Assembly: GCF_029323795.1 (NCBI RefSeq) | Contig: NZ_CP119758.1 | Location: 310,001 to 374,000 of the forward strand | Source: Zobellia alginiliquefaciens | GTDB taxonomy: Bacteria > Bacteroidota > Bacteroidia > Flavobacteriales > Flavobacteriaceae | DNA length: 64,000 bases | Reading direction: 5' to 3' | Part shown: positions 1-64,000 of the stretch, piece after piece | Position numbering within the stretch: the stretch's first letter is position 1 | Layout of the letters: each line of letters opens with the position of its first letter | The notes under the pieces: model-generated | Seen by the model: the letters and a program-made list of their open reading frames with translations, nothing else | The model's database searches: none | What the model was told of the DNA's origin: nothing | Position numbers and translations under genes: made by a program

Positions 1-3000
1 CGCACGCCGCCCAATCCTATTTTAGAAATAACATCCTCTGGTAACGAATAACCGATCTCTGCGCTTTTGAGTCTTACAAAAGTTGCATCAAACAAGAAAA
101 AAGTATTGTCTCCTGGGTTGTCGTGTCTTGCTCTTGGCATGGTACCATTAGGATTGTCTACAGTCCAACGATCTTCAGCCCTTAGTACAAAAGCGTTTGC
201 GGGTTCGGTAGTTCCAAGATCTTCGAACCTTGTAGCGTAATTGACCGCCCCTGCCTGCCCCTGAAAGAACAGGTTCATATCAAAATTTTTATAATTGATT
301 CCCGCATTTAGACCAAATACCCATTCCGGTGTATCAGTTTTATCATACCTAAACTTATCCAGGTCATTAATTTCACCATCCTCGTTAAGGTCTATAATCT
401 TAATATCGCCAAGACCGCTATTCGCACGGTGCGGATAAGCATCTAATTCTTCTTGGGTATTGAATATGCCATCTGTCTCATAGAACAAGCCTGCATTGAT
501 AGGTTTTCCCGTCTGGTCTTGATACGCCTCATCATTAGGAACCTCATCCATAAAGACAACTTCACTGGTGGCATAGGCTACATTGGCGTTTACAGAGTAG
601 TTAAAATCTTCTCCAATACTATTTTGGTGCGTCAAAACTATTTCAAAACCTTTGGAATCTACCTCCCCTATATTTTCATCCGGCAACCCTGGAAACCCAA
701 CTATTTGTGGTATGGACAGGTTACGAGACGTTAAAATATCAGATCTGTTCTCTGTCCAAAATGTTAGTTCTGTACCCAAAAGCCCTCCTAAAAAGTCAGC
801 CTCCAAACCTATATCCGTCTTTTTACTTTTTTCCCATGTTATGTAGGCATTGGGTAAAGTGTTAGCGGAAACTCCGGGAACATCTGTTGATCCAAAAACA
901 TAATTGTTGTTAAAGGAAAAAGATTGTAGGTATTGGTATTGTCCTACGGCATCATTACCAAGCTCACCATAGGAAAATCTTAATTTTAGGTTGTCTATAA
1001 AAGAAACATTGTCTCTAATAAACGGTTCTTCAGAAAGTCTCCATCCCCCAGAAACGGCCGGAAAAAAACCGTATCGTTCTCCTTCTGCAAATATTTGCGA
1101 ACCGTCATATCTAAACAAAAACTCAAGTAAATATTTAGATTTAAAGTCATAATTGAAACGGCCAAAGTAATTGTTATATGCACTTGCCGTAGTAGTCCCA
1201 GAATTGTTCTTGTCCTCTGGGGCGTTACTTCCTGCATTCAGCTGATCTATTGCAGAGCTTACATAATTTTGTCTATAAGCTTGAACATAACTGTGTTCGT
1301 TCTGTTGTTGCTCTTGCCCCACCAAAGCACTTACATTGTGGTCGCCAAACTTAGTGTCATAAGATAATCTATAGTTATATAGTAAGGTGGTAAACTTGTC
1401 ATAGCGATCACTAAGATTTGGTGTTGGTGGGCCTAATGTTCTTTGATCGTAGTTTCCGGTATTTACGTTGTACGAAGAAAAAGTATAGGGCAAAGTCCAA
1501 GTTCTGTCGGTATGGTTGTCCTGATCGTAATTAAAGGAAGCATCTATCTTTAGCCCTTTCACAAAAGGTACTTTATAAGTTGCGGTAAACGTGGTGTACA
1601 GTGGTGTTTGTTCAATACGATTATACCCTCTTCTATCTAGCAGCAATGGGTTTTCACCTAAACGGCCTGGTGCTATATCCCCATTTGGATATCTTGCCGG
1701 AAGCGTAGGCAAAGCTCGGAGAATGTTGTAAAAATTTACAAAGTTGCCCGCTACGGAGTAGTCCTTTTTGTTAATGATGCCGGAAAGATTGGCTCCCATT
1801 GTTAGGTTGTCCGTAAGGTCTGCCTCAACATTTACACGTACATTATGTTGTCTATAATTTGTAGGGTTGTTGATATAATGGCCTTCTTGGTTTAAAAAGG
1901 AATAAGATAAAAGATAACTTATTTTATCCGAGCCACCACTAGCGGATAAATTAAACCGCTGCTGTAAAGGCATGCTTTTAAGCGTTTCTTGCGCCCAATC
2001 TGTGTTGGGGTAAAGTATAGGGTCCGAACCATCACGGAATTTTTGAATATCCGCTTCTGAATAAAAGGGAGTAAAATCGTTTGCGCTTGGACGCCCCTGT
2101 GCATAAAATTCACCTTCGTTATAGGTTTCCGCATAGGCAACAGAGCCCAATACCTCCGGAACCACCGTTGGCTTACTTATGGCCGTGTCAAAAGATAAAT
2201 TAAATTCGGTTTTTCCGCTTCTCCCCTTTTTGGTAGTTACCAGAATAACACCGTTAGCTGCTCTTGCTCCGTATATGGCTGCAGATGCATCTTTTAAAAC
2301 AGATATATTTTCTATATCGGATGGGTTTAACCTACTTAAATTTCCACGAGGTACCCCATCTATTATTACCAACGGATTGTTATTGTTAAGCGTAGCGGCC
2401 CCACGAATTAAAATACTGGGGTCATCGCTTCCCGGTTGTCCTGTTCGTTGGTTAGCTATCAGTCCCGGTAATCTACCTTGCAGGTTCGCTGAAACATTCG
2501 CACTTGGTGTTTGAGTCAATGTTTCCCCCTCTACTGTAGCCACAGAACCGGTTAATGTTTTTTTGGATTTTGAGCCATAACCAACAATTACCACTTCATC
2601 TAGACCCTGTGAGTCCATCTCCATACTTACTTTAAACTGAGTGCGATCACCAACGGAAAGCTTTTGTGTTTTGTACCCGATGTACGATATGGAAATTGTA
2701 GCATTTTCATCCGTTACCTCCAAGCTAAAATTACCATCAAAATCAGTAGTGGTCCCATTGGTCGTGCCTACCTCAACAATAGTAGCTCCGGGGAGTCCTA
2801 CTCCTACTTCGTCTAAAATCTGTCCGGTAATACGAAGCCCTTGATTCTGCTTGGAGACCGGTTTAGCCAATCGTCTTTTCTTTATTAGGATGGTGTTGTT
2901 CTTGGTCAATTCAAAACTAAGGTTATTCTTAAATAGTACGCGATCAATCAACTCTGAAACTTTAACCTCTCCTTTGGTCAGTTGTATTTTTGACGCGCCC

Positions 3001-3236
3001 TTGAACAAGGATTTTGGGTAGATAAAATTTAGATCGGTCTGTTTTTTAATTATTTTAAAGACCTGGTCCGCACTTACCGTCCTGTCTTTTTCTATAGTTA
3101 TCTTTTCTTGTGACAGCGTATTTTCCGGCACAAGACAGAAAACAGCGGTACTGAATAAAAAGATAAAAAGTTTCATAATAGTCTTCAGTATCCGTTTTCG
3201 CAGAAGCGAACGGATATAAATTAATTTGATTTCCAT
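1..3236 (-). CDS. SusC-like TonB-dependent receptor with STN domain (3' end beyond window)
   Basis: Outer-membrane, TonB-dependent importer of oligosaccharides. The minus-strand frame is open from an ATG at 3236 to the window edge, so the C-terminal part of the barrel lies outside. A second in-frame ATG at 3176 begins a better signal peptide (MKLFIFLFSTAVFC) and may be the true start. Reading onward I see an STN (secretin/TonB short N-terminal) domain, a carboxypeptidase-regulatory-like repeat (around LPGATIVEVGTTNG), a TonB-box-like stretch (DEVVIVGYG) and the plug with the SusC-typical DGVPRG and YGARAANGVILVTTKKG motifs. The STN domain is the part that contacts FecR in cell-surface signalling. 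The FecR gene lies just upstream on the same strand and a sigma gene diverges beyond it, so this receptor is probably both importer and sensor. The class call is firm; the substrate is unknown, though the nearby GH95 suggests fucosylated or L-galactose-containing glycans. Confidence 0.93.
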   Translation of the reverse strand, partial: MEIKLIYIRSLLRKRILKTIMKLFIFLFSTAVFCLVPENTLSQEKITIEKDRTVSADQVFKIIKKQTDLNFIYPKSLFKGASKIQLTKGEVKVSELIDRVLFKNNLSFELTKNNTILIKKRRLAKPVSKQNQGLRITGQILDEVGVGLPGATIVEVGTTNGTTTDFDGNFSLEVTDENATISISYIGYKTQKLSVGDRTQFKVSMEMDSQGLDEVVIVGYGSKSKKTLTGSVATVEGETLTQTPSANVSANLQGRLPGLIANQRTGQPGSDDPSILIRGAATLNNNNPLVIIDGVPRGNLSRLNPSDIENISVLKDASAAIYGARAANGVILVTTKKGRSGKTEFNLSFDTAISKPTVVPEVLGSVAYAETYNEGEFYAQGRPSANDFTPFYSEADIQKFRDGSDPILYPNTDWAQETLKSMPLQQRFNLSASGGSDKISYLLSYSFLNQEGHYINNPTNYRQHNVRVNVEADLTDNLTMGANLSGIINKKDYSVAGNFVNFYNILRALPTLPARYPNGDIAPGRLGENPLLLDRRGYNRIEQTPLYTTFTATYKVPFVKGLKIDASFNYDQDNHTDRTWTLPYTFSSYNVNTGNYDQRTLGPPTPNLSDRYDKFTTLLYNYRLSYDTKFGDHNVSALVGQEQQQNEHSYVQAYRQNYVSSAIDQLNAGSNAPEDKNNSGTTTASAYNNYFGRFNYDFKSKYLLEFLFRYDGSQIFAEGERYGFFPAVSGGWRLSEEPFIRDNVSFIDNLKLRFSYGELGNDAVGQYQYLQSFSFNNNYVFGSTDVPGVSANTLPNAYITWEKSKKTDIGLEADFLGGLLGTELTFWTENRSDILTSRNLSIPQIVGFPGLPDENIGEVDSKGFEIVLTHQNSIGEDFNYSVNANVAYATSEVVFMDEVPNDEAYQDQTGKPINAGLFYETDGIFNTQEELDAYPHRANSGLGDIKIIDLNEDGEINDLDKFRYDKTDTPEWVFGLNAGINYKNFDMNLFFQGQAGAVNYATRFEDLGTTEPANAFVLRAEDRWTVDNPNGTMPRARHDNPGDNTFFLFDATFVRLKSAEIGYSLPEDVISKIGLGGV

Positions 3237-3336
3237 AAATTTGTTCTGGTGTTAGTTGTTATTCATCAATTAATACTTAAAATGCTGGGGAACGAAGATT
3301 TGACACGACCAAATGCTTATTTCTCGTTCCTCTTTT

Positions 3337-4509
3337 TTATTCTAATATTACTTTCTTCTCATATATCTTGTAGTTTTTGATTATTCCAAAGTTTTTGATT
3401 CCCGTTAGTATTTCTTCTAAATCCTGATCCTTTCTTAACACGCCGATGAATTCCTCATTTTCCACCGCTTGATTTTGAAATACAAAAGTTACATCGTACC
3501 ATCTGGAAAGCACTGCCATCATCTCTTTGAGGGATTTATCCTCAAAACTGAACACCCCTTCTTTCCAAGCGGTCTCGTTATATACATCTACCTCCTTAAC
3601 CGTACCTGTGTTTAAATCCTTATTAAATTGAAACTGTTGGAAAGGTTTTAATGTCTCATTAAAATCGTTCGTATGAACAGCCACTTTTCCCTCTACCAAT
3701 GTGGTATTTACATTAGCTTCCTCCAGATAGGCCTTTATATTAAATTCCGTACCAAGTACCTTAACTTCTTGAGATTGATTGTACACTACAAAACTAGATC
3801 CACCATTCTGGGAACTAGGTGATACATCAAAATATGCTTCCCCATATACCAATTCTACCTTTCTGGTTTCGCCTGCCTTAAAGTCTACCGGATACTTCAA
3901 TTGTGTTTCCGAATTTAACCAGACCTTGGTGCCATCACTCAGCTTTACCAAAAACTGCCCTCCTCTTGGTATGGTAAGATAATTGTACTCTACGTTTAAG
4001 TTCCTTGATTTTTGCGCGTATGTAATTTGCTCTCCGTTACTATCCGCATTTTGCTTTTTAAAAACATTCCCTTTTTCCAAAATTACCTGTGATCCATTGG
4101 CCAACGTCAATATCGCCTTGTCCGTTCCCGGAACAATACTATTAGTCTCCTCTAGAACAATAGGTGTTTGAATTTGCTTTTCCTCTGAAGTCCTATTGAG
4201 CAAAAAATAGCCTGCAAGTACCGACAATAAAACCAAAGCAATGGAAGCTGCGTATTGGTAAGGAGCTAGCTTTCTAAATTTGTATCCTAATGAGTTCTCT
4301 CTTTTTATAGTAGTGAGTAAATTGTCCAGTAGCTCTTTGGTATCCGGTTCCTTTACACTAAAAAAAACAGCATAGTGCACTTGCACATATTCACTAAACA
4401 CTTTTTTATTCTCGTCATTTTCTATCCAAACCGCCAAACGGTCCAAATCTTTTGCCGTTGCCGAGTCCGTTAAAAATTTTACGATAAGGTTTTCTATTTC
4501 CGGTAACAT
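3337..4509 (-). CDS. FecR family anti-sigma factor
   Basis: Inner-membrane anti-sigma regulator that holds the cognate ECF sigma factor and relays a signal from the STN domain of the SusC receptor. The 390-residue product has an N-terminal cytoplasmic helical part (roughly residues 1-85), one membrane segment near residues 87-106 (ASIALVLLSVLAGYFLL), then the periplasmic FecR domain with the typical TIPRGGQFLVKLSDGTKVWLN stretch and VKVLGTEFNIKAY. The C-terminal domain (FxFEDKSLKEMMAVLSRWYDV) is the DUF4974 type usual in Bacteroidota. It lies about 100 bases upstream of the receptor on the same strand and is divergent from the sigma gene at 4817, the standard arrangement of this signalling set. 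Length and domain order are normal for the family. Confidence 0.93.
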   Translation of the reverse strand: MLPEIENLIVKFLTDSATAKDLDRLAVWIENDENKKVFSEYVQVHYAVFFSVKEPDTKELLDNLLTTIKRENSLGYKFRKLAPYQYAASIALVLLSVLAGYFLLNRTSEEKQIQTPIVLEETNSIVPGTDKAILTLANGSQVILEKGNVFKKQNADSNGEQITYAQKSRNLNVEYNYLTIPRGGQFLVKLSDGTKVWLNSETQLKYPVDFKAGETRKVELVYGEAYFDVSPSSQNGGSSFVVYNQSQEVKVLGTEFNIKAYLEEANVNTTLVEGKVAVHTNDFNETLKPFQQFQFNKDLNTGTVKEVDVYNETAWKEGVFSFEDKSLKEMMAVLSRWYDVTFVFQNQAVENEEFIGVLRKDQDLEEILTGIKNFGIIKNYKIYEKKVILE

Positions 4510-4816
4510 CTTTTAGTATCCTATTTATATGTATTACAAAGCATTTTTACACACTACTTGCTTTTTTTGTATTTTTTTTACATTTATTGTAAAATTACAC
4601 CTTCTATTATGCATATTCATAGATTAACACCTTTTCTTTGAAAGAGATAGTCATTCAAATGACTTCTTTTAATTTTAATAAATCTCTTAAATTTTAAACT
4701 GAAAATAGTACATTAAATATCAGTAAAAACTTAACAGAATATAGTATCTTGATAGAACGTATAACCAAATTTTCTTTAAACCAAAACAAATAACCGCGAT
4801 TGCATAAAATAGCTTT
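4510..4816. other. Divergent intergenic region between fecR and sigma gene
   Basis: About 300 AT-rich bases separate the divergent starts of the FecR gene and the ECF sigma gene, and must hold both promoters. I do not find an exact TAnnTTTG element at a suitable distance from either start, so I leave the promoters unassigned. Nothing else is recognisable. Confidence 0.5.
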
Positions 4817-5407
4817 ATGTCTATAAAAAATCTACACGATATTAATCTTACCGAGGGACTAAAAAGCGGTAATGAAAACGCTTACGCACAGTTGGTAAAA
4901 ACTTATCACAAGCCATTATTCACTTATGCCCTTAGTCTTAGCAATTCAGAAGCAACAGCAAAAGACATTGTCCAGACCGTATTTCTTAAAACTTGGGAGT
5001 ACCGGAAAAAACTAAAGCCGGAACTTTCCATTAAAAGTTTCCTGTATAAGACCACGTACAATGAGTTTATAAACCAATACCATAAAAACCGTAAACTATC
5101 TATTCTAGAACGCACCTATATGGAAGCCCTAGATGAAATGGTTGAGGACACCCATTCTGAATTGTTCGAGCGTAAAATTCGACTGATTACAGAAGGTATT
5201 TCCAAACTACCGAAAAAGTGCAAACAAACTTTTTTGCTAAGCAAAAAAGATGGTCTTACCAACATTGAAATAGCGGAATACCTAAATGTATCTGTGCGAA
5301 CGGTAGAATGGCAACTCAACAAAGCCTACAACCTATTGCGAAAGCAGGTTGGCCTAAAGATGGAAAACATTTTGTTTTTGATTTTCAGCGGAAAAAGGAA
5401 ACTATAA
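4817..5407 (+). CDS. ECF RNA polymerase sigma-70 factor
   Basis: Extracytoplasmic-function sigma factor of 196 residues. Region 2 spans roughly residues 22-90 and contains the usual DIVQTVFLKTWEYR stretch; region 4 (about 125-180) carries a helix-turn-helix (LTNIEIAEYLNVSVRTVEWQLNKAY). It would direct transcription of the adjacent receptor operon once FecR releases it. The gene is divergent from fecR at 3337-4509. It most resembles the sigma gene at 55971 within this window: both share a KTW-x-x-RKKLKP stretch and a similar spacing of region 4. ATG start, normal length for Bacteroidota polysaccharide-locus sigma factors. Confidence 0.93.
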   Translation: MSIKNLHDINLTEGLKSGNENAYAQLVKTYHKPLFTYALSLSNSEATAKDIVQTVFLKTWEYRKKLKPELSIKSFLYKTTYNEFINQYHKNRKLSILERTYMEALDEMVEDTHSELFERKIRLITEGISKLPKKCKQTFLLSKKDGLTNIEIAEYLNVSVRTVEWQLNKAYNLLRKQVGLKMENILFLIFSGKRKL

Positions 5408-5429
5408 GGGCGTCATCAAAAAATCTTAC

Positions 5430-5453
5430 CTAACATTTACTATTAAATGTTAG
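5430..5453. terminator. Hairpin between convergent sigma gene and GH95 pseudogene
   Basis: A perfect 10-base inverted repeat (CTAACATTTA / TAAATGTTAG) with a 4-base loop lies 23 bases past the sigma gene stop and before the 3' end of the convergent GH95 pseudogene. It lacks a strong T-run on either side, so its role as a bidirectional terminator is inferred from position. Confidence 0.5.
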
Positions 5454-5512
5454 CTACAGGTAACAGCGCAACCATTACGTTTAAAGTCTCCTTACCAAAC
5501 ACCTTACTGCTT

Positions 5513-7230
5513 TCATTCAATCGTTCTGGATTCTCCTTTTTTAAAGGTTACGCTTCCTTTAGGTTCGCCCTTAACACTAATCGGAACTTTTCCCGCGTTA
5601 TCCGCAGAAACAACAGCTTCCACCAGTTTGCCTTCCTCCCATACCATATCAATGGTATAACCACCTCTGGCCCGTAGCCCTTTTACCGATCCATTTTGCC
5701 AAGCTTTTGGCAAGGCGGGCAAAAGGTTAATTTCCCCATTATGACTTTGCAACAACATTTCCGCAATACCGGCAGTAGCCCCAAAGTTTGCATCAATTTG
5801 AAATACTCTTCCATTGTTCAACAGACTTTCCGATTATCCCGGGGTAACATATTTGTTTAACGCCTTATACGCGTTTTCAGCATTTCCCGCGCGTGCCCAC
5901 AACGATATGCGCCAAGCACCCGGCCACCCATCATCAAATCCTCTCTGGTTCAAGGAAACCTTTGCTGCTTCAAATAATTTAGGAGTGTCCCTTGGGTTAA
6001 TCTGACCACTCGGGTATAGTCCGTATAAATGAGATACATGGCTATGTGGGTCATCCGGATTGTCCCAGTCTTCCTGCCATTCCTGTAACTGCCCGAACTT
6101 TCCTATTTTCATAGGTGCCAATCTAGCTTTTGTCTTCGCTACTTTAGACCTAAAACTTCTATCCACGTTCAATATTTGGGATGCTTCCATTATATTTCCA
6201 AACAAATCATTTAAAATCTGAATATCCATCGTTGGACCGGAGCAAAGCGACGTACCCGAACGCCATACACTTAGTCCATCACTGGTAGTTCCTCCATGGC
6301 TATGCTCGGGAGAAATGGACGGTGATGTAATTAAATAGCCATTTTCATTTTCCACTAGAGCATCAAAAAAATACTCGGCTGCACCCTACATAATTGGGTA
6401 GGCCTTCTTAAGAAATTCCTCATCACCAGTGTATAAATAGTGTTCCCAAAGGTGTTGACACAACCAAGCCCCACCTGTAGGCCACATGCCCCATTGTGCT
6501 CCATCTACCGGAGCCGCACCTCGCCAAATATCAGTATTGTGATGTGCTACCCAACCCTCTGCATCATAATGTATCTTGGCCGTATTTTTACCTGGGCCTT
6601 GAAGTTCGTCTACCATGCGTAGAAACGGTTCGTGAAATTCACTGAGATTACCAACCTCAGCTACCCAATCGTTCATTTGAATATTAATATTGATGGTATA
6701 TTTGCTGCACCAAGGCGGGTAGATCGTTCCGTTCCAAATACCTTGTAAATTAAGTGGTTGCGTACCTGGTCGTGAACCGGAAATCATGAGATAGCGGCCA
6801 TACTGAAAAACAAGCTCGTCCAACAATGGATCCGAACCTCCTTCAGACACCTGCTGAAGTCTCTTGTCCGTTGGTATACTTTGGATTGGCTTACCCCCTA
6901 AGTCAATCGCTACACGATTGAAAAATTTTGAATAGTCCGCTACATGTCTTTCATAGAGCTGCTTAAATGATTTCCCTGCTAGTGCCTTTAAATAGGCATC
7001 TGTTTTTTTTAACGGATTACCGCTAACATCCTTAAAATTCTGAAAACTGGTAGCGGCCACATATACCAAAGTAACGGAACCGGCATCCTTGACCGTTATT
7101 TTATCTTCATAGTATAGCACCTCTCCACCTTGAGCAAGTACGCTTACTTTTGCTGCAAATTTGGTACCATCCCCTTCCCAAGGACCTATTAAGCCTCGTT
7201 CTTTTACTGAGCCCAGTTGCCCGGTTGTTC
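5513..7230 (-). pseudogene. Broken GH95 glycosidase, truncated and with two in-frame stops
   Basis: Remnant of a second GH95 (alpha-L-fucosidase/alpha-L-galactosidase type) gene next to the intact copy at 7361-9892. One reading frame matches the intact protein from about its residue 250 onward, but the N-terminal 250 or so residues are missing. In that frame there is a TAG at 6386-6388, where the intact paralogue has lysine (AMKGAA against M-stop-GAA), and a TAA at 5834-5836. At the second stop about 20 residues before the FQID-x-NFG catalytic motif are also missing relative to the intact copy. GH95 hallmarks survive on either side: NINIQMNDW, SPSISPEH and FQIDANFG. The protein could not fold as a whole enzyme. 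No frame change is needed to join the three pieces. Confidence 0.9.
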
Positions 7231-7360
7231 ATAGCGGTGCAGCGGCTGTTTCCTGTAGACATACCAAAGCCGGAATCACTGTTCTATAGATATGCGCCCA
7301 ACACCTCCTTATTGGTGGTTCTACAGTAATATGAAAATGCTATTTATGTAAGAAAGAAGG

Positions 7361-9892
7361 CTATTCCTTTCCTGTAAGGGTAACCTCTTCTCCAGCCTTT
7401 GTTTTCAGGTCATATAGATAGACTGGCTTTAATGACGGACTGTCTATCTGAGATGCTTTATCAACAAGAGGCTCCTTTATTTCCGGAGTTGTGTAAAATT
7501 TATTCGGGTTATCGCCTTGGGCCTTTTTCAAGGTTTTATCATCTTCTAAAACCAATTCATTGTAATAACGTATACGCAGATTACCTCCCAAATTGGACTT
7601 GAGGGTTACTTTAGTCACTTTCCCTTCTTTCCAATCCATCGTCACTATTTCAAATCCTCCTCTGGCTCTTAGGCCCGTAACCTTTCCCTCTTTCCATACA
7701 TCTGGCAAAGCTGGTAACAAGTGTACCGCGCCATCGTGGCTCTGTAGCAACATCTCCGTTAAGCCGGAAGTAAATCCAAAATTCCCATCTATCTGAAAAG
7801 GTGGATGTGCATCCAACATATTGGCATAGGTACCACCGCCCTTTGGTGAATCTGGCCTACCCACCAATTTTATCTGGTCTCCCATTAATTTATACGCATG
7901 ATTGCCATCCAACAAACGAGCCCATAGGTTTATTTTCCAATTCATAGACCATCCTGTGGATGGGTCTCCTCTTTGTATGAGCGTATTTTCAGCACCTTTA
8001 AAAAGTTCCGCATTTCTATATGGTGATATTTGATTGGAAGGATAGAGTCCGTATAAATGGGAAACATGACGGTGTTTATCATCCGGGTTGTCCAAATCTT
8101 CTAACCATTCTTGAATCTGACCATGTTTCCCTATTTGCATAGGTGGTAGTTTGGCCAAGGCAGTTTCCATTTTTTTGACCAGTTCTTTATCCGTTTCCAA
8201 TAAATTGGCCGCTTCTATGGTCTTCGTCAACATATCGAATACCAATTGGATATCCATCGTTGTACCTGCTTCTATATTAATTTGCCTACTACGCACACTA
8301 GGTCCATTCTCTGGAGATATAGAAGGTGCTATCACCAACCAACCGTTTGTTGGTTCTGGCGTAAGCACGCTTAAACAAAACGCTGCGGCACCTTTCATGG
8401 CCGGGTAAACGGTCTTTAAATACTCTAAATCCCCATTGAACATAAATTTATCCCAGACATGCTGTGACAACCAGGTTCCGCCAGTGGGCCAGATACCCCA
8501 AGTTGCCCCGTCTACAGGACCACAGATACGCCATAAATCGGTGTTATGATGCGTTACCCAACCATCGGCTCCGTACATAACTTTTGCGGTTTCTTTTCCT
8601 GCTTCCGATAGTTCACGAACCATTTGTATCAACGGCTCATGCATTTCCGGCAAATTCGTGACCTCTGCAGGCCAGTAATTCATTTCGGTATTGATATTTA
8701 CCGTATAGGCGCTCTTCCAAGGAGGAGTCAGAAGATTGTTCCACAAGCCTTGCAAATTAGCAGGTTGCCCATCAGGTTGTGAAGAAGAAATCAGTAAGTA
8801 TCTCCCATATTGAAAATAGAGTGCCGCCAGCGCGGGATCATAACCTTCACTAAATTCTTTGATTCTGACATCCGTAGGTTTTTTTGCCGCTTCAGAAGTA
8901 CCTAAATTTAATACTACCCTATCAAAATACTTTTTGTAGAATGCAGTATGGTCGTTCACTAAGTTATAATAACTCTTATGCTCCGCCTTGTCCAAATATT
9001 CTTTCGCCCGCTTATGGGCATCCGCACTAACATCTTGATAGTTCACGAAATTAGTAGCAATTGAAAGGTATAAAATAACACTGTCTGCATTCTCAACTTT
9101 TAACTTATCGTTCATGGTGGTCAGTTTACCACCTTGAGGTACGATTTTAACACGTGAGTCAAAAACAACTTCCCCCTTAATGGGTGCCGCCTCCTTTGGC
9201 AAGCGCTTGCTTCTGGTATCACTTCCATGACCCGTCATTACCAATATATTATCGCTTTCCGTAAAAAAGGAGATTTTTGCCGGTTCTGGGCGGTCCATAG
9301 CTGCTGTAAAACTAATTTTACCCTTTTCGCTTGCAGTTAATTTCATAACAATTACCTGATCGGAGAAGGATGTAAATATCTCACGATGGTATGTGACGCC
9401 ATCAACGATATATTTGGTAGTGTTGATGGCGTTTTCAATATTCAATTCTCGATAATAATCCGAATAAACTTGATGATCAGGAAAACTCAATCTTAAATTC
9501 CCTACGGTTTCGTAGGGCATGCCATGCGAGGTTTTAGAAATAAATTTGTCGTTCGCTAATTGATGGGCTTCCTCGAACTTCTTCTCAAATATCAATTTCC
9601 TGATTTTAGATAGCTCCTGCTTGGCTTCGGGATTATCGTTACGGTGCGGCCCACCGGCCCACAACGTAAGTTCATTTAACTGTATATTCTCGTTCGACGG
9701 GTTACCGAAAACCATAGCTCCTAGGCGTCCATTTCCCAAAGGAAGTGCCTCGTTCCAATCGGCGGCCGGTGCATCGTACCAAAGTTTAAGTTCAGAAGGC
9801 TCATGTTGTCCTGAGACCGTTATAGTCCCCATTAAAAACAATTGAAGGATACAGAAAACACTTAGGTACGATTTGTTGGTATTTAATGGCAT
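7361..9892 (-). CDS. GH95 glycosidase (alpha-L-fucosidase or alpha-L-galactosidase type)
   Basis: Predicted periplasmic or secreted glycoside hydrolase of 843 residues that would release terminal alpha-L-fucose or alpha-L-galactose from glycan side chains by inversion. A signal peptide ends near residue 29 (VSGQ). The N-terminal beta domain begins with LWYDAPAADWNEALPLGNGRLGAMVFG, the usual GH95 opening. By alignment with the characterised Bifidobacterium enzyme, the catalytic residues appear as N399 and N401 (VNINTEMNYW), E528 (SPENG) and D702 (FQIDGNFG), all present. Seven bases separate its start from the stop of the lyase pseudogene upstream on the same strand, and the broken GH95 copy follows downstream, so this was probably one operon. 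Which L-sugar is removed cannot be told from sequence alone. Confidence 0.93.
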   Translation of the reverse strand: MPLNTNKSYLSVFCILQLFLMGTITVSGQHEPSELKLWYDAPAADWNEALPLGNGRLGAMVFGNPSNENIQLNELTLWAGGPHRNDNPEAKQELSKIRKLIFEKKFEEAHQLANDKFISKTSHGMPYETVGNLRLSFPDHQVYSDYYRELNIENAINTTKYIVDGVTYHREIFTSFSDQVIVMKLTASEKGKISFTAAMDRPEPAKISFFTESDNILVMTGHGSDTRSKRLPKEAAPIKGEVVFDSRVKIVPQGGKLTTMNDKLKVENADSVILYLSIATNFVNYQDVSADAHKRAKEYLDKAEHKSYYNLVNDHTAFYKKYFDRVVLNLGTSEAAKKPTDVRIKEFSEGYDPALAALYFQYGRYLLISSSQPDGQPANLQGLWNNLLTPPWKSAYTVNINTEMNYWPAEVTNLPEMHEPLIQMVRELSEAGKETAKVMYGADGWVTHHNTDLWRICGPVDGATWGIWPTGGTWLSQHVWDKFMFNGDLEYLKTVYPAMKGAAAFCLSVLTPEPTNGWLVIAPSISPENGPSVRSRQINIEAGTTMDIQLVFDMLTKTIEAANLLETDKELVKKMETALAKLPPMQIGKHGQIQEWLEDLDNPDDKHRHVSHLYGLYPSNQISPYRNAELFKGAENTLIQRGDPSTGWSMNWKINLWARLLDGNHAYKLMGDQIKLVGRPDSPKGGGTYANMLDAHPPFQIDGNFGFTSGLTEMLLQSHDGAVHLLPALPDVWKEGKVTGLRARGGFEIVTMDWKEGKVTKVTLKSNLGGNLRIRYYNELVLEDDKTLKKAQGDNPNKFYTTPEIKEPLVDKASQIDSPSLKPVYLYDLKTKAGEEVTLTGKE

Positions 9893-9899
9893 TATATAA

Positions 9900-11020
9900 T
9901 TAATTTATAGTTATGGACCTGCGGTTATCAGCTCCGAATTCCTTAGATTTTCCTTTGTATAAAATAGTTACCGGCGCCTCATTATGCAACCAATATTTTC
10001 CTTCTCTTCCCTCAAGAACCACATTTCCCGACTCCGAGCCTTTAATATTAAAACCTTGCGCTTTAGTTTCTTTTTCCATTACCTACAAAAATGACCCAAT
10101 CGCTATTTTCCTCAAGGCAAATCAATGTATAGGTTGCATCTGTAACCATATCTTTATGAGTTGCCTTTTCATGATTGGCAGAAGAAAAACAAAATCCTCT
10201 CTACCTGATTTATGGATTACCATGATACCCACAAATTCCGAATTATCATTTTCATCCTTAAAACTAGAATTTTAGTTATACTTTTTCCTTTGGATGACGA
10301 AAAAGGCTCATAAACGCAAACGAATGGATTTTCCCAAGCTGGCCCATGTTGTCGGGCGGCTAAAGTTAAATATGGTTCATTGCCTACCTCATAGGGAAGG
10401 CCGTGATTTCCTTTAAAGGCTTTATTGGGCGGAGATTTGATTGAAAATACTTCACGCCCGTCTGTTCCTTTCATCCAAAGGTTCATATAAATACCGTCCT
10501 TACCTTCTGGCATGTCTATTTTCCATTCTGTCTGATAATCGTTTTCTAGTCTAACCGACTTCTTATTCCACATATAATTCCAGACCATACAAATGACTAT
10601 CTGCACATGCCATTTCTTCATCAGGTGTAAGGGACAATGGGCTCCCATCTTTATCCATAATTAGTATACTTTGGCCAAGATTGTGGCAGAAATAGTCTTG
10701 GAATTTATCTCTCCCTTGTTGCTTTTTTGACCGAAATATCTACATAACACCCAGTTTATTCACCAGTCCGTACTATACTTACAGTTCTCGATTGGTCACT
10801 ACGTGTTTCTGGCTCTAAAAAATAAACATCGGAAAAGATTATATCTTTATAGAAACCTTCTTTTTGTTCAGATTTTGGATACTGCCAGATTAAATCGAAA
10901 GCGTGATAACTTAGCATCTCAATATGAAGAAGCACCATCTACTTTTACCGTATTGTACACAAGAAACTGGGAATAATATTCCCTATATGGGTTGTAGGTG
11001 TCCCGCACCCTTGCATTCAT
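9900..11020 (-). pseudogene. Decayed heparinase II/III-family polysaccharide lyase, C-terminal part
   Basis: No long frame survives, but moving between the three minus frames gives a continuous C-terminal beta-sandwich of the heparinase II/III type. In order: YSQFLVYNTVKVDG near 10.95 kb, SYHAFDLIWQYPKSEQ and ETRSDQSRTVSIVRTGE near 10.8 kb, IFRSKKQQGRDKFQDYFCHN near 10.7 kb, EPYLTLAARQHGPAWENPFV near 10.35 kb, SEFVGIMVIHKSGREDFVF near 10.2 kb and a final GNVVLEGREGKYWLHNEAP ending in TAA at 9900-9902. At least five frame changes or stops are needed. The catalytic N-terminal toroid is not recognisable upstream of 11.02 kb. The family call rests on motif resemblance alone; the exact lyase family and substrate are unknown. 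It lies directly upstream of the intact GH95. Confidence 0.72.
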
Positions 11021-11990
11021 AATTGTTTAGTGTATTTTTCGCTACAAAGACAAACCTTCCCGATTGAAAGTCAGACACTCTCTTTATTGCATCGACAACT
11101 AGCAAACAGTCATTCCCGCGTTCTTACACTGGATAGAAACTCTCCACAGCGCTAGAGCTACCTGACTTTTATCGAAATTAAGAACCAACACCTAGTCTCC
11201 TTTTAACCCACATTTAATCCACAATTTCTGGTTGTACGCATTTGTCTTGAGGTCTATTACCTTGCTCGCAGGTAAGCCCGATGGTGTACACCTTCACTAT
11301 ACCGAAAAAATTGTCAACGCTCCACAAATGGGAGACCGACCTAATACTTAAAATTCGGTAAGAACGTCCAAATATAAAACTCGCTCAATTGTAAATGCGA
11401 TTCCGGTTTTCCTTACTAATGTTTTTTCCCTACGTTCCTAATGCAACATCATATATTACGATTATTCGCTAGCTTCGACAACAAGTACGACCTATATATC
11501 ACAATATTTATTGGCATAGTCATAATTAGAGATCAATATAAAGATAATAGATTGTTGTATTTATTATGCACTACAATCTTAAACAAAATACATATAAGAG
11601 AATAACCTTAAACCGAAGATCTGTTTAACTGAAAGAGCAAATCATCACTTTCATTTCAAGATATGTTAAGTTTAGCTGCGAAGAAGCACCTTTATTAATG
11701 AACTTTCGGAAAGTGATAAAACAAAAAAAAGGTGATTTCCTATTTTAAAATGTAGAAACCAGCCGGTCAGATAATTTCATGCTACTGGACGTTAATAGCT
11801 ATTTAAATAAATATTAAAATAGTAAAGAGAGAAATCCTGTATCACAAGATTTTAAAGGACAGCTTTAATAACTAGATAGGTTGGATAGAAGCTGTTCTAT
11901 GAAGTCCATGCAATGGCATAAAAAACAAGTTCCTCCAGTACCTCAAACTGGATTACCAAATTTATAGCCGATGGTTATATCCAGTCAGCA

Positions 11991-12035
11991 CATTCCACGA
12001 CATTCCACGGTCGCCCGCTAGAAAAGCGGGCGACC
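11991..12035. repeat. Tandem CATTCCACG pair followed by perfect 11-base hairpin
   Basis: CATTCCACG occurs twice in direct succession (11991 and 12001, each followed by one variable base). It runs into a perfect 11-base inverted repeat, GGTCGCCCGCT / AGCGGGCGACC, with a 5-base loop at 12020-12024. The stem is very GC-rich within AT-rich surroundings. It may be a terminator or a mobile-element boundary structure; position and composition are the only support. Confidence 0.55.
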
Positions 12036-12313
12036 ACTCCACATCGTGTAAAAAGCTTCCCTTTCTGACTCTTGGACATAATTCACAATTTTAACGCTCC
12101 ATTGCGTAACCCCTACCCGCTTCCCTGGGAAGGAAGACTTCATTCCGGAGTGAAAACCGCGAATTACGTCCGCTTTCTCAACGGAAAGACCTCGACTTGA
12201 TTTTCTTGAGCGGATTTTCGGCGAGGACTTCTTGAGCCCTCACTTGAAAATCCTGAAAAACCAAACCGCTGTCTTAAACATTTTAAGGGGTTTATAATGG
12301 CGGGAGCCTGTCT

Positions 12314-12337
12314 TGTTTTTCGGGACGGCGAAAAACA
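12314..12337. repeat. Nine-base hairpin TGTTTTTCG / CGAAAAACA
   Basis: A perfect 9-base inverted repeat with loop GGACGG, in the GC-richer noncoding leader upstream of ssb. No gene ends immediately before it, so it may be a structured regulatory or transfer-related element rather than a terminator. Confidence 0.45.
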
Positions 12338-12669
12338 GGTATGCCATAAGCCATTCTAATACGGTCCCATCCCCTCCTTTCGCTTAACTGCCGGTACGCT
12401 CAAATCACGAATAGGCACGAAAGAATGGCTAATGCCCTAATGGAACTTGTCAAGACTATACAAGTTTCAGGGTACAGATCGGGTATCTACCTCCTTGAAA
12501 ACCCAACGGTTTTACTACGTTGCAGACACTCCCGATTTGCACCCTGAAAGTCTGGACAAAACCCACTCCCTCCATTGTGCGGTGCACAGAAGAAAGCAAA
12601 CAAACACCCCTTAAAATTGAATTCAGCTGAAACCAAAAAGGGAAATATGAACCATTTAAATCTTCTATT

Positions 12670-13005
12670 ATGAGTACTATCAGAAATCACGTACAGTTGA
12701 TCGGAAACGTCGGACAGGAACCGACCATTACCAACCTTGAAAGTGGCAAAAAAGTCGCCCGCTTTTCATTCGCCACAAATGTCCATTATAAAGATAACAA
12801 GGGCGATAAAAAAACGGACACCGACTGGCACACCATTGTGTCTTGGGGCAAGACCGCCGAAATCATAGAAAAATATGTCGAGAAAGGCAAAGAGGTCGGG
12901 GTGGCCGGCAAACTGAAGACCCGTACCTATACCACGGACGATGGCAACCAACGTTATGTTACCGAAGTGGTAGCGGATGAAATCCTTCTATTGGGAAATA
13001 GGTAA
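12670..13005 (+). CDS. ssb: Single-stranded DNA-binding protein, mobile-element type
   Basis: OB-fold protein of 111 residues that coats single-stranded DNA during replication or conjugative transfer. The OB-fold core covers nearly the whole protein: NHVQLIGNVGQEPTI at the N-terminus, VARFSFATN, DTDWHTIVSWGKTAEI and VGVAGKLKTRTY. It lacks the long flexible tail and acidic DDxPF-type tip of housekeeping SSB, which is usual for the short versions on Bacteroidota mobile elements. It is the first gene of the mobilization block and is followed by a hairpin and the RadC-like gene. The ATG start at 12670 begins directly with the conserved first strand. Confidence 0.93.
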   Translation: MSTIRNHVQLIGNVGQEPTITNLESGKKVARFSFATNVHYKDNKGDKKTDTDWHTIVSWGKTAEIIEKYVEKGKEVGVAGKLKTRTYTTDDGNQRYVTEVVADEILLLGNR

Positions 13006-13016
13006 ACTATAAATCA

Positions 13017-13046
13017 GAGGGAATCCTAGAATGCTAGGGTTCCCTC
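13017..13046. terminator. Strong hairpin after ssb
   Basis: Thirteen-base stem (GAGGGAATCCTAG / CTAGGGTTCCCTC, one G-T wobble) with a 4-base loop, 11 bases after the ssb stop and 30 bases before radC. No T-run follows, so it may be an attenuator or an RNA 3'-end stabiliser rather than a full terminator. Confidence 0.55.
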
Positions 13047-13076
13047 ACTATTCACGACTTAAAAACATCTTAGCAT

Positions 13077-13526
13077 ATGAAAACACAGGTCAATGAAATA
13101 CAGGTAAGCTATCATGAAAATACAGGCATTTTTGAAGCAATACCCATGAAAAGCTCCCAAGATGTGGCAAAATTACTATATGAAAACTGGGATACCGACA
13201 CCATAGGATTGAGGGAAACCTTCAAAGTACTCTTGCTAAACCATTCCAATAAGGTGAAAGGAATCTACCCCTTGTCGGTCGGTGGGATTACAGGGACCAT
13301 GGTCGACCTACGGATATTGTTCGCCCTGATACTCAAAACATTGTCCACGACCGTCATTTTGGCCCACAACCACCCGTCTGGAAAATTAAGGCCCAGTGAA
13401 GCGGACAAAGCCGTGACCCTTAAAATCTACAAAGCGGCACGACTTTTTGATATCACGATTTTGGACCATTTGATTATTGCCCCCAACGGTGGGTATTATA
13501 GTTTTAAGGACAACGGACTGCTATGA
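13077..13526 (+). CDS. RadC-like JAB/MPN domain protein
   Basis: Protein of 149 residues made almost wholly of the JAB (MPN+) metalloprotease-like fold found in RadC-type proteins of mobile elements. The metal-binding signature is intact: AHNHPSG followed by SEAD, the HxH...S..D arrangement, at about residues 96-110. Upstream residues (DTIGLRETFKVLLLNHSNKV and YPLSVGGITGTMVDLR) match the usual strands. Chromosomal RadC has an extra N-terminal helix-hairpin-helix domain that is missing here, as is normal for the mobile version. Its biochemical role is not settled; despite the old name it is not shown to repair DNA. It sits between ssb and the mobilization genes and ends before a terminator. 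Confidence 0.9.
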   Translation: MKTQVNEIQVSYHENTGIFEAIPMKSSQDVAKLLYENWDTDTIGLRETFKVLLLNHSNKVKGIYPLSVGGITGTMVDLRILFALILKTLSTTVILAHNHPSGKLRPSEADKAVTLKIYKAARLFDITILDHLIIAPNGGYYSFKDNGLL

Positions 13527-13574
13527 TCCTGTTAGTAGATAACGAATGTTAAAATAGCAAATTACACCAAAACG

Positions 13575-13599
13575 GCCCTTTTATTATGAAGGGCTTTTT
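13575..13599 (+). terminator. Rho-independent terminator after radC-like gene
   Basis: Stem GCCCTT / AAGGGC with an 8-base loop followed by a run of five T at 13595-13599, about 50 bases past the RadC-like stop. The shape is that of an intrinsic terminator for the plus strand. Confidence 0.7.
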
Positions 13600-13610
13600 C
13601 TATGTTCAAT

Positions 13611-13660
13611 GCCCTATTTTACATATCTTTAGGGCGTTAGGCACATGTAGTGCGCTAACG
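13611..13660. other. Two adjoining hairpins, candidate transfer origin (oriT)
   Basis: Two inverted repeats meet end to end. GCCCTA (13611-13616) pairs with TAGGGC (13630-13635). Then CGTTAGGCAC (13635-13644) pairs with GTGC-G-CTAACG (13650-13660), with a 5-base loop and one bulged G. They lie in the 400-base noncoding gap just upstream of the mobilization genes, where transfer origins of Bacteroidota mobilizable elements are normally found. The nick site cannot be assigned from sequence alone. Confidence 0.5.
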
Positions 13661-13876
13661 GTCATCACCTCATTTTGATTTGACTTTCCTCGATGACCGT
13701 ATCCAAAAAAACAAAACATAGAAGGCAACTGACCTTGGTCAGCTTGTTCGAACGTTCGGGTCCCTGCGGAACGAAAAGGAGAAGCAAGAGGGTAACACGC
13801 TACGCGATGTTATATAATTTAACATACTGATAACCAGTTGTTTAAAATATAAAATATTTAAGTTGAAAAGGTACCC

Positions 13877-13928
13877 TTACAGTAAATGGGATTGTAACCC
13901 CCGTAAACAGGCAAAACTTTACAGTAAA
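13877..13928 (+). promoter_or_regulatory. Two phased TTACAGTAAA repeats upstream of bfmA-like gene
   Basis: TTACAGTAAA occurs at 13877-13886 and again at 13919-13928, ending two bases before the start codon at 13931. The second copy extends to a dyad (TTTAC-A-GTAAA). Start-to-start spacing is 42 bases, four helical turns, which suits cooperative binding of a small dimeric regulator, possibly the BfmA/BtgA-like protein itself. The role is inferred. Confidence 0.5.
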
Positions 13929-13930
13929 AG

Positions 13931-14470
13931 ATGAAGGATTCCTACCAAAAATATCATTTTTCGGCCATCAGCATCAAAAAGGAAGTGGCCCGGCGATTTC
14001 GGGCCTTTTCCAAATTGGTATCCGACTCCCATACCCACACCCTGGAAGCCATTATGGACTTTTTCGAGCGCAACGACCTTTTGCCAAATGATGACCTAGG
14101 TATAAAGAACAACAGGACCAACAAGCGCATCAATGCCCTTATTGCCATCCTTAAAAATATCGAGAAGCACCAGACCTTACCGACCAAAACAATGCTCGAT
14201 ACCCTATTCCACGAAATCGCTAAACAGGAAGACCAAGAAGGAAAGGAAGAAAATTTTGTTTTTGAAACTTCAGAACCCTTCTCCAGGGATACCGAAATGG
14301 AACACTACCGGAATCGATACGAGGAAATACAGCAACATCTGGGCAACTACAAAAACCGGATGCAGGAGCTCTTGGAAAGAATGACCTACGTAAAGGGAAC
14401 CTTCGGCAGGGGCTATTATAAACTGAATATGGACGAAAACGAGTTTGAACGATTTAATAATGAACTGTAA
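13931..14470 (+). CDS. BfmA/BtgA-family mobilization protein
   Basis: Small accessory mobilization protein of 179 residues, resembling the BfmA/BtgA proteins of Bacteroides mobilizable elements that bind the transfer origin and help the relaxase. The N-terminal part (ISIKKEVARRFRAFSKLVSDSHTHTLEAIMDFF, about residues 14-46) looks like a ribbon-helix-helix DNA-binding region. The C-terminal half (residues 105-160) is highly charged and probably a coiled coil. Its stop overlaps the next start by one base (TAATG), so it is translationally coupled to the DUF5712 gene. The candidate oriT hairpins and paired repeats lie directly upstream. Family assignment is from overall pattern and context. Confidence 0.82.
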   Translation: MKDSYQKYHFSAISIKKEVARRFRAFSKLVSDSHTHTLEAIMDFFERNDLLPNDDLGIKNNRTNKRINALIAILKNIEKHQTLPTKTMLDTLFHEIAKQEDQEGKEENFVFETSEPFSRDTEMEHYRNRYEEIQQHLGNYKNRMQELLERMTYVKGTFGRGYYKLNMDENEFERFNNEL

Positions 14471-15504
14471 TGTATATCACGATCACCGCCCAGAAAACTG
14501 ACGGGAACTACGCCCAGAGCGCAGTCGACTTCGTCAACTACCTTGAAAAGGAAAACGTAGGAAAAAACACGGACGACCTCGAACACTTCTTTGACCAGTA
14601 CGAAGAGGGAATATTGAGGCAAGAGGTAATAAGCGCCATAGATGGGAACACCGCCAAACTTAAAAAGTCCGAACCTAAATTCTATTCCATTACCTTAAAT
14701 CCCAGCGAAAGGGAACTGAAGACCATACAAAGTTCGCAAGAAGCGCTAAAGCGATACACCACGGAGGTAATGAAGGCCTATGCGTCATCGTTCAACAGGG
14801 AAATCAACGGCAGGCCCGTGACCATAGATGATATCAAATATTACGCTAAGATCGAGCACTATCGCACTTTTAAGGGCGGTGATAAAGAGATTATCGAAAA
14901 CCAACCCTATGCTACCCAAATACTTCAATTAAAACAAGAAATAAGACGTATCGAGCATGGGGAACTGCGCGGGAACATCTCGAAGCTACAACAGCGGATC
15001 GAGCAATTGGAACAGGAAGCACCACACCAAATCAACGGTATTCGCATCGTGCGGGGCACGTCAAAACCGGGACCACAGAGCCATATCCATATTATCGTCA
15101 GCCGAAAGGATGCCTCCAATCGCTACAGTCTTTCGCCAGGAAGCAAATACAGGGCTTCCGAGGTTCTGATGAACGGCAAGAAGGTGAAACGAGGTTTTGA
15201 TAGGGACGCTTTTTATAAAAGAGCGGAAAAGACCTACGATAAAATGTTCGGTTACAAACGAAACTACGTAGAAACCTACCGGGCAAGAAAAACCTTTCTA
15301 AAAAATCCGAAGCTGTATTTTTCTACGATTACAAAACTTCCCACCAATGAAAGGGCCTTGGCGTTTCAGCTGTTGCAAAGATCCGGGGTCGATACGGCTC
15401 TCTTGACTATCCCCACCAACAAGCTGCAACTGACCATGAAAGCGATACATATTTTGAAAAAGGGCATTGGCAAGGCCATTGAATCCGCCTCCATTGGGAT
15501 ATGA
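14470..15504 (+). CDS. DUF5712 mobilization protein, likely relaxase (BtgB/MobB-like)
   Basis: 344-residue protein of the DUF5712 type that accompanies BfmA/BtgA in Bacteroidota mobilizable elements. It opens with MYITITAQKTDGNYAQSAVDFVNYLE, and in the middle has PGPQSHIHIIVSRKD (about residues 199-213), an H-x-H motif of the sort that holds the metal in HUH-type relaxases. A glutamine- and leucine-rich coiled coil lies near residues 155-183, and a YLSTITKLP-like C-terminal segment follows. Known partners and the overlapping gene order suggest it nicks oriT and leads the strand to the coupling protein. The nicking tyrosine cannot be named from sequence. It overlaps its neighbours by 1 and 4 bases, so the three genes form one operon. 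Confidence 0.8.
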   Translation: MYITITAQKTDGNYAQSAVDFVNYLEKENVGKNTDDLEHFFDQYEEGILRQEVISAIDGNTAKLKKSEPKFYSITLNPSERELKTIQSSQEALKRYTTEVMKAYASSFNREINGRPVTIDDIKYYAKIEHYRTFKGGDKEIIENQPYATQILQLKQEIRRIEHGELRGNISKLQQRIEQLEQEAPHQINGIRIVRGTSKPGPQSHIHIIVSRKDASNRYSLSPGSKYRASEVLMNGKKVKRGFDRDAFYKRAEKTYDKMFGYKRNYVETYRARKTFLKNPKLYFSTITKLPTNERALAFQLLQRSGVDTALLTIPTNKLQLTMKAIHILKKGIGKAIESASIGI

Positions 15505-16937
15505 ACTGGCACGTTGAACATATTGTCCTTTACATACTGGTACCTATACTCTTTACCGCAACGGTACTGTATGCCATACTCAGTAGGGAAACGAACGCCC
15601 GGACCGACAAGAAATATAGGGTTCGGTTTAAATTGAGGTACGGAACCTTCAAGGTGGCCAATATCCGAAGGGGGGCCTCCATCATCGGTTCTGCAGGGAG
15701 CGGCAAGACCCAAAGCGTAGTCTATAATTTTTTACAACATTTCAGTGCCTACGGGTTTTGCGGGGTCATCCATGACTACAAGAACTTTGATCTCTCCGAA
15801 ATCGCCTATCCCCTGTTCAAGGAAGCAGGTATACGCTTCTATACGATAGCCATTGGGGACATCCATTATAGGGTCAATCCGATCGCTCCCAAATATTTGC
15901 CCAATGAGGAAAGCGTAAACGAAGTGTCCCGGGTACTCATGGAAAACCTATTGGAACAGGACCTGTCACAGAACAAGGGCAGCAATAAATTTTTCTCGGA
16001 TGCGGTAGAAGGGCTTTTAAGCGGGATGATATGGAAAATGAAAACTGCCTACCCGGAGTATTGCACGCTTCCACATATCATCGCATTTTTCCAGTCTGTA
16101 TCGACAAAAAAATTGGTAGCCTTCCTCAAATCCGACCTTACCGCCCGCAGTATGGCCAGTGCCTTTCTCAATGGTACCGAATCGGAAAAGCAGACCGCCG
16201 GGGTAAAAAGTACCCTGGCCAACGCCTTTAAAAAAATCAGTTCCCAAAAGATGTTCTTTGTACTTTCCAAGGACGAAGTGCCTCTGGACATCAACAACCC
16301 CGACCACCCGGCCATTATATCGTTGGTCAACGACCCAAAATACGATTCGGCCTACTCCCCTATTATCGCCATGGTAATGCATACCATAATAAAACAGATG
16401 AGTGTTCATGGCTGGAAGCCTTCCTTTCTTTTAATGGAAGAGGCCCCTACCCTGAAACTTCCCAATATGCACCGGATTCCGGCCACATTGCGTAGCTATG
16501 AGATTTGTACCATCTATGTCATGCAGGACAAGGTGCAGAATGATCTGTTGTACGGTGATAGGGCTAGCAAGGCGATATTGAGCAACCTCTCCTACCAGTT
16601 CTTTGGAAAAGTAAACGACCCGGACACCGCTAAATACTACGAACGTTTTTTCGAGATCATAAAAAAACCGACACACAGCATTAGCAAAAGTAGCGGGCTG
16701 AGTCTGGAAAGTAGGATTACAAAAGGGGAAAAAGAGGTATCGAAACGTAGGGCGGATACGTTCTTTCGTTTAAAACAAGGGGAGTTTATTGCTTTTGCGG
16801 ATGGTAAAGATCGTAAGCTGCGGTTTGCTCTGCAGAAAATAGTACGGACCAGGCCCAGAAAAAGAGTCGTCCATACCGCTGCAGAAATAAAGCTCGTGTA
16901 TGAAAGGTGCTACCTGGAAATTAGAAGGCTACTCTGA
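15501..16937 (+). CDS. TraG/VirD4-like type IV coupling ATPase
   Basis: Inner-membrane ATPase of 478 residues that would link the relaxase-DNA complex to a type IV secretion channel. One membrane segment is visible at about residues 8-27. A Walker A motif (GSAGSGKTQS) lies near residue 62, and a Walker B-like FLLMEEAPTL near residue 312. The C-terminal TraG/TraD-type region follows (ICTIYVMQDKVQNDLLYG). Its ATG overlaps the preceding stop (ATGA). No mating-pair-formation genes (TraB to TraQ type) occur in the window, so transfer would rely on a channel supplied elsewhere, as for mobilizable rather than self-transmissible elements. Confidence 0.9.
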   Translation: MNWHVEHIVLYILVPILFTATVLYAILSRETNARTDKKYRVRFKLRYGTFKVANIRRGASIIGSAGSGKTQSVVYNFLQHFSAYGFCGVIHDYKNFDLSEIAYPLFKEAGIRFYTIAIGDIHYRVNPIAPKYLPNEESVNEVSRVLMENLLEQDLSQNKGSNKFFSDAVEGLLSGMIWKMKTAYPEYCTLPHIIAFFQSVSTKKLVAFLKSDLTARSMASAFLNGTESEKQTAGVKSTLANAFKKISSQKMFFVLSKDEVPLDINNPDHPAIISLVNDPKYDSAYSPIIAMVMHTIIKQMSVHGWKPSFLLMEEAPTLKLPNMHRIPATLRSYEICTIYVMQDKVQNDLLYGDRASKAILSNLSYQFFGKVNDPDTAKYYERFFEIIKKPTHSISKSSGLSLESRITKGEKEVSKRRADTFFRLKQGEFIAFADGKDRKLRFALQKIVRTRPRKRVVHTAAEIKLVYERCYLEIRRLL

Positions 16938-17081
16938 ACGCTCTTTTAAGGGTAATGCAAACCACCCTACCGATTCGTACTTCCCTCTGTCGAACCTCTA
17001 AATAGCAGGAAGATAGAATTTGTTTTGAAGCCTTCTCTTTATTTATTGATTAGATAATTTTTGAAATTCCTTTTACTAAAA

Positions 17082-17939
17082 TCAAGGATTTTCAAATTTA
17101 ATTTTCTCAATCAAATCCTTAAAATATGCTGGGCTCCAAATCCGTAAAACATCATCATTTGGAATAAACCGAACAACATCCTCTTTAATGTTACTAAAAG
17201 AAACAGAAGTAATCTTGGCTTCCAATAACTCGATAATCTGTTCATTGGAAATACCTTTATCTTGCCAATCGTTTGTGTCTATTGCCCTGGTTAGAAAATG
17301 ATTTACATCCAAGGGGATTCCTTTTTTGATATACCATTCCAAGTCGTACCAATCTCTACCTTTGACCCTATTTTTCCACTTTCTGAAAAGCAGCGCATGC
17401 ATTTTACCTGCAAACAAACTTGATTTGGTAAAACATTTCACATAAAAAGAAAATGGACGGAGCAATAACTTTTCTTCGGTGCTGAAATGAACCGGAGGCT
17501 GTCGATCAACTTCTATTTTTATTTTCAAAGTCTTGTTAGAACGTACACCGGTTTCTTGGATGATGTCGACCAGTTCTATTTCTTGCCATATAGTTTCAGC
17601 TTTGAGAAATGCAGAATCAATAGCGGTTTGTTTCGTTTTTTTCTTTTCCTTGATACTAACGCTCAGTCCTAATGACTGAAATTCATCCAATATGGCTTTG
17701 AAATAGGGCTCGATTGAAAAATTTAAATCAGGTTCGAGTAAGGAAAAATCCAAATCTTCCGAATAGCGATCTAATCCATAAAAAATCCGGAGTGCCGTTC
17801 CTCCATAAAAAGCAGCCTTCTCAAAAAAGTCGGTTCTTGATAAACCTGCTAAAGTTATTTCCTGCATTATTTCTCGTAACGCAGCTAATATCTCTTCCTC
17901 ATTCTTAGGGTTATACTCGGCTATCCACTCTTTTATCAT
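17082..17939 (-). CDS. abiEii: AbiEii/AbiGii-family nucleotidyltransferase toxin
   Basis: 285-residue toxin of the AbiE toxin-antitoxin family. Family members are nucleotidyltransferases that block growth, and some modify tRNA; abortive phage defence or element maintenance is the usual role. The nucleotidyltransferase signature is clear: FYGGTALRIFYGLDRYSEDLDFS (about residues 44-66), with the G-G and D-x-D residues. The later conserved part, GKMHALLFRKWKNRVKGRDWYDLEWYI (about 178-204), carries the K and D residues typical of the family. It overlaps the antitoxin gene by 4 bases (ATGA), and the antitoxin comes first, as expected for tight coupling. It separates the mobilization block from the SusC locus. 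Confidence 0.9.
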   Translation of the reverse strand: MIKEWIAEYNPKNEEEILAALREIMQEITLAGLSRTDFFEKAAFYGGTALRIFYGLDRYSEDLDFSLLEPDLNFSIEPYFKAILDEFQSLGLSVSIKEKKKTKQTAIDSAFLKAETIWQEIELVDIIQETGVRSNKTLKIKIEVDRQPPVHFSTEEKLLLRPFSFYVKCFTKSSLFAGKMHALLFRKWKNRVKGRDWYDLEWYIKKGIPLDVNHFLTRAIDTNDWQDKGISNEQIIELLEAKITSVSFSNIKEDVVRFIPNDDVLRIWSPAYFKDLIEKIKFENP

Positions 17940-18598
17940 AATTCTATCAACGTTTTGACAAGCATTTTCAGACTACTTTTTTTAGGTGCATTTTTAATCC
18001 ATAGTTCCATAACTTTCGTATCCAATGTTTTTAATTGCTCACTACCCATACGAAGATCCTCCATTAAAAATTCACGGGTTTGTTTAATGCTCCTAAGATA
18101 AATTTTGGAGGTAAGTACAATTTTATCACATAAAGCTTTTTCAGGTGAGGCAACCAATACGGTTTGCTTAGGTGAATAGGCTATGCTCTTTATTCCATAG
18201 GAATAATAAGGAGCCTTTAATTGTTGGTAACTGTATCGTCCAACAGGAGTTTTATACAACTTCGATGTTTTTAGGGTCACTGAACTGACCTCATAAGCTC
18301 TTTCCGGTATCATGTTCCAATAGGATAAAGCGGACTCCAATGACACATAACTTGGACCTCTAAGGTGGTTCGCTATTAGAAAGGGTTCAGGTGTCGGTAA
18401 GTCCATTCTAGGTCCCGTTATATACAGTCCCCTTCTAAGTGAAATAAGCGCTTTGCTTTTAAGTAGCTCACTGATCTTATCATTTGGACGCTTATAATCA
18501 CCGAGTAATCCTAAGATCAAATGTCTAGATATAGGAGCCTCCGCATATTTCTTTACCATCTCTCTGAAATCCATATTGTAATTATTTCGTATAATCAT
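17936..18598 (-). CDS. abiEi: AbiEi-family antitoxin and transcriptional repressor
   Basis: 220-residue antitoxin with an N-terminal winged helix (about residues 20-65, including NDKISELLKSKALISLRRGLYI) and a larger C-terminal domain with YVSLESALSYWNMIP and SPEKALCDKIVL, both characteristic of AbiEi. The antitoxin acts mainly as an autorepressor; its C-terminal domain neutralises the toxin. The first ATG is at 18598, but it overlaps a predicted operator and the transcription start would lie only about 18 bases before it. The in-frame ATG at 18574 (MDFREMVKKY) is a better start. A TTG-N19-TAnnTTTG promoter and two CGG-N7-CCG sites lie immediately upstream. Confidence 0.87.
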   Translation of the reverse strand: MIIRNNYNMDFREMVKKYAEAPISRHLILGLLGDYKRPNDKISELLKSKALISLRRGLYITGPRMDLPTPEPFLIANHLRGPSYVSLESALSYWNMIPERAYEVSSVTLKTSKLYKTPVGRYSYQQLKAPYYSYGIKSIAYSPKQTVLVASPEKALCDKIVLTSKIYLRSIKQTREFLMEDLRMGSEQLKTLDTKVMELWIKNAPKKSSLKMLVKTLIEL

Positions 18599-18674
18599 CG
18601 GTTAATTTCCGATTTTCTATTTCAAATATAACAAAATCATGTAAAAAACCAATTACATAACCGGATTTAATCCG
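18597..18674 (-). promoter_or_regulatory. Paired CGG-N7-CCG sites flanking the abiE promoter (putative AbiEi operators)
   Basis: Two inverted repeats of the same form, CGG-TTAATTT-CCG at 18599-18611 and CGG-ATTTAAT-CCG at 18662-18674, sit on either side of the promoter. They are 63 bases apart, six helical turns, so both face the same side of the helix. Known AbiEi proteins repress by cooperative binding to two inverted repeats; this arrangement fits that model. Confidence 0.62.
18623..18652 (-). promoter_or_regulatory. Bacteroidota-type promoter of the abiE operon
   Basis: On the minus strand, TTG (18650-18652) is followed after 19 bases by TATATTTG (18623-18630), an exact fit to the TTG...TAnnTTTG elements used by the Bacteroidota housekeeping sigma factor. 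Transcription would begin near 18616, just upstream of abiEi. Confidence 0.72.
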
Positions 18675-18787
18675 ATTAGGTGATTAAATTATTGCATTTT
18701 TGTTATGATGTAATAAGGTTCTGAGGAATACTATTATGGGTGACCTAAGTAATTGAATTTAGAATTAATAGTGATGAAAAATTAGGA

Positions 18788-19021
18788 TTAGACCCCAACC
18801 ATTTGAAAAAACTCGCTTAACTTTAGATTTCTAGCTTCACAGATTTTGCTTAGAGTTTCAACAGGAATTCTATATCCATTCTTACTCTTTATTTTTCTAA
18901 CAGTACTTTCATCAATATTGTGATTATTTGCGAAAGAACTCTGGGATTTACCTTCATTTAACCACGGAAATAACCACTCCTTAGTGATAAAATTGCAAAT
19001 TTCCAGATTGATATTAGACAT
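18788..19021 (-). CDS. Small helix-turn-helix protein
   Basis: 77-residue protein with one predicted helix-turn-helix of the XRE/Cro-like kind: QSSFANNHNIDESTVRKIKS (about residues 26-45) would supply the two DNA-facing helices, followed by VETLSKICEARNLKLSEFF, the usual closing helices. No second domain is present. It lies upstream of the AbiE operon on the same strand but about 190 bases away, beyond the AbiE promoter, so it is transcribed separately. It could be a stand-alone regulator of the mobile element, or a leftover of a toxin-antitoxin or restriction controller. The gene itself is plausible; the role is not known. Confidence 0.65.
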   Translation of the reverse strand: MSNINLEICNFITKEWLFPWLNEGKSQSSFANNHNIDESTVRKIKSKNGYRIPVETLSKICEARNLKLSEFFQMVGV

Positions 19022-19787
19022 GCTAGCAAAGAAAAGAGGTAGTCAATAAAATTATTCGGTCGAACGCCCGTATTTTAAATTATTTGCTTATATTAGTATC
19101 GAATTATTAATTTTGCGATTCTTCTAAATCCAAAAATATTAGAAGCATTCGCTTTGAATCTCGTACTAGAAAACTGGTAATTTTTAAACACACGAGAGAA
19201 TAAGCAGATTGCTCACGACCCGGGCGTGGGCTCTCTTATTTGTGTGTAGGTATACCAGTACCTCTAGTACAATAAGTTGAGCTCCACGCTTTTTTCGTTT
19301 TAGGTTCTCAGCATAGTTCGAAGCTTCTGCTCTAGGTGCAATATAGTCTCGCATTTAGTTTAAGTATTATGAGCATTCCTTATCCTACATATGTTTCACA
19401 ATGGCCGCGACCAAACTTCCAGATTAGGAGAGCTCATGGCCCATCGGTACATGAGCTGCTCTTTAAAAAGAAGCCCAAAAATCCGGTCTAATTTTTATTT
19501 GGCTGTAGTTTTGGGCTTACGATACTTCACTTTCCGGTTAACGATAGCTCCTTTACCCAAAACTGACAAAATCATTTTTATGGCATCCGGCCATACCACG
19601 TAATTCCAGCCCCCTTTTTTATCAAATCCCAGTCTCCAACCCAAATAGGTCTTGGACAGGTCAAGCTTTGCTCTATTTCAACCTAATGATACGTAGCAAT
19701 GGTTGTCCGCGGAAATTAACCCCTTAAACACCAACGAAGTGTTGCTGGTGGAACTGAAAACGATTGTATAAACCAATTATCTAAATT
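19022..19787. other. Gap without a gene; folded region at 19188-19247
   Basis: No convincing gene on either strand. A folded segment joins ACACAC (19188-19193) with GTGTGT (19242-19247), with inner pairing AATAAG / CTTATT and CACG-A-CCC / GGG-C-GTG around 19214-19228. Just before the SusC gene an open tail (AEINPLNTNEVLLVELKTIV, stop near 19770) may be the last trace of a lost upstream gene, but it is too short to identify. Confidence 0.4.
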
Positions 19788-22700
19788 ATGAAGAAAATAA
19801 CAATTATAAAGGCTGCCCCCATACCCCTACTTACCGTATATTTCCTTTTCACCCCCCTCCTGGGGTTAAAAATGAATGCAAACACCCCTACCGACGATGG
19901 AACCTATTACCAGTACCTACAGTCCGCCATTTCCGGAACCATCAGCGATACCGACGGACGTCCAGTTGCAGGAGTTACCATCCAAGTCGGGGAAACCAAA
20001 ACCGGAACCATTTCGGAATTTGACGGGTCCTATAGTATCCAAGTACCCCTGGACAGTCATTTAATCTTTTCGGCTATCGGCTACAAGACAGAAAGTATTC
20101 CGGTCAATGGCAGACAGGAAATCAATGTAATTCTCCAAGAAGACGTAACTCAACTGGACGAGGTTGTGCTCAATGCGGGTTACTATTCTATAAAAGATAA
20201 GGAACGGACAGGTAACATTTCAACCATTAAAGCCGATGTCATAGAAAAGCAACCCGTTGCTAATCCTCTGTCGGCTATGCAAGGGCATCTTTCCGGAGTC
20301 AATATTGTCCAGAATACCGGAGTACCCGGAGGAGGGTTCTCCATTGAGGTCAGGGGCCGTAATTTCATCAATGGGGTTTCCGATCCATTGTTCATCGTGG
20401 ACGGGGTGCCCTTTGGGTCCCAGTCCTTGGGTGATTTTCAGATTTCCGGCCAGATCGTTGGCGGGAACATCAGTCCGCTCAATGCAATCAACCCCAACGA
20501 TATCAAGAGCATAGAAGTACTCAAAGATGCCGATGCCACGGCCATCTACGGATCGCGTGGGGCCAATGGTGTCGTGCTCATCACGACCAAAAAGGGAAGG
20601 CCCGGAAAAACTCGGTTCGATGCCCATCTCAGTACCACTATGGGCAAGGTTTCCCATTTTCTAGACCTGTTGGATACCCAACAATACCTGGAAATCCGAA
20701 GGGAAGGAATTCAAAACGACGGTTTTGAGGACCAGTTGGAAGGTTCCTTGTTCGATTTCTTCTGGCCCGATGTAAAACTATGGGAGAATGACCGCTATAC
20801 GGATTGGCAAAAAGAACTTATCGGGGGTACGGCCTACCGGAACAATGCCCAGCTTTCGATTTCCGGTGGAAGTGATAGGACCCAGTTTCTGATCAGTGGG
20901 GCATACCAAAAGGAAACCACGGTGTTTCCCGGGGAATCCAGTTATCGCAAGGCCAATATCCACAGCAATGTGAACCATCATTCTACTGACAACCGTTTCA
21001 AAATCACCCTTTCCACCAGTTATGCCCACGAGAACAATCTCATGCCCAGGACGGACTTTACCGTAAAGGCCTATTCATTGGAGCCCAACGCTCCTGCACT
21101 CTATGATGCTGAGGGAAACCTTAATTGGGAGAACAATACCTGGGAAAACCCGATGGCTTCCCTAGAGGAACGTTTTGGGTCTGTATCAAAGACCCTTATA
21201 TCCAATGCCATGGTCTCCTATTCCATTCGACAGAACCTGGAACTGCGCTCCAGTATAGGCTTTACCAATTACCGATTGGATACGTATCGGGCCATGCCCA
21301 GTTCGGCCAGGAACCCGGGTTTTGGTTTGACACCACAGAGCTATTCCAATCTGACCTCCAATACCTCCCAGCGGGAGTCTTGGATAGTGGAGCCCCAATT
21401 AAACTGGAATAAACATTGGAACGGGGTCTCGGTGGATATGCTCGCAGGCTCGACCTTCCAAAGGGAGAACACCGAACAATTGGTACTGAAGGGCTCTGGT
21501 TTTCCAAATAATGAACTACTGCTCAATATGGCCGCGGCACAAGAGATAGAGGCCATTTCCAATTCGGATAGCGAATATAATTACAATGCGGTTTTCGGAC
21601 GGATCAATCTCAAGGTATTGGATAGGTATATCCTTAATTTTACGGGGCGAAGGGACGGTTCCTCCCGTTTTGGGCCTGGAAAGCAATTCGGGAACTTCGG
21701 GGCCATAGGCGTTGCCTGGATATTTTCCAAGGAGGCCTTGTTCGGAGAACAATCCCCACTGAGCTTTGGCAAGTTGCGGGCCAGTTATGGAACAACAGGG
21801 AGCGACAATATTGGGGACTATCGCTATTTGGACACCTATACGGTCACCGGAAATAATTATGATGGGATTACCACCGTGGAGCCAACAGGTATTTTCAACC
21901 CCCAATTCGGTTGGGAAGAAAACCAAAAACTCGAGGCGGCAGTGGAACTGGGATTTTTCAAGGATCGGTTATTGCTCAATACCTCTTGGTACCGCAATCG
22001 GTCTTCCAACCAACTTGTAGGGATACCCTTGGCGGCCACCACCGGTTTTTCGGAATTGACCGGAAATTTTGACGCCATCGTGGAGAACTCCGGAGTGGAG
22101 GTGGAACTGCGCAGTAGCAACCTGCGTTCGGGGAAGTTCAAATGGTCCACGAACCTTAATCTGACCATCCCAAAAAATAAGCTGGTTGCCTTTGATGGAT
22201 TGGAAACTTCCACTTTTGCCAACCGTTATGTTATTGGGGAACCCCTAACCATCCTGAAACTTTACCATGCCCTAGGCGTGGATCCAGAAACAGGCCTATA
22301 CCGGTTCGAGGATTATGACGGGGATGGAAATTACAGTAGTATCGGAGACCGGCAATGGGTCGAGGACCTGTCCCCCAAGTGGTATGGTGGTTTGGGCAAC
22401 TCCCTTAGCTTTGAAAATATCGCTTTGGACTTTTTCTTCCAGTTCAAAAAACAAAGGTCGTACAATACCTTGCGCTTTGATGCCACTCCGGGGTTCAAGA
22501 GAAATACCTCGATCGAACTCTATGATCGATGGCAAAAGGTAGGAGACGAAAGGACATTCCAAAGGGCTTCCGCCGGAATGGCCGGTGGACAGGATCTTGG
22601 GGCACTGCAACAGGAGAGCAGTGCTGCCGTATCGGATGCATCCTTTGTCCGGTTGCGCAACATTTCCCTGAATTATAAGATTCCGTCCCGCGATAAGGGG

Positions 22701-22838
22701 CCAGATGTTAATATTTATGTACAAGGTCAGAATCTATGGACCCTGACCAACTTCAAAGGGCCTGATCCGGAACAGCCTACAAATAGTCGTTTGCCTCCGT
22801 TGAGACAGATTACCCTAGGACTTCAAGTTAGTTTTTAA
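19788..22838 (+). CDS. SusC-like TonB-dependent receptor
   Basis: Complete outer-membrane glycan importer of 1016 residues. A signal peptide precedes the carboxypeptidase-regulatory-like domain (about residues 47-118: ISGTISDTDGRPVAGVTI). The plug follows with NPLSAMQGHLSGVNI, FIVDGVPFGS and AIYGSRGANGVVLITTKKG, then the barrel, ending in QITLGLQVSF with the terminal phenylalanine. Unlike the other three receptors here it has no STN domain, so it is not expected to signal to an anti-sigma factor, and no sigma/FecR pair sits beside it. Its DNA is visibly GC-richer than the loci that follow. The SusD partner directly downstream is truncated by an insertion sequence, leaving this receptor without its lid. 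Confidence 0.95.
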   Translation: MKKITIIKAAPIPLLTVYFLFTPLLGLKMNANTPTDDGTYYQYLQSAISGTISDTDGRPVAGVTIQVGETKTGTISEFDGSYSIQVPLDSHLIFSAIGYKTESIPVNGRQEINVILQEDVTQLDEVVLNAGYYSIKDKERTGNISTIKADVIEKQPVANPLSAMQGHLSGVNIVQNTGVPGGGFSIEVRGRNFINGVSDPLFIVDGVPFGSQSLGDFQISGQIVGGNISPLNAINPNDIKSIEVLKDADATAIYGSRGANGVVLITTKKGRPGKTRFDAHLSTTMGKVSHFLDLLDTQQYLEIRREGIQNDGFEDQLEGSLFDFFWPDVKLWENDRYTDWQKELIGGTAYRNNAQLSISGGSDRTQFLISGAYQKETTVFPGESSYRKANIHSNVNHHSTDNRFKITLSTSYAHENNLMPRTDFTVKAYSLEPNAPALYDAEGNLNWENNTWENPMASLEERFGSVSKTLISNAMVSYSIRQNLELRSSIGFTNYRLDTYRAMPSSARNPGFGLTPQSYSNLTSNTSQRESWIVEPQLNWNKHWNGVSVDMLAGSTFQRENTEQLVLKGSGFPNNELLLNMAAAQEIEAISNSDSEYNYNAVFGRINLKVLDRYILNFTGRRDGSSRFGPGKQFGNFGAIGVAWIFSKEALFGEQSPLSFGKLRASYGTTGSDNIGDYRYLDTYTVTGNNYDGITTVEPTGIFNPQFGWEENQKLEAAVELGFFKDRLLLNTSWYRNRSSNQLVGIPLAATTGFSELTGNFDAIVENSGVEVELRSSNLRSGKFKWSTNLNLTIPKNKLVAFDGLETSTFANRYVIGEPLTILKLYHALGVDPETGLYRFEDYDGDGNYSSIGDRQWVEDLSPKWYGGLGNSLSFENIALDFFFQFKKQRSYNTLRFDATPGFKRNTSIELYDRWQKVGDERTFQRASAGMAGGQDLGALQQESSAAVSDASFVRLRNISLNYKIPSRDKGPDVNIYVQGQNLWTLTNFKGPDPEQPTNSRLPPLRQITLGLQVSF

Positions 22839-22852
22839 ACCCAAAAAAAAGA

Positions 22853-23125
22853 ATGATGAAATTTTTAAAAAATATAAATTCTAGGCATATCACCTTCGGA
22901 GGAGCATTCCTTGAAATAAACCGCGTATTACTGATTGCCTTCCTATTTGTAATTAGCATTATATCGTGTAGCTGTTCCGACTTTGTGGAGGTAGACCCCC
23001 CAAAGAACAACTTGATTTCGGAGACCGTCTTCAAAGACCCCTCTACGGTAGAATCTGCATTGGCCAACCTATATTATGGAATGCGGGAACAAGGGATGGT
23101 ATCGGGGTTGACCTCCTCCCGTTAA
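22853..23125 (+). pseudogene. SusD-like lipoprotein, truncated after about 90 residues
   Basis: N-terminal piece of a SusD/RagB surface glycan-binding lipoprotein. It has a long leader with a lipobox near ISCSCSDFVEVDPP, then the usual SusD opening (NNLISETVFKDPSTVESALANLYYGM). The frame meets a stop at 23123-23125, inside the left end of the IS3-family element. Normal SusD proteins are about 450-600 residues. No SusD sequence resumes after the right end of the element, so the rest of the gene is gone. It starts 15 bases after the SusC stop, in the normal SusC-SusD order. Confidence 0.88.
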
Positions 23126-23191
23126 ACCGGACAGTTTAATACTAGAGAAAACCGGGCGAATAAATGTTTAACTTTAAACAACTATTTGCTT

Positions 23192-23458
23192 ATGAGACGA
23201 TCAAAGTATTCGGAGTCGCAGATCGTATTTGCGATCAAACAAGTAGAGACGGGCACCCGTATCCAAGAGGTCTGCCGTAAGATGGGGGTGAGCGAGGCCA
23301 CCTTTTACAATTGGAAGAAGAAATACGGCGGGCTGGGCGTATCGGAACTGCGCAGGCTGAAGAACCTCGAAGAGGAGAACTCTCAGTTGAAGAAACTGGT
23401 GGCCGACCTGAGCCTGGACAAACAGATCTTACAGGACGTGCTTAAAAAAAAGTTCTGA
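23192..23458 (+). CDS. IS3-family OrfA (DNA-binding part of transposase)
   Basis: Small DNA-binding subunit of 88 residues from the ATG at 23192; a TTG at 23186 is in frame but less likely. A helix-turn-helix is clear (GTRIQEVCRKMGVSEATFYN), followed by a leucine-rich coiled coil (LKNLEEENSQLKKLVADLSL) typical of IS3-family OrfA. It ends shortly after an A-rich frameshift signal that joins it to OrfB. OrfA alone usually acts as a regulator, while the fused OrfAB product is the active transposase. Confidence 0.92.
   Translation: MRRSKYSESQIVFAIKQVETGTRIQEVCRKMGVSEATFYNWKKKYGGLGVSELRRLKNLEEENSQLKKLVADLSLDKQILQDVLKKKF
23446..23452 (+). promoter_or_regulatory. A-AAA-AAG slippery site for -1 frameshift making OrfAB
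   Basis: The heptamer A-AAA-AAG lies four codons' length before the OrfA stop. A -1 slip here continues through KKVLRPSRKRGMVDN directly into the OrfB frame without a stop, giving an OrfAB fusion as known for IS3-family transposases. Seen directly in sequence; efficiency unknown. Confidence 0.78.
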
Positions 23459-23478
23459 GGCCGTCCCGAAAGCGCGGG

Positions 23479-24318
23479 ATGGTCGATAACATCAGGATGG
23501 AGTACAATATTTCCATTCAGCGTTGCTGCAAGCTCGTATTGCTGCATAAGAGTGTTTTCTATTACAAGGCCAAGGGACGGCGTAGCGACCAGCTACTGCG
23601 GATGCGTATGAACGAGATAGCCTCGGTAAGGGTACGTTATGGGTTCTGGCGCATCCATATCCTTTTGAGGAGGGAAGGCTTCATGGACAACCACAAGCGC
23701 ATGTACAGGGTCTATTGCGAGGAAGGTCTGAACCTAAGGAGTAAGCGCCCAAAACGCAACCGTTCGGCCGCACATAGACAACCAAATCAGGGCAACGCTT
23801 CTAGTTTGAACGAGTGCTGGAGCATGGATTTTGTCTGCGACCAGTTCTATAACGGCAACCGCTTCAGGGCCTTAACTATAGTGGATAACTATAGTCGAAA
23901 GTGCTTGGCCATCCATGCCGGAAAATCGCTCAAAGGAAGCGATGTCGTGCAAGTTATGGAAACTATTACTTTTGGGAACGAAGTGCTGCCAAAGCGTGTC
24001 AAAGTGGATAATGGAAGTGAGTTCATCAGCAAAGTATTGGATAAATGGGCCTATGAAAACAATGTAGAACTTGACTTCTCAAGACCTGGAAAACCTACCG
24101 ATAACCCATTTATCGAAAGCTTCAATGGTTCGTTCAGGGACGAATGTCTGAATGCCAATTGGTTCTTTTCTTTGGAAGATGCACAGGAAAAGTTCGATAT
24201 TTGGAGGGAAGATTATAATGGATTTAGACCGCACAGCTCGTTGGGGGACATGTCCCCCAACGAGTATATCGAAAAGAATGAAAATAGCCCGGATTTTCTA
24301 GTTATGACCGGTACCTAA
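23479..24318 (+). CDS. IS3-family OrfB (DDE integrase domain of transposase)
   Basis: Catalytic part of the transposase, 279 residues from the ATG at 23479. The DD(35)E triad is complete: D117 in WSMDFVCDQF, D177 in VKVDNGSEFI and E213 in NPFIESFNGSFRDEC, with exactly 35 residues between the second D and the E. The C-terminal YNGFRPHSSLGDMSPNEY is typical of the group. It lies in the -1 frame relative to OrfA and is most likely made as a fusion through the slippery site. No stops or frame breaks are present, so the element may still be active. Confidence 0.94.
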   Translation: MVDNIRMEYNISIQRCCKLVLLHKSVFYYKAKGRRSDQLLRMRMNEIASVRVRYGFWRIHILLRREGFMDNHKRMYRVYCEEGLNLRSKRPKRNRSAAHRQPNQGNASSLNECWSMDFVCDQFYNGNRFRALTIVDNYSRKCLAIHAGKSLKGSDVVQVMETITFGNEVLPKRVKVDNGSEFISKVLDKWAYENNVELDFSRPGKPTDNPFIESFNGSFRDECLNANWFFSLEDAQEKFDIWREDYNGFRPHSSLGDMSPNEYIEKNENSPDFLVMTGT

Positions 24319-24385
24319 ATATGGGAGGAGGTCAAAAAAGAAGATTGTTTAACTTAGAACTGTCCGAAAACGGGTAAGTTTTCAT

Positions 24386-24405
24386 TTTCGGGCTAGCCCG
24401 AAAAG
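24386..24405. repeat. Perfect 20-base palindrome right of the IS element
   Basis: TTTTCGGGCTAGCCCGAAAA is a perfect palindrome about 10 bases past the IS right end and about 150 bases before the 3' end of the convergent GH28 gene. It ends in A/T runs on both strands, so it could act as a bidirectional terminator, although without a loop of unpaired bases at its centre. Confidence 0.5.
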
Positions 24406-24552
24406 AATAAAAACAATAACTTTAATAAAATTTTAGAAAAGTAATCAGTTCTATCAAGGGGGGAGCTTACAATCTTAGGGAAGGCTACAAGAAGGGTAAG
24501 GATACATTAGTACGAACTTCTCGATTGGCTATCGTATTTAAATTCGTCTATT

Positions 24553-25917
24553 TTAGTCAATAAAACTAAGAATATTCTCATGTACATGTTTTTTGTCTCT
24601 TATGGTATCAGTAAAAACACTCTTTAAATATAAGTTTTCAACAGGTAATTCTTTCTGACCTAAAACTCTAGAAATAAATTTGACATCTGTTGATTTTATA
24701 TTCTCTAAATGAATGTTCTTAATTGGTGTTAACCTTCTTTCATACGTTGGCACCAAATTACGCCATTGATATAATACATCTGTTTCAATACCAAGAACTC
24801 CTTTCTCAATTTTGCCAGCTTCAATATTTCTTACATGAACATTTTCAACATATCCCCCTCTACGTTCATTTGTTTTTATGAAAACTAAATGATTTAATTC
24901 TGCGCCATCCACTACCTTACAGCTATCCATAAAAATGTTTTCAATACCACCAGATAATTCACTTCCTATAGCTAATAGTTGATGTCCATTTTTTACGATA
25001 CAATTTTTAATTACAACATTTTTAGTAGGTGTATTCAAACGCCATGCATCCTGGTTGCGTCCAGATTTTAAGGCAATGGCATCATCCCCTTGGTCAAAAA
25101 CACAATTTTCAATTAGCATATTCTGAGACATTTCTGGGTCAACACCATCATTATTGTGTCCATGGGCGCGAACTTTCACGTTTTTGATTACAATATCTTT
25201 AGACAAAAAAGGATGGATTACCCAAAATGGACTGTCCGTGATGGTTATACCCTCCAATAAAATATTTTCAGACCTATTTAATTGAATAAATTGGGGGCGC
25301 AAATTAGAAGTATCATTTACCATTTGTCGTTCATTTACCGGGACACCCTTGGATGCCAAGTTGTATAAATGCTTTAAACTATTCATATGAGTTGAAGGAC
25401 GTTCAAACCATTTTTGCCAAACATCCATTTTCGCTTTCAATTTGCCTTTTCCAGTAATAGCGATGTTTTTACATTCATAAGCATAAATTAGCGGAGAGTA
25501 GTTATAACACTCCATACCTTCCCACGTGGTTTTAACAGGGGGTAAATAATCCTTAGGATCTTCAGAAAATAAAAGAACAGCTCCTTCGTTCAGATGCAAG
25601 TTCACATTACTTTTCAAATGAATTTTTTTCGTTAGCCATTCTCCTTTTGGTATTACGACGATTCCTCCCCCTATTTTATTTGCCTCATGAATCGCATTTG
25701 ATATAGCTTTTGAATTTGCGTTCTTATCTCCTTCAATTGCACCAAATTCAGTTATTAGTAACTCTTTACTATTACTAAAATCAGGAATTTTAATAGTAGG
25801 CATGTAAAAAGGGGCCTCAACTGTAATTTCTTTGATGTTCACCGATGTGGTTTCCGTATTGCAAGAATGAAAGGCTATTAAACAAATTAAGATTAAAAGT
25901 GCATTTGATTTTTTCAT
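24553..25917 (-). CDS. GH28 polygalacturonase-family lipoprotein
   Basis: 454-residue glycoside hydrolase family 28 protein, the family that cleaves galacturonan or rhamnogalacturonan backbones or releases terminal galacturonic acid. The N-terminus has a lipoprotein signal (LICLIAFHSC, Cys19), so the enzyme is probably membrane-anchored. The parallel beta-helix carries the GH28 catalytic set: NNDGVD (about 255-260), DQGDDAIALKSG (275-285, with the catalytic aspartates) and GHQLLAIGSE (311-320, with the conserved histidine), then IKTNERRGG. It is about two thirds identical by eye to the GH28 at 56882-58255. It is the most downstream gene of its minus-strand group, separated from DUF6807 by about 470 bases. 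Confidence 0.92.
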   Translation of the reverse strand: MKKSNALLILICLIAFHSCNTETTSVNIKEITVEAPFYMPTIKIPDFSNSKELLITEFGAIEGDKNANSKAISNAIHEANKIGGGIVVIPKGEWLTKKIHLKSNVNLHLNEGAVLLFSEDPKDYLPPVKTTWEGMECYNYSPLIYAYECKNIAITGKGKLKAKMDVWQKWFERPSTHMNSLKHLYNLASKGVPVNERQMVNDTSNLRPQFIQLNRSENILLEGITITDSPFWVIHPFLSKDIVIKNVKVRAHGHNNDGVDPEMSQNMLIENCVFDQGDDAIALKSGRNQDAWRLNTPTKNVVIKNCIVKNGHQLLAIGSELSGGIENIFMDSCKVVDGAELNHLVFIKTNERRGGYVENVHVRNIEAGKIEKGVLGIETDVLYQWRNLVPTYERRLTPIKNIHLENIKSTDVKFISRVLGQKELPVENLYLKSVFTDTIRDKKHVHENILSFID

Positions 25918-26388
25918 TATAATTCTGTATTTAATTGAAGATATCTAAACGATTCTCAACGAATAATTAAAAAATTTGGAAAACGGTAATCTACAAAAAA
26001 CTCAAGTTTATTTCTTTAATTGGTATCAAAGCAATATGACGTTAAAGTGTATTTTCATTAAAACACAACCTATTAAATTATTGCTCATCTCATTATTTAT
26101 TTACTATTTATTATGACTCTATCCCGATTTATGTCAGGTAAATTGATAAGGTCCATCTATTTAAATAATATCCCTATTCTGTATGCTGTTATTCTCTTTG
26201 GATAAATTTTCTCTGTCTATATTAAATTTATTTATGTCTGAGCATAAAGTTTTAGTATTCTTTCATTTGCTATGTATGTTTTAAACTTAACTGAAAACAA
26301 CTTTTTCATTATCCAAGTTTGACACTTTAAATAATATTGCCATCACTAAACTTTACGAATTGGAGCAACCAAGTTCAGTTTCCACCAT
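25918..26388. other. AT-rich gap between GH28 and DUF6807 genes
   Basis: About 470 AT-rich bases with no gene on either strand. It must contain the promoter of the GH28 gene; I find no exact TAnnTTTG with a well-spaced TTG and make no promoter call. Confidence 0.4.
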
Positions 26389-27330
26389 CTATTGTTTTCC
26401 ATATTCTGCATGTTCCGATTCAATATCCAAAAATTCCGAACCGCCTTCGTGTATAATCAAACGGTAGCGCAAAATGGTCGGTTGCGTTTGTGATAAGGGC
26501 ACAGCAATTGCTCCGGGATAAGGGTACACTGCATTTTGCATACTATTTTCGGATCGCAAAATCCAGCGATCTGAAAAACCAGAATTGTCTGGATGACAAA
26601 GAATACTCATTCCTGAAAGGGCGCCTTCCTTGCCAAATGATCCGGAAATATCCATCCAACCACCAGCTTCTATAGGCAAATTTTGAGGCCTTGTTTCGCC
26701 GGAAGAACTGGTAAACCCAATATCGTCCACCAACCGAACTCGTGTAGAAAAACCCCCATACCCTTTCTCATTTTCAGATCCACCTATGCGCATATCGGGT
26801 TCTAGGGCACGAATAGCTATTTGAACATCTATCTTTCGATATTGATTTTCTACGGGATACACTTTTATCGTGGTCAACTCCCTAACAACGGGCTTTTCGT
26901 TTCCGTAGTTATCTTTCCATTGAGAAGTTTTCCAAAATACCTCTGCCTGTATCGCCTTGGCCTTTCCTTCTACCTGAACCTCCTTGACCGACCGTACATC
27001 CCAACTGAAATCCTTAATATCCCATGCATCCCCTAGTTGGGTATCACCAATGTACAATTGATGCCATGCCCAAAAAATTCCTCTATGATGTAGATGATCT
27101 TTCGGAAAATCCTCTGTTAAAATTTGCCCGTCCAATGTATATAACGGGTGTATGTAATTAGATCTTCGATTAGTACCATTAAGTGATTTTTCAGCTATCT
27201 GATAAGTTAAAACACTGTCTTTATTCTCAACAAAATGGGCAGCATCCGCTTGAATTTCAACACTGATTTTTTGGGCGGTAATAACATTTGTCAAGTTGAC
27301 AAAACAGATAAAAATGAATATTCGAAACAT
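26389..27330 (-). CDS. DUF6807 family secreted protein (PmoA-like)
   Basis: 313-residue protein with a signal peptide ending near residue 19 (VITAQK). The family signature is plain: DFPKDHLHHRGIFWAWHQLYIG (about residues 75-97), followed by GDAWDIKDFSWDV and later GGFSTRVRLVDDIGF and GGWMDISGSF. DUF6807 proteins, sometimes annotated as PmoA-like, are common in plant- and algal-polysaccharide loci of Bacteroidota. Their biochemical role was not established to my knowledge, and the histidine-rich motif suggests metal or sugar binding. A copy of its 5' end, about 170 bases, sits as a dead fragment at 28580-28751. Confidence 0.82.
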   Translation of the reverse strand: MFRIFIFICFVNLTNVITAQKISVEIQADAAHFVENKDSVLTYQIAEKSLNGTNRRSNYIHPLYTLDGQILTEDFPKDHLHHRGIFWAWHQLYIGDTQLGDAWDIKDFSWDVRSVKEVQVEGKAKAIQAEVFWKTSQWKDNYGNEKPVVRELTTIKVYPVENQYRKIDVQIAIRALEPDMRIGGSENEKGYGGFSTRVRLVDDIGFTSSSGETRPQNLPIEAGGWMDISGSFGKEGALSGMSILCHPDNSGFSDRWILRSENSMQNAVYPYPGAIAVPLSQTQPTILRYRLIIHEGGSEFLDIESEHAEYGKQ

Positions 27331-27523
27331 ATCTTTTAAAATGAATTATTGGGTATCGTTGAGGAACTCTTTAGTCCTGTTATATAGTTACAATATGCTC
27401 ATACTTACTAGATTTAAAGTACAGTAAAACCTTATTTCTGTCCATAATTTATCTTGTAAATAAAATTGGTAAAATTAAACTGCATCCTATTTATGTTTAT
27501 ATTACCGATATCCGATTACAAGT

Positions 27524-28261
27524 TTATTTACTAATTAAATATTTTGTGACAGGAATTTCTAACTCCTTCATTTCCTCCACTGCTAAACCCGCTATCATAA
27601 ATGCTCCCAACTGGGATAAATGGGTATTATCATTTGCACCTTTTGGTCTTTGAGGATAAATCCCCGGTTCAAAATATAAATACAACTGTTTCGATTTCTC
27701 CGGACCCATTTTTTCAACCAATGTTTTGGTTTTGACTTCCATGTCTATAAAATAGACCTCATTCTCTTCGGCCACTTGTTGTACTGCAGGAATGTAATCT
27801 CCATGGGTGTCTGTTAAAGTTCCTGCCTCGTTAAAATGCCTTCGAACAATAGAGGTAAAAAGTATGGGAATAGCTCCCTTTTCTTCGGTCTCTTTAATAT
27901 ATTTTTCAAGATTTCTTTTGTAAGTGGTAAAAGGACGTGTATACCTTGCGGTATCGGGCTTACTATCATTATGGCCAAACTGTATAAAAATGTAATCTCC
28001 TTTTTTGACTTTAGAAATTACTTTTTCCCACCTACCCTCATCAATAAAACTCTTTGAACTACGTCCATTTTTTGCATGATTTTCAACTATAACTGAATCA
28101 TTAAAGAAATGTTGTAAGACCTGTCCCCAACCATATTCGGGAATTTCTTTTTTCTGTTTATTGGACATGGTCGAATCACCAATCATAAAAATGTGAACCG
28201 GGCGAAAATCACTTTTAGTAAACCCTAGACAAATCACTGAAAGGAAAATTAGTTTTTTCAT
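27524..28261 (-). CDS. Rhamnogalacturonan acetylesterase-like SGNH hydrolase (CE12 type)
   Basis: 245-residue secreted esterase expected to remove acetyl groups from rhamnogalacturonan or related pectic backbones so that depolymerases can act. The SGNH blocks are all visible: FMIGDSTMSN with the nucleophile S30 (block I), NGRSSKSF (block II), IQFGHNDSKP (block III) and GANDNTHLSQLGA with the catalytic D and H (block V). EYGWGQVLQ is characteristic of the CE12 group. A signal sequence covers about the first 18 residues. Its presence among GH28 and GH88/105 enzymes supports a galacturonic-acid-containing acetylated substrate. Confidence 0.9.
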   Translation of the reverse strand: MKKLIFLSVICLGFTKSDFRPVHIFMIGDSTMSNKQKKEIPEYGWGQVLQHFFNDSVIVENHAKNGRSSKSFIDEGRWEKVISKVKKGDYIFIQFGHNDSKPDTARYTRPFTTYKRNLEKYIKETEEKGAIPILFTSIVRRHFNEAGTLTDTHGDYIPAVQQVAEENEVYFIDMEVKTKTLVEKMGPEKSKQLYLYFEPGIYPQRPKGANDNTHLSQLGAFMIAGLAVEEMKELEIPVTKYLISK

Positions 28262-28354
28262 TTAATTATTTTTATCAATTATAATGGATTTCATAATCGG
28301 TCATTATGACTCTTACAGCACAAGGCACTGAATTAAGGTAACCAACTTTTCAAA

Positions 28355-28579
28355 TTATAAACCGTTTATCGTACTATCTGTTTGTCTTATAGATTTAACG
28401 TTTATAACATCATTATATAAAAAGTAAATAATTTCATTAAAACCTTCAGACATCGTTAAGCCGGCCCAACCGTGGTTGCCACCGTAAATGGAAGTGAAGT
28501 AATACGCTTCACCTAACCCCCTTAAACGCTCAGCTATAGGCCTTGAACCATAAAGCATCCAAAAGCCTTTATCTTTAAT
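28355..28579 (-). pseudogene. 3' fragment of the alpha/beta hydrolase gene (copy of 30412-30640)
   Basis: The translated piece DKGFWMLYGSRPIAERLRGLGE and onward to NDVINVKSIRQTD is nearly the same as the C-terminus of the esterase at 30412-31311 (DKGFWMLYGSKPIAERLRGLGE). It lacks the nucleophile elbow and the rest of the fold. Its 5' side is joined in frame to a DUF6807 fragment in a different frame, giving an accidental 81-codon frame. A dead duplicate produced by recombination. Confidence 0.88.
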
Positions 28580-28751
28580 TAGATCTTCGATAAGTACCAT
28601 TAAGCGATTTTTCTGCTATCTGATAATTTAAAATACTGTCTTTATTCTCCATAAAATAGGCAGCATCCCCTTGAATTACAAAGCTGATTTTTTGGGCGTT
28701 AATACCATTTGTCAAGTTGACAAAACAGATAACAATGAATATTCGAAACAT
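28580..28751 (-). pseudogene. 5' fragment of the DUF6807 gene (copy of 27160-27330)
   Basis: Starting at an ATG at 28751, the sequence gives MFRIFIVICFVNLTNG and continues to NQIAEKSLNGTYRRSN, close to the first 57 or so residues of the DUF6807 protein at 26389-27330, including about ten bases before the start codon. It then breaks into the esterase fragment. Nucleotide identity is near nine in ten by eye. No function expected. Confidence 0.88.
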
Positions 28752-28756
28752 ATCTT

Positions 28757-29056
28757 TTAAAAATTGAATATATGTGCCCCAAAAATAAAATCATGAGCAA
28801 CCTGTTTTACGGTTATCGCTGTTCCGGCAGGAAGCCCTTTGAGATTTAATACCGCATCAGCTTTTCTGTTTTCCTCAATATCTCGATCAATTTTTGCCTG
28901 AACTTTAGAGATCCACAATTTCCAGTAGGCAGCACTCATAACCGTGTCCTTTTGTGAAATTGTTACTCGTGTTTTCTCCGTCTCTATCCCGTTTGCATAT
29001 TGCGGGATTTGAAACGGACACTGTAATAGTAAAATGTAGATAATTTTCTGATTCAT
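28757..29056 (-). pseudogene. N-terminal fragment of a GH10-like glycosidase
   Basis: A 99-codon frame that looks like the start of a GH10-family (endo-beta-1,4-xylanase-type) protein: AAYWKLWISKVQAKIDRDIE, RKADAVLNLKGLPAGT and KQVAHDFIFGAHIFNF, the usual N-terminal module and first barrel strand. It stops right after AHIFNF, where the barrel should continue for about 300 residues, at the junction with the copied DUF6807 5' end. The joint lies in an A/T run (TTTTTAAAAGAT) shared by both parents. The family call is from memory of the motif, so moderate. Confidence 0.68.
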
Positions 29057-29137
29057 GGAAATTATTATCTTAAGATTTAATTAGCCACTCCAAAAAGGAG
29101 GATGCCCAGATTTAATTTCTTTATTGTTAAATGGACC

Positions 29138-30130
29138 TTATATAGGTTCATGCATCATTAATTCTTCTATAACATCAGTAACTATTTTATAAGGGTACTT
29201 ATGTACGAGGAAATAATGGTTGGCATTTATTTTTGGTTTCCATTGATTGTAACCATCCTCGTCAACTAAAAATTCACCAGGTCCACAAACATAAAAATAC
29301 TTCTCCGGATCCCTTATGGCACAAAGAACTGCTGTTTGATCCCACGATCTTCTATTTTCAGAGGGTTGTTCGCTATAAGTAGCTAAATTATAAGCATAAG
29401 CCCATGCAGCCGGGTTTTTAACCGACCCCGTTGCTGCTAATTTATTACCGGTCTTAATTGAATTTCCAATCTCAGCTCCGCTAAAAAGTATAGGAGTTGG
29501 CCAGTGATTGAACGTGTAAAAGGAAGCTTCTGAATGCTTATAAACATTATATTCACGCCCCTCTGGGAGGTACCCGGCCATCGCAACCAGTTTCTTTACC
29601 TTCTGGTTTACTAGCTCAATACCCGAGAGCGGAGAAAATTCATCGGGACCTGATTTTAGTAAATTTTCAAGATTTGTAGTAAATCCAACGGTAACAATTG
29701 TAATACTTTTGTCGGACTGAGATGATAAAACCTCTCGATATACTTTAGTCGCCGAAGGATAATTTTTCGAATGTTTAAGCTCAGGGGCGAATCTTACAAT
29801 AGTAGAATCATTCCAATTGTTTTTATGGATAAAATTCACGCCGTTTTTTTCAGGCACTCCTATGGGAATGTTCGGCTTATTAAAGTACCTATTAAAGAGT
29901 TCTATAGTAGGGGCAACACTTGGATGACTATTGCATGAAATAGTTGCTAAAATGTCACATTCACCACTATCTGCTAAAGCATGCAAAACAGCAATGGCTC
30001 CCACATCATCGTAATCTGGACCCATATCCGTATCAAAAATAACTTTAACGGGTTCTGGAGTCTTATTTTTTTCTGGTGTCGTGTTACATCCCACAACCAA
30101 AATGAGTAAAATGTAAAGTAATTGTTTCAT
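29138..30130 (-). CDS. Nucleoside hydrolase-like lipoprotein (IUNH fold)
   Basis: 330-residue protein with a lipoprotein signal (ILLILVVGC, Cys15) and the inosine-uridine nucleoside hydrolase fold. The calcium- and ribose-binding motif is present as VIFDTDMGPDYDDVGAIAVL (about residues 29-48), followed by ATISCNSHPSVAPTIE and WDQTAVLCAIRDPE near residue 265. In polysaccharide loci, secreted members of this fold are thought to act on glycan-derived rather than nucleoside substrates, but the reaction is not known. It lies between the shuffled fragments and the esterase gene on the same strand. The spacing of about 280 bases to the esterase suggests a separate promoter or a decayed gene between. 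Confidence 0.87.
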   Translation of the reverse strand: MKQLLYILLILVVGCNTTPEKNKTPEPVKVIFDTDMGPDYDDVGAIAVLHALADSGECDILATISCNSHPSVAPTIELFNRYFNKPNIPIGVPEKNGVNFIHKNNWNDSTIVRFAPELKHSKNYPSATKVYREVLSSQSDKSITIVTVGFTTNLENLLKSGPDEFSPLSGIELVNQKVKKLVAMAGYLPEGREYNVYKHSEASFYTFNHWPTPILFSGAEIGNSIKTGNKLAATGSVKNPAAWAYAYNLATYSEQPSENRRSWDQTAVLCAIRDPEKYFYVCGPGEFLVDEDGYNQWKPKINANHYFLVHKYPYKIVTDVIEELMMHEPI

Positions 30131-30411
30131 TGTATTTTATTTAATAATTACGGTTGGCTGCGTGTCAGCTAAATTGTTCGTTCCCTAACCCTCCTTTTAC
30201 TGAAGAAGGAATGGAATATTGAACTCAGTCTGGCCATTTGTTGCAATCTACTTCCGCTCACCAAGAACTTAGTCTAATTGAAAACTCTTCCCAAATTGTT
30301 TTTTATCAGTAATTTGTTTTTTTACACAAAAGTCTTGAATTTACAGATATCGCGACTCTTGTTTTTATATATCGTTGTAGAGCATATGGTCACATTTTCA
30401 TTCATTTTTAA

Positions 30412-31311
30412 TTATAGCTTATTTATCGTTCTATCTGTTTGTCTTAAAGATTTAACGTTTATAACATCATTATATAAAAAGTCAATAATTTCATTAAAAC
30501 CTTCAGACATCGATAAGCCGGCCCAACCGTGGTTGCCACCATAAATGGTCGTGAAGTGATACGCTTCACCTAACCCCCTTAAACGCTCAGCTATAGGCTT
30601 TGAACCATAGAGCATCCAAAAGCCTTTGTCTTTACTATCACAATAATGATGAGGGGCAATGTTATAGGGCACTAACTTATCTCCCGTTCCGTGAAAAAGT
30701 TGGGTTGGAACAGCCCTATTTTTATCTATTTTCGAAAGTGTTTTAATAGCTCCCGCCATGCTAATTATTCCTGCATATTTAAAATCTGAAGGTAGTATTT
30801 CATTCTCATAGTAGAATGCCATATTCAAAACCGTTTCTGCACCCGCACTCGATCCCGCTATGATTATTTTATTTGGGTCCACCCGAAATTTATTATCGTT
30901 GTTGAGTATAAACTTTACGGCTAAGCTAACGTCATAGGACGCTGAATCAATAGCTGCTATTTTCTTATCAGTGGGAACGTCGCAACTAAAACCAATATTT
31001 CTCATAGTTAGCCTGTAGGATACAGAAGCAACGGCATATCCCCGCTGAGCAAGTTTTGCAGCAAAACGAACAGCTTTGTCGCTATCTCTGTTACCACTAG
31101 AAAAACCACCTCCATGAACATAAACAATTAAGGGAATCTGGTCTCGATCGTCTCCTGCTACGTAATAATCAAATTGTAATGATTCATTTTTATCAGGACC
31201 ATAATTATAAGTGTATTTAGTGACTTTAGAAAAAACACTATCTAAATAAATGGTTTGAGCAGCTGTAAAATTTGTTGCCAAAACGAATATGACAATTATT
31301 AAATATTTCAT
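30412..31311 (-). CDS. Secreted alpha/beta hydrolase (carbohydrate esterase-like)
   Basis: 299-residue alpha/beta hydrolase with signal peptide (residues 1-18, ending FTAAQ). The oxyanion-hole motif VHGGGFSSGNRD is near residues 65-76, the nucleophile elbow IIAGSSAGAETVLNMA near residue 152, and the catalytic histidine likely in YGGNHGWAGL near 266. The HGGG plus GxSAG pattern is that of the hormone-sensitive-lipase/acetylesterase-like group, and the locus context suggests removal of acetyl or other ester groups from the glycan. Its last third is duplicated as a dead fragment at 28355-28579. Confidence 0.87.
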   Translation of the reverse strand: MKYLIIVIFVLATNFTAAQTIYLDSVFSKVTKYTYNYGPDKNESLQFDYYVAGDDRDQIPLIVYVHGGGFSSGNRDSDKAVRFAAKLAQRGYAVASVSYRLTMRNIGFSCDVPTDKKIAAIDSASYDVSLAVKFILNNDNKFRVDPNKIIIAGSSAGAETVLNMAFYYENEILPSDFKYAGIISMAGAIKTLSKIDKNRAVPTQLFHGTGDKLVPYNIAPHHYCDSKDKGFWMLYGSKPIAERLRGLGEAYHFTTIYGGNHGWAGLSMSEGFNEIIDFLYNDVINVKSLRQTDRTINKL

Positions 31312-31494
31312 CGTAATTATTTACTTTTTTATTTAACTATCCTCATTAAAGTCTTACTATTTTGTTTGAGATTAAATTGGTCTTGATTTCCATCTCGAAC
31401 GAAATGGCTTATCATTAATCTTACTTATCTCAAATAAGACCTCAAGAACTTAGAAAAAGCTTATTCGAATTTTAAAACATAATAAATTGAATTT

Positions 31495-32691
31495 CTAATT
31501 ATAATATTTTTCAAATTCATCTTTCCACTTTACTATCTTATTTTCATGTAAGGCATCCAGGCCCATTTGTACGGAAATTGCTGCCTTTGAACCACTAATA
31601 ATATCAGATTCTGGTGTTTTGTTTTCAATAATACTGTTTGCAAAATCGGTTAAAGCCTGTACTGAAGAATTTGCATGTTCAATATTAATCGGGATTCCCT
31701 TTCCCTTTGCCCATTGGACTGTAGCACCTGCAACTCCGTCTACCTCCCCTATTTCCTTTTTATCCGAATTTCCTTCTGGATAAAACCACGCCTTATCATA
31801 ATCTAAGATAATGGTTCCCTTATCCCCCAAAACTTTAATTTGATAATCATTCATGGAATTAGATGTTAAGCAAGTGAACTTGGCCTTAACTCCTTGGGGG
31901 TATGTATAAATCAAATGAATATTGTCAAAAGTTTCCCTTCCATCTTTCCAATAATCAACTCCGCCAGAACCTGTAACTTGCTCTGGTACAGAATCTAGAA
32001 CCCAATTAACAAAATCAATTTGATGAGAACAAAGTTCAGCCACTAACCCTCCTGAATACTCTTTATACATTCTCCAATTAACAATACGTTCTAATTTAGT
32101 ATCAACTACTGGTCTTCGCCAATCCCCATTTCGGTTCCACTGACATTCAAAGGCTGTAATATTTCCTACAGCTCCATTTTTTATAATGTCTACTACATGC
32201 GAATAAAGTCTGGAACTATGGTATTGATGACCAACTTGGAAAATTTTAGAGCAGTCTCTTTTTTTTAAAATTAAATTTTTAATCCCTTCATAACCTTTTG
32301 CCATAGTTTTTTCACCATAAACATGTTTATTGGCATCTATAGCATCAATTTCAATCGCGGAATGTGTATTAAATGGCGTTGCCACCAAAACAGCATCTAT
32401 TTCCTTATTATCTAATAAACCTCTGTAGTCAGAATACCCAATTACTTTTTTATCGGCACGGGCTATTCCATTCTCTAACCTGAATGGTAGAACATCACAA
32501 CAGGCCATCAAATTAAACTGAGAAATTTTATTTATCAACGGTATGAGTCCTCCTCCCCTGTCTCCCGTTCCGATTACACCTAAATTTATGATTTCATTTT
32601 TATTAAGGGAAAAAGAATTTATAGGTGATAAAGCTGCAATCGTACCTAATACACCTTTACTGGTACTACTAACAAATTTTCGTCTATTCAT
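31495..32691 (-). CDS. Gfo/Idh/MocA-family oxidoreductase, exported
   Basis: 398-residue NAD(P)-dependent sugar oxidoreductase-family protein. The N-terminus MNRRKFVSSTSKGVLGTIAAL has twin arginines and a hydrophobic stretch, a Tat-type signal, so it is probably exported folded with its cofactor. The Rossmann motif GVIGTGDRGGG is near residue 39, EKTMAKGYEG (the EKP-like active-site strand) near 132, and SHQIDFVNWVL supplies the conserved H-x-x-D-type pair. Some exported members cleave or modify glycosides by an oxidation-elimination route; substrate here is unknown. It lies downstream of SusD, after a hairpin. Confidence 0.9.
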   Translation of the reverse strand: MNRRKFVSSTSKGVLGTIAALSPINSFSLNKNEIINLGVIGTGDRGGGLIPLINKISQFNLMACCDVLPFRLENGIARADKKVIGYSDYRGLLDNKEIDAVLVATPFNTHSAIEIDAIDANKHVYGEKTMAKGYEGIKNLILKKRDCSKIFQVGHQYHSSRLYSHVVDIIKNGAVGNITAFECQWNRNGDWRRPVVDTKLERIVNWRMYKEYSGGLVAELCSHQIDFVNWVLDSVPEQVTGSGGVDYWKDGRETFDNIHLIYTYPQGVKAKFTCLTSNSMNDYQIKVLGDKGTIILDYDKAWFYPEGNSDKKEIGEVDGVAGATVQWAKGKGIPINIEHANSSVQALTDFANSIIENKTPESDIISGSKAAISVQMGLDALHENKIVKWKDEFEKYYN

Positions 32692-32910
32692 GACTATTAT
32701 AAATTATTTTTAAATTCAGATTCAAAGTGTCAGTTCGACCAATTCTTGGCCAATCAATTATATAATCCCAAAGTTTCATTTAATGTATTGCCATTACTAA
32801 ATGGAGTCAGCAATAACAGGAAACTTATAAATAATAGATTTTATAGTGATTAATAAGAGTTATTGGTCAACATGATAAAGATTATCTTATTTAACTATAA
32901 GTTAATAAGA

Positions 32911-32936
32911 ACAAGTTTGAAGTTTTTCAAACTTGT
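32911..32936 (-). terminator. Hairpin after susD of the second locus
   Basis: Perfect 10-base inverted repeat ACAAGTTTGA / TCAAACTTGT with a 6-base loop, about 20 bases past the SusD stop on the minus strand, followed by TTCTTATT. It could partly stop transcription so that SusCD are made in excess of the downstream enzymes. A similar hairpin follows the other SusD. Confidence 0.62.
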
Positions 32937-32953
32937 ACCATTATGCTTAATTG

Positions 32954-34606
32954 TTAATATCCTGGATTTTGCTCAAGTACAGCATCAATATTTCGCTCTA
33001 TTTCTGCTGCTGGAATTGGCCATAAATTATATTTGGGAAGAATTTCATTTGCTAAATAAGGGTTATAAGATTTTACCCTTTCATATAATAATCCGAGTCT
33101 CATTAAAGTGAGTCTTCTTTTCTCTTCGACCCCTAATTCTCTCATTCGTTCATCTAAAATATAATCGATATCTACATCTGAAGGAGCTACATCATTAGCA
33201 TTAGATCGAGAGCGTACCATATTAATATCCTTTGCCGCATCAATAGCATTACCCATTGCCAAATATGCTTCAGCTCTTAGTAAATAGGTTTCAGCCAATC
33301 GAAACATATATTGATCTGTATAGGTCGCTCCTGCAGAACTTTTTAAAGTACCTAGTTCGATATTATCATAAAGTCCTGGAGGATGATTAAATGGAGTTGT
33401 AGCCTTTGACTGATAAGCATAAAAATCACGAAGTGTATCTACACCATCAGGTGGGTTCTCTACAGAAAAAACCTGACCAAATAAAGTTGAATTAGGATTA
33501 TCCGCTGTAAATTCCCGAACGAAGTTATGATTTGCATTACGTATATCATTATCGAAATCACTCTCCCATATCTCATTGGAAAAGTGTTTGGTAGGTGGAG
33601 CCCAGCCTATTCCACGACCTCCAGTATATCCACTTTTTGGCCATAGAAATGGTGTTTCTCCATTTATTACAACATTACGAACCATAGGGGGATGGTGTCT
33701 TTCTAAATTATAAGCCCCCCATCTATGTCCCGAAGCAACACTACCCCCTAAAATATCCGTTTCAAACTGTATTACCCAAAGAGCTTCCGTATTGCCAGAG
33801 CTCCTATTTTGATTATTCATTCTGAACAAATCCCAATAGACGTCCCCAGGTGTTTCATTGGCTCTAGAGCCAAATCTATCTTTCATCAAAGCCGTCTCAG
33901 GGCTATTGATAACTGAACTAGCTGCGTCAACAGCATCTTCTGGCCGTCCTGCTGCTAAATAGACCTCAGCGAGTACATGTTGAGCAACTAGTTTGTTTAT
34001 CTTTCCATCTAAAGCTTCCGATATTCCTGGAAGATTTTCGGCTGCATATTTCAAATCCTCGATTATTTGGATTAAAACCTCTTCTTTGGAAGCTCTTAAA
34101 AAATCCGTTCGTGGCTCCGACATTTCTTCAGTTACTAAAGGGACACCTCCCCACATATAGACCAACGTTCGATAAGCAAATGCTCTAAAAAATCTTGCCT
34201 GAGCTATAAGTTCTATAGACTGTTCCGCAGAAATATCTGCTGTGGAGGTTCGGCTAATAACAATATTTGATTCAACTACCATTGTATAAAGGTTCGCCCA
34301 ATGTGTAGCAGGGATATCACTGGTAGGATCATACGCTGCAATCATATTGCTATGTCTGTTATTTCTATGTCCGTCTGAGACCAAATCAGTACCGTATAAA
34401 TAGTCAAATGGTCTATTCTCATCAAGAACATAAAATATGCTTCTAGTTAACCAATACAAATTGTTTACTGTTGCGTTAAGCCCCTCATAAGTATCATAGG
34501 CATTTACATCACTTAAAAAGTCTAAAGGTTCTTCCTTTAAAAAATCTTTATTACATGCTGTTGTTATGCACATTATGCTTATCACTAATACTATAAATCT
34601 CTTCAT
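32954..34606 (-). CDS. SusD/RagB-like glycan-binding lipoprotein
   Basis: Surface lipoprotein of 550 residues that captures glycan and forms the lid on SusC. The leader has a lipobox (IMCITTACN, Cys18), followed by the SusD opening DFLKEEPLDFLSDVNAYDTYEGLNATVNNLYWL. TPR-like repeats are evident (AQARFFRAFAYRTLVYMWGGVPLVTEEM, residues 145-172). The C-terminal RLAETYLLRAEAYLAMG and ELGVEEKRRLTLMRLGLL are standard for the family. It follows SusC with a 12-base gap. The partner receptor is SusC at 34619-38014. Confidence 0.95.
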   Translation of the reverse strand: MKRFIVLVISIMCITTACNKDFLKEEPLDFLSDVNAYDTYEGLNATVNNLYWLTRSIFYVLDENRPFDYLYGTDLVSDGHRNNRHSNMIAAYDPTSDIPATHWANLYTMVVESNIVISRTSTADISAEQSIELIAQARFFRAFAYRTLVYMWGGVPLVTEEMSEPRTDFLRASKEEVLIQIIEDLKYAAENLPGISEALDGKINKLVAQHVLAEVYLAAGRPEDAVDAASSVINSPETALMKDRFGSRANETPGDVYWDLFRMNNQNRSSGNTEALWVIQFETDILGGSVASGHRWGAYNLERHHPPMVRNVVINGETPFLWPKSGYTGGRGIGWAPPTKHFSNEIWESDFDNDIRNANHNFVREFTADNPNSTLFGQVFSVENPPDGVDTLRDFYAYQSKATTPFNHPPGLYDNIELGTLKSSAGATYTDQYMFRLAETYLLRAEAYLAMGNAIDAAKDINMVRSRSNANDVAPSDVDIDYILDERMRELGVEEKRRLTLMRLGLLYERVKSYNPYLANEILPKYNLWPIPAAEIERNIDAVLEQNPGY

Positions 34607-34618
34607 CTTTGTAATTTT

Positions 34619-37600
34619 TTAAAAAGTTAGGTTCAATCCAAGTGAATAACTCCTAAGGACAGGTCTCTCATTTGCTCCCAATCCACTACCGGTCTCTGGA
34701 TCCCATCCCCTCCAACCAGTCCATGTTGCTAAATTCTTGCCACTAACAAAAATTTGTAAATCGGCCATGTGTAATTTATCTGTCAATTCTTTAGCAAAAT
34801 TATACGAAAGGCTCACATCCTGTAATCGCACGAAGCTTCTACTCTCATACACAGAAGGCGATATTCTAGGACTTTTCCCTGGAAATACAGGATCAACACC
34901 ATTTGGATTATTAGGTTGCCAAAGATCTATTCCATTTAAATAATTATTTCTAATACTTGTACCATTCACAAAAATTGGGTAAATATTATTCTGTAAGTAT
35001 CCATTTTTACCTCCTTGAATAGAGTTTAAAAATACCCTTAAGCTTAAACCTTTATATTCAAATTTATTTAGAATACTAAATCGGTAAGCCGGATTAGAAT
35101 GGCCTATTTTAACTCGGTCATGTTCAGGTGTAATTTCCCCATCTCCATTTACATCTACAATTCTATAACTTCCAGGAAAAAAACCTTCAGGAATATCTTC
35201 ATCATCTAATTGATAAATACCATCTGTCATATAATTATAAACTACTCCTAAGGGTTCACCTATAAATAGATTACTCGCAACGAGGTCATCCTCCACTCCA
35301 TCTCCATCACTATCCCTTCCAACTAGTTTAAGAACTTTGGTTGCTGTAGTTGAAAAATTTAAAGTAGAGTTCCATTTGAAATTTTCAGTATCAATATTCT
35401 GACTAGATATGGTAAATTCAAAACCATTATTTTCAATTTCACCAATGTTGGTACTGATAGCGTCAAAGCCTGTTATATCTGGAATTGCAACGTCGAACAA
35501 TAAATCATTAGTTTTGTTATGATAGTATTCAACGGCGCCAATTATTCTGGACTTAAACAACCCATATTCTAATCCTAAATTAACACCAGTTGTACGCTCC
35601 CATTTCAAGTTAGGATTCGCCAAAGAACTTAGTTGTTGACCAAACACCGTACTTCCACCATCATCAAACACGTAAGCTGCACGTGTTGTCACTCGAGCTA
35701 AAGAGCTGTAACGGCTAGTTTGATTACTACTCGTACCATACCCTAGTCTCAACTTTAGATTATTAACCCATTGAGACTTAAAAAATGATTCATTATGAAT
35801 ATTCCAAGCAATTGCCGCTGAAGGGAAATATCCGTACTTATTCTTTTCAGAAAATCCAGAAAAACCATCTCTTCGCAGTGTACCAGTTAAAAGGTATCGA
35901 TGATCAAAAGTATAATTGAGTCTCATCATCTGATAATTTAATGCTTCTCGCCAAGCAGAAGATTCCGTAAACTGGTTTACACCTTGCTGTAAACTATTGT
36001 ACCCTAAATCTATCCTTGCAAAATCATTAGCCTTTGCCCCGGTCCACTCAGATTTTCGTTCAATAGCTCCATACAAAAGTGTCGCATCAATATCGTGTTT
36101 ACCAAATTGTTGATTATAACTTAAAATGTTATCTAAATTATAGTCATAATAAAAACTTGTATTCTTGTTAGCCGAACCAATCAACCCTGAGCCGTGTTCA
36201 CTAGACCTATAATTTTTATTAATTCTGTAATTGTTACCAAAATTTACTCTGTATGACAATCCTTCTAAGAACGGAAAGTCTATTTTGGTGTAAAAGTTGG
36301 CGAAAAAATAATCGTGTCTTTCTTTATCCAATACGTCATATCCTAAAAACGGATTTTCATCGGTTGTATTTGCGGGGTATGGTATAATATTACCTTCCTC
36401 ATCATAAGGTTTTAATAAAGGTGACGTTCTTATCAACTGACCTAGATGTGGTTCAGACCCATCTTTATTCACGAAAGATGCAAAAGTTTGAGTACCGAAT
36501 TCCAACCAATCTGAAGCCTCAATAGAAAGATTGATTCTCGCTCCTTTACGCTGGAATTTATCATTTGCGATAAATCCTTCTTGATTGGTATGATCAAGTG
36601 ATATAAGATATTTAATTCTTTCAGCCCCCCCAGAAACACTTATTTTTTGTTCATTAATATAACCTGTTTGCGTCCCTGAATCCCACCAATCAAAATCAGT
36701 GTTCACTATATTCCTATTTTCATCGAGCATGGAATAATCAATATAATCCGATAATTCAAAATCTGGATTTGGTTCTGTAAAATTAGGCCCTAAATAAGCA
36801 TCTTGGTAATTCAGTTTTTTAATGCGGTCTAAATAATCAGCTCTATAAAGTGTTCTTAAATTCTCAGAAGTTTCTAAGGTGGCGTATGAGGTGGAGATTG
36901 ATACCCTTGGGCTTTGATTTTTCTTACCCAATTTAGTGGTTATTAAAATAACCCCATTTGCCCCTTGTGCACCATATACAGCTACGGAACTTGCATCTTT
37001 CAATACATCTATAGTTTCAATATCTTTGGGGTTGATAGATTCTAAAGATCCGTTATATTGTATACCATCGAGAACGATCAACACATTCTGGTTTCCTGAT
37101 ATCGTAGTTCTGCCCCTTACTGACAAAGAAGGTGTCGAACCTGCACTATTTACTTGACCAACGTTTAAACCAGGTAAATTCCCCTGCAACAACTGGCCAA
37201 CATTACTTACAGGAGCTTGCTTAAAGTCTTCAATATTTGCTCGCCCAACAGCACCCGTTACATCCTTTCTTTTTCGAGTTCCATATCCTATTAAAACGAC
37301 TTCTTCTAATTCGGAGCTATTTTCTTCCAAAGAAACTTTTATTTCTGACTGCCCATTAATCGTAACTTCTTCGGTAGTAAACCCAATGTAAGAAACTATT
37401 AAAATAGCATTTTTTTCTTCTATAGTAATTGTAAAGTTTCCGTCAAAATCGGCCTGGGTACCATTGGTGGTACCTTTTACAATGATATTTGCCCCGGGTA
37501 AAGGGGCGCCATTTTTATCAGTAATAGTTCCTGTAATGGTCTGTTGTACCGTATCAAGTTCAGTATGATCGGAATCAACATTTAAGGAGTTTGAAATAGT

Positions 37601-38014
37601 CGTTTTAACTTCTACTTTCTTTAATAAAATCTGCTTTTTATATACTTCATAAGAAATATCTGTTCCAAGCAAAAGTTTATCCAGAACATCAAAAATATTT
37701 TCCTTTTCTGCTCTTATATTTACTTCTCTTTTTACATCGATTTTCTGTGTATCAACAAAAAATTTAAACTCTGAAATAGTTTCAATTTTATTGAGGACTT
37801 CACTTAATTGAATATCCCTCATATCAATAGATATTCTTGCTTTTTGGGAATAGGTATTAGCATTTATTTGTAACATAAATACTAATAGGAAAAAGCCAGT
37901 TAGCTTCATTTTAAGGTCCAACTTAAAGGTGTAAATAAACGAACATGCGTTTATAATCAGTTTTTTCATACTTTTGTTAAGGTTATTAATTGGTAACTCT
38001 ATTTTTGACCACAT
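34619..38014 (-). CDS. SusC-like TonB-dependent receptor with STN domain
   Basis: Outer-membrane importer and sensor of up to 1131 residues. The first ATG at 38014 is probably too early: the ATG at 37969 (MKKLIINACSF) is in frame 15 codons later and gives the long leader usual in this group. After the signal (ending INANTYSQ) comes an STN domain (about residues 58-130), then a carboxypeptidase-regulatory-like domain (ITGTITDKNGAPLPGANIIV, about 160-235) and TonB-box-like EEVVLIGYGTRKR. The plug motifs VLDGIQYNG and YGAQGANGVILITTKLG follow, then the barrel, ending in LGLNLTF. The STN domain pairs with FecR at 38113 and the sigma gene at 39413. Confidence 0.95.
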   Translation of the reverse strand: MWSKIELPINNLNKSMKKLIINACSFIYTFKLDLKMKLTGFFLLVFMLQINANTYSQKARISIDMRDIQLSEVLNKIETISEFKFFVDTQKIDVKREVNIRAEKENIFDVLDKLLLGTDISYEVYKKQILLKKVEVKTTISNSLNVDSDHTELDTVQQTITGTITDKNGAPLPGANIIVKGTTNGTQADFDGNFTITIEEKNAILIVSYIGFTTEEVTINGQSEIKVSLEENSSELEEVVLIGYGTRKRKDVTGAVGRANIEDFKQAPVSNVGQLLQGNLPGLNVGQVNSAGSTPSLSVRGRTTISGNQNVLIVLDGIQYNGSLESINPKDIETIDVLKDASSVAVYGAQGANGVILITTKLGKKNQSPRVSISTSYATLETSENLRTLYRADYLDRIKKLNYQDAYLGPNFTEPNPDFELSDYIDYSMLDENRNIVNTDFDWWDSGTQTGYINEQKISVSGGAERIKYLISLDHTNQEGFIANDKFQRKGARINLSIEASDWLEFGTQTFASFVNKDGSEPHLGQLIRTSPLLKPYDEEGNIIPYPANTTDENPFLGYDVLDKERHDYFFANFYTKIDFPFLEGLSYRVNFGNNYRINKNYRSSEHGSGLIGSANKNTSFYYDYNLDNILSYNQQFGKHDIDATLLYGAIERKSEWTGAKANDFARIDLGYNSLQQGVNQFTESSAWREALNYQMMRLNYTFDHRYLLTGTLRRDGFSGFSEKNKYGYFPSAAIAWNIHNESFFKSQWVNNLKLRLGYGTSSNQTSRYSSLARVTTRAAYVFDDGGSTVFGQQLSSLANPNLKWERTTGVNLGLEYGLFKSRIIGAVEYYHNKTNDLLFDVAIPDITGFDAISTNIGEIENNGFEFTISSQNIDTENFKWNSTLNFSTTATKVLKLVGRDSDGDGVEDDLVASNLFIGEPLGVVYNYMTDGIYQLDDEDIPEGFFPGSYRIVDVNGDGEITPEHDRVKIGHSNPAYRFSILNKFEYKGLSLRVFLNSIQGGKNGYLQNNIYPIFVNGTSIRNNYLNGIDLWQPNNPNGVDPVFPGKSPRISPSVYESRSFVRLQDVSLSYNFAKELTDKLHMADLQIFVSGKNLATWTGWRGWDPETGSGLGANERPVLRSYSLGLNLTF

Positions 38015-38112
38015 CTATAAATCGGAGAATGTTACGAGCATTTTCCGGTTTTTTTTTAAGAGCGATCACATCTTAAAGTGTATTCTATTCTATGTCATAG
38101 GCGCGATTAAGA

Positions 38113-39279
38113 TTAGTTGATTATTATTTGATTATGCTTGATTTCATATTCAATTTCGTAAGTTCTATCTAAAATTTCTAGAATCTCTTCTATGCTTTCT
38201 TCTTCAAAATTAGCGCTGAACGTATTTTCATCTAAAGCTAAATTGGTATTTACAATAGTGACGTTGTAACGCCTTTCCAGTTTCTTTCGAATATCTTTAA
38301 AAGGTACATCTCTAAATATAAGCTTACCCTGTATCCATGATGTATATATTGTGGTATCTACCATATCTCTTTTTAAGACTTTTAAATCTTTATTCCATGT
38401 TCCCTTTTCTCCGGGAATTAGTTTAATCTTGGACTGCATTTTGATAGGACTTAAAGAATCATATAATTGTACGCTTCCCGAAACAAGTACCGTACTTGCT
38501 TCAGAATCTTCTTCATATGCTGAAACATTAAATTCTGTTCCTAAAACACGTACATTAAAATTCTCTGTCATAACGACAAAAGGATGTTCTTCGTTTTTTT
38601 TAACCTTAAAAAAAGCTTCTCCTTTCAACGTTACTCTACGATGATTGCCTACTGAGAAACTTATAGGGAATTTTAAAATTGAGCCAGAATTTATATGAAC
38701 TATAGTTCCATCCGACAATTCTAATTGGAATTTCTTCCCATTTGGAACTGATATTTCATTATATTCTATTTTGCCAGATTTATCTGTTGATTTATAAGAA
38801 ATTCTATTACCTGTTTGCTTAGCAATAACTCTTCCCTCAGAATCCAATATATCAGAACTTTCTGTCCCCTTAACTATTTTGACGTTTCCATCGCCTAAAT
38901 TAAGGTTCACTTCTTCGTTGCCTATAGTTAATGTATCATGAGTATCCTCAGAATTTAAAAATGTTGTAATTCCTAGACCTAATCCTATAACACCCAAAAA
39001 GATTGCGGCATATTTAAAAAATGGATAAGTTCGTCTATTCTGTAGCTTCTTAACAGGAATAGTTTGTTTTTTTATTTGATGTAGAAAATCTTTGAAAGCG
39101 ACCTCCTTATCAACCTTTAAATATTTCTTTGTAAGAAGGTAATCTACTTCCATAGAATCATAAAAGCACTTTTTAACCAACTCCAAAGGATAATCTTGAA
39201 CAAGTTCATACAACTTGGATTCCTCAATTTTGCCATCCAAGTAATCCTGAATTATTTTTTCTAACGAACTTTTTTTCAT
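38113..39279 (-). CDS. FecR family anti-sigma factor
   Basis: 388-residue membrane anti-sigma regulator. N-terminal cytoplasmic helices (about residues 1-80) are followed by one membrane segment near residues 88-108 (YAAIFLGVIGLGLGITTFL). The periplasmic FecR domain carries SVPNGKKFQLELSDGTIVH and VRVLGTEFNVSAYEEDSEA, and the C-terminal DUF4974-like domain has FRDVPFKDIRKKLERRYNV. It sits between its divergent sigma gene (39413) and the STN-type SusC (34619), about 100 bases from the latter. Together they form a complete cell-surface signalling set. A TAATTTTG on the minus strand lies right at the start codon, too close to be a useful promoter. Confidence 0.93.
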   Translation of the reverse strand: MKKSSLEKIIQDYLDGKIEESKLYELVQDYPLELVKKCFYDSMEVDYLLTKKYLKVDKEVAFKDFLHQIKKQTIPVKKLQNRRTYPFFKYAAIFLGVIGLGLGITTFLNSEDTHDTLTIGNEEVNLNLGDGNVKIVKGTESSDILDSEGRVIAKQTGNRISYKSTDKSGKIEYNEISVPNGKKFQLELSDGTIVHINSGSILKFPISFSVGNHRRVTLKGEAFFKVKKNEEHPFVVMTENFNVRVLGTEFNVSAYEEDSEASTVLVSGSVQLYDSLSPIKMQSKIKLIPGEKGTWNKDLKVLKRDMVDTTIYTSWIQGKLIFRDVPFKDIRKKLERRYNVTIVNTNLALDENTFSANFEEESIEEILEILDRTYEIEYEIKHNQIIIN

Positions 39280-39412
39280 AACAAAATTATCAATTACATA
39301 AGTATGACCCCAATCTTATCACAATCCCTACATTTTACTAAGCTTTTTTTAAATTTTTCTGATATTAATTTTTTTTTACATAGCTTAACCAGCTTAATAT
39401 TACATATCCATT

Positions 39413-39988
39413 TTGTTAAAACCAGAGCATTTATTACTTACCAACCTAAGAAAGGGAGATGAAAAGGCATATAAACATTTATATGATTTGCACTACACCA
39501 ATTTAGTCGTGTATTGTTATAATTTAACTAAGGATCAAGATCGCGCAGAAGATATAGTGCAACAGACCTTTGTGAAAATTTGGATGAAAAGAAGTACACT
39601 TCAAATCCACTCTTCATTAAAGAATTATTTATATAGATCTGTATATAACACTTTTATAAAAGAATATCGCAAACTTAAAAGGGAAGAATCAGCACTTTTA
39701 GAAATTAAAAATTCCGTACTTATTGATTTTGTTGAAAAGGATGAAACAATTTTGGAAGAAAAAATTCAACTCCTTAACAGAGCTATTGATCAACTCCCAA
39801 AAAAGAATAAAGAGGTATTTCTACTCAGTAGGAAATCAGGCTATAAACATAAAGAAATTGCGAAAAAATTGGATATTTCTGAGAAAACAGTGGAAAAACA
39901 TATTAGTCGTGCTACCTTAATGATAAAGAAATGGTTTAAAGAAAATAACGTTAGTTTATTGATTGCATTTTTACTTTCGAAGTACTAG
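39413..39988 (+). CDS. ECF RNA polymerase sigma-70 factor
   Basis: 191-residue ECF sigma factor. Region 2 includes NLTKDQDRAEDIVQQTFVKIWMKR (about residues 38-62), and region 4 contains YKHKEIAKKLDISEKTVEKHISRAT near residues 143-167, the helix-turn-helix that reads the -35 element. The start is a TTG at 39413; I see no in-frame ATG upstream or close downstream that keeps region 2 whole, so the unusual start is likely real and may keep its level low. The gene is divergent from fecR and should drive the SusC/SusD locus to its left. Confidence 0.92.
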   Translation: MLKPEHLLLTNLRKGDEKAYKHLYDLHYTNLVVYCYNLTKDQDRAEDIVQQTFVKIWMKRSTLQIHSSLKNYLYRSVYNTFIKEYRKLKREESALLEIKNSVLIDFVEKDETILEEKIQLLNRAIDQLPKKNKEVFLLSRKSGYKHKEIAKKLDISEKTVEKHISRATLMIKKWFKENNVSLLIAFLLSKY

Positions 39989-40356
39989 CCAATTATCATA
40001 TCATTTTTTAATATAGTAAGATATAATTTAAAAGTCATTATCTGTAATATTTTTAGGGAAGGCTAGAACCTCAGCAGCAAACAAACCGGAAACAAAAAAT
40101 AATCAGGAAACCAGGAACCTAACCAAATCTTGGTATTCACCTATTTAAAATCTTAAAGAGACTCTTATAGGGGATTACTCTTTTATATTGCGCATACTGG
40201 ATTGTTGGTTTATGTTATAAAAAACACTACCGTGTCCTGTAAACAAAAGAGTTTCAAAAGATCCCACAACTAATTCCTCCATAATTCCACTAGTTATACT
40301 AGTTATACTAAATGAAATCATATTGGAACATCAGTTGCATGGACTTAAAGGATTTT
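39989..40356. other. Gap between sigma gene and GH88/105 gene
   Basis: About 370 bases where the sigma gene and the GH88/105 gene converge. No gene is seen. A short tandem repeat is present: ACTAGTTAT twice in succession at 40289-40306, followed by ACTA. No intrinsic terminator with a T-run was recognised. Confidence 0.4.
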
Positions 40357-41616
40357 CTACCAATTAAACTTAATTCCTTTTTGGTATAGTTTCATAACCT
40401 CGCTGCCAGCTAGCAATGTAGCACCCAGTCCATGAATATCGTTCAATAGGGTTGGTCGGTTTGCATAATAATAAGTAGACGTATTTATCCCAGTTCCCAT
40501 GCAAATGCCTTCTACCTGTCCATCTGCCAAAATCTTACTCGACACTCCTTCCCAGCCTTGCGCTGCGATATAGGCGTACCTCGAATCAAGCCAACCTTCG
40601 TTTATGGCTTTTGCAATGGCATATGTAAAGATCGCCGTTGCCGATGTCTCCAGATAGGTATTTTCCAAATCTATTAACTGATGCCAAAGCCCAGAGCCGT
40701 CTTGGTAGCGACTGAGACCAACAATCTGTCGGGTTAACAATTGAATTAATTCCTCACGTTTGGGGTAATTGACAGGTAACTGGCTTAGCAACTCGACCTG
40801 TGCCATGATAATCCATCCGTTACAACGTCCCCAATGAGCAACGCCATTTTGTTTAATATCATCATACCAGCAATGAAGAAAAAGATTTGTTTGTGGATTC
40901 CAAAGATGCTTGTTAAAAAGGAGTACCTGTTTCGTTGCTTCATCAAAATACTTTTGTTCTCCGGTCAAAGCACCCATGCGTGCTAAGAAAGGGACACTCA
41001 TGTATAAATCGTCTCCCCAAACAGTCATTTCAAATGGAACTGTACGGCAAAAAGTTCCATCTTCAAGGCGTTTCTCCTTATTCATAATATAATCAGCGGC
41101 ATTATCAAGGTATTTTCGGTAACGCTCCTGCGGGGCTAACTTATGTACCGCCAGTACAGAGGCTCCCATTGCTCCAACATCGTCAAGCAGCGACATGCGA
41201 AACTTCTGGTCCATACCGGTTTTCCTGATTCCTGAATCATATAACTTTTGAAAATACGGGTCGTGGTCAAAGGCGAAAGCCACATTTCTTTTTGCGTATT
41301 TTATGTACTCATTATCATCCAGCTGGTTCCCCAATGTTATAAAAGCAATATTCGAGACCCCGTTCCAGTACTTCCATTCATTATATGGGCTTTCTGCTGC
41401 ATAACCCGCAGTAACAGGTAGTTTTTGAGAGTTTTCAAATGTTTTACCTGTTTCCTTGTTAATAATTTTAAAGGTCGAATTATTAACAATGTTATCCGCC
41501 ACGTTTCTTAGCACACGTTCTATATCTTGTACTGGGTCAGGGTGGTTTTTTTGTCCAAACGCATTAAAACCGATTACGCATACTATTATTGAAAGGAGAT
41601 TTACACTATTTTTCAT
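40357..41616 (-). CDS. GH88/GH105 unsaturated uronyl hydrolase
   Basis: 419-residue (alpha/alpha)6-barrel glycosidase of the GH88/GH105 group, which removes unsaturated uronic acids left by lyases from the ends of pectic, ulvan-like or glycosaminoglycan oligosaccharides. Signal peptide ends near residue 21 (NAFGQ). Recognisable elements are EWKYWNGVSNIAFITLG, MSLLDDVGAMGASVL with the likely catalytic aspartate (residue about 148), HWGRCNGWIIMAQVELL and a C-terminal GICMGTGINTSTYYYANRP. Closest in pattern to GH105 (unsaturated rhamnogalacturonyl hydrolase). Interestingly no polysaccharide lyase gene is intact in the window to make its substrate. It is the last gene of the sulfatase operon. Confidence 0.88.
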   Translation of the reverse strand: MKNSVNLLSIIVCVIGFNAFGQKNHPDPVQDIERVLRNVADNIVNNSTFKIINKETGKTFENSQKLPVTAGYAAESPYNEWKYWNGVSNIAFITLGNQLDDNEYIKYAKRNVAFAFDHDPYFQKLYDSGIRKTGMDQKFRMSLLDDVGAMGASVLAVHKLAPQERYRKYLDNAADYIMNKEKRLEDGTFCRTVPFEMTVWGDDLYMSVPFLARMGALTGEQKYFDEATKQVLLFNKHLWNPQTNLFLHCWYDDIKQNGVAHWGRCNGWIIMAQVELLSQLPVNYPKREELIQLLTRQIVGLSRYQDGSGLWHQLIDLENTYLETSATAIFTYAIAKAINEGWLDSRYAYIAAQGWEGVSSKILADGQVEGICMGTGINTSTYYYANRPTLLNDIHGLGATLLAGSEVMKLYQKGIKFNW

Positions 41617-41757
41617 AAAGGTGTTATTAAAAAATAAAAAGATGAGTTATTATTTTTTTGGATTGCAAGGTCTTAGCAATATTGATTTCGAGTATATTAA
41701 ATCGATACAAAGTGCGACTATCAAAATCACACACTTTAACGAAGTCCATATTCAATC

Positions 41758-42522
41758 TTAAAAATTTTCGTCTAATTCCTCCACAAGCTGTCTAAAAAAA
41801 GTGCCCGTTGTTGGCCGCACAAAAGATAGGTATAGATTCTTTCCGTCTTTATCTAAAGTAGTCAACCGATTTGGAACGGTCTTAACCGACTTATCTAAGA
41901 GAAATTTGGTTATAGTCAGAGCTATTAAATAAGTACCATCCGATGAAGGATGCTTATCATCAAAATATAGTTCCAAGTCGGGTTGTAATGTCTTAGCCTT
42001 CATGAAAACCGGCCCAACAGGAAAGACCCTTACATTTAACTCTTTAGTTAAATCCATATACCCTTTAGTAATACAATTTTGCATCAATGGGTTAGATTTA
42101 TAGGCCCATGTTATAAAAAATATTGGCTCGGCTCCTTTAGAACGAACAAGTTCGGCAAATTTTGAGCTGTACTTTTTAAACCGCTTAGGTGCTTCAATGG
42201 TACTTAGACTATGGTCACCAAAAATCACATAATCCCATTTCATGTCGTTTATAAGCTGACGGGTTACAGTTCCTTTTTCACTTTTCCAGTGTTGCATTAG
42301 ATTGGTACCTCCCACAGTAGACTGCTGAATCTGAACCGGTACTCCTTGAGTTTTGGACATAGCCTCAACCAAATGTGGCATGTTCCAGAAATAAGTAAAA
42401 CTGTTCCCGACAAATAATATATTTATGGGTGCTTCATTTTTCTGGGCATTGAAATAAATAGGAATACTCAAAATAAGAGCAAACATCCAAATATTAAGAT
42501 ACTTGATATATTTTCTTCTCAT
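41758..42522 (-). CDS. Secreted SGNH-like hydrolase
   Basis: 254-residue protein with an N-terminal signal (residues 12-26) and an SGNH/GDSL-like fold. Block I is NILFVGNSFTYFWNMPHL with the candidate nucleophile serine in GNSFT. A glycine-rich stretch (STVGGTNLMQHW) may be block II, DYVIFGDHSLSTI block III, and DDKHPSSDGTYLIA near residue 195 the D-x-x-H of block V. The GNSFT form is shared with DUF4886-type proteins that occur in Bacteroidota glycan loci, probably as esterases. It sits between GH88/105 and the gluconate-dehydrogenase-like pair on one strand. Activity is predicted, substrate unknown. Confidence 0.78.
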   Translation of the reverse strand: MRRKYIKYLNIWMFALILSIPIYFNAQKNEAPINILFVGNSFTYFWNMPHLVEAMSKTQGVPVQIQQSTVGGTNLMQHWKSEKGTVTRQLINDMKWDYVIFGDHSLSTIEAPKRFKKYSSKFAELVRSKGAEPIFFITWAYKSNPLMQNCITKGYMDLTKELNVRVFPVGPVFMKAKTLQPDLELYFDDKHPSSDGTYLIALTITKFLLDKSVKTVPNRLTTLDKDGKNLYLSFVRPTTGTFFRQLVEELDENF

Positions 42523-42576
42523 AATTCTACTGAAAAAAATTTATTGATTGGATAATGTTATCTCAAAAACTTAAGT

Positions 42577-43152
42577 TCACCCCAATGGCTTCTGCCCCGG
42601 TTTTAAGGGAATACAACCTTTAAATCCCCCAGGTACCGGGTTATAGATTCGGGCTTTGGTCGAACCAATTTCAGAACCAAAATACCCAGATAAAGTCAAG
42701 CTTCTAAGCAGCCCATAAAAATGCTTGTTGATGGGCAATCCGGCCGCCTTTTGCTGTCCGTACGCAAAAGCCTCGTTGTGGTAGTTTCGGAGCAAGAATT
42801 CCTTCTTTTCCTTTTCCAAACCGTTAAAATCGGTTTTAAATAAACCAAAAGCATCGGCATCCAGTTTATTGATTCCCAATAGTAAAAGAGCGCGGTCATC
42901 ATCCTTGAGCATATCGGTATACATCATAAAAATGTAGTCTCCCGTTTTTGCCGCTTTTGCACCCGGTACATCTTTGGTAGCCGGTAAAATGGTTTCGGCA
43001 ACTTCATTCAATATCGGAATATCTTTTTCGGTAATATTCTCCCGTGCCACGGGTGGCGTTGGTTCACAACCAGACACTAATAAAGCGGGGGCCGTAGTCA
43101 CCGTACCAACGGCCAACGAACCTGATAATCTCAAAAAATCTTTTCTTTTCAT
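42577..43152 (-). CDS. Gluconate 2-dehydrogenase subunit 3-like (gamma) protein
   Basis: 191-residue partner subunit of membrane-bound FAD sugar dehydrogenases. The leader MKRKDFLRLSGSLAVGTVTTAP is Tat-like, with a lipobox-like LVSGC near residue 29. The family features EVAETILPATKDVPGAKAA and the C-terminal LSGYFGSEIGSTKARIYNPV are clear, leading to GFKGCIPL. The gamma subunit is needed for export of the FAD subunit in known enzymes. Three bases separate it from the GMC gene upstream, so the two are made together. The cytochrome c subunit usual in three-part enzymes is not present in the window. Confidence 0.9.
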   Translation of the reverse strand: MKRKDFLRLSGSLAVGTVTTAPALLVSGCEPTPPVARENITEKDIPILNEVAETILPATKDVPGAKAAKTGDYIFMMYTDMLKDDDRALLLLGINKLDADAFGLFKTDFNGLEKEKKEFLLRNYHNEAFAYGQQKAAGLPINKHFYGLLRSLTLSGYFGSEIGSTKARIYNPVPGGFKGCIPLKPGQKPLG

Positions 43153-43155
43153 TTG

Positions 43156-44847
43156 TTACAGGTTTTGTTTGTTTAGTTCCTTTACCGCATGGTCAACAGC
43201 CCTAGCCGTTAATGCCATATATGTCAACGATGGATTTTGGCAGGCGCTTGAGGTCATACAGGCCCCGTCTGTCACATAAAGATTGGGGGTACCCCAAACC
43301 TGATTGTGTTTATTGAGAATCGAGGTTTTGGGATCTCGGCCCATTCTAGCCGTTCCCATTTCATGAATATTGAGTCCGAAATTTCGCCTTTCACCCATAT
43401 CCCTCACATTTTTAAAACCTAAAGTATCGAGCATTTCCATAGCAGCAACGACCATATCTTTTTGCATGTTGAGTTCATTAGCTTTGTACTCCGCATCAAT
43501 TTGCAGCAAAGGCATATCCCAAGCATCCTTTTTATCTTTACGTAAAGTCACCTTGTTTTCTTCGTAGGGCAGACATTCACCCATACCCAACATATTCCAT
43601 TTCCAAGGCCCCACCTGTACTAGATTGTTCATAAGGTCATTGCCCATTAAAAAATGTTTTTCCGGCGTACCGGCCGTTCTGAATCCGCCACAGGAGTAGG
43701 CAAACCCCCTTAAATAATCGTTACGTTTATCATCTCTGAAATTTCTAAAACGCGGTAAATAGGTGCTCGTAGGTCTTTTTCCTTCGTAATACGAATCTTC
43801 AAAGCCATCAAAATCGCCCTGTACACGTGCATTGTAATTATGGTCCATCAAGTTTTGACCCAATACCCCACTATCATTGCCCAAACCTTCGGGATATCGG
43901 GCCGAAACCGAATTCATTAAAATCAAGGTTGAATTTAGGGTAGCCGCATTTAAGAAGATAATCTTTGCGTGATACTCACTGATCTCTTTCGTGTTGGCAT
44001 CTACCACCCGAACCCCTGTTGCCTTACTGGTAACCGGGTCAATAAGAATGGAATGCACTACGGCATGGGTCTTCATCTCTAAATTGCCTGTTTCACGTGC
44101 CGCCGGCAAAGTGGCAGAATTACTGCTAAAATACCCCCCAAGTGGGCAGCCTCTCTTACATAAGTTTCTATGCTGGCATGGTCCCCTACCCTTTTTACCT
44201 TCGGTTAAGTTGGCGGTACGAGAAATGACCAAATCCCTATCGGGAAAATTCTTTTTAAGCTCCCCTTTAAAATGGGTTTCTAGGCAGTTCATCTCCATAG
44301 GTGGCAGAAACTCCCCATCTGGTATTTGTTTCAATCCATCTCTATTTCCACTAATTCCAGCAAATTTTTCCACATAGCTGTACCAAGGCTCCAAATCTTT
44401 ATAACGAATAGGCCAGTCTACCGCTATTCCATCTTTGGCATTCGCCTCAAAATCCAAATCGCTCCATCGCTGGGTATGCCTCGCCCACATCAGCGACTTA
44501 CCACCCACTTGATATCCTTTGATCCAATCAAACGGTTTTTCTTGCTCATAGGGGTGTTCATCATCTTTGACGAACAAATCTTCGGTGGCTTCACGAAAGG
44601 CATAGCACCTACTCACAATCGGATTCTCTTCTTTTGTTTTTCTAGGAATTTTATTTCTATGCGGAAATTCCCATATGGGTGTATTGGCCGTTTTATAGTC
44701 CGTAACATGCTCCACCATTCTGCCTCTCTCCAGTACCAAAGTCTTTAGACCTTTTTCGGTAAGCTCTTTGGCTGCCCAGCCTCCACTTATTCCCGAGCCA
44801 ATTACAATGGCATCGTAGGTATTATCTGCTTTTGCCTTAATATTCAT
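43156..44847 (-). CDS. GMC-family FAD oxidoreductase (sugar dehydrogenase-like)
   Basis: 563-residue flavoprotein of the glucose-methanol-choline family, similar to the large subunit of gluconate 2-dehydrogenase type enzymes. The dinucleotide-binding motif AIVIGSGISGGWAAKEL is at residues 14-30 and GLKTLVLERGRMVEH follows. CPLGGYFSSNSATLPAARET marks the FAD-contacting segment. The C-terminal part has IHEMGTARMG (the region of the active-site histidine) and ACQNPSLTYMALTARA. It has no signal peptide of its own and is probably carried out by the Tat signal of the gamma-like subunit next door. Its place among sulfatases suggests it oxidises a sugar or sugar alcohol freed from the glycan; substrate not predictable. 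Confidence 0.93.
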   Translation of the reverse strand: MNIKAKADNTYDAIVIGSGISGGWAAKELTEKGLKTLVLERGRMVEHVTDYKTANTPIWEFPHRNKIPRKTKEENPIVSRCYAFREATEDLFVKDDEHPYEQEKPFDWIKGYQVGGKSLMWARHTQRWSDLDFEANAKDGIAVDWPIRYKDLEPWYSYVEKFAGISGNRDGLKQIPDGEFLPPMEMNCLETHFKGELKKNFPDRDLVISRTANLTEGKKGRGPCQHRNLCKRGCPLGGYFSSNSATLPAARETGNLEMKTHAVVHSILIDPVTSKATGVRVVDANTKEISEYHAKIIFLNAATLNSTLILMNSVSARYPEGLGNDSGVLGQNLMDHNYNARVQGDFDGFEDSYYEGKRPTSTYLPRFRNFRDDKRNDYLRGFAYSCGGFRTAGTPEKHFLMGNDLMNNLVQVGPWKWNMLGMGECLPYEENKVTLRKDKKDAWDMPLLQIDAEYKANELNMQKDMVVAAMEMLDTLGFKNVRDMGERRNFGLNIHEMGTARMGRDPKTSILNKHNQVWGTPNLYVTDGACMTSSACQNPSLTYMALTARAVDHAVKELNKQNL

Positions 44848-45030
44848 ATCCAGTTTTTAATAATATAATGTTCTATCTTATTGATTGTAAGCGGTTGTAT
44901 CCCTAACCTAAATATTGATTAATTTTTATGGTTCTTTGAACTTTTGAAAACATGATAGTAATTAGTACATACATGAGCATTACTTAAATTATTATCAATA
45001 TGCAGTACATTCCCGCCTACATTTTTCTAA

Positions 45031-46452
45031 TTAATTTTTAGCCATCCCAGGCATTCTCGCCTCTTTTTTCATTATACTATCGAAAGCTATAATTTTCAGG
45101 GTAAGTTCTTTTGTTACATCCGGAAAAGAATCCTTAAGATTTAATGTCTCACCTAAATCTTTTGATATATTATATAATGAAGTATCTACTCTGACTTTCA
45201 TAGAAGTACCTCTTATCCCACCCGACCCGGTAATATCAACTATGCTTTCCTCGTAAGGGAGGAACAATTTCCAATCGCCTGACCTAATTCCACGTGCATC
45301 TTCGTTTTTAAAGTAATAAAAATCACGTTGCCCTATGCGCCCATTATCCAACAATACAGATGAAACATCAGTCCCATCCTGCTTCAAATCCTGTTTTGGA
45401 GAATTAGTAATCTCCCGTATGGTGGAATACATATCCATTATAGAAACCACCTCACCACTGACCTTACCTTTCGGTATTCGCTTGGGCCAACTTGCGATAA
45501 AGGGGACCCGCATACCTCCCTCAAAAATGGTATGCTTTCCTGCCTTGAAAGGTCCTGCCGAACCTGCGTGATTACCAAACTGTAACCAAGGACCATTGTC
45601 AGAAGTGAAGATAATTAAGGTGTTTTCCAGAAGCCCCTGTATTTTGAGATAGTTTTGAATTCTTCCTACCGACCTATCTATGTCCTGAATCACATCAGCA
45701 TACAATCCATTTTTTGAACTGCCCCTTAGGCTATCTGGAACATAGAGGGGTACGTGAGGCATGGTATGTGCCAGATATAGAAAGAAAGGCTTTTCTTTAT
45801 TTTTATCGATAAAATCCAGACCAAAGTCCGTATAGCGTTTTGTTAATGTTCGTTGATCTGGGTTCAACTCTATAACCAAACTATCCTGTATAAGTGGTAA
45901 ATCTGGCCATTCCGGGTTATTGGGAGGATGCATATCGTTGGAATACGGCAATCCAAAGTACGTATCGAAACCATGGTTGATCGGTAAATGTTCAATTTGA
46001 TGGCCTAGATGCCATTTCCCAACAGCTGCGGTAGTGTATCCATTTCCCCCTAACATTTCAGCCAAAGTCGTTTCATTGGGATTTAAACCAAGGCGGTATA
46101 AATCTTCCGTCCAAGCCGGCCCGTTTGGCCCTACAACCCGTGGCATTCCAACCCGTTGGGGATAAGAGCCGGTCATCAGTGCCGCCCTGGTAGGGGAACA
46201 ATTTGGAAAGGAATAGAAATTGGTCAACTTCATACCTTCTTGAGCCAAACTGTTTAAATTAGGTGTGGCGTAGGGTGCCCCATAGATATTCAGGTCTGCA
46301 TACCCCATGTCATCGGCGAGGATAAATACAATATTTGGAGGATTATCCGCTTGAGCCGCTATTTTCATTTTCTCCTTACAGGATAAAGTTACCGTCAGAA
46401 GAATTGCTAAAAGGCCTTCTTTCAACGGATAATATGGTTGTGCTTTCTTCAT
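45031..46452 (-). CDS. Formylglycine-dependent sulfatase (S1 family), lipoprotein
   Basis: 473-residue S1-family sulfatase. Its leader carries a likely lipobox (TVTLSC, Cys25). Metal-binding DD is in FILADDMGY (residues 44-52). The active-site cysteine, to be converted to formylglycine, is C85 in CSPTRAALMTGSYPQR, matching the C-x-P-x-R rule. GKWHLGHQ near residue 146 supplies the conserved lysine and histidine, HTMPHVPLY another, and FTSDNGPW the later metal aspartate and asparagine. Nine bases separate its start from the stop of the next sulfatase upstream. The overall pattern recalls arylsulfatase A-like members acting on sulfated galactose or hexosamine units, but the subfamily is not assigned. 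Confidence 0.94.
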   Translation of the reverse strand: MKKAQPYYPLKEGLLAILLTVTLSCKEKMKIAAQADNPPNIVFILADDMGYADLNIYGAPYATPNLNSLAQEGMKLTNFYSFPNCSPTRAALMTGSYPQRVGMPRVVGPNGPAWTEDLYRLGLNPNETTLAEMLGGNGYTTAAVGKWHLGHQIEHLPINHGFDTYFGLPYSNDMHPPNNPEWPDLPLIQDSLVIELNPDQRTLTKRYTDFGLDFIDKNKEKPFFLYLAHTMPHVPLYVPDSLRGSSKNGLYADVIQDIDRSVGRIQNYLKIQGLLENTLIIFTSDNGPWLQFGNHAGSAGPFKAGKHTIFEGGMRVPFIASWPKRIPKGKVSGEVVSIMDMYSTIREITNSPKQDLKQDGTDVSSVLLDNGRIGQRDFYYFKNEDARGIRSGDWKLFLPYEESIVDITGSGGIRGTSMKVRVDTSLYNISKDLGETLNLKDSFPDVTKELTLKIIAFDSIMKKEARMPGMAKN

Positions 46453-46460
46453 AATTTCTA

Positions 46461-48065
46461 TTACTTCACCGTTTCGTTGTATTGCTCCTGCAATCTATTT
46501 AGTTCATTTTTCATCTTAGACAAAAGTCTTCCGTGCTTTGAAATACCTATCAAATTTTTCATTTCATTGGGATCTTCTCTTAAATCGTACAGTTCCCATG
46601 CATCGATGTCATTATAGAAATGAATGAGTTTGTACCGGTCTGTTCGCACCCCATAATGCCTTTTGACAGAATGCCAGCCCTCTGGAAATTCGTAGTAGTG
46701 ATAATAGAGGGAGGTGCGCCAATCTTTGACCGATTCTCCCAAGACCAGTGACTTAAATGACTGACCCTGCATATCACTTGGTACTTGTACCTGTGCAAAA
46801 TCAAGAAAAGTGGGCGCAAAATCAAGGTTAAGCACCATTTCATTAATTTGAGTTCCAGCTTTTATCGCCTTTGGATAGCGCATCATTAAAGGCATACGGA
46901 GGGATTCCTCGTACATGAAACGCTTATCGTACCAACCGTGTTCCCCTAAATAAAAACCTTGGTCGGAGGTATACACTACTAAGGTGTTTTCCGAAAGGCC
47001 GTTTTTATCCAAATAATCCAAAAGTCTGCCCACATTATCGTCTACCGCTTTAATGGTTCCGAGATAATCTTGCATATATCGTTGATATTTCCACCGCAAC
47101 AAGGAATCTCCCGTCAAACTATCTTCCCGAAACTTCCTTCGTATGGGGGCATAGTGCTTTTCCCAAGTTTCGTATTGTTCTTTGTCCATTCTAGATAAAT
47201 CAGCTAATAAATTATGCTCACCATTTGCAAATCGATTTCCTCCGGTACCGGTATCCTCTTCATAATCCCCCGGCATTAGTTTCATATCCATTGATAAGAA
47301 CATATTTTCAATCCGCATATCCTGTTCCTTGGCCGCAGTAGAACGCCCACTGTAATCATCGTAAAAAGTTTCTGGAAGGGGGTATGTTTTGGACAGGACT
47401 TCGTCTAGGTCTTCCAATTTTGGCATCCAGTTTCGGTGGGGCGCCTTGTTGTGGAGCAACATCACAAACGGTTGGTTTTCATTCCTAGTGTCAAGGTATT
47501 CCAAGGACATTTCCGTAATAAGGTCCGTCGTATATCCTTTTATTTGAACGGTATCGCCATTTTTAATCAAGTTGGGATTATAGTATTCGCCCTGATCGAT
47601 CAGAATATTCCAAATATCAAAGCCTTCCGGTACCGACTTAAGATGCCATTTTCCAAAGATGGAAGTTTCATAACCATCTGCTTTTAATAATTTTATAAAG
47701 GTTTGTTGTGAGCCGTCAAATACATCCAAATTATCCTTTTTCCCATTCAGGTGACTGTATTTGCCTGTGAGCATAACGGCTCGACTAGGCGCACAAATGG
47801 AGTTGGTCACAAAACTGTTGTTGAATTTAGCACCTTCGGCAGCAATACGATCTATATTGGGCGTTTTGATAAGCTTATCATCAAAAGCACTGATTGCCTG
47901 GTACGCATGGTCGTCTGACATGATAAAAATAATATTCGGACGCGTTGTATCCGATTTACCATCTCCGTTTCGCTGAGCGCTGCTAATAAAGGTAATAAAT
48001 ATAGCTAGCACCACTAATACATTTGAAAGGTAAGCTTTACCTATATTCTTTTTTAAAATTTTCAT
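46461..48065 (-). CDS. Formylglycine-dependent sulfatase (S1 family)
   Basis: 534-residue S1 sulfatase with signal peptide (ending SSAQR near residue 31). Motifs: IIFIMSDDHAYQAIS (metal), C91 in SICAPSRAVMLTGKYSH (formylglycine site, C-x-P-S-R), FGKWHLKSVPEGFD, HNKAPHRNWMP and YTSDQGFYLGEHGWYDKRFM, which is the form seen in glucosamine-6-sulfatase-like subfamilies. The long C-terminal region ends in WELYDLREDPNEMKNL, the usual closing strand. It lies between two other sulfatase genes on the same strand and shares their transcript. The precise sulfate position removed is not predictable here. Confidence 0.94.
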   Translation of the reverse strand: MKILKKNIGKAYLSNVLVVLAIFITFISSAQRNGDGKSDTTRPNIIFIMSDDHAYQAISAFDDKLIKTPNIDRIAAEGAKFNNSFVTNSICAPSRAVMLTGKYSHLNGKKDNLDVFDGSQQTFIKLLKADGYETSIFGKWHLKSVPEGFDIWNILIDQGEYYNPNLIKNGDTVQIKGYTTDLITEMSLEYLDTRNENQPFVMLLHNKAPHRNWMPKLEDLDEVLSKTYPLPETFYDDYSGRSTAAKEQDMRIENMFLSMDMKLMPGDYEEDTGTGGNRFANGEHNLLADLSRMDKEQYETWEKHYAPIRRKFREDSLTGDSLLRWKYQRYMQDYLGTIKAVDDNVGRLLDYLDKNGLSENTLVVYTSDQGFYLGEHGWYDKRFMYEESLRMPLMMRYPKAIKAGTQINEMVLNLDFAPTFLDFAQVQVPSDMQGQSFKSLVLGESVKDWRTSLYYHYYEFPEGWHSVKRHYGVRTDRYKLIHFYNDIDAWELYDLREDPNEMKNLIGISKHGRLLSKMKNELNRLQEQYNETVK

Positions 48066-48129
48066 TATTACTTATATTCTCGAATTAAATCTATTTTAGG
48101 TTATGCTAAAAAGCACATTCAGAATGTAA

Positions 48130-49458
48130 CTAGTTCACTCTCCTATACTCTTCAATCTGTGCATTAAACTTTGCCAAGTGTCTCTTGAGAAATACTAGGG
48201 CTATTCGCTCTTTGGAGTTAAGGTTCAAATTTTTCAATGGATATTGCTCTTCCGCATCTTTGAAAATGGCATAAAACCTTCCATCGCCGTACAACTTGTA
48301 CTCTATAGTCTGTACAAAGCGTGCGTTTGGGAAATCCCTTCCTTTTGGATTATAATCGGATACTAAAACTTCTCTTGATAAGGATGAATCTCCGTTTAAT
48401 TGCCCAAAGAAACTTATCCCATCGGTTTCTATGTCATCCGAAACTTCCGTACCACTTAGTTCGAGTAAGGTGGGTAGGAAATCCGTAAAATCTACCAGGT
48501 TATTGTTTACGGCACCTTTTTGCAATCTATCTTTGCCAAATACAATTAAAGGTACATGGGTCCCATTATACGTAGCAAAGCCCTTACCTCCTTGAACCTC
48601 ATTGCCGTTGAACCATGAAGTTATTCTTCTATCTGTTCCATTGTCTCCTGTAAATATGATTACCGTGTTTTCCAATTCATTTATCGCCTTTAAATGATTA
48701 AAGATTTTTCCAACGAGCCCATCCATATAACTAACCATGGAAGGAAAATGCTGTGTATCGTTCATAGAAAGGGCATCATAATTTTCGTAGTCCGAAGCAC
48801 TGGGCGCAGGTTGAAAAGGGTCATGGACCAATGCCATTGGGTAATACACAAAAAAAGGTTTCTTACTCGGGTTATCGATAAAGTCTATTATAAAATCAGT
48901 GAATACATCGGGACCATATACTGGAGAATCCGATGGAAAATCCAAGTCTTTACCATTATGGATAATTTTAGGAGCTTTGAACCGCCTCCAGAAATCACCT
49001 TTATCGAGCTGCCAGAGCATATAGTCATCAAATCCAAAGTTGCCGGGCGTTTCTTTATCACCTTCCAGTTGCCATTTGCCCGCTATAGCGGTTCTATAAC
49101 CATTCTTTTGTAGATAATTGGCAAAGGTTTTCTCATTTGGATTAAGATAGCCAAACCTTTCATAATTTTTGTAATTATGCTTTCCGGTCATTAATTGTAC
49201 CCTAGATGGAGTGCACAGGGGCATTGCATAAGTTTGGGCAAACCGTATTCCGCCATTAGCAAGTGAATCCAAATAGGGTGTATTATAGGATTCCCCTCCA
49301 TTGCAACCCAGCGTTTCATAGCCCAAATCGTCCGCCATAATCAGTATTATGTTAGGCTGTATTGATTTGGCTTGACCTAAACCTTTTACCGGATAAAGAA
49401 GGCATAGAAAACCAATTAAAATCCTGACAAAAAAATATTGCAGATAGATTGTTTTCAC
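48130..49458 (-). CDS. Formylglycine-dependent sulfatase (S1 family)
   Basis: 442-residue S1 sulfatase with signal peptide to about residue 29. Motifs: NIILIMADDLGYETLGCNGG (metal), C82 in PLCTPSRVQLMTGKHNY (formylglycine site, C-x-P-S-R), AIAGKWQLEGD and FTGDNGTDRRI. The usual GKWHLG appears as GKWQLEG, so a histidine that contacts sulfate in many relatives is a glutamine here, a feature of some subfamilies and worth noting for substrate choice. It is the first of three tandem sulfatases after SusD, about 215 bases downstream of it, past a hairpin. Confidence 0.93.
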   Translation of the reverse strand: MKTIYLQYFFVRILIGFLCLLYPVKGLGQAKSIQPNIILIMADDLGYETLGCNGGESYNTPYLDSLANGGIRFAQTYAMPLCTPSRVQLMTGKHNYKNYERFGYLNPNEKTFANYLQKNGYRTAIAGKWQLEGDKETPGNFGFDDYMLWQLDKGDFWRRFKAPKIIHNGKDLDFPSDSPVYGPDVFTDFIIDFIDNPSKKPFFVYYPMALVHDPFQPAPSASDYENYDALSMNDTQHFPSMVSYMDGLVGKIFNHLKAINELENTVIIFTGDNGTDRRITSWFNGNEVQGGKGFATYNGTHVPLIVFGKDRLQKGAVNNNLVDFTDFLPTLLELSGTEVSDDIETDGISFFGQLNGDSSLSREVLVSDYNPKGRDFPNARFVQTIEYKLYGDGRFYAIFKDAEEQYPLKNLNLNSKERIALVFLKRHLAKFNAQIEEYRRVN

Positions 49459-49615
49459 TTTTTTACATGTGTATTTAAAGAAGTAAACCTTGTTTTTCCG
49501 AACTTATAAAAAAAGAGAATGATCTTGAATTGGAATAGGACACTAAAAATTAATTTGAATATTAAATACTCTATTGTGTCCAATACTGTGAGTCTATCAA
49601 TCGGATATTGTATAA

Positions 49616-49638
49616 ACTGGCCTCCTTTTGAGGCCGGT
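49616..49638 (-). terminator. Hairpin after susD of the third locus
   Basis: Nine-base stem ACTGGCCTC / GAGGCCGGT (one G-T pairing) with a 5-base loop, 35 bases past the SusD stop. On the minus strand it is followed by TTATA rather than a long T-run, so partial termination or RNA-end protection between SusCD and the sulfatases is more likely than a full stop. Confidence 0.62.
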
Positions 49639-49672
49639 CTTTACAATTCAAAACTAACTAACTCAACTAATA

Positions 49673-51103
49673 CTAGTATCCCTCATTCTGTGTTATTTGA
49701 TCGTTGGCATCAATGACCGCTTGCGGAATTGGGAATACAATATTATTCGGAGCGTAACCAAATTCGGATAATTCTTCTGTCAATTTACCATTACGCTTTA
49801 AATCAAACCAGCGGTGGCCCTCTCCCGCAAATTCCAATTTACGCTCTTCCAAAATAGCATCTAATAAGTCATCATTAGAAAGGCCCGAAAGATCGGACAG
49901 TCCTCCCCTTGAGCGAACTTCATTAATTGCGTCGAACGCTAAACTTGTAGCCCCGTTAAGCTTGGTTTCAGCTTCTGCGAACATCAATAAAACGTCCGAG
50001 TAGCGCAACACCGGTACATTATTATAACCTGCTTGGGTTATGGATACACCATCGGCAATTGTGGCATTTAAATATTTAATGATTCCAGGCTCCTGAAATT
50101 CAATATCTTCGGCGCCCACCAAAGCTCCATTTTCCCAGATGGTGATATCCTTTCTTAAGTCTTCCTCCGTAAATGAACTTACCAACTCATCTCTGGCTAT
50201 AAATACACCAAATGCATTTCCTCCAAACAATGACAGCGAGCTCAAGTCCCGAGTACTCATAAATTGAGGATACTGATTCAGTTCTTGCGGTGTGCTGTAC
50301 TGTACCTCAAAAATAGACTCGGTACCCGTATATTTATTGTCCACGTCAAAAACATCAGAATAATTTTCATATAAGGAAAATTGTCCCATTATTTGACTCA
50401 ATATAGTCTTAGCTTCATTATCTTGACCTATAGTAAGATATACCTTTCCTAAAAGTGCTTTCGCCGCATATCCAGTTGCTTTGCCCCCATCTACCGTAAT
50501 GTCCGGCAAATTGGCGGACGCATCCAATAAATCGGTTACAATCTGATTATAAATCAAGCTCTCCGAATCCCTACTTACCTTAAGTTCTTCCAAGGAGGAA
50601 GTTTCTTGAAGCTTCAAAGGCAAGTCGCCAAAAATACGCACCAAATTAAAGTAAGTTAGTGCTCTCAGAAATTTCGCTTGTCCAATAACAGCATCCTTTA
50701 CGCTTTGTTCTATATCGGCATTTTCGATATTATCGATAACCCCATTGGCCCTATTTATTAGCATATAGGCATCCTGATAAAACCCATCCAGCACAGGGTT
50801 CGCGGCATCAAATGTGTAATTACTAAAGCCAAGATCAAAGAACGTAGCTTGCGGACTTGCACTTGCTACATCTGTAGTCACATCTCCCATGACCCATACT
50901 CCTTGGTGACCGTACATGGTGCTCGTTCCCAACTTGTCGTAAACTCCAATGATTGCAGCCTCTGCGTCGGCCTCGGTTATATAAAAATTTGATGGGGAAA
51001 TAAAATTCTCTGGATTTTCTTCAATAAAGTCGGAACACCCCACCGCCATCATCATAACTGTAATAAATATTAATTTTTTCATCTTTTGTATTTTAAAATT
51101 CAA
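49673..51103 (-). CDS. SusD/RagB-like glycan-binding lipoprotein
   Basis: 476-residue surface lipoprotein. Lipobox near residue 23 (MMMAVGCSDFIEENPENFIS), then FYITEADAEAAIIGVYDKLG. TPR-type SusD helices are evident (AKFLRALTYFNLVRIFGDLPLKL, about residues 142-164), and the C-terminal YSDVLLMFAEAETKLNG plus LEERKLEFAGEGHRWFDLKRNGKL are family hallmarks. Its start overlaps the SusC stop by 11 bases. The M at residue 8 (MKKLIFITVMM) is the more likely start, which removes most of that overlap. Partner of SusC 51093-54551. Confidence 0.95.
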   Translation of the reverse strand: MNFKIQKMKKLIFITVMMMAVGCSDFIEENPENFISPSNFYITEADAEAAIIGVYDKLGTSTMYGHQGVWVMGDVTTDVASASPQATFFDLGFSNYTFDAANPVLDGFYQDAYMLINRANGVIDNIENADIEQSVKDAVIGQAKFLRALTYFNLVRIFGDLPLKLQETSSLEELKVSRDSESLIYNQIVTDLLDASANLPDITVDGGKATGYAAKALLGKVYLTIGQDNEAKTILSQIMGQFSLYENYSDVFDVDNKYTGTESIFEVQYSTPQELNQYPQFMSTRDLSSLSLFGGNAFGVFIARDELVSSFTEEDLRKDITIWENGALVGAEDIEFQEPGIIKYLNATIADGVSITQAGYNNVPVLRYSDVLLMFAEAETKLNGATSLAFDAINEVRSRGGLSDLSGLSNDDLLDAILEERKLEFAGEGHRWFDLKRNGKLTEELSEFGYAPNNIVFPIPQAVIDANDQITQNEGY

Positions 51104-54100
51104 CGTTCAGACCTAAGGTAATCGTTCGTGCAGCGGGGTAGGCACCATAATCGAATCCTATATTAATATTACTCTCTTGGGTGAGGTTTACCTCTGGGTC
51201 AAAACCTGTATAATCTGTTAATGTCCATAAATTCTGACCACTTATATAAATTTTGACTGCGCGCAACCACTCAATGTTCATTTTATCAACGGGGAAATTG
51301 TACCCTAATGAGATGTTTCGCAACCGTAAAAAGGAAGCATCTTCTACCCACCGGTCATGGGACTGTCTAAAATAGGCTACTGAAGGATTACCGGCTGACA
51401 TTACATCAGTATTTGTATTCTCGGGGGTCCAACGATTGAGAACGGTGGTAGAATTGTTTTGTCTTCCATTTAAAAATTCCGCTTCTAGGGCAACCATATT
51501 GTATACATCGTTCCCGATACTGTAATTGAAGAATACATCCAAATCAAAATTCTTATAGGAAACTTTAGTATTTAAACCACCTGTGAAATCAGGTAAGGCA
51601 TTGCCTATAATCGTTCTATCTTTGTCATCGATTTGCCCATCATCATTTTGATCCACGTACCTGCGCGCCCCTAATTGCGCATCGGGTTGTGCCGAGGCAT
51701 CGATTTCTTGCTGGGTACTAAATATTCCTGCATTTTGATACCCTATGAAATTACCTATGGGTTCACCTTCCACTAATGCAGAAACCGCTTGTCCTTTGAA
51801 CAAATTAAAACCCGGATCAATATACCTTCTTTCCTCCCCCCCTAAATCTGTTACTTCGTTCTTATTGATGGCCGTATTAAAACCTAAGCTCCAAAAAAGT
51901 GGCCCATCAATCAAAATGGCATCCAGTGCTAATTCTAAACCTTTATTTTCTACAGAACCAATATTTTGCAATGCTGTCCCAAAACCAGAAGATTTGGGTA
52001 ACTGTACAGCCAATAACAAATCATCAGTAGTTTTTTGGTAAGCATCAACGGAAAGGTTCAACCTACTTCTAAAGAATGAGGCATCCATACCAATATTAGT
52101 TTGTGTAGTCTTCTCCCATCGTAAACCTGGATTTGCCACTCCAGTTGGTGAAATTCCAACTACCGGTTCACCATTAATGGTATATCTGTTTACACCTAGC
52201 CTGGCCAAAGACTGGTAAACCGGAATTTCCTGATTTCCCGTAATACCAACACTGGCCCTTAACTTTAAATTACTTATCACTTTTGAGGAACTAAGATACT
52301 CTTCTTGGGAAAGTCGCCATGCAAAGGAACCTGAAGGAAAAAATGCATATTTATTGTTTTTCCCAAACCGTGAAGATCCATCTATTCTTCCCGTAAAAGT
52401 GAAAAGGTAACGGTCTTTAAACGAATAATTAAGCCTTCCTAGATAAGATTCAAGAGCCCAATCAAACAAATTGCTCTGACTTGGATATTGAATATTTCCA
52501 GATGATAGATCATTAAATGAGACCACATCGTTGACAAAATCTGCAGCACTGGAAGAAAACGATTCATTATGAAAATCCTGATAGGTAAAACCTGCGACAC
52601 CGTTTAGTCTATGGTCTTCACCAAAAGTAAAATCGTAGGAAAATATATTCTCGCTCAGCCATGAAACTGTGCTGGTGGAACCTACATGAGCAAATCCGTT
52701 CGGGGCTATTAATCCTTCCCTAATAGTACTTGGCTCATATCTATTTTGTTTGTTGTCGAAAACATCTACGCTAAAACTACTTTTAAACGAAACAGTTTTT
52801 AAAAGTTGAAATTCCGCAAAAACACTACCAAGGAGTCTATTGCTGAAACTCTCATTGGTTGCTAAAGTTGCATACGCAATCGGGTTTTCAAAGGGAACGT
52901 TAGCTTGGTTACCACCACCATTTCCTTGTGTGCTGGTATTATCGAAAGTAAAGTTTCCATCTTCGTCCCTAACCGGAATTACAGGATTATAAAATATTGC
53001 AGAAGCTACAACGCTGCCGTTAGGGCTTTGTATGTTTTGAAGACCGTTAATACCTCCTCCTGTCTTTGCAACGTCCGCTACTGTCCTACTATAGGCCAAA
53101 TTGCTACCCACCTTTAAAAAGTCCGAAACTTTGGAATCCAAATTCAGCCGTGCGGAATAGCGTTTAAAGCCAGAATTGATTATAATACCTTCTTGATCAA
53201 AATATCCAACTGAAAGCGCATACTGAGAGGTTTCCGTACCCCCAGAAGCACCAACCTGATAATTCTGTATCAGCGCTGATTGGAAAAGTTCATTTTGCCA
53301 ATTCGTGCCTTCGCCCATAGCCTGTACTTCCGCATCGGAGAAAGTTGGCAACCCACCTCCATTAACAAATGCCTCATTTCTAAACTCCGCGTATTGGTGG
53401 GCATTGAGCATAGGAATGGTTCGCCTAACTTCTTGTATACCTGTATAGGTTTCAAGGGTTATTTTAGGCTTGCCTGTTTTACCGCGCTTGGTCGTTACTA
53501 TAACCACGCCATTGGCACCCCTTGACCCATAAATGGCGGTGGCCGAAGCATCCTTCAAAATCTCTATACTTTCTATATCCCCAGGATTTAAGCTGGATAG
53601 TGCATTTAGACTAGGAGCTGCGATTACACCTGCTTGACTTTTAACATTATCATTGTAAATTGGAATCCCGTCAATTACATACAATGGTTCATTTCCGGCA
53701 TTTATAGAATTACCTCCTCTAATCCTTATTGAAAGGGCTCCACCTGGCTGACTTGATGATTGGCTAATCTGTACCCCAGCTGCGCGTCCTTGCAATGCTT
53801 GATCAAAAGACGCTACAGGCAAGGCCTTAAGTTCTTCCTCGGATACAGAAGATACAGATCCGGTTAAATCACTCTTTCGTTGTGTACCGTAACCTATTAC
53901 AACTACCTCATCTAATCCAGCCAACCGCTCCTCCAAGGTAATCCTTAACTCCGTTTGACCTTTTAAAGGAATCTCTTTTGACGCAAAACCTATATAAGAG
54001 ACAACTAATACAGCCTTCTCATCTGTTAACTTAATATTAAAATTTCCATCAAAATCAGCGGTTACGCCATTGTTGGTTCCCTTCTCCACAATATTCGCAC

Positions 54101-54551
54101 CAGGCAGGGGCGTGCCGTTCTTGTCTGTAACAGTTCCCTTTACATCCACTTTTAGTGCTATCAAGACTTTAGCCTCGACAGACATCCTTTCATCCTCGTT
54201 AATAGGCAACAGTAATATCTTATCTCGGTAAATTTCATATTCAATATTGGGGCTCTGCCTGAAAACCAAGTTCAAGACCTTATTGATTTCAGCATTACGA
54301 ATACGCAAGCTTATAACTCTATCCGTACTAACCGTTTCTATATTAAATATAAATTTAAAGTCGGTACTCGCTTCTATTTCATCTATGACCCGAGCGAGGG
54401 TAACATTCTCCAAATCAAGTGTAATCTTTTTCTGGGAATATGTTGAGTTGGCTTGCATCGCAATGGTCACCGTAAGGAGTAATAGCGATAATTTCATCTG
54501 TAATTTGAATAGACAGGACATTCTTCCCGCGGAATTCAACCTTTTTTTCAT
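51093..54551 (-). CDS. SusC-like TonB-dependent receptor with STN domain
   Basis: 1152-residue outer-membrane importer and sensor. After the signal (ending NSTYSQ near residue 40) an STN domain covers about residues 42-116 (KKITLDLENVTLARVIDEIE onward). A carboxypeptidase-regulatory-like domain follows (VTDKNGTPLPGANIVEKGTN, about 157-230), then the TonB-box-like DEVVVIGYGTQRKSD. Plug motifs are YVIDGIPIYND and YGSRGANGVVIVTTKRG. The barrel ends in TITLGLNVEF. The nearby FecR and divergent sigma gene complete a signalling set for induction of the sulfatase-rich locus downstream. Confidence 0.95.
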   Translation of the reverse strand: MKKRLNSAGRMSCLFKLQMKLSLLLLTVTIAMQANSTYSQKKITLDLENVTLARVIDEIEASTDFKFIFNIETVSTDRVISLRIRNAEINKVLNLVFRQSPNIEYEIYRDKILLLPINEDERMSVEAKVLIALKVDVKGTVTDKNGTPLPGANIVEKGTNNGVTADFDGNFNIKLTDEKAVLVVSYIGFASKEIPLKGQTELRITLEERLAGLDEVVVIGYGTQRKSDLTGSVSSVSEEELKALPVASFDQALQGRAAGVQISQSSSQPGGALSIRIRGGNSINAGNEPLYVIDGIPIYNDNVKSQAGVIAAPSLNALSSLNPGDIESIEILKDASATAIYGSRGANGVVIVTTKRGKTGKPKITLETYTGIQEVRRTIPMLNAHQYAEFRNEAFVNGGGLPTFSDAEVQAMGEGTNWQNELFQSALIQNYQVGASGGTETSQYALSVGYFDQEGIIINSGFKRYSARLNLDSKVSDFLKVGSNLAYSRTVADVAKTGGGINGLQNIQSPNGSVVASAIFYNPVIPVRDEDGNFTFDNTSTQGNGGGNQANVPFENPIAYATLATNESFSNRLLGSVFAEFQLLKTVSFKSSFSVDVFDNKQNRYEPSTIREGLIAPNGFAHVGSTSTVSWLSENIFSYDFTFGEDHRLNGVAGFTYQDFHNESFSSSAADFVNDVVSFNDLSSGNIQYPSQSNLFDWALESYLGRLNYSFKDRYLFTFTGRIDGSSRFGKNNKYAFFPSGSFAWRLSQEEYLSSSKVISNLKLRASVGITGNQEIPVYQSLARLGVNRYTINGEPVVGISPTGVANPGLRWEKTTQTNIGMDASFFRSRLNLSVDAYQKTTDDLLLAVQLPKSSGFGTALQNIGSVENKGLELALDAILIDGPLFWSLGFNTAINKNEVTDLGGEERRYIDPGFNLFKGQAVSALVEGEPIGNFIGYQNAGIFSTQQEIDASAQPDAQLGARRYVDQNDDGQIDDKDRTIIGNALPDFTGGLNTKVSYKNFDLDVFFNYSIGNDVYNMVALEAEFLNGRQNNSTTVLNRWTPENTNTDVMSAGNPSVAYFRQSHDRWVEDASFLRLRNISLGYNFPVDKMNIEWLRAVKIYISGQNLWTLTDYTGFDPEVNLTQESNINIGFDYGAYPAARTITLGLNVEF

Positions 54552-54693
54552 AATTTTGATTATCTAGAGTGGTTATTATTAATAATCGCTGACAATCGGG
54601 GAATGGTACGAACATTCCTCGATTTCTTTTTTATTCGATCATTGTCCCTTTTAAGCTGGACACTTTGGCTTTAAGCACTTCATTTCATAGGCG

Positions 54694-55890
54694 TTATTTT
54701 TTTATAATGATTATTTCATCTTTAGAGACCTCAAACTGAATATTGTGCATCTTACTAAAATATTCAAGCACCTGGCTGATTGATTCTTTTTGCACATCAA
54801 TAGTGGCATTGAAGCGCTGACCTTCAAGGTGGTTTTCTGGATTGATTATAGTTATATTATAATACCTCTCTAACTTTTGAAGAATGTTGTTGAACGGAGC
54901 TTCTCTAAAAACCACATATCCATTTACCCAAGAAGTGTAGAGCCCCGTTGGAACTTCTGTCATTTCGATTTTTGAATTCTTTTTATGAAAAGTTCCTTTA
55001 TAGCCAGGTTTAAGCAATACCGGAGCTTCCTTTCCAACAGAGTTCGGAACCAGTTCGACTAGCCCTGAGACCAAAACAATTTCAGTAACAGAATCTTCAG
55101 TATAATTTGCTACATTAAAAGTTGTTCCCAGAACCCTCACATCTAAACTATCCAAACCTACAATAAAGGGATGTGCCTCATCATGACTCACCTTAAAAAA
55201 AGCCTCCCCGGATAATTTCACTTTTCTCCCAACTCCCTTCTTAAAAAATGTAGGGAAGGTCATACGGCTACCGGCATTCATGGTTACCTCGGTACTATCA
55301 GAAAGTGCCACGGTAATATTTTTACCATAAGGAACCGTTATGGTATTGTATTCAATCTTTTCTGACGGCTCCTTCATATTAAAACTGATTTTGTTACCAG
55401 TTTGATTCGCTATCAATTTACCATCATTGTTTTTTATTGCCAAAGTACCAGTTTCCGAAATTTCTTCAACCAGCCCGTTAGAGTGTTCTAATGTGATAGT
55501 ATTCTCTTTTGACTGAATATTGGTATCTATTACATCTTCAGTTCCTTTATACATGTAAATGCTCACCGCTAGAACACACACGAAAATAGCGGCGTATTTG
55601 AGACCCTGAAATACATTTCTTCTTAGGGTAAGCTTTTTGTCCCTTCTAATCTCTTTTAAAAGCTCTTTCTTGGTTTCTTCTAAATCAGCTCGGTTCATTT
55701 TGTATAAAACAACAAAGTGCGTTTCTAAATATTTTTTAATAAAACCTGTGTATTCTTCATTACCAAAGTATTGATTTAGCTCATCTAAATCTTTACCGTT
55801 GGCAGAATTGCCCAAAAATTTAACAAGTAGCGCTTCTAAGGAAACTAAATTCATACAAGTTTTGTTTACTCTTATAATTATTACGTTCAA
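54694..55890 (-). CDS. FecR family anti-sigma factor
   Basis: Up to 398 residues; the ATG at 55854 (MNLVSLEALLVKFL) gives a start that lines up with the other FecR proteins here, so the first 12 codons are probably untranslated. A cytoplasmic helical N-terminus is followed by a membrane segment (YAAIFVCVLAVSIYMY, near residues 99-114). The FecR domain has TVPYGKNITVALSDSTEVT and VRVLGTTFNVANYTEDSVT, and the C-terminal domain has FREAPFNNILQKLERYYNI. It resembles the FecR at 38113-39279 more than the one at 3337. Divergent sigma gene at 55971; receptor gene 140 bases downstream. Confidence 0.93.
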   Translation of the reverse strand: MNVIIIRVNKTCMNLVSLEALLVKFLGNSANGKDLDELNQYFGNEEYTGFIKKYLETHFVVLYKMNRADLEETKKELLKEIRRDKKLTLRRNVFQGLKYAAIFVCVLAVSIYMYKGTEDVIDTNIQSKENTITLEHSNGLVEEISETGTLAIKNNDGKLIANQTGNKISFNMKEPSEKIEYNTITVPYGKNITVALSDSTEVTMNAGSRMTFPTFFKKGVGRKVKLSGEAFFKVSHDEAHPFIVGLDSLDVRVLGTTFNVANYTEDSVTEIVLVSGLVELVPNSVGKEAPVLLKPGYKGTFHKKNSKIEMTEVPTGLYTSWVNGYVVFREAPFNNILQKLERYYNITIINPENHLEGQRFNATIDVQKESISQVLEYFSKMHNIQFEVSKDEIIIIKK

Positions 55891-55936
55891 AATTTACAAT
55901 ACACTTACTTTTTCTTAATATTTTTTTATATTCAAC

Positions 55937-55969
55937 CAAATTTAGGTTCTATAATTATTATATCGTCAA
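55937..55969 (-). promoter_or_regulatory. Possible promoter for fecR (TAAATTTG element)
   Basis: TAAATTTG on the minus strand (55937-55944) fits TAnnTTTG exactly, with a TTG 22 bases further upstream (55967-55969), slightly longer than the usual 19-21. It lies about 80 bases before the preferred fecR start. Confidence 0.33.
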
Positions 55970-55970
55970 T

Positions 55971-56561
55971 ATGGAGAAGTACAATACGAATGAGGTTTTA
56001 ATCAATGATTTAAGCAAAGGGAAGGAAGAAGCCTACATCTTTTTATTGGAAAAATATCATCGAAAACTTTTCTCGTATACGCTTACATTAATCAACGACA
56101 GGACCTTAGCTCAAGATATAGTGCAGAATACATTTATTAAAACATGGCGTTTTCGCAAAAAACTAAAACCAGACCACTCTATACAGAGCTTCTTGTACAA
56201 AATGGTATACCATGAATTTGTGGACGAATACCGCCAAGGCAAAAAACTACTGCCACTAGAAGATAAGTATTACAAACAAATGTTTGAGATATTGGACGAA
56301 ACAAATGAATATAAATTGGAACGTTTTCTTAACCTCATGTCAAAAGAAATTGATAAACTTCCTCCCAAATGCCGTGAAATTTTTACACTCAGCAAGCAAG
56401 AAGGGCTTACAAACAAGGAAATATCAGAACATCTTTCCATATCAATCCGTACGGTTGAAGCACAAATAGGAAAAGCCTACAACAAACTACGTAATCGTCT
56501 CAACGAGCAGTACAAAACAGTATTTTTTCTATATTTCAAAGGCACAAATTCGTATGCATAG
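55971..56561 (+). CDS. ECF RNA polymerase sigma-70 factor
   Basis: 196-residue ECF sigma factor. Region 2 contains NDRTLAQDIVQNTFIKTWRFRKK (about residues 42-64), and region 4 has GLTNKEISEHLSISIRTVEAQIGKAYNKL (about 145-173), the helix-turn-helix for the -35 element. Together with FecR at 54694 and the STN-type SusC at 51093 it forms the third complete signalling set in this window. It is closer in sequence to the sigma factor at 4817 than to that at 39413. ATG start, normal length. Confidence 0.93.
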   Translation: MEKYNTNEVLINDLSKGKEEAYIFLLEKYHRKLFSYTLTLINDRTLAQDIVQNTFIKTWRFRKKLKPDHSIQSFLYKMVYHEFVDEYRQGKKLLPLEDKYYKQMFEILDETNEYKLERFLNLMSKEIDKLPPKCREIFTLSKQEGLTNKEISEHLSISIRTVEAQIGKAYNKLRNRLNEQYKTVFFLYFKGTNSYA

Positions 56562-56881
56562 TTACTCTCAACGAAGTCTTACAAAATTGTCTTTAGAAAA
56601 AAGATAAAGAAATACTACTGTACAACATATTGTAATCATTCTTTTAAAACATAACGACATCTATTCTTATCTAACTTTTTAGGCTGTCTTTAAGAGCATA
56701 AATGTTCACGAATTCATCCCTTACAACCCTATTAGGTTAAAAGGAATTTACTTCGCTACCTGACTCTTGTTTACATTAACTTTGAGTCTCGGTCGAGCGC
56801 ATTTATATCGAACAATTTTAACTACTAACAAATTGCTCTTTCTCTAATACAGAAAGTATTCAATGTTAGCCATTACCCTTA
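56562..56881. other. Gap between sigma gene and GH28 gene
   Basis: About 320 AT-rich bases where the sigma gene and the second GH28 gene converge. No gene, and no hairpin with a T-run, was recognised. Confidence 0.4.
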
Positions 56882-58255
56882 TCAATTCCCGGTAAAATTT
56901 GTTATGTTTTCATTATTATACTTTTGTACCTCTAACGAATCTACAGCTATATTAGTAAGAACTACATTATTTACAGGAAGCGCCTCATCACCTATAATCC
57001 GAGACACATACATTGCTTTATCAACCTTAATATCAGAGATATATACATCACCAATAGTAGTCAGTCTCTTTTCAATTGTAGGCACTAGGTTACGCCACTG
57101 ATATAGCACATCTGTTTCAATACCTAATACACTTTTCTTTAATGTACCGGCTTTAATATTTTGCACAAAGATGTTTTTGGCATAACCTCCACGCCGCTCA
57201 TTAGTCTTAACAAATACTAAGTTAAACATCTCGGCATTTTCTAAAACAGTACAATTTTCCACAATTACATTCTCAACTCCGCCTGACAGTTCACTTCCAA
57301 TAGCCAATAACTGATGGCCATTTTTAATAGTACAGTTTCTCATGACAATATTCTTAGATGGTGTATTTAATCTCCATGCATCCTGATTTCTGCCTGATTT
57401 TATAGCAATTGCATCATCCCCTTGGTCAAAAACACAATTTTCAATTAAAATATTCTGACTCATTTCAGGATCAACACCATCATTATTGTGACCGTGGGCC
57501 GTAACTTCTAAATTTCGAATAACTATATTTTTTGAAAGATACGGGTGTATCGTCCAAAAAGGGCTATTTACAATGGATATTCCATCTAGTAAAATGTTCT
57601 CACTCCGATTGAATTGTATAAACTGCGGTCGAAAGTGAGCTGAGTCATTGACCATTTGCCTATCTACTACCGGTTTATTAGATGAAGACATATAATAAAG
57701 CCTTTTTAAACTCTTTAAATGTGGTTCTGGCCTTGCAAACCACTCTTTCCAAACATCCATTTTGGCTTGAAGTGTTCCCTTTCCCGTAATGGCTATATTC
57801 TTACACTCAAATGCATAAATAAGTGGTGAATAATTATAACACTCCATTCCTTCCCATGTGGTTTGAACGGGCGGTAAATAATCTTGAGGGTTTTCGGAAA
57901 AAAGTAAAATAGCTCCCTCGTTTAAATGAAGGTTTACATTACTTTTGAAATGAATTTTGTTTGTTAACCACTCTCCTGCAGGAATTACAACTATACCTCC
58001 ACCATTCTTATTAGCTTCCGTAATGGCTGCTTCAATTGCGAAAGATGTCGCTTCTTTATCTCCTTTTTCAGCACCAAAATCAGTAATCAAAAACTTTTTA
58101 CAATTGCTGAAATCAGGAATTTTTATACTGGGCATCTCAAAAGGAGCTTTAATCTTAATCTCATCTACTTCTACTGTAGATTGCTTCTTTACGCATGAGA
58201 TAGATAATGACAATATTGAAAAGACAATAAGTTTATACCGTTTCATTAATAACAA
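56882..58255 (-). CDS. GH28 polygalacturonase-family lipoprotein (second copy)
   Basis: 457-residue GH28 protein. The ATG three codons in (MKRYKLIVFS) is a likelier start than the first. The leader ends in a lipobox (LSLSISC, near Cys21). The beta-helix carries NNDGVDPEMSQN, DQGDDAIAIKSGRNQD and GHQLLAIGSELSGG, giving the same complete catalytic set as the GH28 at 24553-25917; the two are about two thirds identical by eye, most strongly through the catalytic core and the ETDVLYQWRNLVPT stretch. Differences concentrate in the leader, around residues 175-200 and at the C-terminus. It sits beside an alpha/beta hydrolase and a sulfatase at the right side of the third locus. Confidence 0.92.
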   Translation of the reverse strand: MLLMKRYKLIVFSILSLSISCVKKQSTVEVDEIKIKAPFEMPSIKIPDFSNCKKFLITDFGAEKGDKEATSFAIEAAITEANKNGGGIVVIPAGEWLTNKIHFKSNVNLHLNEGAILLFSENPQDYLPPVQTTWEGMECYNYSPLIYAFECKNIAITGKGTLQAKMDVWKEWFARPEPHLKSLKRLYYMSSSNKPVVDRQMVNDSAHFRPQFIQFNRSENILLDGISIVNSPFWTIHPYLSKNIVIRNLEVTAHGHNNDGVDPEMSQNILIENCVFDQGDDAIAIKSGRNQDAWRLNTPSKNIVMRNCTIKNGHQLLAIGSELSGGVENVIVENCTVLENAEMFNLVFVKTNERRGGYAKNIFVQNIKAGTLKKSVLGIETDVLYQWRNLVPTIEKRLTTIGDVYISDIKVDKAMYVSRIIGDEALPVNNVVLTNIAVDSLEVQKYNNENITNFTGN

Positions 58256-58341
58256 AATTTAGGGTTGATCATGATTAACTAAAATTTATTCTGAAGAAAA
58301 TTGCTAAGTTACTTTTTCAATATTCCCTCTCAGTCTCTAAT

Positions 58342-59364
58342 TTATTCTAGCAGTTTATTTAGGGCAAATTCGGTCAGCATTTCGTGATTCCCTTCAAAAA
58401 TATTTAAACTTAGGTTTCCATACTCTCGTTTGAGGTAGACTTTCCTCCCCCCAATACTATCAAGCCTAACTGATGGGGATATGTGCTGGAGTAACTTTAG
58501 AGCTTCCGTATCTGACACATACTTGGTGCTATCAGAAACTGACAAATCTTTTAATATTTTATTATAAAAATTTATAGAATGTGTAATGGGCACACTGCCT
58601 CGAAAGCCATCATAGACTCCTGCATAAATCGATAGCGAAGCACTAGTTAAGCGTGTCGTAGGCGTTTTCATAAATAAAGGTGATTTTCGTTTGGCCAAAT
58701 CGACGTTTAATTCGTTTCCAGAATTTGTACAGTCAAGTATATCCTTACGGTACTTATTTCGTCTTACGGTACTTTCGCGATGCCATGCGATCAAATCTGA
58801 GATTGGTGCCCAAGCTGCAAATTTTTTTACTTTATGTTTTAATTTCATGAACGAAGCTAAAGTTGCATACCCCCCTCCGCTGACACCAATGACATAGATT
58901 TCAGTTGTATCGACATTTGAGTTCTGAATGGCATAAGAGATAGAATCCTCAATATCCGAAATGGCTAATTCGCTGGCGCAGGCATTCACTGTATTATTGG
59001 ACCCTCGAAAATCTGGATGGATATAGTTTAAATCCTTTTGTAGTATCATAGGTGTTAAATCATCCACCTGCTGATAATCACCGCTCCATGTATGCAAGGA
59101 AACAATTAAAGGTTTACTAGACTTTGAGGCTGTTTTATAAAAGTAAGCTCTCTGAGCATAACCATCTACACTAGAAGGAATCTCAACCAACTTAAAGTCG
59201 CCACTCCATTTATTTTCTCTAGTATCATCAAATTTTTTAATCTTTTCTTCGGATTTATGATTCTTTAATGTGTCAAACTGGCTTTGCCCCAAACAAATTT
59301 CCGGAGCAAGTATAATTAACAACTTTAATGTTATATATAAATATTTAATATATCGATTTACCAT
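58342..59364 (-). CDS. Secreted alpha/beta hydrolase (prolyl oligopeptidase-like fold)
   Basis: 340-residue alpha/beta hydrolase with signal peptide (about residues 1-26, ending ICLGQS). The nucleophile elbow is IYVIGVSGGGYATLASFM (serine near residue 164). LIVSLHTWSGDYQQVDDLTP and NYIHPDFRGSNNT form the strand and oxyanion region, and FEGNHEMLTEFAL near the C-terminus holds the likely catalytic histidine. The fold is that of prolyl oligopeptidase-type (S9) esterases/peptidases, and in glycan loci such proteins usually act as esterases. It lies between GH28 and a sulfatase, both on the same strand. Substrate not predictable. Confidence 0.82.
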   Translation of the reverse strand: MVNRYIKYLYITLKLLIILAPEICLGQSQFDTLKNHKSEEKIKKFDDTRENKWSGDFKLVEIPSSVDGYAQRAYFYKTASKSSKPLIVSLHTWSGDYQQVDDLTPMILQKDLNYIHPDFRGSNNTVNACASELAISDIEDSISYAIQNSNVDTTEIYVIGVSGGGYATLASFMKLKHKVKKFAAWAPISDLIAWHRESTVRRNKYRKDILDCTNSGNELNVDLAKRKSPLFMKTPTTRLTSASLSIYAGVYDGFRGSVPITHSINFYNKILKDLSVSDSTKYVSDTEALKLLQHISPSVRLDSIGGRKVYLKREYGNLSLNIFEGNHEMLTEFALNKLLE

Positions 59365-59511
59365 TAGATCGTGTTTAGTTTACTTCAGTAAAAAAATTAG
59401 GTGAATTATTAAGCTCTTTGTATTAAAAGCTATTTCTTTAGTATTAAAGTTTCAGGACTGTAGTTATTCCTATCCCGGATTAAAATCTGATGACTCCGCA
59501 AAATAACAAAG

Positions 59512-61131
59512 CTAATTGTTAGGCTGAGGAAACTTACGCATAGGGGAATATCTCAAATAGCTATCGAAAATTTCCGTATCCGGTCCCACTACACGGGAAT
59601 CGTTTGTATTTGTCAGTATGCTCACAAGTTCGTTTTTTAGCTTACTTTCAATATCGCTCAAATCTGTTCTACCTACTAAATTGTTCAAGCACGCTGGATC
59701 TTTCCGAATATCATATAATTCAAATTCAGGTCGTTTGCCAAATGATAGATTATAAAAAAGCCGATTATCTGCATCAACCGCATTTTCTAAAATAATTTGT
59801 TTGCTGGGGCTCTCATCCACATCGGTAAACGCACTCATTGGATAATAGGTGCCATCCGGTCCTACACCATCTCTGGGGAGCAGTAAAGTGGTATCGTTAG
59901 GGGAGTACATTTGAGGCGCACCGGCCGGCCATCGCTCCGGTCGCATGTTCCATATATAAAGGTAATCTTTACTACGAATGGTACGTTGAGGGTAACCCAT
60001 ATTTTTATACCTTGAAGATGAATGACGTTCCCTACCTGAAAGGGCATAAGAGTCGGTACTTCTAACGACACCCTGTTCTTTTGAAACTAATAAATCTAAA
60101 AAACTTCTACCCGAAACAGGCATCATTCCATCGGCCTTTTCTTCAGCTATCTCTAGAATAGTTGGAGCCAAATCTACAAATGATATCGGGTCTTCTATAA
60201 TCCTACCTCCAACATACTTCTTAGGATATCTAATAGCCATTGGAACATGTATCCCGTATTCGTAACCGTTTGCTTTGGCCCTGGGAAATGCTTTACCATT
60301 GTCCGAGGTAACAATAACAATTGTGTTTTCCAATTCTCCAATTTCTTCTAAATAGTCTAACATTTTTTTAAGATGCAAATCGAACCATTCAACTTCTACT
60401 GAATAATCCAAAAGATCACCTCGAACCTCCTCATTATCCGGCAAGAAACCAGGCACGGAAACTTCTTCAAGTTTTTTCTCCGTTTTCCTCCAAGAACCCT
60501 TTTCGAAATTTCTATGAGGCTCTCTGCCCCCATACCAAAAGAAAAAAGGTTTTTGTTCCGTAACATTTTCCATGAAATATTTAAAGTTTCCAAAATAATC
60601 TGTATTCGACATTTCGGTCGTAAACCCATTTTCCTTATTGCCGCTCTCATCATAGGTGAGGTTTGAATGAGCAATGCCCGCAGCATTAGTTCTTCTCCAT
60701 AAAGAATCCTTTTTGTCTCTAGCGTACTGAAAAGGTTCAACACCTTTGCCTGTACGCCCCGTTGCGTAACCTCCCTTATTTAATATATCAATGAAAGGCA
60801 CAAACTTTTTAAGCCAAGAGGAAGCATGTTGACCAGATTGCTCATTTTGCCAAGGGTAACGCCCTGTTACAATAGCACTTCTCGAGGGTGCGCAACCTGG
60901 TGATCCAGCCATGCAGTTTGCGAAGTACACACCTTCACGCGCTACGCGATCAAAAGCAGGTGTATTGATGAACTTACAACCTTCAAAACTTGTATGAGCA
61001 AATGACTGGTCATCGCTGATTGCAAATAAGATATTCGGAGGACGAACTTGACCTACGTTAGATGCGTTACCAATAAAACAAGAAAGAAATAGTAATGGAA
61101 TTAATGTAAATTGATTGGGAATTCTATACAT
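59512..61131 (-). CDS. Formylglycine-dependent sulfatase (S1 family, heparan N-sulfatase-like pattern)
   Basis: 539-residue S1 sulfatase with signal peptide (about residues 1-24). Metal-binding DD lies in ILFAISDDQSFAHTSFEG. The formylglycine cysteine is C80 in GCAPSRSAIVTGRYPWQNEQ, fitting C-x-P-S-R. The pattern DDQSFAHTSFEGCKFINTP and TGRYPWQNE with a later TSDNGKAFPRAKAN is that of heparan N-sulfatase (sulfamidase)-like subfamilies, although the marine homologues often act on other sulfated glycans. It stands at the right end of the catabolic region, about 150 bases upstream of the alpha/beta hydrolase gene. Confidence 0.93.
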   Translation of the reverse strand: MYRIPNQFTLIPLLFLSCFIGNASNVGQVRPPNILFAISDDQSFAHTSFEGCKFINTPAFDRVAREGVYFANCMAGSPGCAPSRSAIVTGRYPWQNEQSGQHASSWLKKFVPFIDILNKGGYATGRTGKGVEPFQYARDKKDSLWRRTNAAGIAHSNLTYDESGNKENGFTTEMSNTDYFGNFKYFMENVTEQKPFFFWYGGREPHRNFEKGSWRKTEKKLEEVSVPGFLPDNEEVRGDLLDYSVEVEWFDLHLKKMLDYLEEIGELENTIVIVTSDNGKAFPRAKANGYEYGIHVPMAIRYPKKYVGGRIIEDPISFVDLAPTILEIAEEKADGMMPVSGRSFLDLLVSKEQGVVRSTDSYALSGRERHSSSRYKNMGYPQRTIRSKDYLYIWNMRPERWPAGAPQMYSPNDTTLLLPRDGVGPDGTYYPMSAFTDVDESPSKQIILENAVDADNRLFYNLSFGKRPEFELYDIRKDPACLNNLVGRTDLSDIESKLKNELVSILTNTNDSRVVGPDTEIFDSYLRYSPMRKFPQPNN

Positions 61132-62524
61132 AGTGCTATCTATTTTTAAGAGTTTCGTTCTTTATATATTTATACATTATCACTAATTTGAGATTAAGAT
61201 TGATTATTAATTCCTTTGAATGGGTCCTAACTTCGGTCTAGCTTGCTTACCAAGAGTTAGCAATAGCTCATGATAGATTTAAAACTATGGAAAAACCTAC
61301 AACCTGTTTAATCCGAATACATTGCTATTGTAATTCATCTTAAATTAGATGGTTCCACACCTGTTTTTAAAATCTCAGGAATGGCTAACAATAAAACAGT
61401 TTCGTTGGCTAAATAACTTACTTTATATTCATTCGCTTTTAGCTATCTCAAAGTTATAATCAAACTTCCTTTATTCTATTACGAGTCATAAATGCAATAC
61501 ACTAACCTTTTCTTTAATTTTTTAACGATATCATTTTTATTTAAAGGAAAAACTGAGGATTACATATGACCCTTGACATTTGTTTTTCCTCTAATATGGA
61601 GTTTACTAGAAAATTATAATCTCGTTCTGCAATCTGTAAAAAAGACTCTATAAAAACGGAGCTGAGACATTCAGGATTAGGCTTCAAATAAACTCATCAG
61701 CAGGTCACACATAAAGCATATCTTAAAAACCGATCGGTCATTACTGGGTTTGGAAAGGGCCCCTAAACCGGAGAAGTCACAGTGCCCCGAAGATTCAACC
61801 CATAGACCGAAGTGCCTAGGCTGATCTTTAAAACATTCCCTTCTCATACAAAGAATCGATGGGATTCCTTATTTGCACCTGCACCCGTTCAAGTGAGCTT
61901 TCTTTGATCAAAACGAAGATGCAAGTAACACTAGCACGTGCTTCCGCTAAGTTGCTATTCCTTATTAGCTAGAATTTCTGAAATCAAGGATTCCATAGTT
62001 TTCATAACTACAGTATTTTAAGGTTATACCTACTCTATTTACAAGGTTTTCGGTTTCCCCTTTCGTTGCAACATTTTTAAGTATGAAAGACATTTAAATT
62101 AAGGCACGCATGCCTATTCCAGGTATCATCAGAGATTTTCAAAAAAGCATTTTGTTAATCGAAAAAAATCAAACGAGTTCCATGGAAATTCTTTGAATGT
62201 CCATATTTGATTAATATCTCATTCTGCCTTTATCGTCGTAAAAGCAATTTAGACTCTCAAAATAAAATTGAAGTATGGGTAGAGTTTTGAAATCCAAATT
62301 CCCTTTATATCTTATTTAAAGTACAAATACGGAGTTGTTAATCTCTCATTTACAAAATGCATCCATTTAGAGTCAATACTCTAAATGAAACTTGTGGAGT
62401 CAGAAAACCCAACAATGAAAATAAATTGTAAACGAAACTCTTATATTAGAAAAGGAGGGGGCCGGGAAAAGAGCTGATTTGCGGCAATAGTGCTTGAGAT
62501 AATAAAATTGTAGTTTTCAACTAT
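61132..62524. other. Long region without a recognisable gene
   Basis: About 1.4 kb of mainly AT-rich DNA upstream of the last sulfatase. It contains that gene's promoter somewhere near its start, but no exact promoter match was assigned. No convincing frame or hairpin with a T-run was seen. It may be decayed mobile-element DNA between the cargo and the integrase side. Confidence 0.4.
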
Positions 62525-62759
62525 CTATCTCTCTCTCTGAACAATTGGTTCTGTGTTTTCAATTGTGAAATCCTGCGAGTCTGGAGTAATGGCTGGAGTT
62601 AAATTATTTGTATTGATATGGATACACATAGCGTAATCTACTGTATGATTTTCTTCATTCGTATGAGAAAACACATGTAACCCTGCTGCCATTTTCGCAG
62701 TTAAGAAAAGGGCAAGGACGAGAAGGGTGATGCTATTTTTTAGACGACCATTTTTTCAT
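62525..62759 (-). pseudogene. Small membrane or secreted protein gene with a one-base frameshift
   Basis: From an ATG at 62759 the frame reads MKKWSSKK and then a stop. If one A is removed from the run of six A at about 62736-62741, the frame continues as KNSITLLVLALFLTAKMAAG and on to NLTPAITPDSQDFTIENTEP, ending at 62525-62527. A single membrane segment or signal of about 15 residues and an otherwise polar tail are seen. The sequence resembles small proteins often met in Flavobacteriia, of unknown function. The break lies in a homopolymer, so a sequencing error or slippage switching is possible. Confidence 0.68.
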
Positions 62760-63060
62760 CAAACACAGACCTACTAAAATATTCCAAATGTTGTTTTATT
62801 ATAGTCTAAATAAAAGTTAATGGTTATGGCTACTTATAGCACGTTCTAATTTCCAGGTTAAATAACGGGGCAATTGCTACTGAAAGCACCTGTAATTGTA
62901 TGGATAGTTATATCGTACAGAGTAAAACACTATATTAGGGAGCCTCATAAAATTGAACAGTTTATAAAATTTTTTTCACTAGGCAAAATTGACCCGGCCG
63001 TTTGAAACTAATGCCATGTATTACTAACACAATTAGATGGCTTCCTGCCTTTGGGCCCAT
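62760..63060. other. Noncoding region next to the integrase 3' end
   Basis: About 300 AT-rich bases with no gene. Attachment sites of integrative elements commonly lie near the integrase, but no repeated core matching another part of the window was recognised here. Confidence 0.35.
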
Positions 63061-64000
63061 TTAAACAATTTTCAAATGATCGTATGCCGTACCCTTGCCT
63101 TCTAATTCTTTTCTGGAATTGCCTTTCAACTTGCTCCTTAACTTCATCATATCCTTGCTGATTTTCTTTTCGATGACCCGGGCATATTTTTGGGTCGTGG
63201 ACAGTTTGGTATGGCCCAACATTTTGGAGACGGTCTCAATAGGAACATCGTTGAGAAGTGCAATGGTGGTTGCAAATGTATGACGCGCCACGTGAAAGGT
63301 CAGGTTCTTTTCGATATGGCAGAGCTTGGCTATCCTCTTTAGATATTGGTTGGTCTTTTGGTCGCTGAACATCCTTAAAAGAGTATAGTCATTCTCGATG
63401 GACGGATGATCGGCGTACTTGTCAAGGACGGCTTTTGCTTCTTCCAACAGTGGCAACCTGACAGGAGTATTCGATTTCTGGCGCCTGACTTTGATCCATT
63501 CCTGCCCATCTACCCCTTGTACGATATCCTTCTTGTTCAGGTTCCTTACTTCGATGTAACAAAGTCCCGTATAACAAGAAAAGACGAATACGTCCCTAAC
63601 CAGGCTCATACTTTTGTTGGGCAAGTGTATCGCTGCCATTGCGTCTAGCTCGAACTGCTCTAGATATGGACAGTCGAACTCTTCGAACCTAAGTTCGTAC
63701 AGCGCAAATGGATGTGCCTTGATCCAACCATGTTTAAAGGCCACGGTCATAAATTTCTGTAACCGTTCCATATGCTTCATTATTCCATTGTTGTTCAAGG
63801 GCCGGGACTTCTGCAAAGGACGGCAAGTGCGGAGATAGTGTTCAAATTTGACAATAAACGAATAATCGATTTGGGCCAGGTACACATCATCGGACTTAAA
63901 TTGCTTTTTGATAAAGCGCAAGAGGTACTTTTCTGTAGCACTATAGTTTTTGACGGTACCCGCTGCCAATTTTTTGAACTCGTTCTCCTTATGATATACT
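63061..64000 (-). CDS. Tyrosine recombinase/integrase (5' end beyond window)
   Basis: Site-specific recombinase of the phage-integrase fold, as used by Bacteroidota conjugative and mobilizable elements. The frame is open to the right edge (VYHKENEFKK before the TTG at 63969), so the N-terminal arm-binding domain lies outside. The SAM-like core-binding domain covers the first 110 or so visible residues (NYSATEKYLLRFI onward). The catalytic domain shows FHVARHTFATTIALL (H and Arg II), LGHTKLSTTQKYARV (H and the nucleophile tyrosine) and a lysine in VRRQKSNTP. The Arg I position (TGLCYIEVRNL) is not arginine directly after TGL; some relatives such as IntDOT also vary here. Its DNA is GC-richer than the cargo and resembles the mobilization block in that respect. 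Confidence 0.92.
   Translation of the reverse strand, partial: VYHKENEFKKLAAGTVKNYSATEKYLLRFIKKQFKSDDVYLAQIDYSFIVKFEHYLRTCRPLQKSRPLNNNGIMKHMERLQKFMTVAFKHGWIKAHPFALYELRFEEFDCPYLEQFELDAMAAIHLPNKSMSLVRDVFVFSCYTGLCYIEVRNLNKKDIVQGVDGQEWIKVRRQKSNTPVRLPLLEEAKAVLDKYADHPSIENDYTLLRMFSDQKTNQYLKRIAKLCHIEKNLTFHVARHTFATTIALLNDVPIETVSKMLGHTKLSTTQKYARVIEKKISKDMMKLRSKLKGNSRKELEGKGTAYDHLKIV

Follow-up and report, generated by a model that had tools for sequence, protein, structure and literature searches.

INTRODUCTION

The canonical Bacteroidetes IMEs, NBU1, NBU2, Tn4555 and Tn4399, are about 10–12 kb in size. The gain of whole seaweed-glycan loci by marine Bacteroidota has mostly been inferred from patchy distribution. 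Mobilization of the four IMEs by ICEs is described in PMC5704250, which also covers CIME–IME tandem accretion at a tRNA 3′ end, in the S. agalactiae tRNA-Lys island and in ICESt1-related islands; in the tRNA-Lys island, a chimerical internal att still recombines (PMC5704250). PMC13188876 reports experimental transfer of Bacteroides glycan loci through the mobilization of native elements.

Here we analyze a window of 64,000 nt (G000:C1:310001–374000, NZ_CP119758.1), the whole stretch of DNA under study, from a complete 5.07-Mb Zobellia chromosome. Below, six-digit positions and those in hundreds of kb refer to this chromosome, and all others to the window. Judged from sequence, the window is very probably (roughly 0.85) the inner part of one composite 118.3-kb IME at the 3′ end of tRNA-Pro(GGG). 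Like the canonical IMEs, this island has its own integrase, relaxase and accessory mobilization protein, with no mating-pore genes recognised, and the BfmA/BtgA and MobB family models match its proteins. Unlike them, it is 118 kb long with four glycan loci, encodes a VirD4-like coupling protein, SSB and RadC of its own, occupies a tRNA-Pro site and is a fused composite. As in the Bacteroides elements, glycan loci lie within a mobile element; the differences are the marine host, the presence of several loci in a single element in which no conjugation machinery was recognised, and the existence of sister elements with common ends and mobilization block and different cargo. A literature search by title and abstract found, among the matches listed, no paper on this island or on tRNA-Pro glycan islands in Zobellia.

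RESULTS

The window lies within one att pair

A tRNA search placed tRNA-Pro(GGG) at G000:C1:374571–374645, adjoining the integrase gene and 571 bases right of the window. The 14-base word GTCGGGATGACAGG at its 3′ end marks attR, and a second copy, identical over 14 bp, marks attL at G000:C1:256287–256300. The island bounded by this pair (G000:C1:256287 to G000:C1:374571) spans 118.3 kb, its left edge preceding the window by 53.7 kb, and encloses the entire window, including the GH95 locus at the window’s left edge. No third copy matching at least 11 leading bases of GTCGGGATGACAGG was found in the 224 kb examined. By whole-genome BLAST score alone, the attL word would carry little weight: it matched over 17 bases at E 3.3, alongside three others in the E 3–6 range. 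It counts as evidence through its place and the empty site. Two 14-base matches at 298778 and 359534, returned by a 401-bp query around the tRNA, were rejected as chance because they fall outside the tRNA 3′ end.

The empty site was found in a congener, G005, where the joined G000 flanks (137 + 230 bases) align as one 325-column block at 88%. The sequence surrounding attL also aligns next to the tRNA of G005, at 91% over 110 columns. Collinear blocks were used here instead of the script mean for G005 (84.2% over 70,033 columns), which includes paralogous-gene matches.

The original prediction, which had proposed a search for att repeats and an empty site beyond the window, is thus borne out in its central point: a single att pair, matched by an empty site in a congener, encloses the mobilization block, glycan loci and integrase, and no att pair bounding only one of these parts was found. 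Its extent of ~52 kb (12000–64000) fell short, chiefly on the left side, and a 52-kb segment is ruled out as the whole element by att words lying outside the window on both sides.

Mobilization block, integrase and AbiE pair

The mobilization genes predicted at 12.7–16.9 kb occupy 12670–16937 on the (+) strand. They encode SSB (12670–13005) and a RadC-like protein (13077–13526), both recognised with Pfam/NCBIfam, a BfmA/BtgA-family mobilization accessory protein (13931–14470; NF041200, 94.7 bits, cut-off 24), a MobB-family relaxase (DUF5712; 14470–15504; NF041495, 396 bits, cut-off 200; PF18976) and a 478-aa TraG/VirD4-like coupling protein (15501–16937; PF12696, PF10412, PF02534). The coupling protein scored 178 bits against NF041326 (MobC), under the cut-off of 900, and is therefore called MobC-like without assignment to that subfamily. 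The relaxase is the sole match in the G000 genome, and both its reading frame and that of the coupling protein are open. Among eight relaxase loci, two of which (in [Muricauda] okinawensis and Allomuricauda aurea) are identical over 15.6 kb, SSB lies beside the relaxase in all and RadC in seven; the SSB–RadC–BfmA–MobB–MobC unit is intact in these seven, which come from several genera, and the eighth is without RadC.

A candidate oriT, also foreseen in this block, lies at 13783–13811 (+) as an imperfect inverted repeat of AGCAAGAGGGTAACACGC, 3 bases and GCGATGTT. It matches once in the window versus 0.06 matches expected (at most 3 mismatches), and exactly once in each of the three Zobellia genomes with the relaxase; the remaining six yielded none at up to 2 mismatches. 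All eight relaxase loci contain it; in one of them the 18-bp part differs at one base. The relaxase-linked 18-bp core at 13783 is accordingly our candidate oriT.

No TIGR03783 TraG ATPase was matched in the whole G000 genome (two of nine genomes are above cut-off), so transfer would need a helper. Judged by this one ATPase family, the island has no mating-pore apparatus, nor its own T4SS including TraG ATPase as expected of a CTnDOT-type ICE. The annotated genes of the window included none recognised as a tra gene.

The tyrosine integrase anticipated at the right edge begins at 63061 and runs through the window end at 64000 (full gene G000:C1:373061–374347, (−) strand, 428 aa; PF00589/PF13102). 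Alignment to relatives shows full length and C-terminal HxxR, GH and Y motifs, which we take to be the catalytic ones; a TGLCYIEV stretch is also present, and the protein presumably resembles IntDOT in this respect. In [Muricauda] okinawensis, an integrase 73% identical over 428 aa lies 2.8 kb from a mobilization block, with a similar right end and att word (read by eye); no tRNA follows the att word or was found in that 21-kb stretch.

Right of the mobilization genes, the predicted AbiE pair spans 17082–18598 on the (−) strand. An AbiEii nucleotidyltransferase (17082–17939; PF08843; PADLOC 397 bits) stands next to an AbiEi antitoxin (17936–18598; PADLOC 251 bits; NCBIfam 34, under the cut-off of 150), the arrangement of AbiE type IV toxin–antitoxin systems, with a small HTH-like gene upstream (18788–19021). 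The pair falls in the 6.7-kb block with 96% identity to G005, and is missing from the matching block of G006 (Z. russellii), whose match stops at 16840.

Glycan loci and composition

The cargo comprises four SusCD glycan loci and one orphan SusC. The two whole sigma-controlled loci of the original prediction are present, as ECF-sigma/FecR/SusCD sets at 24553–39988 and 40357 to ~56561; the notion that they form the cargo of a simple unit gave way to a fused composite with a third (GH95/polysaccharide lyase) and a fourth (SusCD/phosphatase) locus. In locus 1 (Pfam), the (−) strand encodes GH28, DUF6807, a GDSL esterase, a nucleoside-hydrolase-like protein, a BD-FAE esterase, Gfo/Idh/MocA, SusD, SusC and FecR, and the ECF sigma gene is on the (+) strand. 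In locus 2 (Pfam), the (−) strand encodes GH88, DUF4886, a GMC oxidoreductase, a gluconate-dehydrogenase small subunit, three sulfatases, SusD, SusC and FecR, and the ECF sigma gene lies at 55971–56561 (+). Genes for GH28, an esterase-like protein and a fourth sulfatase continue past it to 61131, and are assumed to belong to locus 2.

The right part of the third locus, on the (−) strand, fills window positions 1–9892 inside the att pair. It consists of the end of a SusC-like gene (to about 3236; similarity only) and, from Pfam, FecR (3337–4509, (−)), ECF sigma (4817–5407, (+)), a broken GH95 copy (5513–7120, (−)) and an intact GH95 (7361–9892, (−)). Left of the window, this locus continues with most of the SusC-like gene and a SusD-like gene, both assigned by similarity only, and a gene for a protein of 1809 aa in which Pfam identifies polysaccharide-lyase, CBM6 and type IX sorting domains. 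The fourth locus, SusCD with phosphatases, is likewise left of the window.

The orphan SusC-like gene (19788–22838, (+)) has SusC-type domains in Pfam/NCBIfam. A 90-aa SusD-like stump (22853–23125, (+); read by eye) and IS3 element genes (23186–24318, (+); Pfam/NCBIfam, IS3 transposase) sit between AbiE and locus 1.

GC content is 43–46% in the mobilization genes, 44% in the integrase, 29–44% in the genes of the two glycan loci and 38–42% (4-kb steps) in the chromosome right of the tRNA. The GC shift noted in the original prediction is thus real but mild, and it does not mark the element’s edges because the GC-rich orphan SusC and IS3 genes (46–50%) lie inside.

Synteny of the glycan loci elsewhere, a possible refutation, was not seen among the candidates scored. 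A 19.6-kb glycan core is whole only in G000, one of nine Zobellia genomes (33 of 108–150 candidates scored per genome), and its best stretch among the candidates scored elsewhere is 1.7 kb at 70% in G006. Across 397 genomes, with at most four candidates scored per genome, the locus-2 SusD had one match besides itself at E 1e-80 (40%).

Related elements in congeners

G005 carries a related 155-kb element at tRNA-Pro(TGG), its left end and the tRNA 155.4 kb apart, with seven SusC and seven SusD stretches. (SusC, SusD and sulfatase counts are merged tblastn stretches of >1500 bases for SusC or >700 for SusD and sulfatase, with the island’s own proteins as queries; congener alignments were kept at a minimum of 250 columns in one comparison and 100 in another.) Cargo differs between this sister element and the G000 island, and the ends and mobilization block are common. 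The G005 mobilization block is 96.0% identical over 6703 columns and the integrase/right end 92.4% over 1104. The 96% identity suggests, rather than proves, recent transfer, because G005 core identity to G000 varies by region (82–92%). GTCGGGGTGGCAGG in the G005 mobilization block (ssb region) was rejected as an att site, having no end sequence beside it.

In G006, the mobilization block matches at 82% over 4779 columns, with left ends on contigs C32 and C45 and the tRNA on C48. We did not score as left ends two further matches of 25–28 bases at E 0.002, one at 978038 in G000 and one in G001. In both G005 and G006, the same mobilization block abuts the same integrase, truncated, at tRNA-Pro, in support of block and integrase being parts of one element; given the truncation, the two adjoin there only after deletions. 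Other elements use the site as well: in G002 it is occupied by a 69.6-kb element of another kind, which is bounded by a 24-bp att pair and has a distinct integrase (25% alike; best two matches per genome), and in G001 an integrase 42% alike adjoins the same tRNA.

The island is a composite

The left end is present in two copies, at 256293 and 266962 (87% over 150 columns), the second fused to an integrase stump at 266698–266972, which aligns at 86% over 278 columns to 373050–373327. The stump was the only other relative of the integrase found inside the island, and the interval from 267.1 to 374.5 kb yielded neither another left end nor another att copy. From this arrangement, the island looks like a fused composite of two related elements that landed side by side, comparable to CIME–IME accretion at one tRNA 3′ end. 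An older related element of ~10.7 kb, with the SusCD/phosphatase locus, lies between attL and the stump; the second, of ~107.6 kb, starts at the left-end copy joined to the stump. Because the two meet at a short att-like word within the integrase gene, the internal att, unlike that of S. agalactiae, is degraded: it differs at 3 of 14 bases, where left end meets integrase coding sequence. Therefore only the outer att pair is whole, and both elements should move as one. The fusion at 266.96 kb may have come about either through a deletion within a tandem or through insertion into the integrase gene and subsequent recombination between integrase copies.

DISCUSSION

The att pair, its empty counterpart in a congener, the full-length integrase, the relaxase/coupling-protein/oriT-like block and the lack of a TraG ATPase match together argue for one IME. 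Based on these features, we propose a plausible mechanism. First, the integrase would recombine attL with attR to excise a circle. MobB would nick at the core near 13783, and the MobC-like protein would then pass the strand to conjugation machinery that another element provides. The AbiE pair may stabilise the island, and the two fused elements would now move as one unit.

An unlikely but serious alternative is a dead, domesticated genomic island that once integrated at tRNA-Pro and excises no more. Such decay could account for the truncated integrases of G005 and G006, the broken genes among the cargo and the missing TIGR03783 helper ATPase in the G000 genome; against it, the G000 integrase is complete and retains its C-terminal motifs, the outer att words remain identical and the relaxase and coupling genes are open. 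Considerably less probable is a set of several islands in tandem at a tRNA-Pro hot spot, bracketed by the att pair only through position, with the glycan loci arriving separately (e.g., by homologous recombination) and not moving together with the mobilization block. The G002 element and G001 integrase do mark a hot spot, one accretion is visible inside the island, and the IS3 element and SusD-like stump are situated between AbiE and locus 1; yet that interpretation has to contend with the absence of further left ends or att copies from 267.1 to 374.5 kb, the stump as sole other integrase relative, and surviving ends of one family. Descent from a full CTnDOT-like ICE that lost its transfer genes, as opposed to an element always mobilizable, is the least probable, its TGLCYIEV stretch and coupling protein being outweighed by a unit kept in seven of eight relaxase loci and by the lack of recognised tra genes in the window.

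Returning to a single composite IME, we tentatively extend it, at somewhat under even odds, to a family of Zobellia IMEs of very large size (118 and 155 kb in the two cases seen) that dock at two tRNA-Pro genes (GGG and TGG). Only the ends, integrase and mobilization block would be common, the elements serving as swappable carriers of whole glycan loci. They might grow by tandem landing and then recombination at an att-like word in the older integrase gene, which would erase the internal att and lock both cargoes in one mobile unit.

The Zobellia island is a vehicle whose ends are defined; together with an empty site, a sister element of different cargo and a candidate oriT, this makes excision and helper-driven multi-locus transfer directly testable. 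Its fused junction suggests a simple route from tandem islands to single larger units.

A real element larger than the window

The chromosome of Zobellia alginiliquefaciens (G000) is complete at 5,066,785 bases, and the window covers its positions 310001-374000. The integrase gene has its right end at 374347 and is followed by tRNA-Pro(GGG) (374571-374645, minus strand), whose 3' end faces it. Within the 224 kb examined, the 3'-terminal 14 bases of this tRNA have one further copy, in the same orientation, at 256287-256300 (attL). Measured from start to start, the two att words are separated by 118,284 bases and enclose the entire window. The original prediction proposed a single mobilizable island of ~52 kb or more at positions 12000-64000 of the window, to be checked by att repeats beyond it; such a pair exists and the element is real, but it is larger than proposed. 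The mobilization genes, the AbiE pair, the two sigma-controlled glycan loci and the integrase are present where they had been placed, while the GC shift exists but does not mark the element boundaries. When the tRNA region was compared with the whole genome by BLAST, the attL place matched weakly (E 3.3; 17 bases at 94%), along with three other matches in the E 3-6 range. Apart from the query itself, only a second tRNA-Pro (TGG), at 3504656, matched strongly.

An empty site had also been suggested as a check, and one was found in a related genome. All nine Zobellia genomes have a counterpart of at least 80% to g107 (374712-375626), which borders the island on the right. For g12 (255283-256086), on the left, five genomes have one, and the other four hold only a 20-24% relative. 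In G005, g12 and g107 are separated by 1.5 kb with tRNA-Pro(GGG) in between. The joined G000 flanks align to G005 as a single piece (325 columns, 88%), and the attL surroundings match it at 91% over 110 columns. A 413-codon gene, antiporter-like by reading, adjoins g12 in G005 and is missing in G000. g12 lies 3.9 kb from the tRNA in G008, 46 kb in G004 and 118 kb in G002; in the latter two, part of the intervening DNA consists of genes that in G000 are located to the left of g12.

A tRNA-Pro hot spot

G002 carries a different, 69.6-kb element (L072-L078) with 24-base att repeats at the same tRNA, and tRNA-Pro(GGG) is therefore a hot spot. Left of this element's att, the flanking sequence is similar to that beside the tRNA in G004, and similarity to the window island's own proteins revealed no relatives of its SusC, SusD or sulfatases in the G002 element. 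In G007, a G000-type right end lies beside the tRNA (93% over 189 columns), where the contig ends.

About 230 bp of the island's right-end sequence is also found at the second tRNA-Pro (TGG) of G000 (3504656-3504966). None of the integrase relatives found lies near this site, which is perhaps a decayed sister element. At the tRNA-Pro(TGG) of G008 (L106-L108), three att words fall within 16.5 kb and a left end is also present, perhaps a decayed tandem; that genome has no integrase relative at E 1e-20.

The mobilization block and integrase in relatives

The relaxase is present in three of the nine Zobellia genomes (G000, G005 and G006), and integrase relatives at E 1e-20 in these and G001, where one is 42% alike. 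In G006 (Z. russellii), the counterpart of G000 322070-326840 (82%, without AbiE) adjoins an integrase at tRNA-Pro(GGG); in G005, that of 322228-328916 (96.0%, with AbiE) adjoins one at tRNA-Pro(TGG). Both integrases were shortened, by separate events, and end in unrelated C-terminal sequence. Outside the genus, a full-length relative of the integrase (73%) is encoded in [Muricauda] okinawensis at a distance of 2.8 kb from the block; a similar right end and the att word are present there by reading, and that stretch has no tRNA. Among eight relaxase loci, two of them identical over 15.6 kb, the integrase lies near the relaxase in Z. russellii (L119) and [Muricauda] okinawensis (L122), and none was seen in the other six within the up to 10 kb covered on either side. 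The [Muricauda] okinawensis locus and that of Allomuricauda aurea (L123) are 100% identical over 15,630 bases around the block.

In their core sequence, G000 and G005 are 86.6% identical across 58 kb to the right of tRNA-Pro(GGG) and 82.2% across the 3.8 kb adjoining that tRNA; beside tRNA-Pro(TGG) the values are 90.8% (24.7 kb) and 91.8% (2.2 kb). The 96.0% of the block exceeds all four core values, which suggests that the block was transferred after the species split, but core identity varies widely from region to region.

Candidate oriT and helper functions

An 18-base core followed by GCG-TGTT lies between radC and bfmA in all eight relaxase loci, once with a single base change, in surroundings that diverge among loci. 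At up to two mismatches, it occurs once in each of the three relaxase Zobellia genomes, always near the relaxase, and in none of the other six; a reversed-core control gave one match in the nine. We regard this core as a candidate oriT. No match to TIGR03783, the TraG ATPase of Bacteroidetes conjugation, was obtained in G000. This family is over cut-off in two of the nine Zobellia genomes (G003 and G007, one match each), and among 14 control genomes it matches in five, never over cut-off. MobB relatives occur on 122 plasmid records, all below 60% identity.

Probable fusion of two elements

The ~150 bases just inside attL have a second copy at 266962-267109 (87%), joined directly to the final ~270 bases of an integrase gene (86% identity to that of the window). 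The joint is a word common to both, about ATGACAGGCTT, and the internal att there, TTCGATATGACAGG, is off at 3 of 14 bases. The simplest reading of this fused joint is that two related elements would have landed in tandem, and that recombination then eliminated the internal att along with the front part of the older integrase. Island-type left ends also occur in G005, G006 (two) and G008, beside att words of GGG or TGG type.

Glycan cargo

Counted as stretches similar to the island's own proteins, the G000 island has five SusC, four SusD and two merged sulfatase stretches (four sulfatase genes by Pfam), and the G005 element seven SusC, seven SusD and ten sulfatase stretches. In the leftmost locus (257-266 kb), the SusC/SusD, FecR and sigma genes were named by similarity or reading, and one of two phosphatases by family search. 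Apart from the block and the ends, the two elements have little cargo in common; the exceptions are an IS3-like stretch, short SusC-like stretches, and rhamnose-type and other genes (outside the island in G000). For the 19.6-kb core of loci 1-2, the other eight genomes show only scattered 64-83% stretches, the longest being 1.7 kb in G006. A DUF805b RNA motif (Rfam RF02914, 48.3 bits, gathering 35.6) occupies window positions 62027-62063, within the interval that separates the last sulfatase from the integrase.

Directly downstream of an intact GH95 gene in the window (7361-9892), another is broken into open pieces (5513-7120), two matched by Pfam and a third recognized by reading. A 90-codon SusD-like stump and then an IS3 element are found at 22853-24318; the neighbouring SusC (19788-22838) has apparently lost its SusD partner. 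A 405-bp stretch (28365-28769) is chimeric and may be the scar left by a duplication and deletion. One half is 95% identical to the BD-FAE esterase gene in its 3' part (30422-30634), and the other is 91% identical to the DUF6807 gene at its start (27155-27346). The GH28 genes at 24738-25815 and 57070-58147, one per glycan locus region, are 72% identical in DNA, which could reflect common ancestry of the two loci or a gene exchange between them.

The island is a real element. Functionally it belongs to a known kind, the IMEs, and its form is unusual: it is very large, is rich in glycan loci and was apparently fused from two elements.
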